Shown here: piece after piece, positions 1 through 32,972 of the stretch | How positions within the stretch are numbered: the stretch's first letter is position 1 | Layout of the letters: every line of letters begins with the position of its first letter | DNA from: Candidatus Parvarchaeota archaeon | Lineage (GTDB): Archaea > Nanobdellota > Nanobdellia > JAFCGN01 > DAOVEB01 | Length of the DNA: 32,972 nucleotides | Direction of reading: 5' to 3' | Assembly: GCA_030669205.1 (NCBI GenBank) | Contig: DAOVEB010000006.1 | Location: 1-32,972 of the forward strand | Position numbers and translations under genes: made by a program | The notes under the pieces: generated by a model | What the model was told of the DNA's origin: nothing | Databases searched by the model: none | What the model saw: the letters and a program-made list of their open reading frames with translations, nothing else

Positions 1-1
1 A

Positions 2-463
2 ATCGGCGGAGAGATAGGCAACAGTGGATGGGTTCTCAAGTCAGGTGGCGGCGAGTCGCCGGTTTGGACCTTTGCAGGCCCAACAGACCAGGGAATCGCA
101 AAGCTCGACACAGAGTACACAAACAACGCACCAGTTATCCTCGTTGGCGGACCAGGGGCAAACATACTTGTTCAGGGTTTGCAGACCGATGGTAAGGCGC
201 TTGTTGATGAGAACAGCACAGCACTGATACCAGCTGCCAACCACGCCTACATAGAGTTGGTGGAGGACGCGTTTGGAACCTACGACGCACTTATCGTGGC
301 AGGTTACGGCGCAGAGGACACCAGAATGGCGTGCAAGGTCGTTGCTTCGCAGCTTCTGCACAGCACACCTCTGGGCACTTCGTTTGCAGGTACAAGAGTG
401 TACTTGACGACAAGTGGTACAGGCGTGTCGACCATTGGCGACGTGACAGTAGAGACTGCTTAA
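2..463 (+). CDS. S-layer protein, C-terminal part (5' end outside window)
   Basis: The open frame runs in from the left edge and ends at TAA 461-463, giving about 153 residues of a larger surface protein. The segments VILVGGPGANILVQGL and ALIVAGYGAEDTRMACKVV match the C-terminal region typical of the Methanocaldococcus-type archaeal S-layer family (VILVGGPA...N, then AEDTR...A). That family forms the outer paracrystalline layer. No membrane segment is visible in this part. A strong stem-loop with a T-rich tail follows directly, so the transcript probably ends here. Family assignment rests on these motifs alone; the N-terminus is not visible. Confidence 0.8.
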   Translation: MGGEIGNSGWVLKSGGGESPVWTFAGPTDQGIAKLDTEYTNNAPVILVGGPGANILVQGLQTDGKALVDENSTALIPAANHAYIELVEDAFGTYDALIVAGYGAEDTRMACKVVASQLLHSTPLGTSFAGTRVYLTTSGTGVSTIGDVTVETA

Positions 464-476
464 ACCAGCATGCGAA

Positions 477-511
477 AAGGATAAAACCTTATCCTTCTTT
501 TCTTTTATTTT
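477..511 (+). terminator. Stem-loop plus T-rich tract after the S-layer gene
   Basis: AAGGATAA (477-484) pairs perfectly with TTATCCTT (489-496) around the loop AACC, and a T-rich tail follows to 511. It lies 13 nt after the S-layer stop. The GATAAAA in the left arm is also about 28 nt before the next ATG, so the same DNA may hold that gene's TATA box. Confidence 0.7.
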
Positions 512-853
512 ATGAACAAATTAACCTTGGGTGTATTGACAACTTTCATCGTTGTTTTTGGCGGAAGCTACATCGCAATCCAGATGTACCGTGACTACAT
601 ATCTGCTGAGAACGTACAGGAGTACAACCAGACATGCTTCAACTACGGCTTGAATCTGACTGAGATGATGCAGGGGAATTTGACGAGCAACGTTTCTGGC
701 TGCACCTGCAGATTCGGCTCCCATATTGAGCGGTTTACCTGTTTGTGTGATTGCGAACTCAAGGACTTCCCTGTACAGTCGTGTTACATGCTTGATGGCT
801 GTTATGTTTCAGAGGGCAGGTGCTACTGCACTTACTCCGTCTCCTTTGAGTAG
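512..853 (+). CDS. Small cysteine-rich membrane-anchored extracellular protein, unknown family
   Basis: 113 residues. Residues 5-24 form one hydrophobic segment (signal anchor). The remainder is polar with ten cysteines (42, 64, 66, 77, 79, 81, 91, 97, 104, 106), several as CxC pairs, and N-glycosylation sequons (NQT, NLT twice, NVS). This suggests a disulfide-rich or metal-binding domain outside the cell. I do not recognise the family. It begins right after the S-layer terminator and its 3' end overlaps the convergent acetyltransferase gene by 22 bp. No Shine-Dalgarno is seen, and a TATA-like GATAAAA near 480-486 would suit a leaderless transcript. Confidence 0.65.
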   Translation: MNKLTLGVLTTFIVVFGGSYIAIQMYRDYISAENVQEYNQTCFNYGLNLTEMMQGNLTSNVSGCTCRFGSHIERFTCLCDCELKDFPVQSCYMLDGCYVSEGRCYCTYSVSFE

Positions 854-1386
854 AGGGTCCATCTCTTGTTTCTGAGCTGCACTTTGCTGGCCGGCTTGAA
901 ACCCATTTTGACGCTCCATTTTTTGGACGCGGCATTTTCCTCATCTATGAGCAGCGTCACCTTTCCGGAGAACGCGTTAATGGCGAGATTCCACATCTCG
1001 ACTGAAAGTCCCTCTCCCCTGTGCTCCGGCTCAACATAGACAAATATGCCATGGTGGCTGTTGTCTATGAGTTTTGTGAATTTGCGCGACCTTTTGAAGT
1101 TCTGGACTAACCGCAGTTGTGAGCCGTAGAAGCCTAGGACAGCCTTCAAAACCTCACTTGGACCGACAAAACTTCTGATTGCGTCGCTGTGTGCTACCAC
1201 CATTCCACCAACAATTCCTCCATCCTCTGCAACCACCATAACAGCCCCTGCTTCATGCAGGTGTTCCAGCACATCATTGAGAAAACGCATGTTCCCATAG
1301 ATGGAGGTGTTTGGAAGTTTTGACCACAGCGCTGCAAGAGCCTCTAAATCTTTCTTCTCAGCAAACCTTACCTTCAACTGCCACAC
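832..1386 (-). CDS. GNAT-family N-acetyltransferase
   Basis: 184 residues in a GNAT fold. The acetyl-CoA pyrophosphate-binding turn is visible as EPEHRGEGLS (about residues 119-128), with the C-terminal ENAASKKWSVKMGFKP segment (AxxxYxKxGF type) typical of GNAT beta6-alpha4. The substrate is unknown. The GTG start at 1386 lies inside the end of the polysaccharide deacetylase gene (13-nt overlap), so the two are probably translated together. Pairing with a CE4 deacetylase suggests acetylation and deacetylation of a surface sugar, but protein acetylation is equally possible. Confidence 0.75.
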   Translation of the reverse strand: MWQLKVRFAEKKDLEALAALWSKLPNTSIYGNMRFLNDVLEHLHEAGAVMVVAEDGGIVGGMVVAHSDAIRSFVGPSEVLKAVLGFYGSQLRLVQNFKRSRKFTKLIDNSHHGIFVYVEPEHRGEGLSVEMWNLAINAFSGKVTLLIDEENAASKKWSVKMGFKPASKVQLRNKRWTLYSKETE

Positions 1387-2171
1387 CCCGCAACCGAGGC
1401 CATTGTTTCAAAGTTGGTGTCCATTCTTTTCAGATTCCTGATAATTGACCTCAGACGGTCTACAAAAGGTTGACCTGAGTTTATGGAGAACCACCAAGGA
1501 GTTCCTTTTACATGGGGCGCACCGACAAATTCAAATGGGTGCACATTCACGACAAAGACCTCTTTTCTGTAGAATTTTAGAAGGGAGGATATCAGGCCAC
1601 CGTACAGCCTGATGGTCGTTCCTGTTATTGGCAACCCGATGTAGGATGGAAAGACTGTCAGAGGTATCTCCAGGAGTCCATCTATCTTGTATGGGGCTCC
1701 TATCCTTTCAGAGCCTATCCTCAGTTTTTTCTCAACATTTCTTATTGATGGGTGTGGGTAGAAGATGCTTGGGAACACAGAAGAGTCATAAACGAAATTC
1801 TCATCTTTTAGAATCTTTGCTATACCTTTGTGCATTGAATACATAGGAGCCCTGAAGCCCTTCACCTTTCCAAGCACCTTCTTGGACATGCGGACACCCT
1901 TCCTGACCTCGTCATCGCCGAGCAGATAAAGATTCTGGTGTGACTGGAAGTGGGAACCAACCTCATATCCGCGGTCCCGTATCGACTTTACAATGTCTGG
2001 GTATTTCTCAGCAAAGGTACCAAGGACAAAGAAGGTTGCGGGAATGTCAAACCCCTCAAGGAACTTCTTGATTTTTTTCCATGCCTCGACAATATCTATT
2101 TTCTTCTCCACATCTTTCCAGATGACACTGTCGTTGAACTCTTCCATGTCTATGGTCAAGCATACCTTCAT
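1374..2171 (-). CDS. Polysaccharide deacetylase (CE4/NodB-like)
   Basis: 265 residues with the CE4 motifs in order: motif 1 TIDMEEF (D8), motif 2 GSHFQSHQ giving the metal-binding HxxxH pair H74/H78, motif 3 RAPMYS (R107), YDSSVFP (D129) and the late catalytic His in VNVHPFEF (H211). The family removes N-acetyl groups from polysaccharides. No signal peptide is present, so it probably acts in the cytoplasm on a glycan precursor, similar to the EPS-locus DUF3473-type deacetylases. First gene of a two-gene minus-strand operon with the GNAT protein. It is divergent from iorA with only about 36-54 bp between start codons. Confidence 0.82.
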   Translation of the reverse strand: MKVCLTIDMEEFNDSVIWKDVEKKIDIVEAWKKIKKFLEGFDIPATFFVLGTFAEKYPDIVKSIRDRGYEVGSHFQSHQNLYLLGDDEVRKGVRMSKKVLGKVKGFRAPMYSMHKGIAKILKDENFVYDSSVFPSIFYPHPSIRNVEKKLRIGSERIGAPYKIDGLLEIPLTVFPSYIGLPITGTTIRLYGGLISSLLKFYRKEVFVVNVHPFEFVGAPHVKGTPWWFSINSGQPFVDRLRSIIRNLKRMDTNFETMASVAGCGS

Positions 2172-2206
2172 ACTAAAAGAAAAGTTTATCAGAGTAGAAA
2201 AAGTTT

Positions 2207-3817
2207 ATGCTCCCCATGGAGTTTATGCTTGGTAATGAAGCAGCGGCTGCGGCAGCACATGCAGCCGGCATCAGGGTCGCAACTTCATATCCTGGGACAC
2301 CGTCAACTGAGATACTCTCAACCATGATGCGCTATGACACGCTGCACTGCGAGTGGAGTGTGAACGAGAAGGTGGCTCTGGAAGTTGCAGCTGCCTATGC
2401 CATCTCAGGTGTGCCAAGCATGTGTTCAATGAAGAATGTGGGCCTGAATGTGGCGTCAGACGCGCTCATGACACTGGCTTACACCGGCGTCAATGCGCCA
2501 CTCCTCATATTTGTCGTCGATACCCCAAACTGCTTCTCCTCGCAGAATGAACAGGACACTCGGTGGTATGGCCTGGCGGCAAAAGTCCCTGTGTTTGAAC
2601 CAAACTCGGTCGAGGACACGGTCCAATGCACCTACAGAGCATTCAATGCGTCTGAAAAGCTTCAGCTACCCGTCCTAATACGACTCACAACCAGGATAGC
2701 CCATGGTGGTGGCGGGGTTGACATAAAAGCAAAAAAGACAGGAATACCAAAACAGGTTTTTGTCAGGGATGGTTCACGCTATGTTATGGTCCCCAAGAAT
2801 GCTTTGGTGAGGCACAAGGTCCTATGTGAAAGATACGACGAGTCCCGCAACCATATAGACATCATTGTTGAGGGAACCGGGGAGAATGTGGCAGTTGCAA
2901 CCGGCATATGTGCTTCAGCTGTCCGAGACACGGGCTGGGCCAAATTGGTTGAGGTGAAGGGGGTTCCATTTGACGAATCGAAGCTGTCTAGGGCGCTTCG
3001 GGGCGCTGGGAAGGTCTTTGTCTTTGAACAGGGCTCCCCTATAATTGAGGACACCGTCCTGCGTCTGACAGACGCGGATGTCATTGGCAGGCGCTCCGGT
3101 CATGTCAGGTGCTACGGCGAGCTGGGGTTGTCCCATATAAGGAGGATTCTCGCTGGAAAACCCATCAGGGACGAAAAGAGAATCAAGCAGAGGCCGCCAT
3201 TGATGTGTGCTGGATGCCCCCACCTCGCAACGTTCTTCTGGCTCAAAGATGTTGACAAGGTGTTTGCGGGTGACATAGGCTGCTATGGTCTTGGATACAA
3301 CTACGGCTGCATCGACACCTGCGTCTGCATGGGTTCGAGCATTGGCCTTGGCCAGGCACTTGAGAACTCTGTTGTGATAATCGGCGACTCGACATTCTTC
3401 CATTCAGGTATACCCGGGCTGATAAATGCGGTGAACCAGGGCCGCGACCTGTGCGTTGTCATAATGGACAACTCAACAACAGCCATGACAGGCAACCAGC
3501 CAGTTCCGAAGGTTTCTATAGAGGCGATTGCAGAGGCCTGCGGCGCCAAGGCATGCACAATCAACCCCTACTCAAAGAGGTCAAAGGCTGTTCTGGACAG
3601 GGCGCTCAGTTCCAGCGGCGTGAACGTTGTGGTCTCAAAAGCTCCATGCAGAAGGGACGTGAAAGCCGGTAGAAAATATAAAATAACAGATTCCTGTACT
3701 GACTGTGGTCTCTGCATGGAAATCCATTGCCCTGCCATAGAGAAAGGCAGGATAAACGATATGTGCGTGGGCTGCGGTTTCTGCGCGCATATATGCCCAG
3801 CAGGTGCAATAAAATGA
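2207..3817 (+). CDS. iorA: Indolepyruvate:ferredoxin oxidoreductase, alpha subunit
   Basis: Oxidatively decarboxylates aryl 2-oxo acids from aromatic amino acids to acyl-CoA, reducing ferredoxin; works as a complex with IorB. Visible motifs: N-terminal MLGNEAAAAAAHAAG and TSYPGTPSTEI, the MCAGCPH segment of the TPP domain, GDIGCYG, and the TPP/Mg site GDSTFFHSG...MDNSTTAMTG. The C-terminal ferredoxin domain has CTDCGLCMEIHCP and CVGCGFCAHICP for two 4Fe-4S clusters. At 536 aa it is shorter than the roughly 600-650 aa usual for the family, but no key motif is missing. Start is uncertain: ATGs at 2207, 2216 and 2225, of which 2225 (MLGNEA) fits homologues best. It overlaps iorB by ATGA. Confidence 0.92.
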   Translation: MLPMEFMLGNEAAAAAAHAAGIRVATSYPGTPSTEILSTMMRYDTLHCEWSVNEKVALEVAAAYAISGVPSMCSMKNVGLNVASDALMTLAYTGVNAPLLIFVVDTPNCFSSQNEQDTRWYGLAAKVPVFEPNSVEDTVQCTYRAFNASEKLQLPVLIRLTTRIAHGGGGVDIKAKKTGIPKQVFVRDGSRYVMVPKNALVRHKVLCERYDESRNHIDIIVEGTGENVAVATGICASAVRDTGWAKLVEVKGVPFDESKLSRALRGAGKVFVFEQGSPIIEDTVLRLTDADVIGRRSGHVRCYGELGLSHIRRILAGKPIRDEKRIKQRPPLMCAGCPHLATFFWLKDVDKVFAGDIGCYGLGYNYGCIDTCVCMGSSIGLGQALENSVVIIGDSTFFHSGIPGLINAVNQGRDLCVVIMDNSTTAMTGNQPVPKVSIEAIAEACGAKACTINPYSKRSKAVLDRALSSSGVNVVVSKAPCRRDVKAGRKYKITDSCTDCGLCMEIHCPAIEKGRINDMCVGCGFCAHICPAGAIK

Positions 3818-4263
3818 GAATTCTGATATGTGGTGTTGGCGGCCAGGGTGTTGTCCTGCTCACACGCATGCTCTGTGAGACAGCTATCCGCTCCGGCAAG
3901 CGCTGTCTCTCGTCCGAGACGCATAGGATGTCGCGTATGCTCGGCTCAGTTAACACAACTGTGAAGATAGGGGACTACCATTCGCCTGAGGTGGACGATG
4001 TCGACTTGCTTGTTGGCCTTGACCCAGGTGAGACGCGCAACTACCTCCATCTCGCAAAGGGTGAAATTTTGACCTTCGGCAGGGTTCCTGGAGCCAAAAC
4101 ACTCAGATGTGACCTATTATCACCAAACATCTTCGTGCTCGGCGTCCTTTGCAGGACACTATTCCTTCCCCCTGAAACTGCAAGGCAGACCATAAGGGAG
4201 TTTGGCAGAAGGGTCGATGATAACATCAAGTCATTTGACGCGGGTTATGTCTATGAACCGTGA
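3814..4263 (+). CDS. iorB: Indolepyruvate:ferredoxin oxidoreductase, beta subunit
   Basis: 149 residues starting MRILICGVGGQGVV, the glycine-rich opening of the gamma-type 2-oxoacid oxidoreductase domain. It continues with SSETHRMSRMLGSVNTTVKIG and ends ...IKSFDAGYVYEP, the usual IorB C-terminus. Partner of IorA in the alpha2beta2 enzyme. The ATG overlaps the iorA TGA (ATGA) and has AGGTG about 8 nt upstream, so translation is coupled. It is about 40-60 residues shorter than common IorB proteins, the loss being in the middle. A longer in-frame extension upstream runs over iorA and is not believed. Confidence 0.88.
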   Translation: MRILICGVGGQGVVLLTRMLCETAIRSGKRCLSSETHRMSRMLGSVNTTVKIGDYHSPEVDDVDLLVGLDPGETRNYLHLAKGEILTFGRVPGAKTLRCDLLSPNIFVLGVLCRTLFLPPETARQTIREFGRRVDDNIKSFDAGYVYEP

Positions 4264-5578
4264 ACATCTATTGTTCCTCTTCGTATTCATGTCTTTTCTA
4301 CTCCCACAAGTCTTGAGAGTCGGCTTAGGGAACCAAAACATAATAGGTTATCCGACGTACAGACTTGCCAGGGTCTCCGACCTCTTCGTTCACGGCTCCT
4401 TTTATGATCCCCTTTCATACCAGGGTTCCTTCCCCATATACCCCCCTGGCTATTTCTTTGTGCTTGGAACAATGTCCGTGGCGTTGCAGACCAGCGTCTA
4501 CCTTGCAGCAGCACTCCTTGGTCCGCTCATGGGCGCGCTTTCCTCTGTTTTCATCAGCAAACTCTTCAACAGGAGGGCGACCCTCCTCTTTGTTCTCACA
4601 CCAATTACAATGTATCTGTTCTCGCATGCCGGAAGCAGAACAATACCCTTCCTCTTCGGGCTGATTGCACTGTACTTCCACAGGAGGTCCAGAACAAAAC
4701 TTTCGTTGTTTTTCATATTTCTCTCTTCCTTGTCCCATCCAGAGGTTGCAGCTGTCTTTCTTCTGTTGCTAGCTTTTGAGGGGCTGGGAAACCTGAAGCG
4801 CTCGCTTGCTTTTGCAGCAGCTGTATCGTTGCCTTACATGACCATTGTTCTGCTCTTCGGCCTCCCAGCGCAAAACTCGCTCCATGTCGACTATTCACTT
4901 CCAGGGAGGGCATCCCTGCACCCCTCAACACTGGATGAACTCGTGTCATTTTTCAACAATCCATATGCAGCGATTTCCCTACCCTTGCTCCTGCTCGCAC
5001 TCTATTCGTTCAGGGACTTTGACAAGAAATATCTGCTTTTCCTGCTCACAGTTCTCGGCATGTCGCTCATCTTCCAGAGATTCCGCATATACCTCGGTCT
5101 GGCCGTCGCGCTCTTCGCAGCAACCACATCTGCGAAACTCGGGGCACGGACCTTTCTCATTGCCCTTCTCTTTATGGTGCCTTACATGGTGGAGGAGATG
5201 TTATGGATGTCATCCATAGGTCCAAGCCAGTGCTTTGTCTCGCTTATGCCAGACTCTGGAACTTGGGAAGAGACAGTAATATCTAACTGGGCCTTCGGCC
5301 ACTGGATAGAGAGCCTTGCAGACAAGAAGACCTTTATGGACGGTTCTGCAGAGTATGTTCCGGACGCAAACAGGCGGTTTGCAGAGTTTATGGCAATCTA
5401 CACCTATGGAAACGCGACATCACTCAGACTGCTCGAGTCCAACTCAATAGATTATCTGCTCCTCCTGCAATCGGACTATGGTTATTTCGCCGCCAAGGGA
5501 CTCTCAGTTGCAGTTGAAAACCTCGGTCTGGAAGTGCTCAAAAACAAGACCTGTGGCGTGCTCTATAGCACAGATTAG
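4253..5578 (+). CDS. Polytopic membrane protein, GT-C glycosyltransferase-like
   Basis: 441 residues with about ten hydrophobic segments and a hydrophilic C-terminal domain of about 110 residues. After the first helix comes YRLARVSDLFVHGSFYDPLSYQGSFPIYPPGY. Its D-rich loop and DPLSY...YPPGY pattern resemble the first external loop of oligosaccharyltransferase/AglB and PMT-type GT-C enzymes, which use lipid-linked sugars. No WWDYG-type motif is seen in the C-terminal part, so it is not a canonical AglB. ATG 4253 is chosen (4247 is also possible); it overlaps iorB by 11 nt. Its stop overlaps the convergent thioredoxin-like gene by 4 bp. Confidence 0.65.
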   Translation: MNREHLLFLFVFMSFLLPQVLRVGLGNQNIIGYPTYRLARVSDLFVHGSFYDPLSYQGSFPIYPPGYFFVLGTMSVALQTSVYLAAALLGPLMGALSSVFISKLFNRRATLLFVLTPITMYLFSHAGSRTIPFLFGLIALYFHRRSRTKLSLFFIFLSSLSHPEVAAVFLLLLAFEGLGNLKRSLAFAAAVSLPYMTIVLLFGLPAQNSLHVDYSLPGRASLHPSTLDELVSFFNNPYAAISLPLLLLALYSFRDFDKKYLLFLLTVLGMSLIFQRFRIYLGLAVALFAATTSAKLGARTFLIALLFMVPYMVEEMLWMSSIGPSQCFVSLMPDSGTWEETVISNWAFGHWIESLADKKTFMDGSAEYVPDANRRFAEFMAIYTYGNATSLRLLESNSIDYLLLLQSDYGYFAAKGLSVAVENLGLEVLKNKTCGVLYSTD

Positions 5579-6252
5579 CAGATGTCTAGGTTGTTCTCGT
5601 ACTTCTCGCAGAGGAGTTGTGTGAGCGTCTCCCTGTTCTGCAAACCCTCAAACATAGTTGAACCGTCAATTACTATGCTTGGTGTTGTGTCTATATCAAA
5701 GATGTTTCTGATGGTAGACATTATCGTCAGGTTCTCAAAGGCGTCAACAGGAAATATGTAAAGTTCGTCTACTTTGGATTGGAGGTAGTCTAGCACGGTT
5801 CCCTGGTCACCACACTCATCACAGTCTCTAATCGAGTAAAAGTAAAGTACAGTTGTCAGGTTCGAATTACAATTTTTTTTGAATCTCTCTGTTAAAATCC
5901 AGTACTTCAGCCTTATCAACATGAAGTCTTTCTTCATTGATATGTATGCTGAGTTGTCCATCTGCTCGTTTTTCTCAAGTGAAACTATTCTTCCACCCAC
6001 CTCGTCTGCAAGTTCACTTATCGAATCAAGCTGGTTCTGTAGATATGGACATGAGCTGTTTTCAAGCGTAAACGTGAGCAGGAAACCAAGTTCAACTGCT
6101 TCTATGTTCTCCTTAAGTGAGGATATATCCCCGTCCAGGTACTCCACCCTGATACGCGTCATACTCATCCCAATTATAATGCCTATGCAGAACAGCGTGG
6201 TTGTCAGCAGGAACGTCGTCACGTGAGTGTTTTTTATATCCTTTTCTCCCAT
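5575..6252 (-). CDS. Membrane-anchored thioredoxin-fold protein
   Basis: 225 residues. A single N-terminal membrane helix (about 12-30) is followed by a helical, partly coiled-coil region (40-120). A thioredoxin-like domain (about 133-215) has the redox motif RDCDECGD (C144-x2-C147) and the cis-proline loop TTPSIVIDG (P191). With the domain outside the membrane it would act as a thiol oxidoreductase. Additional cysteines are at 68, 128, 215 and 225. The ATG has a GGGGGAG Shine-Dalgarno about 5 nt upstream and overlaps the end of the GT2 gene by 19 nt, so the two are co-transcribed. Target unknown. Confidence 0.72.
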   Translation of the reverse strand: MGEKDIKNTHVTTFLLTTTLFCIGIIIGMSMTRIRVEYLDGDISSLKENIEAVELGFLLTFTLENSSCPYLQNQLDSISELADEVGGRIVSLEKNEQMDNSAYISMKKDFMLIRLKYWILTERFKKNCNSNLTTVLYFYSIRDCDECGDQGTVLDYLQSKVDELYIFPVDAFENLTIMSTIRNIFDIDTTPSIVIDGSTMFEGLQNRETLTQLLCEKYENNLDIC

Positions 6253-7478
6253 TTTCTCCCCCCACCTTTCACCAGCCAGACACCTATTGCAGCCACCCAG
6301 AACAGTGACATCATGGCTGTGTAAAACATAGCGTAAGGTATAGTATAAAATACAGCCTTTTTATTTTCTTCGCTTGATAGTGACATCGAGTGCAGGGTGA
6401 CCACTACTGTCACTATGAAAAGCGCGGCAAACATCCATGTAAAGAGCGTCACTATTGATGTTGAGAAGAGAATGTCGAATTCTAATATATCCTTCAAGAG
6501 GTATGACCAGTCAAAGTTCACCAGCAAGGTATTCCTTACAAATCTCACAAAGCTGTTCACTGTGTCGCTGTACATCATATATGTCAGGAAAAGGAGCAAC
6601 GGCACCCATATGACGCTCAGAGGAAGAACAAACATACCGAGGTTCCCAAGCTTCTTGTTGAAGAACATATGCTTGAACTTTTTTACGTTGTGCAACAGGC
6701 CCACGTTCCATCTCAACCTCTGGTGGAACAGTTCCTTGAACTTATTTGCTGGACGAGTATATGTTACAGCGTTTATGGAAGCTGCAATACTATAGCCAGC
6801 GTCTACGATTTTGAGCGATATTTCAAGGTCCTCTGTGAGGTTTTTTTCGTCAAATTCACCGACTTCTTCGAGCAGGGATTTGCGGAAAAGTGTCCCAACC
6901 CCATGCGTCAGGTACAGGCTGTCAATCTCACTCATAACCTTTCTCATGAACATTGAGAGTATGTACTCTATCCACTGTATCTTTTCAATGATGTTCTTTG
7001 AACTTGATACGCGGGCAATGGGCATGACAGCTCCAACCTTTGGGTCATCAAAGTATCCAACCATGTTCCTGAACGCGTCCTTTGTGAAGTAGGAATCAGC
7101 GTCAAGTACAGAGATGATTTCTCCAGTTGCTCTTTTCAAACCTACATTGAGGGAGTTCGCCTTGCCGGTGTGGGATTTGTCAATCAGCTTCACACCCTCA
7201 ATTTTTTTGCAGACAGACATTGTATCATCAGTGCTGCCGTCGTTTATCACCACTATCTCAACCTTTGGGTAATCGAGTTCTTTGCAGGAGGAGATGGCCT
7301 TCTCTACATTATTGCAGTCGTTGTATACAGGTATGAGAACAGAGATTTTTGGGAATCTGGTAGGCTTGGGGTCCTTTTTTATCCGCTCCCTGTTCTTTAA
7401 GAATGCCACGAGCCAGTACAGTGTTACATATAGGATTGCAAAGTAGAGTCCAAGGAAGAGTCCTAGTGTGAGGTTCAT
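6234..7478 (-). CDS. Processive family 2 glycosyltransferase, membrane bound
   Basis: 414 residues: an N-terminal membrane helix (4-26), a GT2 domain, then three or four C-terminal helices. The motifs of processive beta-glycosyltransferases (cellulose/hyaluronan/chitin synthase type) are all present: NDGST (79-83), DAD (126-128), TED (215-217, catalytic base) and QRLRW (253-257). It should polymerise and export a polysaccharide from a nucleotide sugar. It appears leaderless: a palindromic ATTTATAAAT box centred 27 nt upstream is shared with the divergent GT-C gene. The downstream membrane thioredoxin overlaps it. Confidence 0.88.
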   Translation of the reverse strand: MNLTLGLFLGLYFAILYVTLYWLVAFLKNRERIKKDPKPTRFPKISVLIPVYNDCNNVEKAISSCKELDYPKVEIVVINDGSTDDTMSVCKKIEGVKLIDKSHTGKANSLNVGLKRATGEIISVLDADSYFTKDAFRNMVGYFDDPKVGAVMPIARVSSSKNIIEKIQWIEYILSMFMRKVMSEIDSLYLTHGVGTLFRKSLLEEVGEFDEKNLTEDLEISLKIVDAGYSIAASINAVTYTRPANKFKELFHQRLRWNVGLLHNVKKFKHMFFNKKLGNLGMFVLPLSVIWVPLLLFLTYMMYSDTVNSFVRFVRNTLLVNFDWSYLLKDILEFDILFSTSIVTLFTWMFAALFIVTVVVTLHSMSLSSEENKKAVFYTIPYAMFYTAMMSLFWVAAIGVWLVKGGGRKWEKRI

Positions 7479-7500
7479 CTATAATGATACTTTTCAAGCC

Positions 7501-7510
7501 ATTTATAAAT
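7501..7510. promoter_or_regulatory. Shared palindromic TATA-like box for divergent genes
   Basis: ATTTATAAAT is a perfect palindrome. Its centre is 27.5 nt from the minus-strand ATG at 7478 and 26.5 nt from the plus-strand ATG at 7532, the usual archaeal TATA-to-TSS distance on both sides. Both genes would therefore be leaderless and driven by one box. Confidence 0.65.
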
Positions 7511-7531
7511 ATGGATATTTTGAGAGACGGC

Positions 7532-8833
7532 ATGGGTAAGTTGTCCGTAGTGCTTCTTTTTGTTCTCTGCTCCACTTTCATGCTCTACCAGCACTCTACC
7601 GGCCTGTCTTGGGACTTTTCGGTGTATGTTTCCGGTGCACGGTGGTTTGCCGGCGAGCAGACTTACTTGGAAATCGCGAGACCGCCAATGTCATCCATCA
7701 TCATGGCTTCCCTGAGCCCGTTCGGTTGGCTTCCGGCAGAGTACTTATATGTGCTTGTCTCTGCCATCATGTCGGTTGGCGGCGCTTATCTCCTCTACAG
7801 GAAACATGGTCTTCCATTTGCCTTTGTCCCGCTCTTGATTTTGAACCCATTTTTTCTCAACACAGGAACGTCAGTTGGAACAGAAGCAATTGCAATGGCA
7901 ACCCTCCTCTTTTCGCTATATTTGTTCCCAAGTCCGATTTCGGGCGTTTTCTTTGGCATTTCATTCCTTTCCAGATACCCAATGTTCATCTTCGCAGCCG
8001 TTTTCCTGGTTCTGGCAGATTTCAGAGCTCCAAAAAAATGGTTTTCTCAACTTGCGAAGTTCGCAGCAGTAGCGCTCATCACCATCTCGCCATGGCTTTT
8101 TTGGAATTTCATCCAGACTGGCGACCCAGTCTTTTCAATGGTCGATAGCTACACCCATAACGTAAAAGCTCGCGGTTATTTTGAGTTCAACCCATCACTT
8201 GAGCACTTTCTGCCGGTGTCCAACATACTCACCCCCTTTGTCATTTTTGGCGTATTTCTTGCTCTGAGGAAACCTGGGAAGACAGAGTTGCTCTTTTTTC
8301 TCCTGTTCATTTTGAACACATTTTCTTACCTCACTACCCCTCACAAGGAATCCAGATATCTATTCCTAATCATCCCGTCTGTCGCGTACTTCTCTGCCGT
8401 TGTTCTGAAGACAGTTGGGACAGGGGTGACATCCGTTGTAGCTTTGCTCTGCGCATTTGCTTCGATTTCGTTTTTCCAGCCGTTGATGTCTCCCGACGCG
8501 TTTTCAGGAGTTCGTGGCTTTCTCGATGCAAAGGACTGCGCTACCATCTCCAACGTCTGGGTCTTCTTCGATTACTATGGAATGGTTTCCAAACCAGTCC
8601 CACCACAGTGGATGGTGGAGGAGCAGCTGGAAGAAGGTGTCCTGCTGCTGGTCTATAAGCATACGGCAGAGCCCGATTTCATCCTGCAGCAGGAGTTCAT
8701 CACCAGCCATCCGGTCCTGTACAACGACAGTTACTTCTATGTCTTTGGGAAAGAGCCATGCCAGCCAGCACCTGAAGATTACATGATTTCCTATAGATGG
8801 ATGCTTGCTAGTTATGGGATAGAGTGCTGTTGA
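7532..8833 (+). CDS. Polytopic membrane glycosyltransferase-like protein (PMT/ArnT type)
   Basis: 433 residues, about ten membrane segments. The first external loop SWDFSVYVSGARWFAGEQTYLEIARPPM carries the DFxVY...A...PP pattern of lipid-linked-sugar GT-C enzymes. A hydrophilic tail of about 90 residues ends with a cysteine pair. ATG 7532 is chosen because the TATA-like box at 7501-7510 lies 26 nt upstream; the in-frame ATGs at 7484 and 7511 lie before or against that box. Together with the GT2 enzyme and the 4253 gene it makes a surface-glycan cluster. Its 3' end overlaps truD by 26 bp (convergent). Substrate unknown. Confidence 0.65.
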   Translation: MGKLSVVLLFVLCSTFMLYQHSTGLSWDFSVYVSGARWFAGEQTYLEIARPPMSSIIMASLSPFGWLPAEYLYVLVSAIMSVGGAYLLYRKHGLPFAFVPLLILNPFFLNTGTSVGTEAIAMATLLFSLYLFPSPISGVFFGISFLSRYPMFIFAAVFLVLADFRAPKKWFSQLAKFAAVALITISPWLFWNFIQTGDPVFSMVDSYTHNVKARGYFEFNPSLEHFLPVSNILTPFVIFGVFLALRKPGKTELLFFLLFILNTFSYLTTPHKESRYLFLIIPSVAYFSAVVLKTVGTGVTSVVALLCAFASISFFQPLMSPDAFSGVRGFLDAKDCATISNVWVFFDYYGMVSKPVPPQWMVEEQLEEGVLLLVYKHTAEPDFILQQEFITSHPVLYNDSYFYVFGKEPCQPAPEDYMISYRWMLASYGIECC

Positions 8834-9905
8834 GCTCCCTTAAAAGTACAGTGGCGTAACTCCCTTTGGGAAGGGTGAATCTTATCCTGCACAGACCTTC
8901 CTCAACTTCCAGAACCTCAAACCCCTCTGGAACAAAGAAGCTTTTCCTAACAGTTCCACGGAACCCAAAATACTCAGGCCTGATTCCATCTTGCTCCAAT
9001 ATCTTACCTACGACCCCTTTGACTTCTGTATCGTTTCCAACAAGCGGGAGCTCATCAGGAATCTGATCCATCTCTTTCAACATCTCGTTGAATACACGTG
9101 ACTGGTAGGAGTGTACCATCAGTTTGCTCAGCGGCATACGTTTCATCACACTCCTGTACGACCTGCCATTTTGCAACCCCTGTAGAACACCCCTCTCAAG
9201 CCTGAACATCTTTGGGAACCTGCGCAAACCCTCATGCCAACTACCCCATCTCTCTGCTAAATATCTCCTCCAGTCTCCCTTTCCCAGAGGGTTTCCAGTC
9301 AAGAACTCTTTCACAGCATCCTCAAATTTCTCTTTTAGGATGTAGTTCCCCACTATATGGTTGTTGCGGCGAGAGCCGAATCTCTGCTCTCCAAAGTAGT
9401 TCCTCACCCCAAGTTTCACCCGCTCTCCAAAACGCTCCACAAGCCATTTTATCTCCTCCTTTGGTTTTGCTATCCCCCTTATTGTCACCGTAAACCTGTT
9501 GCCAATCAGGTTGCCTGGATATATCCTCCCATCCATGTAACTGAAACCCTTCACAACAATACCCCCCAGGTCTAATTTCCTCAGTTCTCTTACTCCACAG
9601 TCTTTTATTGAAATCCGCTGACCAGTAACAGCAACCCTGTCCTTCATACCAGCGTATGAGAGCCTGTGCTTCGAGATGCGAAGCGCCTTTGCGAGAACTC
9701 CGACTGCGCGTTGCGTTGTCAGATTTCTCTTCACGAGCGTGAAGTGGAGATAGTTCCTCTTCCTCTTTGGGACCCAGTCCGCAAATCGCTGCAACAGTGT
9801 ATAATTGACTGTGCAGATTCTGTTCTCATGGACCTCTTCAACTATGAAATCCTCCGGAAGCGATTTGATTTGCCCGCCCAAACCCATACCTATGTGGACC
9901 TTCAC
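8808..9905 (-). CDS. truD: tRNA pseudouridine(13) synthase TruD
   Basis: Isomerises U13 in the D-arm of tRNA. SLPEDFIVEE marks the conserved N-terminus and GMKDRVAVTGQ contains the catalytic Asp (D89 from this start). YPGNLIGNRFTVTIRG, NYFGEQRFGSRRNN and VHSYQSRVFNEML are further TruD family blocks. The GTG at 9905 gives 365 aa and lies 26 nt from a TATA-like run that also suits trm56. The ATG at 9887 (359 aa) is the alternative. The open frame extends much further upstream, but only as the antisense of trm56. Slightly shorter at the N-terminus than most archaeal TruD. Confidence 0.9.
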   Translation of the reverse strand: MKVHIGMGLGGQIKSLPEDFIVEEVHENRICTVNYTLLQRFADWVPKRKRNYLHFTLVKRNLTTQRAVGVLAKALRISKHRLSYAGMKDRVAVTGQRISIKDCGVRELRKLDLGGIVVKGFSYMDGRIYPGNLIGNRFTVTIRGIAKPKEEIKWLVERFGERVKLGVRNYFGEQRFGSRRNNHIVGNYILKEKFEDAVKEFLTGNPLGKGDWRRYLAERWGSWHEGLRRFPKMFRLERGVLQGLQNGRSYRSVMKRMPLSKLMVHSYQSRVFNEMLKEMDQIPDELPLVGNDTEVKGVVGKILEQDGIRPEYFGFRGTVRKSFFVPEGFEVLEVEEGLCRIRFTLPKGSYATVLLRELNSTLSHN

Positions 9906-9926
9906 ATCAAGAACAAAACAGACACG

Positions 9927-9935
9927 ATTAAAAAA
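9927..9935. promoter_or_regulatory. Shared TATA-like box for truD and trm56
   Basis: ATTAAAAAA is centred about 26 nt from the plus-strand ATG at 9957 and about 26 nt from the minus-strand GTG at 9905. It is the only long A/T run between the two genes. Confidence 0.45.
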
Positions 9936-9956
9936 GGTTGATGAATGGTTTGTTTT

Positions 9957-10463
9957 ATGCTGGCTGTGCTGAGGCTTGGTCACCGCGTTTCGAGAGACAA
10001 GCGTATAACGACCCACGTCTTTTTGACAGCACGGGCCTTTGGCGCGGACAAAGGATACCTCTCCGGCGAGAAGGATGATTCCGCAATCTCCAACATCCAG
10101 GACATCTCTAAGAGATGGGGTGGCGAATTCGAAGTCGAATACATTGACGACTGGAAGAACTTCCTGACCAGGTTGGGCAGCACAGTAGTCCACCTTACCA
10201 TGTATGGAATCCCTGTGGGTGATAAAATATCTGAGATAAGGAAACACAAAGATATTCTGGTCGTTGTCGGTGGCGAGAAGGTCCCAACAGAAGTCTACCA
10301 GCTTGCAGACTTCAACGTCTCCGTAACCAACCAGCCACACTCAGAGGTGGCTGCGCTCGCAATCTTTCTCGACCGATACTTTGAGGGTAAAGAGCTGGAT
10401 AGGAACTTCCCAGACGCGAAGCAGAGAATCATCCCGAGCGATAAGGGGAAAAGGTTTGGTTAA
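9957..10463 (+). CDS. trm56: tRNA (cytidine(56)-2'-O)-methyltransferase Trm56
   Basis: SPOUT-class enzyme that methylates the ribose of C56 in the T-loop of archaeal tRNAs using S-adenosylmethionine. The N-terminus MLAVLRLGHRVSRDKRITTH followed by VFLTARAFGA is the signature of this archaeal family. The trefoil-knot region VVVGGEKVPTEVYQLADFNVSVTNQPHSEVAALAIFLDR is clear. ATG 9957 is preferred: homologues begin at this point and a TATA-like box lies 26 nt upstream. ATG 9945, with AAGGT before it, would add four residues. 168 residues; 22 bp separate its stop from the convergent rad50. Confidence 0.92.
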   Translation: MLAVLRLGHRVSRDKRITTHVFLTARAFGADKGYLSGEKDDSAISNIQDISKRWGGEFEVEYIDDWKNFLTRLGSTVVHLTMYGIPVGDKISEIRKHKDILVVVGGEKVPTEVYQLADFNVSVTNQPHSEVAALAIFLDRYFEGKELDRNFPDAKQRIIPSDKGKRFG

Positions 10464-10485
10464 CTTGCGAGCTTGTACTTGGTCT

Positions 10486-12462
10486 TCATGTCCTCACTTC
10501 TTCGACCTTTGAGACTCCCCTCACCTTCTCAACGTTGAAGAGGTAATCTGCCGCCTCTTTCAACTCCTCTGCGTGCGTGACTATCACAATCTGTGGTATG
10601 GTCTTTATGTTTTTCAGGGCTTCTGGCAGCGCCCGTATGTCGTCAGAGTCAAAGCCGGTTGTTGGCTCATCGAGCATCAGGACCTCGCTCTCGGAAACCC
10701 CACCAATCTGCGCAGCTATGTCTGCGAGCGCGAGCCTGTAAGCGAGCGCGACAGATGTCTTCTCGCCCCCTGAAAGTGTTGTCACAGGAACCTCCTCCCC
10801 TTGGGAGTAGGCTATGGACTCGTAATCACTTTTGACGTCAACAGAGTAATCATCTTCAAACTGGCGTATCTCCTCAAACTTCGCTTGGAACTCGACCTTG
10901 AACTCGGATAAAAATCGGGTGCGTACCTTTTCCCTTATCTCCCTTATGTCCTCGCGCAACTTTGAGAGAACCTTCACCAATGAACCGATCTTTCCCAAGT
11001 CCTTCCTGAGCGCTGCGAACTTCTCCAGTTCCTTCTCCAGCCCCCGGACATCTGAGAGGTTCCTCCTTTTCTCCTCCTCATGGGCCTTGAGCCCGCTCTT
11101 CAGACCAGCAACCTCTGCTGAGAGCACATTGTACCTGTCTCTGATACTTCCAATCTTCTCACTGTCATATCCCTTGACTTCACCCTCCACAAGCACAAAT
11201 TTCTTGCGAAGCCCTGTTAGTTCCTGCTCCAACCTTTTCATCTCACGTTCTTTCTCCTCCAGCAGTCTTCTGTCTGATTCAAGAATATTCGTAATGCCAT
11301 CCCTCCTCTTTGCCCGTTCAACCTCCTTAATAACTTCTGCGAGTTCTTCTGACAGTTTTGAGACATTTTTCCGCAACCCGTCCATCTTTGACCTGTATTC
11401 ACCCCCAATCTTCTTCCTATGTTCAGGCGTTATCTCCGAACCGCAGAGTGGGCATCTGTTACCAAGCGAGTCCAGTTTCCTCATCTTTTCAGGCAGCTCC
11501 TTCAACTCTTCGTTTGAGAACGATATTGCAGAGCGGATTTCAGCCATCCTTGCCACCATCTTTTCAGTTTCGCCGGCTTTTGGAACTTCGGTCATATCAA
11601 TCTTGTTTTTCAGGGCTTCTACCTTTGCCTTTGAGGACAAGAGTTCTGAGTTGAGCGAAGCAATCCTCGCATCCAGCGCATCGTACTCAGACATGAGCAC
11701 CTTGAACTTTCCCTCTTCCTTTTCCACCATCTCCAACTCGGACTTTGTCACTTCGAGATCCTTGCTCTTGCGGGCCAACCCATCTCCAACCCCCTTGATT
11801 TTGGCATCGAGCTCCGCAATCCTATTTCCGAACTCCTTGGTCTGTTTGGTCACCCTTTCCTCACCCTTCAGTCTCTCCTCCATCCGGTCTTTCTCTCTGA
11901 TGAAGTGACCCAAGACATCCTTCATTCCTTCCCAGGTATTTTGGTACCTCTGTATCTGCAGAAGTTTGTCTATGTACTTCTGCCTCTCCGCAGGCCTCAT
12001 CTCAATCAACTTTCTCATTTCATCCTGCTTGGAGTACGTGGTGACCTCAAAGAGTTTTACTGGGTCTATTCCTTTGGGATAGCCCAATACTTCCACTATC
12101 TTCTCGTTCAGGTCGCTTGCCCGTCCAAGCAATGGCAACCTCTCACCATCCACATCTATTGAGAGATTCGACGTGTCGACCATCACATTCCCCCCATGTT
12201 CCTTCAGACCACGTCTCACCAGATATACACTGCCCCTGTGCTCAAACTCAAGCTCAACATGCCCACTTTTTGAACCCCTTCTCAAAAGTTCAGAGTTCGG
12301 GATTCTAGCTTCTGAGCCGAACAGCGCGTAACTCACACCCATCATAATCGAAGACTTCCCAGAGCCAGTTCGGCCGGTGAAAACAATGATACCCTTGCCA
12401 AAGTCCACCTCAGTATCGCGGTGCGAGCGTATCTTTCTCAGCTTCAGCGACTTCAGCTTCAT
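10486..12462 (-). CDS. rad50: DNA double-strand break repair ATPase Rad50
   Basis: 658 residues. Walker A GRTGSGKSS (30-38), zinc hook CPLC (C337, C340), ABC signature TLSGGEK (562-568), Walker B VLMLDEP (594-600) and the VTH switch histidine. Long charged coiled coils flank the hook. The SMC-like ATPase works with Mre11 in tethering and resecting broken DNA ends. It is clearly shorter than the roughly 850-900 aa common in archaea; the loss is in the coiled-coil arms. The start codon overlaps the mre11 stop (ATGA) and has GGTGGGGG upstream. Confidence 0.95.
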   Translation of the reverse strand: MKLKSLKLRKIRSHRDTEVDFGKGIIVFTGRTGSGKSSIMMGVSYALFGSEARIPNSELLRRGSKSGHVELEFEHRGSVYLVRRGLKEHGGNVMVDTSNLSIDVDGERLPLLGRASDLNEKIVEVLGYPKGIDPVKLFEVTTYSKQDEMRKLIEMRPAERQKYIDKLLQIQRYQNTWEGMKDVLGHFIREKDRMEERLKGEERVTKQTKEFGNRIAELDAKIKGVGDGLARKSKDLEVTKSELEMVEKEEGKFKVLMSEYDALDARIASLNSELLSSKAKVEALKNKIDMTEVPKAGETEKMVARMAEIRSAISFSNEELKELPEKMRKLDSLGNRCPLCGSEITPEHRKKIGGEYRSKMDGLRKNVSKLSEELAEVIKEVERAKRRDGITNILESDRRLLEEKEREMKRLEQELTGLRKKFVLVEGEVKGYDSEKIGSIRDRYNVLSAEVAGLKSGLKAHEEEKRRNLSDVRGLEKELEKFAALRKDLGKIGSLVKVLSKLREDIREIREKVRTRFLSEFKVEFQAKFEEIRQFEDDYSVDVKSDYESIAYSQGEEVPVTTLSGGEKTSVALAYRLALADIAAQIGGVSESEVLMLDEPTTGFDSDDIRALPEALKNIKTIPQIVIVTHAEELKEAADYLFNVEKVRGVSKVEEVRT

Positions 12463-13604
12463 AGGGCATCCCCCACCAGCTTTCTGGCCTCCATGACAGC
12501 CCCCTCTCTTTCAGACGGGGTCATCTCACCGCCAAGGACATTTATCAGGTTGAGTGCGAGCTCCACCATCTTACCATCATAACCCGATGATTCTAGGAAG
12601 TCGCGTTCTATCTCTTTCAACGACCTTTTTTTTGTCTCCACGTATACTTTACTTTCCGGATTTGCGAGTTGGGAGATGTACACCTTTGCTGTGAGAAATC
12701 CACGTTCCCTTGCCACGGCGTCGATCATCTGCCTGTCTATCGACGCCTTGGTACCTTTGGTCAACCTACCTTTCAACCTGATTATGACCATCTCACCGTC
12801 CCCCTCCTCTGGCAATGACTCTATGCACAGTCTGTTCACCTCCTCTGCACTACACTCCACTTTCAACTCCTTGACAGTTGCGTTCCTTGAATTTGACTTC
12901 ACCCACTTCTTCTCACCCTCGTCAACGATGTAGAATCCCCGTTCTTCTCCCATCTCATCAGCTGTGTTGAACTCTGTTGACCCTGGATAGACAACAATCC
13001 CTTTCCCATAGCTGAACTCACATCTTTTGTGCCAGTGGCCGCCTGCGTAGTAGTCGAACCCTGGCGGGAGCAGTGACATTGGTATGTCTGCTGTTATGTT
13101 GTCCGCCTCACTTATGGTATGGTGGAAAACAAAGATGTTGTACTTACCACCGGGCTTCACTTCAAATCCCTCGTACATACCGCGAGCATTCACCCTCCTG
13201 CCCGGCATACCACAGATGAAACAGCCATTGATTATCTCACCAGTCAGCAGAATTTTATCCCCATCCTTGTGATACCTACTGTCTGCCAGGTTTACCGCCA
13301 AGTCCAGCTCGTCCAGCAACTGGACCGGGGACTCGGTGAGTGAGACGTCGTGGGAGCCCCAGACCACGAAAAACGGAATCCCGTGCTTTTTCAGCCTTTT
13401 CAGCTGTTTTATACACTTTATCATTGTTGTTATCGATGGCTTACCAACGTCGAACAGATCGCCGGAGTGGACAACAAAGTCAACCTCTTGCTTGATTGCA
13501 GTATCAACCACCTTTTCAAAGGCCTTGAAGAAGTCTTGCTTTCGCTCTTCCAGCCGGAAGTTGCTCCTTCCCAAATGAGTATCACCGCAGTGTATGAAGC
13601 GCAT
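12459..13604 (-). CDS. mre11: DNA double-strand break repair nuclease Mre11
   Basis: 381 residues. The calcineurin-like phosphoesterase motifs are complete: GDTHLG (D8, H10), HSGDLFD (D49), GSHD (83-86), FHH (161/162) and GGHWH (H190, H192). Motif III reads GSHD instead of the commoner GNHD/E. Mn-dependent exo/endonuclease that processes DNA ends with Rad50. ATG 13604 (MRFIHCGDTHLG) matches family starts; the 24 upstream codons in frame are not coding by this view. A TTTTAAA box 25 nt upstream is shared with the divergent TIM-barrel gene. Confidence 0.95.
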   Translation of the reverse strand: MRFIHCGDTHLGRSNFRLEERKQDFFKAFEKVVDTAIKQEVDFVVHSGDLFDVGKPSITTMIKCIKQLKRLKKHGIPFFVVWGSHDVSLTESPVQLLDELDLAVNLADSRYHKDGDKILLTGEIINGCFICGMPGRRVNARGMYEGFEVKPGGKYNIFVFHHTISEADNITADIPMSLLPPGFDYYAGGHWHKRCEFSYGKGIVVYPGSTEFNTADEMGEERGFYIVDEGEKKWVKSNSRNATVKELKVECSAEEVNRLCIESLPEEGDGEMVIIRLKGRLTKGTKASIDRQMIDAVARERGFLTAKVYISQLANPESKVYVETKKRSLKEIERDFLESSGYDGKMVELALNLINVLGGEMTPSEREGAVMEARKLVGDAL

Positions 13605-13625
13605 GTCAAAGGGAATACACAATTG

Positions 13626-13632
13626 TTTTAAA
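13626..13632. promoter_or_regulatory. Shared palindromic TATA-like box for mre11 and the TIM-barrel gene
   Basis: TTTTAAA contains the palindrome TTTAAA (13627-13632), whose centre is exactly 25.5 nt from the ATG at 13604 (minus) and 25.5 nt from the ATG at 13655 (plus). Confidence 0.6.
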
Positions 13633-13654
13633 GCGTTTTTGATGGTCTTTCCAC

Positions 13655-14404
13655 ATGTTCTGGGGTGTGAAGTCACACTGGACAGATTTCCGATGGTCCG
13701 GAGACATAGCCTATGGTCTTGAACTGCATGAGAACGAGGAGGACATGTACTCTTTACTGAGTGAGCAGAAGGCAGAGGTCTTGTCTCTTGGGAGGCCGAC
13801 TGCTGTACACGTGCCGATACGGACGAACGGAAAGTTGTTCGGCCTCTCTGATGAGAGAGAGTTAGGACTTGCTGTGAAGTGTGCTAAAATCGGCGGACTT
13901 GTGGTTGTCCATGGCGACTTCAGAGTGAGCGGGTTCCCGGACAGGCTCAGAACCCTGCTAGAGTCAACCGACTCAGTCATCTGTCTTGAGAACAGACCCG
14001 GAATCTTCCACAAACGGCACAAACTCAGCTACCCGGAGGACTTCAAAAAAGTCTTCGACAAGGTTGACCACAAAAGGCTTGGGATAACACTAGATATTGC
14101 CCACCTCTGGATGGGCCGAGACCCTAAGACAACATTCGATAGGTTCATCGATGATTTTTCCAACAAGATACGGCACATCCACATGGTTGATTCAGACGGG
14201 AAAGAGGAGAGGCAGATAGGCTACGGCATGGTTGATTTTGACCACGTTTTTGAGAGGCTCTCCGAGTTGAAGAGGGATGTGATGGTCATACCAGAAGTTC
14301 CTGGTGGTCAGATTGCATGTGGTGCTGGTTTCAGATACGCCATAAACAAACTCCGTAGCTATCCTATAAGCCAACGACCGGCCTCTCCTTCTTCATGGCC
14401 TTGA
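13655..14404 (+). CDS. Endonuclease IV-like / xylose-isomerase-like TIM-barrel protein
   Basis: 249 residues of the AP endonuclease family 2 fold. Candidate metal ligands sit in the expected order: H52 (AVHVP), H86 (VVVHGD), E112 (CLENRPG), D147 and H150 (TLDIAH), H174/H176 (RHIHMVD), D194 (GYGMVDF) and E214 (VIPEVPG). This is nearly the trinuclear zinc set of endonuclease IV, although the protein is shorter than the usual 280-290 aa. Its divergent promoter is shared with mre11-rad50 and it is convergent with herA, so an abasic-site or 3'-end repair role is attractive. A sugar isomerase cannot be excluded. The last 41 bp overlap herA. Confidence 0.7.
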   Translation: MFWGVKSHWTDFRWSGDIAYGLELHENEEDMYSLLSEQKAEVLSLGRPTAVHVPIRTNGKLFGLSDERELGLAVKCAKIGGLVVVHGDFRVSGFPDRLRTLLESTDSVICLENRPGIFHKRHKLSYPEDFKKVFDKVDHKRLGITLDIAHLWMGRDPKTTFDRFIDDFSNKIRHIHMVDSDGKEERQIGYGMVDFDHVFERLSELKRDVMVIPEVPGGQIACGAGFRYAINKLRSYPISQRPASPSSWP

Positions 14405-15893
14405 GCAGGTCGTCGAACAGAAATACCTTCACAGGCATTGGAAACTCTAGAAACGGACTGGTTACAATGGCCTCGCCTGCGTCGAGCATCTGTATCTCAG
14501 TTGACTCGTCAGCTATGTTCTGCGCGGACGAGTTCACAACAGCGTCCCTGTCCATTGGCGCAGGAAGCCCGAGAATCACCTTGGTATTCATCTGCGACAG
14601 TATCTCGCGCGGCAGCAGACTTGGCATCTGGGTTATAGCGCACAGCCCGACCTTGAACTTCCTGCCTTCACGTGCGACACGCGCGAAGATATTGTTACCA
14701 CCTTGCAGCACGTTCACACCGAGGACACGCGGTGCCTCTTCAAAGATTATCAGAAGCTCAGGAAGTTTTGCGAACCGCTCAGGATTGACCTGTTTTGTCT
14801 TCCTGTAGAGGGCAAACACTCTGGAGAGTATTGAAGAGGATATCAACTTCTCTGATTCGTCCCCCACAAGCGAGGTGTCAAGTATGACTGTCTTTCCTTC
14901 AAGCACAGCTTTGTTTATCTTCTCGTGTACAGACGGGACCTTGCGCCTCTCAAGTGTGAAGACCAGACCACTTCTCCCGTCCAACTCCATCATATAGTTC
15001 ATCTTCCTGCGAAGAGCATAGAGAGTTGAGCGGTGTATCTTGCCACCCGTGTTTTCAACAAGCTCATTTATCTGTTTGTCAGCAACAAGGCTCGCGAGCC
15101 AGTCTTCATTGTAAACCCTGTACAGTGTGTCCAGTGCCTCCTGCTGCGCCTCACTCAGACCGACTATGCCTATGAAGTCCCCTGGCTCCAAGTCCTCGGC
15201 GTAGAGTATCAGCGGTTCGCTCCCTGGCTTTTCCTCGAACCTGGGTGTGAATAGCACAATTCTCTCGCGGAGCGCATGGCTGTTCAAACCCTTGATTCCC
15301 TTGGTACCATAGTATTCATCATGTGGGTCGATAATGATGGACGCATGGTTCTCAAGTGGGAGCAGACCGCTTGCAAAGACCTTTGCAAAGTTCGACTTGC
15401 CCTTACCAGTGGCTGCGACCACAAGCATGTGGTGTGATATCAGCTTCTTTGCAGGCAGGCTTATTGTTACGTCTATATCCTTTGTTCCCAGGCGCAGCCT
15501 CCCAATTGGTACCTCTCCAACGTTTTTCAGGAATTCGAAATCCTTTTCTGTCACCAGCATGACGTCTGAGAAGAAGTGGGGTATTGTCCTCGGCGGGACA
15601 AACCTCTCCTTTTTGACCTTGAGTGTCTTGGCCCTGCAGACCCTGTAGAACCTGTCCTTCTCGTCGTAGAGGTCGTACTCAAGGTCGTACTCAAGTTTCT
15701 GCCCAGCCATGTCCTCTATGAACTGGCCTGGGACAAGTGAGGCAATTCCCATGTCTATGACCTTTACGTAGAAGATGCTCTTCCGGTCCCGAACAACCAA
15801 GATGTCTCCAACATCTATTTCCGCACCCGAATGCAGCCGGATGAAGATTTTTTCAGAGACACTACCTCCTATGACCTTACCTATTGTTTCCAT
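14364..15893 (-). CDS. herA: HerA DNA helicase/translocase
   Basis: 509 residues. An N-terminal HAS-barrel (1-90) is followed by a FtsK/HerA RecA-like ATPase with Walker A VAATGKGKSN (about 159-168), IIIDPHDEYYG, Walker B LLIIFEEAPRVLG, and the arginine/sensor region ITQMPSLLPREILSQMNTKVILG. Hexameric bipolar translocase that works with NurA in end resection. ATG 15893 (METIGKVIGGSV) is chosen because a symmetric box lies 25.5 nt upstream; ATG 15911 would lie on that box. The gene contains a 12-bp tandem duplication near 15669-15692 encoding LEYDLEYDLYD. Confidence 0.93.
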   Translation of the reverse strand: METIGKVIGGSVSEKIFIRLHSGAEIDVGDILVVRDRKSIFYVKVIDMGIASLVPGQFIEDMAGQKLEYDLEYDLYDEKDRFYRVCRAKTLKVKKERFVPPRTIPHFFSDVMLVTEKDFEFLKNVGEVPIGRLRLGTKDIDVTISLPAKKLISHHMLVVAATGKGKSNFAKVFASGLLPLENHASIIIDPHDEYYGTKGIKGLNSHALRERIVLFTPRFEEKPGSEPLILYAEDLEPGDFIGIVGLSEAQQEALDTLYRVYNEDWLASLVADKQINELVENTGGKIHRSTLYALRRKMNYMMELDGRSGLVFTLERRKVPSVHEKINKAVLEGKTVILDTSLVGDESEKLISSSILSRVFALYRKTKQVNPERFAKLPELLIIFEEAPRVLGVNVLQGGNNIFARVAREGRKFKVGLCAITQMPSLLPREILSQMNTKVILGLPAPMDRDAVVNSSAQNIADESTEIQMLDAGEAIVTSPFLEFPMPVKVFLFDDLLKAMKKERPVVGL

Positions 15894-15910
15894 AACTCCA
15901 ACTAAAGACA

Positions 15911-15926
15911 AGGTTTTTAATAACCT
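15911..15926. promoter_or_regulatory. Shared symmetric promoter box for herA and the HD-protein gene
   Basis: Perfect arms AGGTT and AACCT flank TTTAAT. The centre is 25.5 nt from ATG 15893 (minus) and 25.5 nt from ATG 15944 (plus). Confidence 0.62.
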
Positions 15927-15943
15927 TTTGAATCAGCCCCTCC

Positions 15944-16939
15944 ATGAAAATAGTTAGCCACTATGGTGGGGTAGAACTTGAATTTGACGGCTTGCTGGCT
16001 GAAGATGCTTTGGACAGGCTGAAGAGGGTTACCCTGGCTAACATACCAAAGTCCCTGTGCGAGGAATCTTCAGATGTCACCAGATTCGAGCATTCCGTGG
16101 GCGTTTACCACCTGGCGTGCTTGGTCCAGGCAGATGAGGAAGACAGCAGATTACTCAAAGTGTCTTCACTTCTTCATGATATAGGCATACCTTGCTTCAG
16201 CCATATAGGCGAGAGAATCATGATGAAAATCCATGACTTTGACCATGAGAAGCACGGCTCAAATATGGTCATGGATGGAAACATAGGGGATTTGATATCA
16301 AAGGGAGGTGTAGAGCCATGTGATGTGCGCGATATATTCCTCAAAAAACACTATCTGTCTCCACTCCTTTTCGGCTCAATGGACCTTGACAACCTTGACA
16401 ACATAAGCCTTTACTGGAGTTCAATAGGCGAGCCAGTTCATTATAGTCCTGAGGGAATGGCGTCCCTCTTCTCGGTCGAAGGCGGAAGAGTGCTTTTTTC
16501 CGGGACTGCCAATGATATCGCTGGTTGGAGGCGGACAAGACGCGACCTTTACATGAGCCTCAACACAGTTGAGAGGAGGACAAGGGAGGTCATGCTCATG
16601 CATGCCTTGGAGATGTGTGCCGAAGAGATTCCCGACGTCCTGTTCATGGACAACTGCCAGGCCATGGCTGAGATGATGGAGAACAGCGGGTCGTCCAGAA
16701 TATTAAAAGGCCTCGAGAACAACATCCTCTACGAGTCAGTTGTCTTCAAACCTGTGCCATTTTGCGACAGGGAGAAACTGGAGAAGAAAATGGCAGAGAA
16801 ATATCCTGACTGCGTTTTGAAGATAGACCATCTGAAGCTTGACAGGGACATCTCCTTCTGGGACACCCATGGTGAACTGAAGGAATTTCCCAGAACTCAC
16901 AAGGATAGGATGCACGTTGGAGTCTACAAACCCTTCTGA
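15944..16939 (+). CDS. HD-domain phosphohydrolase (dGTPase/SAMHD1-like)
   Basis: 331 residues. The HD motifs follow the order of the dNTPase-like subfamily: TRFEHSVGVYHLA (first His), SSLLHDIGIPCFSH (HD pair) and a later Asp in SMDLDNLDN. This subfamily hydrolyses dNTPs or other nucleoside phosphates, but the substrate here is not known. It shares a symmetric promoter with herA and ends one base before the convergent nurA stop, so it sits between the two partners of the resection machine. A dNTP-pool or DNA-end function is an inference from that placement. Confidence 0.75.
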   Translation: MKIVSHYGGVELEFDGLLAEDALDRLKRVTLANIPKSLCEESSDVTRFEHSVGVYHLACLVQADEEDSRLLKVSSLLHDIGIPCFSHIGERIMMKIHDFDHEKHGSNMVMDGNIGDLISKGGVEPCDVRDIFLKKHYLSPLLFGSMDLDNLDNISLYWSSIGEPVHYSPEGMASLFSVEGGRVLFSGTANDIAGWRRTRRDLYMSLNTVERRTREVMLMHALEMCAEEIPDVLFMDNCQAMAEMMENSGSSRILKGLENNILYESVVFKPVPFCDREKLEKKMAEKYPDCVLKIDHLKLDRDISFWDTHGELKEFPRTHKDRMHVGVYKPF

Positions 16940-17854
16940 CTACCTGTACATCCTCTTATCAAGTTTTTTATGGAAGTTCTGGCTGCGTATGTCATATTCA
17001 AAGCCTGTTATACCCATGCGCCGCGCAAGCATGCGTACACCCCTACGCTCAGCTTCCTTCTCATGGTTTGAGATTCTCGCGAGCTTGTCAACGCGCAGCA
17101 ACGGATATGGATACCCTATCAGTTCCGGGTCCCTTGAATGGTACGCGGCAACGCCGAGGCAGTCTCCGACCACATGGCATCTGTAGCAGTAATCAGAGTT
17201 TGGATGGAATTTTGCGACCATGTCTCTGTACGGAACTTTACCCTTTCCAAGTTTGTATTTCCACGTGGAATCCGGTCCAACCTCATTCAGGTAACCGAGC
17301 AAACTCCTGCCAGAAGCTGTGTGCAGTCGCGACGTTTTTGCAATGCCTATGAGCGAGACCCCATGCTCAATCGCAGCATCGAACAGTCTTTTCAGAATTT
17401 TTTCCTCTCCAGACACCTCTGCACACAGCATCGCGTCAAGCAACAGGACGTCACCCCTTTTCATTTCCTTGAGGAGGTTGAGTGCTGTCAATCTCTCGAC
17501 TATTGCCCGCACACCGCTCGGTATCTCCTCAAAGCGCGAGGATGAGAAGTCAATATACGGGAACTCCACCTCTTTGTCGAACTTCACGGAGCCATGTTCA
17601 ACAAGGCAGTGAAGTTCGAATGCAATCCTGTTTTCAAAGATGCGTTTTTTATCTTCGTATCCGACAACCGAGGTCCGTATCTTTGACAAAATCCAGGCCC
17701 CTCCGTCGTAGATTGTGGCGTTTCCACCGTCAACTGCAAAAACCCTTCCTGGTTCTGCTTCCAGAGGGAGAAAGTCATTGGCCGAAAATTCGGTTTTGTC
17801 ACCCCCAGCCTCGCGCCCCATAACCAGTTTGAGAACTTCAAGTAGCTTTCGCAT
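16940..17854 (-). CDS. nurA: NurA 5'-3' nuclease
   Basis: 304 residues. VFAVDGGNATI near residue 42 carries the first catalytic Asp. DVLLLDAML and IGIAKTSRL are central NurA blocks, and GYPYPLLRVDKLARISNHEKE is the characteristic C-terminal motif. It partners HerA in resecting DNA ends for recombination. Start: ATG 17854 overlaps the rnhB stop as TGATG, preceded by GGTG; upstream GTG 17857 and TTG 17860 are less likely. Directly downstream of rnhB in one operon. Confidence 0.9.
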   Translation of the reverse strand: MRKLLEVLKLVMGREAGGDKTEFSANDFLPLEAEPGRVFAVDGGNATIYDGGAWILSKIRTSVVGYEDKKRIFENRIAFELHCLVEHGSVKFDKEVEFPYIDFSSSRFEEIPSGVRAIVERLTALNLLKEMKRGDVLLLDAMLCAEVSGEEKILKRLFDAAIEHGVSLIGIAKTSRLHTASGRSLLGYLNEVGPDSTWKYKLGKGKVPYRDMVAKFHPNSDYCYRCHVVGDCLGVAAYHSRDPELIGYPYPLLRVDKLARISNHEKEAERRGVRMLARRMGITGFEYDIRSQNFHKKLDKRMYR

Positions 17855-18501
17855 CACCAATCACTTATTTTTTTCTGCTCTTTTTCCTCAACTATGCGAC
17901 TCCAGGTCGACCAGGATTTCCTTATGTGCTTCTTCAACTTATCGTTCTTGAGGTTTTCCTTCACCCCATTGATTGTGCGCTTGTCATGCGGGTAACCAAC
18001 CCCGAGCTGGATTCCAGTTTCCTTTTCTATCCTTTTCAGATCCCGATCGCGCTCCTGCTTAGCTAGTATCGAAGCGCCCCCGACTATCGGATACTTCAAG
18101 TCTGCCTTGTACTCCGCCACAATCTTGCACTCGGTGTCCATGTACCTCTTCACACTCGCGACGAACTTAGATATGCCGCCTGGCGAGTCTATGTATACCA
18201 TATCAGGGTTCAGCCTGTTTATTATGTCCGCCATCTTCATGGCTTCCAGCAGGTTGAGGTTGTTTCCAACATCCTTACCAGAGTCTATCTCATGCGGCAT
18301 AATCTTGACTATTTCGTACTTGCAGACCTTCTTGAGATATTTTTCCAGCTCTGCTCTTTTTTCCCGGGATAGTAGCTTTGAGTCGGTCACACCCATCTTT
18401 GCAAGCTCTTCCAGCTTGTCTTCATCTGTCATTATACCTGCAATAACGAGCGGCCCCAATAGACTCCCCCTTCCGGCTTCATCTATACCAGCGACCTTCA
18501 C
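17854..18501 (-). CDS. rnhB: Ribonuclease HII
   Basis: 215 residues. Active-site motifs GIDEAGRGSLLGP (D6, E7), VYIDSPG and KADLKYPIVGGASILAK are all present, as is GVGYPHDKRT. Cleaves RNA in RNA-DNA hybrids and at embedded ribonucleotides. Start is GTG 18501, sharing one base with the TAG of the upstream dph2 fragment (TAGTG), so translation is probably coupled. Normal length for archaeal RNase HII. Confidence 0.94.
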   Translation of the reverse strand: MKVAGIDEAGRGSLLGPLVIAGIMTDEDKLEELAKMGVTDSKLLSREKRAELEKYLKKVCKYEIVKIMPHEIDSGKDVGNNLNLLEAMKMADIINRLNPDMVYIDSPGGISKFVASVKRYMDTECKIVAEYKADLKYPIVGGASILAKQERDRDLKRIEKETGIQLGVGYPHDKRTINGVKENLKNDKLKKHIRKSWSTWSRIVEEKEQKKISDW

Positions 18502-18749
18502 TATCTCATCTCCGTGTGCCCGAACTGTACCACCAGGTCCACCTTCACGTCAGGAACGTCGCACGCGCCGTAGCACGTGCCAGCCCATATGATGAGGTCT
18601 GCTTTCACACGCTTTTTCAGTTCATCAACTATGTCTGTTGCATGAGGCTTCAGACCATCCGGGAACTGGAGAACAACGGTCCTTGCCCTCAAGAGCTTTA
18701 TCCTTTTCGCGACCTTCTCAATTTCAAAGTCATACTTTTCCATACTCAT
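18501..18749 (-). CDS. dph2: Truncated diphthamide synthase subunit Dph2 (N-terminal domain only)
   Basis: 82 residues. YDFEIEKVAKRIKLLRARTV followed by VLQFPDGLKPHA matches the first domain of archaeal Dph2, and GTCYGACDV carries the first 4Fe-4S cysteine. Full-length Dph2 is about 330 residues with three domains; here the frame ends right after VVQFGHTEM and rnhB begins at once, so domains 2 and 3 are absent with no room for a frameshifted remainder. It still has its own TATA-like box (18768-18776) 24-26 nt before ATG 18749. It may be a decaying remnant kept as a leader for rnhB, or a reduced functional domain. Confidence 0.7.
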   Translation of the reverse strand: MSMEKYDFEIEKVAKRIKLLRARTVVLQFPDGLKPHATDIVDELKKRVKADLIIWAGTCYGACDVPDVKVDLVVQFGHTEMR

Positions 18750-18767
18750 TTACCTATACACACAGAT

Positions 18768-18776
18768 TAATAATAT
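18768..18776 (-). promoter_or_regulatory. TATA-like box for the dph2-rnhB-nurA operon
   Basis: On the minus strand this reads TATTATTAA, about 25 nt before the ATG at 18749, in the short gap after the DHH gene. Confidence 0.5.
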
Positions 18777-18786
18777 TTTTGTGGGT

Positions 18787-19821
18787 TCAGGATATCCTTT
18801 TCATCAGTTTTGACTTGAACCTTTTCCAGTCAGTCTCTAACACATGCCCACCAGCAGCGTTTTTGTGGCCGCCACCTGCAGCGTGTTCAAAACCTTTTGT
18901 AGTTTCCTTCACAGAGTCGCTCAGGTCGAGTTTCCCATCACCCCGCCTCAGATGGAACTTTACCATGGCGTTGCGCCTTTCATGTATCACAATCGTCTTG
19001 TCTGGGTGTTTGTTGCTGAGTATTGTTGAGAGCGCAGAGCCGAGGTTCATATCAGATTCGAGTTCGAAGATGAATGCGTTTCCAATCCGTTCAGAAGACG
19101 AGTCGAACTCCTTCAATTTTCTTTTTATCTCCTTTTGAACGTGTCTGTACCATGTCTCAAGCTCTCCTGCCTTTTCAAAGAATTCATCCAAGCTTTCGCT
19201 CTGAACCAGGACTTCGAACGCCTTTTCAGCCCCGATGTTTCCGCGCAGCATCCTGGCACTCCCAACCATCTCATCTGCCTTTGCAAGCACTGTGCCCCTT
19301 GCATTTGGGTCTTCACCGCGCTCCCACCCATACCTTTTGAAAGTCCTTTTTATGAACTCCTCCCACTGCGGAACACCGTTGTCACCTATCAGACCCATTG
19401 CTGCAATCCAGTCGTATCCATCCAGTTCAAAGACGTCATAGATATACTTTGATGCTGGGTAATACTTCTCCACCCCCTCCAGCAAGGGGTTCATATGGCA
19501 TATTCTGGCAGAGTTCAAATCTTCAGTTATCCTGTGGTGGTCCATTATCAGCACTTTAGAGATGTTCGCGAGCTCTCTCACCTTGTCAGCTTGTTGGTCA
19601 ACTGACAGGTCGACAAATATTATTAGATTGTACATCCCGTACGTCAGTTTTCTCATCACTGCGTCGGGCAGCGTGGGTATCGAGCCAACATACATGTCTA
19701 TGGTCTTTCCCAGATCCTTGAAAACCTTCCCAATCAGGGCGCCAGAACAGCAGCCATCGGTATCTATATGGAACACCAACGCGGTCCTGTAGGACTCCTT
19801 TATCCACTCAAGCGCCCTCAC
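18787..19821 (-). CDS. DHH-family phosphoesterase (RecJ-like)
   Basis: 344 residues. Motifs I-IV of the DHH superfamily: HIDTDGCCSGA, IIFVDLSVD, VLIMDHHRI, and the C-terminal DHHA1 signature GGGHKNAAGG near the end. Such archaeal proteins include RecJ-like single-strand exonucleases and nanoRNA/cyclic-dinucleotide phosphodiesterases; sequence alone does not choose. GTG 19821 is preferred because GGGGGTG lies about 9 nt upstream; GTG 19833 would add four residues. It overlaps rtcA and is the last gene of the regulator-rtcA-DHH operon, suggesting a role in nucleic-acid end metabolism. Confidence 0.8.
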   Translation of the reverse strand: MRALEWIKESYRTALVFHIDTDGCCSGALIGKVFKDLGKTIDMYVGSIPTLPDAVMRKLTYGMYNLIIFVDLSVDQQADKVRELANISKVLIMDHHRITEDLNSARICHMNPLLEGVEKYYPASKYIYDVFELDGYDWIAAMGLIGDNGVPQWEEFIKRTFKRYGWERGEDPNARGTVLAKADEMVGSARMLRGNIGAEKAFEVLVQSESLDEFFEKAGELETWYRHVQKEIKRKLKEFDSSSERIGNAFIFELESDMNLGSALSTILSNKHPDKTIVIHERRNAMVKFHLRRGDGKLDLSDSVKETTKGFEHAAGGGHKNAAGGHVLETDWKRFKSKLMKRIS

Positions 19822-20791
19822 TTGATATGACACCCCCTTCCATTTTCACACTCAAACCAAATCTTGAACAGGTTTTGATGCTACTTTTTATATGTTCCGT
19901 TTTACAGTTGCAGGCGAACCTGCCCCCTGTCAGCGCAACGTACGGAATCATGTTGTCCGCTGCATGCGGATCAACAACTCCTTCAAGCCTTGACTTTAAA
20001 AGTTCAGCACATCTTTTTCCCACCATCTCACTTGGCAGGCCCCTCTTCCCAAGCACGTCAGCACCTATAACGCTGTTTTCAAACAGCGCTCGCAGAACAA
20101 TGTAACTCCCAGTGCTTAAGACATCCACATAACTCGAACTGATCTTCGCATCTTTAAGGTATTTCATCGCAGACCTCTTCTGTCTCTCAGCAACCCTGGC
20201 TTTTGTGAGCTCCTTACTGGCAACGGAGACCCCACTGATTCCGAGCGGTTCTCCTTTTTCCAGAATTTCCAACTTCCTTATTTTTGAGCCCTTTACCTGC
20301 ACAACCACATCAGCACCACCCTTTGGATAGAAGCCATGTCTCTTCACAACCACATCCACGTCCGCGCCAAATATCCGCATGATTTCAAGGAGAACAATTT
20401 CCATGTAGTCCACGGGGGGCGACCATCTGCCAGCTGTCCCCCCTCCATTTATTTCAATGGTGGACGATTTCCCTGAGAGCAGATAGACTGGCAGAAGCGC
20501 CTGCATCACAAGACCTACGCTGCCAGCTGTCCCTATCTTGACGTTGACCTTACCACCGACTATCTCACTAGGGATGAACTCGATTTCCCTTGAACCAACA
20601 ACACACCCGGACAACTCTGCACCACACGCCTTTGCAACGCTTTTCACAGCTGCCAAATGTTGGGCTTTGACTCCGGGTGCCTTGCGCTGTGACCTTATAT
20701 TGCTCACCTTTATAGGCTTCCCAAGCAGGGCGCTGAGCGCAACAGACGTGCGTAGCACTTGTCCGCCCGCAGAGCCGTCAATTTCTAACAT
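19808..20791 (-). CDS. rtcA: RNA 3'-terminal phosphate cyclase
   Basis: 327 residues. EIDGSAGGQVLRTSVALSALLG opens the protein, HGFYPKGGADV is the conserved central block, and DPHAADNMIPYVAL contains the histidine that is adenylylated. Converts RNA 3'-phosphate to 2',3'-cyclic phosphate with ATP. The ATG has GGAG 5 nt upstream and overlaps the regulator gene by 7 nt. Downstream overlap with a DHH phosphoesterase links it to RNA/DNA end processing. Normal length. Confidence 0.93.
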   Translation of the reverse strand: MLEIDGSAGGQVLRTSVALSALLGKPIKVSNIRSQRKAPGVKAQHLAAVKSVAKACGAELSGCVVGSREIEFIPSEIVGGKVNVKIGTAGSVGLVMQALLPVYLLSGKSSTIEINGGGTAGRWSPPVDYMEIVLLEIMRIFGADVDVVVKRHGFYPKGGADVVVQVKGSKIRKLEILEKGEPLGISGVSVASKELTKARVAERQKRSAMKYLKDAKISSSYVDVLSTGSYIVLRALFENSVIGADVLGKRGLPSEMVGKRCAELLKSRLEGVVDPHAADNMIPYVALTGGRFACNCKTEHIKSSIKTCSRFGLSVKMEGGVISSEGA

Positions 20792-21045
20792 ATTCTCTCC
20801 AACCTTTTGAGAAGCGCCTGCATGTCCATACTGAAATCGCCGACCTTGGTTGTCACAACCGCTCCAGCAGTTGTTGGTTTCACAAGACGCTCCTTTTGTA
20901 GAACTCTCAACGAATATCTGACCCTATGTGCCTGAATCTGAAGCTCCTTTGAGATTTTGAGCATACCTATAGGTCCCTTTCTTTTCACGAGTGCAAGCAC
21001 TTTCAGATGCCTCTCAAGAACCTCTAGTTCCCGCGCGAGCATAGG
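20785..21045 (-). CDS. Small winged-helix transcriptional regulator
   Basis: 86 residues. HLKVLALVKRKGPIGMLKIS followed by KELQIQAHRVRYSLRVLQKERLV is a helix-turn-helix with recognition helix, then a wing (PTTAGAVVTTK). It resembles the archaeal small wHTH proteins that precede metabolic genes. ATG 21045 is chosen because TTATTTAA on the minus strand is about 25 nt upstream; ATG 21051 is possible. Heads the operon with rtcA and may regulate it. Target unknown. Confidence 0.65.
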   Translation of the reverse strand, partial: PMLARELEVLERHLKVLALVKRKGPIGMLKISKELQIQAHRVRYSLRVLQKERLVKPTTAGAVVTTKVGDFSMDMQALLKRLERIC

Positions 21046-21065
21046 CATGACACTCTCTGCAGTGC

Positions 21066-21073
21066 TTAAATAA
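21066..21073 (-). promoter_or_regulatory. TATA-like box for the regulator-rtcA operon
   Basis: TTATTTAA on the minus strand, centred about 25 nt from ATG 21045. It is separate from the tyrS box, so this divergent pair does not share one element. Confidence 0.45.
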
Positions 21074-21088
21074 TTGTTGAAATGATAA

Positions 21089-21097
21089 ATATTTAAT
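21089..21097 (+). promoter_or_regulatory. TATA-like box for tyrS
   Basis: ATATTTAAT lies about 27-29 nt before ATG 21122, consistent with a leaderless tyrS transcript. Confidence 0.5.
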
Positions 21098-21121
21098 AGG
21101 TGCAACTCATGGTTTAGAACC

Positions 21122-22234
21122 ATGGATACAGCTTCCAGATTTGAACTCATAATGAGGAAACCGACTGAAGAGGTCATAACTGAGTCGGACTTGAATAATT
21201 TGCTGGAGACAAAAACCAGAATAAAGCACTATATGGGGTTCGAGATATCTGGCCTCATCCACATTGGTTCGGGTTTGGTCAGCGCTTTGAAGGTTGCAGA
21301 CCTCCAGAAAGCGGGTGTAAGATGCTCAATCTTCCTCGCTGACTGGCACGCATGGATAAACAACAAACTAGGCGGCGACCTGGAGACAATAACGCGGATA
21401 GCAGGTGGCTACTTCAAGGAGGGAATATACGCCTCGATAAAGGCCATGGGTGGAAGACCAGACAAGGTAGACTTTGTGCTCGGCTCGGATTTGTATCACC
21501 ACAACGACGAGTACTGGAAACTATTTGTGGACGTTGCCAAGAAGATGACATTGCGCAGGGCGCTCCGCTCAATCACTATAATGGGCAGGAGTGAGGGTGA
21601 GGAAATTGAGTTTGGACAGCTTCTCTATCCTCCCATGCAGGTTGCCGACATCTTCATACAAGGGATTAAACTTGCCCATGCTGGCACAGACCAGCGCAAG
21701 GCGCATGTGATTGCAAGGGATGTCGCCCTGAAATTAAAGACTGTTAAACGAACTTACAAACCTGTTGCCATCCACCAGCACCTGATTTTGGGGCTGCGCA
21801 AGCCCCCTAAATGGCCAATTCCATCTGACATGAACAGACATGAGCTGTTGACTTCTATGAAGATGAGCAAGAGCATAGCCTCATCATCCATCTTTATACA
21901 CGAGCCAGCAAAGATGGTAGAGAAAAAGGTGATGGCCGGCTTCTGCCCTGCAAAGGAGACAGGGTTCAACCCTGTTCTTGACTGGTGTGAGTTTCTCGTC
22001 TTCCCCTCAAAAGGTGAACTCGCAGTCACAAGGGATGTCAAGTATGGGGGAGACATCACCTATGCAGACTTTGAAGAACTGAAACGGGAATTTGCAGCTG
22101 GGAAACTCCATCCTTCAGATTTGAAGAGCGCAGTTGCCAACTCCATAAACTCTATGCTTGAACCCGTGAGGAACCACTTCAGCAAAAAACAGCAACTGAT
22201 AAAAGAGATGGAAGACATCAAAGTTACCCGATGA
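21122..22234 (+). CDS. tyrS: Tyrosyl-tRNA synthetase
   Basis: 370 residues. FELIMRKPTEEVITESDLNNLL is the usual archaeal TyrRS opening. MGFEISGLIHIGS holds the class I HIGH-equivalent (HIGS), FLADWHAWINNKLGGD follows, AHAGTDQRKAHVIARD is the tyrosine-pocket region of this archaeal subtype, and KMSKS is intact. Charges tRNA-Tyr. Appears leaderless. First gene of an operon with the TtuA/Ncs6-like and RimB-like genes (ATGA overlap at 22231). Confidence 0.9.
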   Translation: MDTASRFELIMRKPTEEVITESDLNNLLETKTRIKHYMGFEISGLIHIGSGLVSALKVADLQKAGVRCSIFLADWHAWINNKLGGDLETITRIAGGYFKEGIYASIKAMGGRPDKVDFVLGSDLYHHNDEYWKLFVDVAKKMTLRRALRSITIMGRSEGEEIEFGQLLYPPMQVADIFIQGIKLAHAGTDQRKAHVIARDVALKLKTVKRTYKPVAIHQHLILGLRKPPKWPIPSDMNRHELLTSMKMSKSIASSSIFIHEPAKMVEKKVMAGFCPAKETGFNPVLDWCEFLVFPSKGELAVTRDVKYGGDITYADFEELKREFAAGKLHPSDLKSAVANSINSMLEPVRNHFSKKQQLIKEMEDIKVTR

Positions 22235-22764
22235 GATGCAGGAACTGCGGAAGGAAGGGCTATATCCACCTACCTTACCTCAAGGAACATCTCTGCAAGA
22301 AATGCTTTGTCCGCATGGTTGAGAGGAGAATCCGGCTCAACCTCAGGAAAAGTCTGCTCAGTGGTGATGAGGACAGAGTTTCGATTGTTGACAACAACAA
22401 CGCTGCTACAGTGGTCTGCAAGCACTATCTTCCAAAGGTCTTCGGCGAGATGTACGGTTCGAAGCTAATGGTTGGAAAACGACGCGGGTACAAGCTATTC
22501 GCCTGCAGGTCCCTTGAAGGGGAGTGCGTCTCATTCTTCAGAAGCATCCTGCTCAACAAGCCTTACAAAAGGGTACTGAATCCAACTATGAACCTCCCCC
22601 AAAGAGAGCTTGAAGAGTACTGCAAGATAAAGGATTTAAGGTTTGAGAGACAATTACTTGACAGTGATGTGCTCGCCTTTTTACGCGAGCTTGAGGACGC
22701 CAGACCCGGAGCCATGTTTGGCACAATAAAGGCGGTGAACAACCTTGATAATCGGTTATGTTGA
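22231..22764 (+). CDS. Short TtuA/Ncs6-like protein with degenerate PP-loop
   Basis: 177 residues. The N-terminal zinc finger (C3, C6, C22, C25) and the following MVERRIRLNLRKSLL segment match the start of TtuA/Ncs6 tRNA thiolases. The C-terminal FLRELEDARPGAMFGTIKAVNNL matches their end (usually ERPGTKFS). Where the ATP-binding SGGKDS should be, the sequence reads SIVDNNNAAT (51-60), so the PP-loop is lost, and the protein is about half the usual length. Probably not an active thiolase; perhaps an RNA-binding or regulatory paralogue. Overlaps tyrS by ATGA. Confidence 0.65.
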   Translation: MRCRNCGRKGYIHLPYLKEHLCKKCFVRMVERRIRLNLRKSLLSGDEDRVSIVDNNNAATVVCKHYLPKVFGEMYGSKLMVGKRRGYKLFACRSLEGECVSFFRSILLNKPYKRVLNPTMNLPQRELEEYCKIKDLRFERQLLDSDVLAFLRELEDARPGAMFGTIKAVNNLDNRLC

Positions 22765-23086
22765 ACCTGTCCTTCTCTTGGGCAACAGGAGAAGGAAAAA
22801 GGTTATTGCACGTATAGACACAGGAGCATTCCGTTCGTCTGTAGACATCACTATAGCTTCTGAACTCAGACTTAAAAGGGTGGGTAAAAAAAGGGTCAGG
22901 AGTGCACTTGCGCACGAAGAGAGACCGGTTGTCAATATTTCATTCTACCTCGCAGGAAAAAAAATAGAGACCCAAGCCACTGTCGCAAGGCGCTCGCACA
23001 TGACTTATTCGATGCTTGTTGGCAGACGCGACCTTGAGGGTTTTCTCGTGGAACCGTCCAAAAGAGAGATTTCACAACCTTTATAA
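22745..23086 (+). CDS. RimB-like retropepsin-fold protease (PF05618 type)
   Basis: 113 residues. ARIDTGAFRSSVD (D25-T26-G27-A28) is the aspartic-protease-like active-site loop of the family named ATP-dependent zinc protease, whose bacterial member RimB partners the glutamate ligase RimK. The rest (RPVVNISFYLAGKKIETQAT, SMLVGRRDLEGFLV) fits the beta-rich fold. Start is TTG 22745, supported by GGTGA 6 nt upstream and a 20-nt overlap with the previous gene. A RimK-like ATP-grasp gene follows 23 bp downstream. Confidence 0.72.
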   Translation: MIIGYVEPVLLLGNRRRKKVIARIDTGAFRSSVDITIASELRLKRVGKKRVRSALAHEERPVVNISFYLAGKKIETQATVARRSHMTYSMLVGRRDLEGFLVEPSKREISQPL

Positions 23087-23089
23087 TAA
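23080..23089 (+). promoter_or_regulatory. TATA-like box for the RimK-like gene
   Basis: TTTATAATAA, centred 25.5 nt before ATG 23110. It overlaps the stop codon of the RimB-like gene, so the ligase can be transcribed on its own. Confidence 0.5.
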
Positions 23090-23109
23090 TCCTTGAGGTC
23101 TCATGTTTT

Positions 23110-24069
23110 ATGAAAGCCTGTGTGCTGGCTTACAAGGGCATCACGAAATCAAAGGATTATTACCTGAAGCTTGTCAAGGAGATGGAGAGATACTTCAAGC
23201 CCGTTCTTCTGGCACCAATTGACAACGTTATTATTGAGGTGAAAGATGATGTACATGTCACATACAAGGGCAAAGACCTCAAGAACTTCGATGTTATCCT
23301 TCCAAGAATAGGACCAAGCTTTATCCCGTTCGGAACCCTCATACTCAGCCATCTTGAAGAGGATGTATACTTCCCCAACACGATTGAAGCGTACAGAGTC
23401 GCTTCAAACAAGTTTTACACCCTGATGGAGCTCAGCAAGCACAACATTCCCGTTCCAAGGACACTGCTGACAATCTCCCAGGAGATGTCCAAGAGCCTGC
23501 TGAAATCTGTGGGCGAACCAGTGATAATCAAGAGGCTTGGCACATCCGGAGGCAAAGGTGTAGTCTACGCAAAGGACATCCAGTCCGCCAACACCTTTCT
23601 GGACGCCTTTCCACACAAGAGAGGCCAAGAAATCCTTGTGGAGGAATATATCAAGAACCCTGGTGAGGATGTACGCCTTTTTGTCATCGGTGATGAGGTA
23701 GTTGCGTGCATGAAAAGGATATCAAAGAAAGATGATGTGCGCAGCAACATCCACGCGGGCGGAAAAGGAGTCCCATACTCCCCGACTGATGAGATGGTCA
23801 AGCTGGCTGTGAAAGCCGCAAAGGTCATAGGTGCAGATATATGTGGTGTGGACATAATAGACGGGCCTGGCGGCCCCTACGTAATCGAGTGCAACATGAA
23901 TCCAGGCTTTGCCATATCCCGCATCACAGGTGTGAATATCTTCAGGCGCATGGCCGAGTTCACCTTCAAAAATGCCCGCATATTCCACCATGTTGAGGAA
24001 ATTTCGATTTTTGAGAGAGTGAATGAGAGGTTCTCAACGTTCTTCAAAGAGCTTGAGGATAGGTTATAG
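23110..24069 (+). CDS. RimK-family ATP-grasp ligase
   Basis: 319 residues. The ATP-grasp fold is clear: EPVIIKRLGTSGGKGVVYAK (nucleotide-binding glycine loop), QEILVEEYI, DVRLFVIGDEVVACMKR, and the metal site GVDIIDGPGGPYVIECNMNPGF (ExN). RimK-type enzymes add glutamate, often to protein or cofactor C-termini. Archaeal relatives include MptN/CofF and lysine/arginine-pathway ligases (LysX). A RimB-like protease immediately upstream favours protein glutamylation. It ends in a 6-bp convergent overlap with pth2. Substrate unknown. Confidence 0.8.
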   Translation: MKACVLAYKGITKSKDYYLKLVKEMERYFKPVLLAPIDNVIIEVKDDVHVTYKGKDLKNFDVILPRIGPSFIPFGTLILSHLEEDVYFPNTIEAYRVASNKFYTLMELSKHNIPVPRTLLTISQEMSKSLLKSVGEPVIIKRLGTSGGKGVVYAKDIQSANTFLDAFPHKRGQEILVEEYIKNPGEDVRLFVIGDEVVACMKRISKKDDVRSNIHAGGKGVPYSPTDEMVKLAVKAAKVIGADICGVDIIDGPGGPYVIECNMNPGFAISRITGVNIFRRMAEFTFKNARIFHHVEEISIFERVNERFSTFFKELEDRL

Positions 24070-24399
24070 AAGCGGAAGGTCGCCAACGACCTTGTCGACC
24101 TTGTACTCTCTGTCCGGACCGATGGACAGACATGTTATGGTGTTTGGCTTCAACTCGGTTTTACCAGCGTCCCTGATGAACTCGTATCTGACCCTGTTTC
24201 TCTTGGCCCTGTCTGCTATCGTCTTGAGGTGCTCCAAGTCACGTGCCTTGAGAACTATCTTTTTTTGGCCACCCCGTTTCCACACCTCAAACATCGCCTT
24301 GCTGACCTTCATAGAATTCAGTGCAGCGTGCGCTGCCTGGGCTGCCAGTTTACCCGTGGACATGCCAAGGTCTTCTCTGACAACAATCGCCTGTTTCAT
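24064..24399 (-). CDS. pth2: Peptidyl-tRNA hydrolase, Pth2 type
   Basis: 111 residues. MKQAIVVREDLGMSTGKLAA followed by QAAHAAL is the Pth2 signature, and NTITCLSIGPDREYKVDKVVGDLPLL the usual C-terminus. Releases tRNA from stalled peptidyl-tRNA. ATG 24399 fits family starts; the longer open frame upstream covers the divergent zinc-ribbon gene in antisense and is rejected. Shares a TATA-like box with that gene. Confidence 0.94.
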   Translation of the reverse strand: MKQAIVVREDLGMSTGKLAAQAAHAALNSMKVSKAMFEVWKRGGQKKIVLKARDLEHLKTIADRAKRNRVRYEFIRDAGKTELKPNTITCLSIGPDREYKVDKVVGDLPLL

Positions 24400-24419
24400 A
24401 CAGATATAGCCATCGAAAG

Positions 24420-24428
24420 ATATTAAAA
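24420..24428. promoter_or_regulatory. Shared TATA-like box for pth2 and the zinc ribbon-aEF1B operon
   Basis: ATATTAAAA. Its TTAA core is centred 25.5 nt from ATG 24399 (minus) and 26.5 nt from ATG 24451 (plus). Confidence 0.58.
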
Positions 24429-24450
24429 CGGTTGTGTTTTGGGTTGCACC

Positions 24451-24615
24451 ATGAAAAAGGAGTGCATCTCTTGTAAGGTTGACATATCCGCAGTTAACAA
24501 CTCTGTGATATTTGACTGCCCTTCGTGCGGCAAGGTTGAAATAGTCCGCTGTGGCAAGTGCAGAGGTCTTTCTACTGACTACAGATGCCCTAACTGCGAT
24601 TTTGTAGGTCCTTAA
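24451..24615 (+). CDS. Small zinc-ribbon protein (HVO_2753-like)
   Basis: 54 residues with four CxxC knuckles: C5/C8, C23/C26, C34/C37 and C46/C49, enough for two zinc ions. This is the DUF1610/HVO_2753-type archaeal zinc ribbon, commonly encoded next to aEF1B, as here (one base between TAA and the next ATG). Exact role unknown; the genomic link points to translation. Leaderless start 26.5 nt from the shared box. Confidence 0.85.
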   Translation: MKKECISCKVDISAVNNSVIFDCPSCGKVEIVRCGKCRGLSTDYRCPNCDFVGP

Positions 24616-24616
24616 A

Positions 24617-24871
24617 ATGGGGGAGGTAATAGTTACAATCCGGATTATGCCAGATTCTCCGGACACAGATATGAACAAACTCCTGTCAAAGGTTGACAAG
24701 AACTGCCGGGTGGAGAAGCATGAAATCCGTCCCGTGGCATTTGGCCTCAAAGCACTGCTCATCTACATAATAGTTCCAGACTCTGCAGGAACAGATGACC
24801 TTGAGATGAAGTTGCGCACAATACCTCACGTACAATCTGTTGAGGTAGTGGACGTGCGCAAAGCGCTCTAA
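24617..24871 (+). CDS. ef1b: Translation elongation factor aEF1B
   Basis: 84 residues, MGEVIVTIRIMPDSPDTDMN and VEKHEIRPVAFGLKALLIYI. This is the guanine-exchange domain that recharges aEF1A with GTP. The C-terminal VQSVEVVDVRKAL is typical. Normal archaeal length. Co-transcribed with the zinc ribbon. Confidence 0.95.
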   Translation: MGEVIVTIRIMPDSPDTDMNKLLSKVDKNCRVEKHEIRPVAFGLKALLIYIIVPDSAGTDDLEMKLRTIPHVQSVEVVDVRKAL

Positions 24872-24874
24872 AAC

Positions 24875-24883
24875 TTTAAATTT
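24875..24883 (+). promoter_or_regulatory. TATA-like box for the AMP-pathway operon
   Basis: TTTAAATTT is centred 26 nt before ATG 24905, favouring that start over ATG 24884. Confidence 0.45.
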
Positions 24884-24904
24884 ATGCGCAGACTAACAGA
24901 TTTC

Positions 24905-25780
24905 ATGCCCATAGTTTCTGATATCAAGTCCTTGAGAGTTCAGGGTGCCACAAATGTTGCTCTCGCGTCCATCAAAGCCCTGCGCCTTGCGGCAAAGAGA
25001 AGCAGTGACAGGTTGCTGATGCAAAATCTGAACAAAACAGCAAGGCTGCTGGTTTCAACAAGACCGACAGAACCTATGATGCGCAACGCCCTCAGATACA
25101 TCCTGCACTTTGTCGAAAGGGCCGAGGACAAGAGGAAAGTCCTAGATGCTGCATCCGAGACCTTCACCTCACTAGCAAAGAAGAGCAAGGAGCAGATTGG
25201 CCACATCGGTGCGAGGAGACTCAAACACTTTTCCACAGTTCTCACACACTGCCACTCATCGACTGTGATGAGAGTCCTAAAGGAGGCGAAACCAGACGTC
25301 ATCTGTACTGAATCAAGGCCCAGATACCAGGGCAGGCTGAGCGCACTCGAACTGGCTGAGAACAAAATCAAGGTCAGGCTGATAGTTGATTCAGCTGTGA
25401 ACAACTACATCCGTGATGTTGACTGTGTGGTTGTTGGATCGGATGTCATAACCTCTGAAGGAAACATGATAAATAAAATAGGGACCAGCCAGGTTGCCCT
25501 CTGCGCAGAGGAGAGCGGCATACCTCTATATGTGGCATCCTCGCTTCTTAAGTTTGACCCAGAGACCACCTTTGGTACCTTTGACGAGATAGAGCACAGG
25601 AGCCCAAACGAGGTCTGGAAGAAGAAGCACAAGAACATTGAGATTCTGAATCCGGCTTTTGATGTGACTCCCCACAAGAGGATAGAAAGCTACATCACTG
25701 AGTTTGGTGTCTACGCCCCGGCTTCGCTCTATGAGATTGTCGAGGAGCACTATCCTTGGATCTTTGGTGGCTCCAAATGA
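24905..25780 (+). CDS. Ribose-1,5-bisphosphate isomerase
   Basis: 291 residues of the eIF2B-alpha/MtnA-like fold. HCHSSTV carries the candidate catalytic Cys (C116) and VVVGSDVITSEGNMINKIGT the catalytic Asp (D180), with CTESRPRYQG as the ligand loop. Those two residues distinguish the isomerase from the translation factor. Converts ribose-1,5-bisphosphate to ribulose-1,5-bisphosphate in the archaeal AMP pathway. Overlaps the AMP phosphorylase gene by ATGA, which makes the assignment firm. ATG 24884 would add seven residues. Confidence 0.9.
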   Translation: MPIVSDIKSLRVQGATNVALASIKALRLAAKRSSDRLLMQNLNKTARLLVSTRPTEPMMRNALRYILHFVERAEDKRKVLDAASETFTSLAKKSKEQIGHIGARRLKHFSTVLTHCHSSTVMRVLKEAKPDVICTESRPRYQGRLSALELAENKIKVRLIVDSAVNNYIRDVDCVVVGSDVITSEGNMINKIGTSQVALCAEESGIPLYVASSLLKFDPETTFGTFDEIEHRSPNEVWKKKHKNIEILNPAFDVTPHKRIESYITEFGVYAPASLYEIVEEHYPWIFGGSK

Positions 25781-27258
25781 AGTTCAGCGTCAAGCGCATA
25801 GATATGGAGTCGGATGGCTCCTATATAGTTGTTCTCAACGAGACACGTGCCATATCTGAGGGGATACATGGTGCTGACCGGGTGATGGTTGTCAAGGGCA
25901 ACAAGTCACTTGTTGCAATCACCAACCTTTCAGACATAACCATAAAGAGCCATCAGATAGGTGTCTTTGAGGAAGTCTGGAAGAAACTGGAACTTGACGA
26001 TGATGAGACCGTTGACGTCTTTCCCATACCAAGTCCACTGTCAATTGAATACATAAAGAAAAAAATTGATGGTGGAAAGCTCAGCGAACACGACATGTTT
26101 TCCATTATCGAGGACGTTGTCAAGAACAAACTCAGCCGAATAGAGCTCTCCGCATTTGTCACAGGCTGTTACATCCGTGGGCTAACAAGAAAGGAGATTT
26201 TTTACCTGACCAAGGCAGTTGTTGACACTGGGGACACACTCCAACTCAACAGGAAAATAATTGTTGACAAGCACTGCCTTGGAGGAATCCCTGGCAACAG
26301 GACAACTATGGTTGTTGTTCCGATAGTAGCTGCCCAAGGTCTCACCATTCCGAAGACCTCTTCCCGTTCAATAACATCACCGGCAGGCACAGCAGATACA
26401 ATGGAGGTGCTTGCGAACGTGAACCTTCCCATCACCGAACTGCATTCCATTGTCGAGAAGACCAATGGGTGCATAGCATTCGGCGGCTCAGTCAACTTGG
26501 CCGCTGCCGATGACAAACTCATAAAGATAAGGCATCCCCTCCATCTGGACCCAGAAGGCCTGATGCTCTCATCGATTTTGGCCAAGAAGGTCGCTGTTGG
26601 CTCAACACACGTGCTCATAGACATACCTATTGGTCCTGAAGCCAAGACAAAGGATACCCGTTCAGCCAAGAGGCTTGGAAAATCTTTCAAGAGGTTGGCC
26701 AGACATTTCTCTATGAAGGTCAATGTTACATTTACCGATGGTTCCCAGCCCATTGGCAATGGTATGGGTCCTGTGCTTGAAGCGCGTGATGTCTTGAAGG
26801 TGCTCAAGCAGACACATGACAGACCAATTGACCTCGAGAGCAAGTCACTTTTCATCGCGTCTGAGATGATGAAGATGACTGGTATCAGGAAGTCCATGGA
26901 AAAAGCGAGTGAAATCCTGCGGTCTGGCGAGGCGTATGATAAGATGAAGGAGATAATTGAGGCGCAGGGCGGCAGACCTGACGTCAAAATCTCTGATTTG
27001 AAACCTGCAAAGCACTCAAAGGAATTCTGCGCCGATAGGTCTGGAAAGGTCATCCACGTGAGCAACCATGCAACAGCCAGACTGGGCCTGGCCTGCGGCG
27101 CACCAATGGACAAGGACACGGGCCTTTTCTTGCACCACCATGTTGGTGAGCACGTTGAAAGCGGCGAAAGATTGTTCACCATTTACACTAGGACCAAGTC
27201 CAAGCTCGACTATGTCTATAGCCTTGCAAAACAATTCAGACCCTTACGCATCGTTTAA
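25777..27258 (+). CDS. deoA: AMP phosphorylase
   Basis: 493 residues, the archaeal thymidine-phosphorylase-like family. KHCLGGIPGNRT (165-176) and KTSSRSITSPAGTADTMEV (193-211) are the phosphate/ribose site, and the N-terminal domain of about 80 residues is the archaeal extra domain. Converts AMP and phosphate to adenine and ribose-1,5-bisphosphate, the substrate of the gene just upstream. GGTGG lies before the ATG. A form III RuBisCO, the third enzyme of the pathway, is not in this window. Confidence 0.94.
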   Translation: MKFSVKRIDMESDGSYIVVLNETRAISEGIHGADRVMVVKGNKSLVAITNLSDITIKSHQIGVFEEVWKKLELDDDETVDVFPIPSPLSIEYIKKKIDGGKLSEHDMFSIIEDVVKNKLSRIELSAFVTGCYIRGLTRKEIFYLTKAVVDTGDTLQLNRKIIVDKHCLGGIPGNRTTMVVVPIVAAQGLTIPKTSSRSITSPAGTADTMEVLANVNLPITELHSIVEKTNGCIAFGGSVNLAAADDKLIKIRHPLHLDPEGLMLSSILAKKVAVGSTHVLIDIPIGPEAKTKDTRSAKRLGKSFKRLARHFSMKVNVTFTDGSQPIGNGMGPVLEARDVLKVLKQTHDRPIDLESKSLFIASEMMKMTGIRKSMEKASEILRSGEAYDKMKEIIEAQGGRPDVKISDLKPAKHSKEFCADRSGKVIHVSNHATARLGLACGAPMDKDTGLFLHHHVGEHVESGERLFTIYTRTKSKLDYVYSLAKQFRPLRIV

Positions 27259-27326
27259 ATTATAAGAATCAAGCTTACAGCAGCTAAGAAAAAGCCACCC
27301 ATTATCACGAAAAACTGCTTTGTCAT
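27255..27326 (-). CDS. Possible 23-residue membrane microprotein
   Basis: ATG 27326 to TAA 27255-27257 encodes MTKQFFVIMGGFFLAAVSLI plus LII, a positively charged start followed by one membrane-spanning helix. An AT-rich TATA-like stretch (27351-27360) is about 29 nt upstream. Its stop overlaps the AMP phosphorylase stop. No homologue is recognised and such short frames occur by chance, but the clean helix and promoter make it worth listing. Confidence 0.33.
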   Translation of the reverse strand: MTKQFFVIMGGFFLAAVSLILII

Positions 27327-27499
27327 CGTCTGACTTACGACCAACAAACTCTTTAAAAAACTATCGAAAATCGGATTTTTCTATTTTACAGTATTTTATA
27401 ACCATGTCTCTTTCAACAAACTTAGAATATCTGCTACACAATCGTCGCCAGAACACAAGCCTATATTAACATTACAGAAGAAGCTAGATGTTCCTGTAT
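27327..27499. other. AT-rich intergenic region with no recognised gene
   Basis: Between AMP phosphorylase and the YfaP-like gene lie about 265 bp without a known gene. They hold the possible microprotein and its promoter (27255-27360), a T-rich stretch 27375-27388 that may end plus-strand transcription, and the terminator of the minus-strand lipoprotein gene. A 22-codon plus-strand frame at 27404 looks accidental. Confidence 0.5.
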
Positions 27500-27514
27500 A
27501 ATAAAAAAAAGGAA
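27500..27514 (-). terminator. Poly-T terminator of the lipoprotein gene
   Basis: On the minus strand, CCTTTTTTTTTATTAT follows the stop at 27525 by about 12 nt. Long U tracts alone terminate archaeal transcription. Confidence 0.5.
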
Positions 27515-27524
27515 GAATAAAGGT

Positions 27525-28274
27525 CTATGAGGTCACTGAGAAAGTTGCAACGGTCCAGTCATAGGTGTCGTCATCCGCATTTGCCATCCCGCTGGTAAAC
27601 GTGTGTGGTCCATAGGTCATAGGAGTTCCTTCATTTACCGTTAAAACTACTGTCGCATGTGTGTCATTATAATTTTCCCCGTTACTGAAATATCTGACCT
27701 TTACAGTGTAAGTCCCTGGTACTCCCTCCATTAGAACGAATGTTTCCGGTCCATATCCATCAGTGTCATCTATGTCAAGTTCTCCGTTTGGTATTCCTGT
27801 CAAATCACTGTACCAAGCATGATTTCCGTCTGGGTCCAAGATGTGAAGGTCAACATCTGTGTAGTCTGTATCCCAACTAAGAACCACCCTTACCGCTGTC
27901 AATTCAATGTCTGCGTTGAAGGAGTAGCTTGCTGAGGTCCAGACGAGGTTGTCGTTCGAGTTGTAGACGTAGAAAATTAAGGTGTTAGTCCCAGGTGACA
28001 TCAAGACCTCTTGGTCAAAGTTTCCGTCAGTATCCATTTCGAGGTAGTAGCTCACTCCATTTAAACTGTATTTAATGTAGTATTCGCTGATGTTGGCAAT
28101 ATTTCCTCTTATCCTCTGAACCCTCACATCAACTGTGCCCCCGTTTGCTGTATATGATGAACTTCCAACTTTGGATAATCCATTGAACTCTACTATGGGA
28201 TAGTTTCCCTCTTGTGGTGCTGTGCATCCCATCAAGAAAAATGCGAGAATTAATGCCAGTATAAATTTTTTCAT
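27525..28274 (-). CDS. Lipoprotein with YfaP/DUF2135-like beta domain
   Basis: 249 residues. Signal peptide MKKFILALILAFFLMGC with lipobox LMGC (C17). A beta-rich domain (25-120) contains YNSNDNLVWTSASY. The second domain has VVLSWDTDYTDVDLHILDPDGNHAWYSD and GYGPETFVLMEGVPGTYTVKVRYFSN, the pattern of YfaP/DUF2135 proteins (WD...DLDLHV..P.G; GPE...G.Y.V.V.Y). Expected on the outer face of the membrane; function unknown. Leaderless with a TATA-like box 26 nt upstream. The archaeal lipobox is inferred from sequence only. Confidence 0.72.
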   Translation of the reverse strand: MKKFILALILAFFLMGCTAPQEGNYPIVEFNGLSKVGSSSYTANGGTVDVRVQRIRGNIANISEYYIKYSLNGVSYYLEMDTDGNFDQEVLMSPGTNTLIFYVYNSNDNLVWTSASYSFNADIELTAVRVVLSWDTDYTDVDLHILDPDGNHAWYSDLTGIPNGELDIDDTDGYGPETFVLMEGVPGTYTVKVRYFSNGENYNDTHATVVLTVNEGTPMTYGPHTFTSGMANADDDTYDWTVATFSVTS

Positions 28275-28294
28275 GTATGTAGAGACGGTGCCGC

Positions 28295-28305
28295 TATTTA
28301 TTAAC
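28295..28305 (-). promoter_or_regulatory. TATA-like box for the lipoprotein gene
   Basis: Minus strand GTTAATAAATA, centred 26 nt before ATG 28274. Confidence 0.5.
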
Positions 28306-28310
28306 TTTTT

Positions 28311-28772
28311 TTACACGGGGATTACCGGACTTTCCTTTATCTTTCTGAAAACCGATATGCTCTTGGTCTTCTTCACACCATCTACCTTCCTCAATCTGTC
28401 TATCACAAATTCACCAACATCCTCTATACTCCTTGCCTTTACCTTGAGTATGAGGTCCCAGTCACCAGCCATTATGAAGACCTCAGTCACCTCTGGAAAT
28501 GCAGCGATTCTCTTCGCAACGTCAACCTGTGAGAACTCACAATCTGGGTACTCAACAGAGACCATTACAAATGTGGTTGTCGGCAGGCCGAGCTTCCCTT
28601 GGTCCAGTATTGCCCTGTAATCCTTAATTATTCCTTCCTTCTTCATCCTTTTCGTCTTGTCATATGTTGTTGTTATGGGAATTCCCAACTCCTTTGCAAT
28701 TGCCTTTGTAGACTGCCGGCAGTCCTGCTGCAGCAGTCTCAACAGTTTGATATCTGTTTCGCTTAATCTCAT
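28311..28772 (-). CDS. Lrp/AsnC-family transcriptional regulator
   Basis: 153 residues. N-terminal HTH (LSETDIKLLRLLQQDCRQST, then KAIAKELGIPITTTYDKTKRM) and C-terminal RAM/AsnC effector domain (TTTFVMVSVEYPD...GDWDLILKVKARSIEDVGEFV). Such proteins sense amino acids. It is divergent from the asparagine synthetase gene, so asparagine/aspartate control is likely. TTTAAA (28797-28802) lies about 27 nt before ATG 28772, pointing to a leaderless transcript, and an inverted repeat lies between the two genes. Confidence 0.9.
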   Translation of the reverse strand: MRLSETDIKLLRLLQQDCRQSTKAIAKELGIPITTTYDKTKRMKKEGIIKDYRAILDQGKLGLPTTTFVMVSVEYPDCEFSQVDVAKRIAAFPEVTEVFIMAGDWDLILKVKARSIEDVGEFVIDRLRKVDGVKKTKSISVFRKIKESPVIPV

Positions 28773-28806
28773 ATTTTTTGTAATTTTTACGGTATTTTTA
28801 AATTTT

Positions 28807-28834
28807 TCTGTATCTAATTGGATTTTTTTACAGA
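28807..28834. promoter_or_regulatory. Candidate operator: inverted repeat TCTGTA-N16-TACAGA
   Basis: Perfect 6-bp arms at 28807-28812 and 28829-28834 in the intergenic region between the Lrp-like gene and the asparagine synthetase gene, just outside the Lrp TATA box and just upstream of the synthetase TATA box. The spacing and AT-rich spacer resemble Lrp-family binding sites, but no experiment supports it. Confidence 0.4.
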
Positions 28835-28845
28835 TTTTGATCCAT

Positions 28846-28859
28846 AAAATATATTTAAG
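28846..28859 (+). promoter_or_regulatory. TATA-like box for the asparagine synthetase gene
   Basis: AAAATATATTTAAG, predicting transcription from about 28879-28885, immediately before the non-ATG start at 28886. Confidence 0.5.
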
Positions 28860-28885
28860 CCCCTTGCTTCGTTTGTTGTAGGTGT

Positions 28886-29875
28886 TTGAAATGGAAGTTG
28901 ATTGTCGGAACAGAAGCGTTGGATTTCATTAGGTACCGCCACCTTTCTATCAGGACCGAGCGTTCGAGGGCAGTTCTCAAGGTCCAGAGCGAAATAATGT
29001 CCTCAATTAGGAGATTTTTCGGGAAACAGAAATTTACCGAAGTGAAACCAGCAATAATTGGACCGGCAACAGACCCAGACGTCCGCGGAGCAGAAGCAGC
29101 GTCAATAGATTTCTACGGCGTGAAATACTTACTGACAACCAGCATGATACTCTACAAGCAGATGCTCATCTCCTCGCTCGATAAAATTTACATTTTCTCT
29201 CCGTGTATACGCCTTGAGAAGAAGAGAACTGACAGGCACTTGGCAGAGTTCCTGCAGGTAGATGTTGAGGCGGCACACCGTTCTTGTGATGAGATCATGA
29301 AGGTGGCAGAGAGTCTCTTGGCAGTTGCGGTAAGTGATGCACTCAAACACTGTAGAGAGGAACTTCAACTGCTTGGTAGAAAACTGAAGGTACCTAAGAC
29401 TCCATTCAAAAAATTGACGTTTAAGGAAGCAATTAAGGTCGCAATGGACCTTGGCTTTGACTTCGACCATACATCAGAGCTGCCGTTTGAAGCAGAGAAG
29501 GCTGTTTCCATGCAGTTCAAGAGACCTTTTTTCATAGTGGGTTATCCTCTTGACTCCAGGGGCTTTTACTACAAAGAGAACCATGAGAAACCAGGAGAAC
29601 TCATAGACTTTGACCTTATATTCCCACAGGGTTTTGGCGAGGCTGTATCTGGGGGTGAGAGGGAGCATAAACATGCAATAGTGATGAGGAAGTTCAAAGA
29701 TAGGCGCATGGACCCAGGCAGATACAAATGGTACTTCGACATGCTTAAGATAGGAATCCCACCGTCAGCAGGCTTTGGCATAGGATTGGAAAGGTTAACC
29801 AGATACATCTGCGGTCTGGAAACCATATGGGAGGCCACGCCCTTTCCAAAGGTACCAGGAGTCCACTCACCCTAA
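28886..29875 (+). CDS. Archaeal asparagine synthetase related to AspRS/AsnRS
   Basis: 329 residues containing only the class II synthetase catalytic core, with no anticodon-binding domain. Motif 2 is FSPCIRLEKKRTDRHLAEFLQVDVE and motif 3 is GFGIGLERLTRYICG, with YLLTTSMILYKQMLISSLDK of the AsxRS pocket. Matches the Pyrococcus-type AS-AR that makes asparagine from aspartate, ammonia and ATP. Start is odd: no ATG is in frame near the N-terminus. TTG 28886 is used here, while an ATG at 28891 is out of frame and gives only 13 codons. The divergent Lrp/AsnC gene suggests amino-acid control. Confidence 0.85.
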   Translation: MKWKLIVGTEALDFIRYRHLSIRTERSRAVLKVQSEIMSSIRRFFGKQKFTEVKPAIIGPATDPDVRGAEAASIDFYGVKYLLTTSMILYKQMLISSLDKIYIFSPCIRLEKKRTDRHLAEFLQVDVEAAHRSCDEIMKVAESLLAVAVSDALKHCREELQLLGRKLKVPKTPFKKLTFKEAIKVAMDLGFDFDHTSELPFEAEKAVSMQFKRPFFIVGYPLDSRGFYYKENHEKPGELIDFDLIFPQGFGEAVSGGEREHKHAIVMRKFKDRRMDPGRYKWYFDMLKIGIPPSAGFGIGLERLTRYICGLETIWEATPFPKVPGVHSP

Positions 29876-29877
29876 GC

Positions 29878-29887
29878 TTTTTAAAAT
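29878..29887 (+). promoter_or_regulatory. TATA-like box for the tRNA gene
   Basis: CTTTTTAAAA follows the synthetase stop and is about 28 nt before the tRNA 5' end at 29911. Confidence 0.5.
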
Positions 29888-29910
29888 GTCTTTATCATTA
29901 TTCCAATTGA

Positions 29911-30101
29911 GGGGCTGTAGTTTAGGAGCCTTTTGCTCCCGCTGGTTGTAAAACCCTCAGGGAAACTGGCTGAACAATCCGGCAGAATATCGGGCTCCAG
30001 AGACATTTGGAGCGATGAGCGAAAGCGATGACATGAAATCGGGTTTGAAGCTCGTGCTTGAGAGAAACCCGCAGACCCCGGTTCAAATCCGGGCAGCCCC
30101 A
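29911..30101 (+). tRNA. tRNA-Trp(CCA) with an anticodon-loop intron and a D-loop insertion
   Basis: Acceptor GGGGCTG (29911-29917) pairs with CAGCCCC (30094-30100); A73 is 30101. T-arm CCCGG-TTCAAAT-CCGGG spans 30077-30093. D-stem GTTT (29920-29923) pairs with GAAT (29983-29986 area, two wobbles). Anticodon arm TCGGG-CTCCAG ends at 30000 with anticodon CCA at 29997-29999. A66-nt intron 30001-30066 sits at the canonical 37/38 site, and exon 3 resumes at 30067. A second insertion of about 53 nt (29926-29978) must be removed from the D-loop. The mature tRNA would be 72 nt with one mismatch (27-43). An alternative Phe(GAA) reading is discussed under rejected items. Confidence 0.75.
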
Positions 30102-30224
30102 TCATTTCTTCTCTTCTATCTCCCTGCGCAGGACCTTGAGCTCGGCCTCTACTGAGTTCAAACTCAGAGCCAGCGCCTCGACCTTTTTCTCCAGTTCCCT
30201 GAGTTCCCCTTTGGTCGCTAACAT
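30102..30224 (-). CDS. 40-residue coiled-coil protein
   Basis: MLATKGELRELEKKVEALAL, then SLNSVEAELKVLRREIEEKK: a clean heptad-type amphipathic helix. The ATG overlaps the end of the pilin-like gene by 7 nt and has GAGG about 9 nt upstream. Its TGA abuts the 3' end of the tRNA on the other strand. Last gene of the coiled-coil/pilin-like operon; function unknown. Confidence 0.55.
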   Translation of the reverse strand: MLATKGELRELEKKVEALALSLNSVEAELKVLRREIEEKK

Positions 30225-30640
30225 GAAACTTCCTCGCCCTGTTGCCACATACCTAGGACTATCTCCTTCTCTCCGCAGAGTGTTGTGAGGTTCATCCGCA
30301 CAACGTTGATTCTCTCCAAGCAGACCTCCTCAACTTCGTTGTACGCCCTTATATCGTTTGCTGCAAGGATGTAAGAATAGCCGGGCCTGTTCATTTGAGC
30401 GAGTGAATCGTTGAGTTCCTGAGTTAATATGTTATGGAGCGATTGGGTTGGCTCACAGAGATACTTCACTAGTATGGAAGCACTGCGATTTACAGAGTTC
30501 AGCACCATCCTCTCCGAGTAGAGCCTCTCGTGGAACGCCGTGTCAGCTGACGGTAACTTCAGATAAAGCGAGGTTATCAGCACAGAGGAGCCCAAGACTA
30601 GCAACAGCACGTCGAACATCACCAGCTGCGATCTAGCCAC
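30218..30640 (-). CDS. Pilin-like membrane protein
   Basis: 140 residues. The N-terminus VARSQLVMFDVLLLVLGSSV followed by LITSLYLK looks like an archaeal class III signal/pilin helix (short basic start, then SQLxxFD and a long hydrophobic helix). The external domain has cysteines at about 78, 119, 134 and 140. GTG 30640 is used: it overlaps the upstream stop and has GGTGGTG before it. The 23 codons further upstream duplicate the previous gene in another frame. Possibly a minor pilin; not a recognised family. Confidence 0.6.
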   Translation of the reverse strand: MARSQLVMFDVLLLVLGSSVLITSLYLKLPSADTAFHERLYSERMVLNSVNRSASILVKYLCEPTQSLHNILTQELNDSLAQMNRPGYSYILAANDIRAYNEVEEVCLERINVVRMNLTTLCGEKEIVLGMWQQGEEVSC

Positions 30641-30863
30641 GACACACCACCCTTCCATCCTTGGTCGGCATCGATGCGGCAATGCTTGAGTTCCCGTTCC
30701 CCGTGTCAATGCCTTCGGAGAGGTAGAGGCACCTCATCACAGCCGAGTCGTAATTTCTGACGAGGGAGGCTCGCCCGGCGTAGCCCTCAATGAAATTGAA
30801 CAGAAGCACCACCATGAGTGTGAAGATAAAGATGCAGATTACAAGCGGGACGATATCTTCCAT
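30633..30863 (-). CDS. Small single-helix membrane protein, pilin-like operon
   Basis: 76 residues: MEDIVPLVICIFIFTLMVVL and LFNFIEGYAG form one N-terminal helix, followed by a short domain with two cysteines (CLYLSEG, VVCRG). ATG 30863 (TGATG with the upstream gene) has GGTGGTG 5-6 nt before it; GTG 30866 is the alternative. Same architecture as its neighbours. Confidence 0.55.
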   Translation of the reverse strand: MEDIVPLVICIFIFTLMVVLLFNFIEGYAGRASLVRNYDSAVMRCLYLSEGIDTGNGNSSIAASMPTKDGRVVCRG

Positions 30864-31210
30864 CACACACCACCTATAGATATTTTACTGTTTGAGCGCG
30901 AGAAGAGGACCTCACCGTCTGTTTCAAAGTCGCACCTCTCAACACTCACGAGAAGTTCTGTTGAGAGCGAGTTGAGGGACAGGGTTCTGTTCCACGCTGC
31001 TATCTTGCAAGAAGAGCTTAACTCATATACATGTGACTCCTTTCCAGATAAGTAGAACAGTTCAATTGCGTCTGCGAGGCTCTCGAGCTCGGTGCAGGTG
31101 GTCTCACCCTCAAAATAAATCTGCACAACAGAAGCAAGCACAGCGGAGACGGAGACCAGAAAGATTGCGACTATGAGAATATGCCATTTGGTCAGTAGAA
31201 GATCTATCAT
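30863..31210 (-). CDS. Pilin-like membrane protein
   Basis: 115 residues. Hydrophobic helix at about 9-31 (HILIVAIFLVSVSAVLASVV), then an external domain with three cysteines (TTCTELESLADAIELFYLSG, SSSCKIAAW, ERCDFE) and repeated short beta segments, a pseudopilin-like plan. Start overlaps the coiled-coil gene by ATGA. Function inferred from architecture only. Confidence 0.58.
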   Translation of the reverse strand: MIDLLLTKWHILIVAIFLVSVSAVLASVVQIYFEGETTCTELESLADAIELFYLSGKESHVYELSSSCKIAAWNRTLSLNSLSTELLVSVERCDFETDGEVLFSRSNSKISIGGV

Positions 31211-32451
31211 ACTTCCTTTATTTGGGATTCTATGGTGTCTATACTCTTTTGGAGTACATCAGAAAGATCAGGTTTCCTTGCCTCCCAAAAGTCACGGGTG
31301 CTGGATAAAGTGTCTATAACACCTCTCTCCAAATCCTTGCTCCAGACACCCATCCTGACCGCTTCGGAAACCAGGAATTCAAGTGAACGCATGTTGGATA
31401 CCATATCCGCAAGCATCTCTGCATTCGCAACCTCTGTCAACTTTGATATTATGAATATCTGGACGAACTCCTGTCGGATGTAGTTCCTAGCATTTTCAAG
31501 TGAAGAGGTCGCGCTGTCGACATTGTTTTTCATCTTGTTCATACTCTCCTTTACAAATTCATCTATACTTTCACTCAACCAAGTTTTCGGGTCTTTGAAG
31601 TAGTGCTCAAGCTCGGAGACCTTTCCGCTGACCTCACCGAAGTATTTCATCGTTTCGTTCAGACTCGCAATGTACCCCTTAAACTGGTTGATTACGGCGT
31701 CGTTGACCTCGACCTTGTTGAGCATCTCGTTGGTGCGGGCCACCACACCATCTACTTCCTTTCTGAACTCATTTATGCCCTGCATTCTATCTGTAAGCAC
31801 ATCTCTAGTCCTGAAGATCTCGTCTGAGGCCATCTTTATATCTTCCAGATTTTTCCTATTTTCAGCTATCCACGTCCTCAGTTTTTTGTTCTCCTTTTCC
31901 ATCTTATCCAGACGCGGTGCAACCTCCTTGAAGACCTTCTCCATCTTCTCGAACTTTGTGGAAACCTTACCCCACTCGCGCTTGGTTTCAAAGCTACGTT
32001 TGATAGTAGAGTTTATCTGGTCTGCGAAGGTTGTGACCTTGTTTATCTCCTTGTTTATGGAGTCAAACTTTGACTTCATCTCACCCTGGAACTTCTTCAG
32101 GTCGTCGTTGAGCGTCTTTACATCATTCTTGATTTCAGCGAGTGAACCTGTATAGTCATCGACGAACTTCCCGACCCTCTTGTCACGCGCTTCGATTCTG
32201 CTTATAATTTCATCAATTTCCTTCAATCTGTTGTCTGTCTGGGCAACCCTGTCGTCGATGAGAACACGTTCTTCTCTTATATTTTCCTGAATCTCCTTGA
32301 GTCTCGCTTCCATGTCTTGGCGAGCTGTTTTCACCATGTTCTGAATCATGTCCGGAAGATTTTTTACTCGCTCGGTGAGCAGTTCCTTTCTCAATTCCTC
32401 TATGTCCTTGGTGAGAGAATTTATTGAGCTCTTCCACTCGTCTTGACTCAT
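31207..32451 (-). CDS. Large coiled-coil protein heading the pilin-like operon
   Basis: 414 residues, no membrane helix. Residues 1-330 are almost continuous charged coiled coil. The C-terminal globular part (about 330-400) includes NMRSLEFLVSEAVRMGVWSK, which loosely resembles the archaellum FlaD/FlaE domain (LEFL...IGWIS), a weak similarity. TATA-like TTTAAAATT (32475-32483) lies about 27 nt before ATG 32451. Leads three membrane proteins and a 40-residue coiled coil, each overlapping the next, so it may organise a filament or membrane assembly. Confidence 0.65.
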   Translation of the reverse strand: MSQDEWKSSINSLTKDIEELRKELLTERVKNLPDMIQNMVKTARQDMEARLKEIQENIREERVLIDDRVAQTDNRLKEIDEIISRIEARDKRVGKFVDDYTGSLAEIKNDVKTLNDDLKKFQGEMKSKFDSINKEINKVTTFADQINSTIKRSFETKREWGKVSTKFEKMEKVFKEVAPRLDKMEKENKKLRTWIAENRKNLEDIKMASDEIFRTRDVLTDRMQGINEFRKEVDGVVARTNEMLNKVEVNDAVINQFKGYIASLNETMKYFGEVSGKVSELEHYFKDPKTWLSESIDEFVKESMNKMKNNVDSATSSLENARNYIRQEFVQIFIISKLTEVANAEMLADMVSNMRSLEFLVSEAVRMGVWSKDLERGVIDTLSSTRDFWEARKPDLSDVLQKSIDTIESQIKEV

Positions 32452-32474
32452 CTATAACATCAAAACGCTACTTA

Positions 32475-32483
32475 ATTTTAAAG
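32475..32483 (-). promoter_or_regulatory. TATA-like box for the coiled-coil/pilin-like operon
   Basis: Minus strand TTTAAAATT, about 27 nt before ATG 32451. Confidence 0.5.
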
Positions 32484-32506
32484 GTTTAGAAATTGGAATA
32501 CCAAAG

Positions 32507-32517
32507 GTTAAAAACCG
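32507..32517 (+). promoter_or_regulatory. TATA-like box for glyS
   Basis: GGTTAAAAACC, centred about 27 nt before ATG 32539. The GGTT/AACC flanks resemble those of the herA/HD box. Confidence 0.5.
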
Positions 32518-32538
32518 TCTTCCACTTTAATTTTTTTT

Positions 32539-32972
32539 ATGAAGGACATGGAAGAGGTAGCTGCATTTTTTAAGAAAAGAGGCATCATCTTTTCCAGCAG
32601 TGAGATATACGGCGGTTTTGCTGGTTTCTGGGACTGGGGACCGCTGGGCGTTGAGATAAAACGCAACGTGGAGGATGAGTGGTGGAAGTTCTTTGTGCAG
32701 GGCCGGGATGATGTCGTTGGCGTGGACGGCTCGATAATAACCCACCCGAAGGTGTGGGTTGCTTCAGGCCATGTCGAGGGCTTCACAGACTTTCTGGTTG
32801 ACTGCAAAAAGTGCAAGAGGCGCTGGCGCGCAGACCACTTGGTTGAAGATTTGCTGAAGATACAGGCAGACGGTCTTGACGCAGAGGCATTTTCTTCGCT
32901 GATTGAAGAGAACAAGATAAGATGCCCAAAATGCAACAGTGACCTCTCAGATTGCAAGGTCTTCAACCTGAT
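32539..32972 (+). CDS. glyS: Glycyl-tRNA synthetase, N-terminal part (3' end outside window)
   Basis: 144 visible residues. EEVAAFFKKRGIIFSSSEIYGG and FAGFWDWGPLGVEIKRNVEDEWW are the hallmark N-terminus of archaeal/eukaryotic-type dimeric GlyRS. SHPK-type THPKVWVASGHVEGFTD and the cysteine pairs CKKC and CPKC follow. Leaderless start inferred from the box 27 nt upstream. Continues beyond the window. Confidence 0.94.
   Translation, partial: MKDMEEVAAFFKKRGIIFSSSEIYGGFAGFWDWGPLGVEIKRNVEDEWWKFFVQGRDDVVGVDGSIITHPKVWVASGHVEGFTDFLVDCKKCKRRWRADHLVEDLLKIQADGLDAEAFSSLIEENKIRCPKCNSDLSDCKVFNL

Follow-up and report, generated by a model that had tools for sequence, protein, structure and literature searches.

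The window analysed here, a stretch of 32,972 nucleotides, belongs to an archaeal assembly of 911 kb in 68 contigs with an estimated completeness of 88%, and it carries five divergent gene pairs in which one A/T-rich box lies between the two start codons (Table 1). The protein families of the ten genes have been assigned with Pfam, which has also confirmed the small zinc-finger protein at 24451 as HVO_2753-like; scans of the window with Rfam and for tRNAs have returned no matches. HerA is 57% identical to that of its nearest named relative, which is labelled Candidatus Parvarchaeota. Nine of the ten genes begin with ATG and one, at 9905, with GTG. The preliminary description of this DNA had reported five start-codon pairs 51-54 nt apart with a near-symmetric A/T box midway in each, and all coordinates, distances and boxes have been confirmed, the box centre departing by at most 1 nt from the midpoint of the starts in every pair. 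The box is flanked on both sides by BRE-like sequence in pairs 2-5, and the BREs of pair 1 are weak on either side. The promoter-motif scores are 3.2 and 4.25 in pair 1 (the latter for the start at 7532), and 7.4 and 7.2 in pair 4, which has the highest summed score among the five.

Table 1. Divergent gene pairs of the window, with the boxes and BRE-like sequences between their start codons.
Feature	Minus-strand gene	Plus-strand gene	Start codons (distance)	Box	Box centre; pair midpoint	BRE-like sequence (strand)
Pair 1	GT2 glycosyltransferase, 6234-7478	Uncharacterised membrane-like protein, 7532-8833	7478..7532 (54 nt)	ATTTATAAAT, 7501-7510, perfect palindrome	7505.5; 7505	
Pair 2	TruD, 8808-9905 (GTG start)	aTrm56, 9957-10463	9905..9957 (52 nt)	ATTAAAAAA, 9927-9935	9931; 9931	9920-9924 (+); 9938-9942 (-)
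Pair 3	Mre11, 12459-13604, then Rad50, 10486-12462	AP_endonuc_2 TIM-barrel protein, 13655-14404	13604..13655 (51 nt)	TTTAAA, 13627-13632	13629.5; 13629.5	CACAA, 13618-13622 (+); CAAAA, 13637-13641 (-)
Pair 4	HerA, 14364-15893	HD-domain protein, 15944-16939	15893..15944 (51 nt)	AGGTT-TTTAAT-AACCT, 15911-15926	15918.5; 15918.5	GACAA, 15907-15911 (+); CAAAA, 15926-15930 (-)
Pair 5	Pth2, 24064-24399	HVO_2753-like small zinc-finger protein (54 aa), 24451-24615	24399..24451 (52 nt)	ATATTAAAA, 24420-24428	24424; 24425	CGAAA, 24414-24418 (+); CACAA, 24432-24436 (-)
EF-1beta-like ORF downstream of pair 5, following the zinc-finger gene, 24617-24871 (by position and homology only)					
Contrast: two-box divergent pair (the commoner layout)			32451..32539 (88 nt)	Two boxes, 33 bp apart		
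Contrast: abutting-box divergent pair			2171..2216 (45 nt)	Two boxes, separation -10		

The promoters of the whole genome have been characterised on 877 of its 911 kb, with a hexamer gene caller that uses no promoter information as the coding model. Expectation-maximisation on the own genome has recovered a BRE (S-R-A-A-A) at -37..-33 and a TATA element (TTTWTAA) at -30..-24, held at fixed spacing, and at this fixed position the combined motif precedes ~92% of the divergent, 60% of the distant-tandem and 50% of the operon genes. With promoter-blind starts, the A/T content before divergent genes peaks at 0.81-0.86 in the interval -29..-24. Among boxed genes, Shine-Dalgarno-like motifs precede 6-7% of the divergent and distant-tandem and 12% of the operon genes, as compared to 24-41% of the unboxed genes; none of the ten window starts has one (0/10). 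From these three signals, the A/T peak, the fixed BRE/TATA and the scarcity of Shine-Dalgarno motifs, the genome is predicted to be largely leaderless, in keeping with the leaderless archaeal promoters, with a TATA box ~26 nt from the start, that had been invoked earlier; our literature search has not turned up any study of leaderless promoters for this lineage. Doubling the distance between box and start in a leaderless gene gives the spacing of 51-54 nt.

Of the nine window starts that the coding model called, it agrees on eight (7478, 9905, 9957, 13604, 13655, 15893, 15944 and 24399); it favours 7484 over 7532 for the plus-strand gene of pair 1, and misses the 54-aa gene at 24451 in the call set of 877 kb. 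When starts are scored with a promoter matrix trained on non-divergent genes only, all ten rank within the best 0.03-0.5% of random positions; the alternative starts (among them 7484, 7511, 9945, 13676 and 15911) do much worse, 7484 reaching -9.4. The start of Mre11 gains further support from alignments to many relatives, which begin at residue 1. The proposal that the spacing can serve as a tool for choosing start codons is supported. Pair 1, with its poor BREs and a start at 7532 that the coding model does not prefer, counts against the shared-box explanation.

Genome-wide, 119 divergent pairs have been collected, and a box has been scored for both genes in 99 of them. With sharing defined as a box separation within +/-2 bp, 19 of the 119 pairs (~16%, about one in six) share a box, as compared to 5-6 expected under a smoothed null; outside the window, 15 shared pairs among 92 two-box-scored pairs stand against ~4 (P <= 2.5e-4). 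In G002, one of two genomes of the same order examined with it (G001 and G002; the main comparison genome is AT-rich), 10 shared pairs have been counted against ~4 expected (P 0.001-0.012, smoothed null). The window itself is enriched: four of its seven called pairs share a box, in addition to Pth2/zinc finger, as compared to 15 among the 112 pairs elsewhere (p = 0.008), a richness that presumably drew attention to the pattern here. The 51-54 nt class thus exists genome-wide, yet as a minority mode. Over the own genome the box separations fall into 19 pairs at +/-2 bp, 9 at -19..-3, 3 at +3..+19, 39 at +20..+35, 12 at +36..+60 and 16 beyond; the commonest layout consists of two separate back-to-back boxes 20-35 bp apart (39 of the 99 scored pairs), with starts ~74-95 nt apart. 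The suggestion that a fixed 51-54 nt spacing forms the general architecture is not supported, with ~16% of pairs sharing a box and a larger two-box class, and the shared box looks like one among a few preferred layouts: shared, abutting, and back-to-back at 20 bp or more. Hardly any pair has its boxes 3-19 bp apart, and this near-empty zone at +3..+19 fits motif overlap, as the outer edges of the BREs lie ~10.5 bp from the box centre and two back-to-back promoters require ~21 bp. Helical phasing of the separations has been considered as well and rejected, the Rayleigh values being unremarkable (maximum 3.7 over 8 periods).

For the five spacers we consider it likely that each constitutes a compact bidirectional archaeal promoter, with one near-symmetric TATA box ~26 bp from both starts and flanking BREs in either direction (poor ones in pair 1), from which oriented TBP-TFB complexes would drive leaderless mRNAs. 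TBP binds a near-symmetric box in either sense, and the contact between TFB and the BRE sets the direction. The genome encodes two TBP genes and one TFB gene. On the proposed course of events, TBP would bind the symmetric box, TFB would join in either orientation as directed by the flanking BRE, and RNA polymerase would initiate ~26 bp away, at or a few nucleotides from the start codon, to give a leaderless mRNA. Since each TBP-TFB complex is oriented, the two directions should alternate, so that one direction would be taken per firing event and the pair would represent alternative uses of a single site and not a joint switch. The coordinates, the motif at fixed distance across the genome, the excess of shared boxes, the scarcity of 3-19 bp separations and the conservation of one pair are computed results; from the sequence we infer the positions of the transcription start sites (TSSs), the two-way use of one box and the mutual exclusion of the two directions.

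Two rival readings bear on the sharing itself. With several candidate starts per gene (3.7 on average), picking among them might always yield a pair of ~52 nt around some A/T run; the coding-only distances bear this out to a degree, as promoter-blind starts yield just a weak excess at 49-56 nt beyond the window (16 versus 11 and 11, p = 0.16), and the genome-wide statistics therefore lean partly on promoter-informed starts. The motif under test enters in part into these promoter-aware statistics, although its matrix was trained on non-divergent genes and controls were run. Decoy motifs moved by at least 8 nt from the true position yield 0-2 shared pairs, shifts of 4 nt, which catch part of the true signal, give 6 and 12, and column-permuted motifs give 0.8 on average and 6 at most, versus 19 for the real motif. 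Promoter-blind pairs 48-57 nt apart possess a strong midpoint box that is absent in longer pairs, in the own genome (p = 5e-4) as in G002 (8e-4), and their BRE signal lies to either side of the box, that of tandem promoters mainly to one, the both-sides excess over tandem promoters being borderline (p = 0.05 and 0.07). Against the shared box counts a start-independent scan of G002, in which it did not rise above shuffles, the motif alone being too weak in a sequence of 29% GC. In view of the decoy and permuted motifs, the midpoint boxes in two genomes and the agreement of the coding model at the window starts, chance and start-picking bias appear very unlikely as the explanation. The genome-wide comparison of start-to-start distances that had been proposed as a check has come out in part: an excess with a central box is found outside the window, and the promoter-blind spacing does not reach significance. 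Alternatively, each gene might own a distinct TATA box, the two overlapping with an offset of a few bases. The spread of separations from -2 to +2 in the own genome and the occurrence of some abutting boxes at -8 to -10 speak for such a reading; boxes offset by no more than 2 bp, however, fall inside one TBP footprint, neither gene has a second box of comparable score, and in all 19 shared pairs both genes favour the common box over any rival by a margin of more than 2 nats. We regard two overlapping promoters as unlikely.

Genome compaction is a reading of the purpose of a shared box, not of its mechanism, and is compatible with the shared promoter. On this account, selection squeezes divergent spacers, a palindromic common box is a short workable layout, the promoters function in the way set out above, and the pairing has no regulatory meaning. 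The relatives are informative in this regard, although their starts have been chosen by hand from the in-frame ATGs closest to where the alignment places the start, and so have less independence than those of the own genome. Pth2/zinc finger recurs as an orthologous divergent pair in several relatives of the class, and its layout shifts from 52 nt in the own genome to 46 in G006, 38 in G045, 45 in G023, 57 in G022 and 80 nt, with two boxes, in G009. TruD/aTrm56 ranges over 36-55 nt: it is divergent at 47 nt with boxes at -8 in G006 and at 36-38 nt with boxes at -18/-15 in G013/G023, and the shared box is kept in both same-order genomes, at 55 nt in G001 and at 54 nt in G002, where two ATGs are available and the alternative one would make it 66 nt. 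In every scored ortholog the separation varies but a box stays ~25-30 nt from either start, so that each gene retains its own box, and other conserved divergent pairs likewise switch layout between genomes. G006 has just 36 divergent pairs, too few for informative counts of box separation, and a gene-sparse plasmid stretch of DL31, intended as a haloarchaeal control, has been left out. The commonest layout, with two boxes near the tightest packing that avoids motif overlap, fits compaction as well; that TruD/aTrm56 has kept its shared box in all three of the order's genomes compared here speaks against it. On balance, compaction seems a fairly probable account of why the boxes are shared. It has also been suggested that shared boxes couple mre11-rad50 with the endonuclease-IV-like gene and herA with the HD gene, which would amount to co-regulation of DNA-repair genes. 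Mre11, Rad50 and HerA do act in DNA end processing, and their partners adjoin them in this genome. In relatives, however, herA, mre11 and rad50 share one orientation and in many cases adjoin one another, and neither the AP-endonuclease nor the HD gene has been detected beside them in the relatives examined, so pairs 3 and 4 look lineage-specific; in the remaining three pairs the partners are unrelated (glycosyltransferase/unknown, TruD/aTrm56, Pth2/zinc finger), and a TBP-TFB complex, being oriented, would serve a single direction per event. Functional coupling is therefore unsupported and has to be called highly improbable.

Should the compact bidirectional promoter be correct, the sequence of uncultured leaderless archaea would suffice to read start codons and promoters together, and the spacing of divergent starts would become a readout of the TBP-TFB packing limit and of when genes must share a box. 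Shared, abutting and back-to-back boxes would also offer a natural series for asking whether common boxes make neighbours compete. One may go further and speculate on a packing grammar in leaderless DPANN archaea, in which separations would be restricted by TBP-TFB overlap to registers of 0, about -8 to -10, about -14 to -18, and at least +20, orthologous pairs would jump between registers during evolution, and the shared register would act as a mutually exclusive two-way switch; we consider this doubtful at present, with few pairs in each register other than 0 and +20.

The closest counterpart is found in Pyrococcus furiosus, for which divergent transcription from one TATA box, with TSSs 49 bp apart, has been demonstrated in vitro, and BRE-TATA-BRE motifs have been described by dRNA-seq in 2019 (PMC6640164). 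The spacers resemble these promoters in the near-symmetric TATA box midway and in predicted starts ~50 bp apart, with start codons at 51-54 nt here as a proxy for the TSSs; as to the BRE on both sides in P. furiosus, the spacers have BRE-like sequence there in pairs 2-5 and weak BREs in pair 1, with the borderline group excess given above. The P. furiosus cases are mapped by RNA, concern mainly antisense RNAs upstream of head-to-tail genes and come from an organism that is not mainly leaderless (PMC6640164), whereas protein genes lie on both sides here, the start codons coincide with the predicted start sites, and the arrangement is read from sequence. Together with the genome-wide excess, this precedent favours the earlier view that one box may serve both directions. 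Symmetric core elements giving divergent transcription are known from bacteria too, and according to the summary of Warman et al. (2021) in PMC12825309 they account for 19% of the detected RNAs of E. coli; in that summary the symmetric promoters have a common -10 element that the start sites flank or fall into, a spacing that differs from the present one. The window instead has predicted starts 51-54 nt apart and a BRE/TATA motif, in a genome with TBP and TFB genes. In motif, in position and in having no Shine-Dalgarno sequence, the spacers are like leaderless archaeal promoters with a TATA box ~26 nt before the start codon, which are usually described gene by gene and are here combined in divergent layouts with preferred box separations. 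The proposed mechanism is a known one and not new, and in this archaeon it would produce a pair of leaderless mRNAs, in a layout that is one among several compact ones.

Among the 99 divergent gene pairs of the whole source genome with a scored box for both genes, the separation between the two predicted BRE/TATA boxes has been found most frequently at +20 to +35 bp (39 pairs), and hardly any pair (3 of 99) falls between +3 and +19 bp. A minor class consists of divergent pairs with start codons 39-45 nt apart and a box separation of about -9 to -15 bp, in which the predicted boxes abut or face each other with their BREs pointing outward. Among genes lacking a box, chiefly operon-internal ones, Shine-Dalgarno-like motifs occur instead (at about 40% of the operon genes), so that two modes of translation start seem to coexist in this genome.

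The 911 kb genome encodes two distinct TBP genes and one full TFB (contig C16); a second TFIIB-like frame of 182 aa on contig C4 matches more weakly than the C16 TFB.

Coordinates of the features discussed
Feature	Position	Remark
Two separate TBP genes	C28:13337-13855 and C63:2050-2574	frames 213 and 195 aa
39-45 nt class	window 2171-2216	
39-45 nt class	L098, L109, L112, L114, L115	further pairs
herA-mre11-rad50 region	window 10486-15893	
AP_endonuc_2 gene	window 13655-14404	reversed
Rad50	window 10486-12462	658 aa

The herA-mre11-rad50 run of relatives is interrupted in the window by the reversed AP_endonuc_2 gene, whose 3' end overlaps that of herA by 41 nt. The window Rad50 is short compared with the NCBIfam archaeal Rad50 models of ~870-895 positions, and its alignment with same-order genome G002 extends over this same length.

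Follow-up and report, generated by a model that had tools for sequence, protein, structure and literature searches.

Positions 29911-30101 of the window, the whole 32,972-nt stretch of DNA that was analysed, carry the two ends of a tRNA gene set 191 nt apart, which raises the question of what separates them and whether a functional tRNA can be made from this locus. The window constitutes contig C62 of an archaeal genome (911 kb in 68 contigs) that is 87.6% complete. A preliminary description of the locus proposed that a tRNA-Trp(CCA) gene is interrupted by two inserts, one in the D-loop and one at the canonical 37/38 position. This proposal is borne out by the cloverleaf-compatible tRNA, with the Trp(CCA) anticodon loop CTCCAGA, that results when both inserts are removed. 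Judging from sequence, we consider it highly probable (roughly 0.9) that the locus represents a functional tRNA-Trp(CCA) gene with two protein-spliced introns of the archaeal type.

Anatomy of the interrupted tRNA-Trp gene

The acceptor stem (GGGGCTG/CAGCCCC) is formed by seven of seven Watson-Crick pairs between exon 1 and positions 30094-30100 and is followed by A73, and the T-arm (CCCGG TTCAAAT CCGGG) pairs perfectly, both as previously described. The D-stem strand of exon 1, GTTT, pairs with GAAT at tRNA positions 22-25. In the mature tRNA all arms are formed, with a single mismatch (U27.C43) in the terminal pair of the anticodon stem. The boundaries originally given for the 37/38 insert (30001-30066) stand, as does the 5' boundary of the D-loop insert, whereas the 3' boundary of the latter, first placed at about 29978, lies one base earlier (Table 1). 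The revised boundaries are those that fit the splice motif and match both intronless and intron-bearing paralogues, and moving the 3' end by one base corrects the length of the mature tRNA from 72 to 73 nt. In most of ten other tRNA genes compared from the same genome, T/A elements occur at an upstream distance comparable to that of the TATA-like element of this gene. The existence of another tRNA-Trp gene, a matter raised in the preliminary description, was evaluated by using an Rfam model, a T-arm pattern and a covariance model, and none was found in the 87.6% complete genome.

Table 1. Coordinates of the tRNA-Trp(CCA) gene and of its predicted splicing elements within the window
Feature	Position	Strand	Basis or remark
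TATA-like promoter element TTTAAAA	29880..29886	+	Sequence; about 25-31 nt 5' of the tRNA
Exon 1: acceptor 5' strand GGGGCTG, T8 A9, D-stem GTTT (10-13), A14 G15	29911..29925	+	
Exon half of central 4-bp helix H, GTTT	29920..29923	+	Pairs with GAAC at 29972-29975
Predicted D-loop intron, 52 nt, position 15/16	29926..29977	+	Leave-out covariance model, splice-motif geometry, common core
5' strand of helix h', AGCC	29927..29930	+	Four contiguous Watson-Crick pairs with GGCT at 29968-29971; bounds the 5' bulge AG^G
16-nt core AAAACCCTCAGGGAAA of the common intron family	29950..29965	+	Five genome copies, all in tRNA introns
Intron half of helix H, GAAC	29972..29975	+	Followed by the 3' bulge AA^T
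Exon 2: D-loop remainder TCCGGCA, D-stem GAAT, A26, anticodon stem TCGGG, CTCCAG (32-37, anticodon CCA)	29978..30000	+	
Intron at 37/38, 66 nt, box C/D-like	30001..30066	+	
Exon 3: A38, CCCGC, variable loop, T-arm, acceptor 3' strand, A73	30067..30101	+	

The gene directly upstream of the tRNA (28886-29875) encodes an AsnA/AsnRS-like protein. Its archaeal matches exhibit 38-59% identity (Bathyarchaeota, Asgard and others), where the closest found is from Lokiarchaeota (59%) and most others are from Bathyarchaeota. This gene is possibly shared horizontally.

The insert at 37/38 looks ordinary. In known archaeal tRNA-Trp genes, an intron of about 65 nt harbours a C/D RNA by which methylation is directed to C34 and U39 (PMC4090602), and the 66-nt intron of the host resembles such introns in position, size, antisense elements and C/D-like boxes, with no essential difference. 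Its layout is TTTGGAGCGATGA ... GCGATGA, with CGGGTTT complementary to AAACCCG around position 38-42, TGGAG antisense to the anticodon-region sequence CTCCA, and two GATGA boxes. The pattern GGCTCCAN{3,24}TGGAGCG is kept in 52 of the 280 genomes examined from the same class. Position 39 of the host tRNA is a C, and the intron probably guides 2'-O-methylation at C34 and at position 39. It would be removed in the same manner as the D-loop intron.

Proposed splice motif of the D-loop intron

The D-loop junctions had been singled out as a place to look for a bulge-helix-bulge motif, and one can be drawn in a relaxed form (HBh'/hBH) that comprises the 4-bp helix H, a 3-nt 5' bulge and the 4-bp helix h', with the exon-side helix absent. 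The complementarities behind the small hairpins originally noted within this insert do exist, but the structure that matters is the AGCC/GGCT helix beside the 4-bp GTTT/GAAC helix.

Among the ten D-loop introns first compared, all can pair D-stem positions 10-13 (GTCT, or GTTT in Trp) with the sequence RRAC, which lies 6 to 3 bases from the 3' end of the intron. Their 5' site has a 3-nt bulge, AG^N, after which most of them form an intron helix, and the 3' site consists of two intron bases and one exon base without an exon-side helix. When introns of relatives are included, helix H is paired in 100% of cells over 18 D-loop introns, compared with 28-52% when its strands are slid by 1-3 columns. 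Only the Trp intron among these 18 carries a change on both sides of the helix (U-A replacing C-G), and its GUUU/GAAC pairing is judged to be compensated because the other introns pair GUCU with GGAC; this compensatory change rests on one sequence changed on both sides (shuffle control, 32/500). An independent D-loop intron of 19 nt interrupts the Trp gene of a distant relative (G233), and its GTAT/GTAC pairing represents a third version of helix H, although its row was misaligned by MAFFT and its changed pair was left out of the 18-intron count.

These helix comparisons place the junctions at 29925/29926 and 29977/29978. If the junctions are fixed and the insert is shuffled, helix H plus at least 4 bp of h' arises in 0.11% of cases. 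Free minimum-free-energy folding of the whole Trp pre-tRNA does not yield the splice motif as the best structure, and thus the motif rests on comparison and not on energy.

We propose that, in the pre-tRNA, the GAAC sequence of the intron displaces the 3' strand of the D-stem and pairs with GUUU(10-13). In this conformation, the AGCC/GGCU helix would close a 3-nt bulge made up of A14-G15^G, and the 3' site, AA^U, would lack an exon-side helix, giving a relaxed HBh' or bulge-helix-loop motif. Both sites would be cut by the splicing endonuclease EndA, and the exons would be joined, presumably by RtcB, to produce a 73-nt tRNA in which the D-stem is re-formed.

A recurring intron family among tRNA genes

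A covariance model (R1) was constructed from nine other D-loop introns of the host genome with the Trp intron left out. Applied to the window, R1 returns a single match at 29918-29980 (21.5 bits; E = 0.0011, E-values being rough). The whole-genome search returns ten places, representing the nine training introns and a new Pro-GGG gene; the Trp intron was not listed in that search, presumably lost in the fast first pass, and is found by direct search of the window. All five copies of the 16-nt core of Table 1 within the 911 kb lie in tRNA introns, namely that of the Trp D-loop, another in the D-arm of a Leu gene, and those in the anticodon loops of three tRNAs; a reversed control contains no copy. 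Of the ten genomic copies of a second core, AAAGC..GACC..AAA, eight fall within tRNA introns, and the other two lie immediately 3' of the Ala-GGC and Gln-TTG genes, which are intact. The two cores are built alike, with a U-run, an apical part, an A-run, a short linker and a further A-run in that order. The leave-out match, the scarcity of the motif among shuffled inserts and the restriction of the core to tRNA introns together exceed chance and thus indicate that the D-loop insert is real. The insert is therefore classified as a predicted intron. At the level of sequence, these comparisons establish the anatomy of the gene, one intron family that recurs at 15/16 and 37/38, and a conserved 4-bp helix, in a genome with a single EndA gene.

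To place this intron among the other tRNA genes of the genome, tRNAs were collected with the Rfam model, the T-arm pattern and the covariance model, a procedure that a tRNA with a T-arm intron could escape. The tRNA family search returned 31 genes, several without a 5' half. Upstream reading combined with the T-arm pattern reveals that the halves of those genes are parted by inserts right after GTCTAG, which corresponds to the end of position 15. Introns at 15/16 are present in the genes for Trp, Pro (TGG, CGG and GGG), Val (TAC, CAC and GAC), Glu (TTC and CTC), Gly-CCC and Ala-TGC, and thus in at least ten genes besides Trp, several of them apparently the sole copies of essential isoacceptors. 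Other D-arm inserts occur in Leu (L086) and Met (L028) genes. In total, 25 of the 39 detected tRNA genes are interrupted, by 29 introns (13 in the D-arm and 16 in the anticodon loop), and four genes carry two introns, as Trp does. This amounts to about 0.74 introns per tRNA gene; the corresponding values are 0.84 for Thermoproteales and 0.21 over archaea (PMC8450103).

Several tRNA loci of this genome exhibit other peculiarities. Intron-like cores of the form CTTTTAG-AAAAAGCTTGACCAAAA lie directly 3' of the intact tRNA-Ala(GGC) and tRNA-Gln(TTG) genes, at L010 (G000:C16 ~4114-4128) and L009 (G000:C58 ~21086-21100). At L007 (G000:C27), a second copy of the final 15 nt of tRNA-Gln(CTG), ATCCTGGCGGGGCTA, lies about 48 nt downstream, beyond an intervening intron-like hairpin, and the repeat could be an att-like scar or an insertion footprint. 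At L082 (G000:C9 ~1349), the 3' part of a Glu-type tRNA stands alone with no 5' half nearby; it might be a partial duplicate, an att site or a split-tRNA half.

Since the D-loop model matches only 8 of 280 genomes of the class and none of the nearest order-mates (filters lose weak matches in both cases), the spread of D-loop introns is patchy, a distribution that suggests gain. The D-loop intron was probably gained in the host lineage as a small intron family spread among tRNA genes. Readable Trp genes of relatives retain the 37/38 intron, and in most the D-arm is uninterrupted (30-31-nt D-arm part). In family f9 of the class, introns with the second type of core reside in the D-loop, at 37/38 and in the T-loop of Trp. 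Trp genes with T-loop inserts in addition to the 37/38 intron were also observed in class relatives (L206, L208, L209, L218, L219, L220, L226 and L234). A loose Trp pattern search in the order-mates G001 and G002 produced noise, and its one plausible match falls in 23S-like rRNA sequence.

The D-loop insert might be a true intron whose family, instead of spreading passively, behaves as a mobile element with its own function, for instance as a structured RNA released by excision. Such an element would explain why neither core motif was found outside tRNA introns, apart from two copies directly 3' of intact tRNA genes, and why one family occupies the D-loop, 37/38 and T-loop sites. We nevertheless regard this as unlikely, given that the family has no open reading frame and that no copies were found away from tRNA genes. 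Far less probable still is a decayed or recently disrupted tRNA-Trp pseudogene from which the D-loop insert is not removed. A retained insert would destroy the D-loop, and the mismatch at 27-43 and the 3' splice site without an exon-side helix agree with decay, yet the gene is the sole tRNA-Trp found in the genome, the same class of insert is present in at least ten other tRNA genes, pairing is intact elsewhere, and the splice helix is compensated. Default ARAGORN and an Rfam scan call no tRNA in the window, and the tRNA-Gly(CCC) with one 116-nt anticodon-loop intron that the intron mode of ARAGORN proposes for 29911-30101 (low score of 28) is scarcely credible and was rejected, as its anticodon stem is weak and mostly G-U, a separate well-formed Gly-CCC gene is present (L081), and it overlooks both the class-conserved, Trp-specific 37/38 intron and the D-loop intron family. 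Self-splicing group I or group II introns were likewise dismissed, with no Rfam match in the window and an insert, at 52 nt, that is too short.

The preferred reading, a functional gene with two protein-spliced introns, has to accommodate the U27.C43 mismatch, the absence of the canonical exon-side helix, and an EndA type that has been reported for canonical motifs only (PMC4033280, PMC6379350).

Splicing endonuclease and known intron systems

The host genome contains a single PF01974 gene (C55:9616-9876; E = 9.5e-29), and its EndA is 176 aa long. The protein aligns to M. jannaschii EndA with no gap in the loop region and with the catalytic Y/H/K region aligned, and it is also similar to the Nanoarchaeum enzyme. 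Together with the size of the genome, this likeness of EndA to both enzymes tentatively places the host lineage as DPANN-like. Sulfolobus tokodaii EndA has about 10 extra residues where the host protein has no insertion, and we infer from its position that this stretch is the CSL. By alignment of this region with the S. tokodaii protein, a CSL/ASL insertion near the active site is absent from host EndA. Neither a beta subunit nor a tri-unit EndA was found in the host genome, where a second EndA gene could have been missed because the assembly is 87.6% complete. All five relatives with D-loop introns that reach at least 90% completeness have one EndA gene apiece.

Alpha-4 and alpha-2 enzymes are reported to cut only canonical motifs, and CSL/ASL-type enzymes accompany diversified introns (PMC4033280, PMC6379350, PMC12397907). 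Either EndA of the host type tolerates more motifs than is assumed, or it has a partner that the assemblies lack or that has diverged beyond recognition. We tentatively advance, at somewhat below even odds, the proposal that the alpha-only, loop-less, M. jannaschii-type EndA of this class removes relaxed bulge-helix-bulge introns from the D-loops and T-loops of essential tRNAs, and would thus have broad specificity without a beta subunit or CSL/ASL, while a small intron family with a fixed U-run/A-run/A-run core spreads only among tRNA genes at several sites. Small genomes of the same class that belong to family f7 (G007, G036, G044 and G052) have two EndA genes side by side, which may constitute an alpha/beta pair.

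Noncanonical archaeal tRNA introns are a known kind, and the host introns agree with it in leaving a normal tRNA upon removal, in their relaxed motif outside 37/38, and in the presence of an EndA gene. Thermoproteales (Pyrobaculum, Thermofilum) likewise have introns away from 37/38, including in the D-arm and several per gene, and closely similar introns recur among their tRNAs and at more than one site (PMC4090602, PMC3218864). However, their EndA is heterotetrameric, whereas the host, from a different lineage, has a single EndA without the Crenarchaea-specific loop. The host introns also differ in their U-run/A-run architecture and in residing mostly at 15/16, which is absent from the positions given in the review text. 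Most tRNA genes of the Asgard Atabeyarchaeia and Freyarchaeia are interrupted at noncanonical positions and by multiple introns (PMC11291895), although these archaea belong to another phylum and the likeness covers intron load and positions. ARMAN-1 and ARMAN-2 are, like the host, ultrasmall archaea with noncanonical and multiple introns (PMC4033280), but ARMAN-2 uses a 395-aa tri-unit epsilon-2 EndA with an ASL loop (PMC4033280), in contrast to the 176-aa host enzyme, which has no insertion at the Sulfolobus loop site. These reports agree with the original view that D-loop introns have been described chiefly in Thermoproteales-type Crenarchaeota, with a few odd lineages besides (PMC4090602, PMC3218864, PMC11291895). 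We found no dedicated report of D-loop introns in DPANN archaea in the open literature, which is weak evidence. What is notable here is the scale, the lineage and the enzyme mismatch.

Common tRNA finders overlook genes of this type or assign them the wrong identity, as exemplified here by ARAGORN and Rfam (no call, or Gly). The intron family offers a small, self-contained example of introns gained specifically by tRNA genes in a lineage other than Crenarchaeota. The accepted picture ties noncanonical tRNA introns to a broad-specificity EndA that has either a beta subunit or the CSL/ASL loop, and the many D-loop introns that occur alongside a single loop-less EndA in the host and in several relatives of its class make this tie directly testable.
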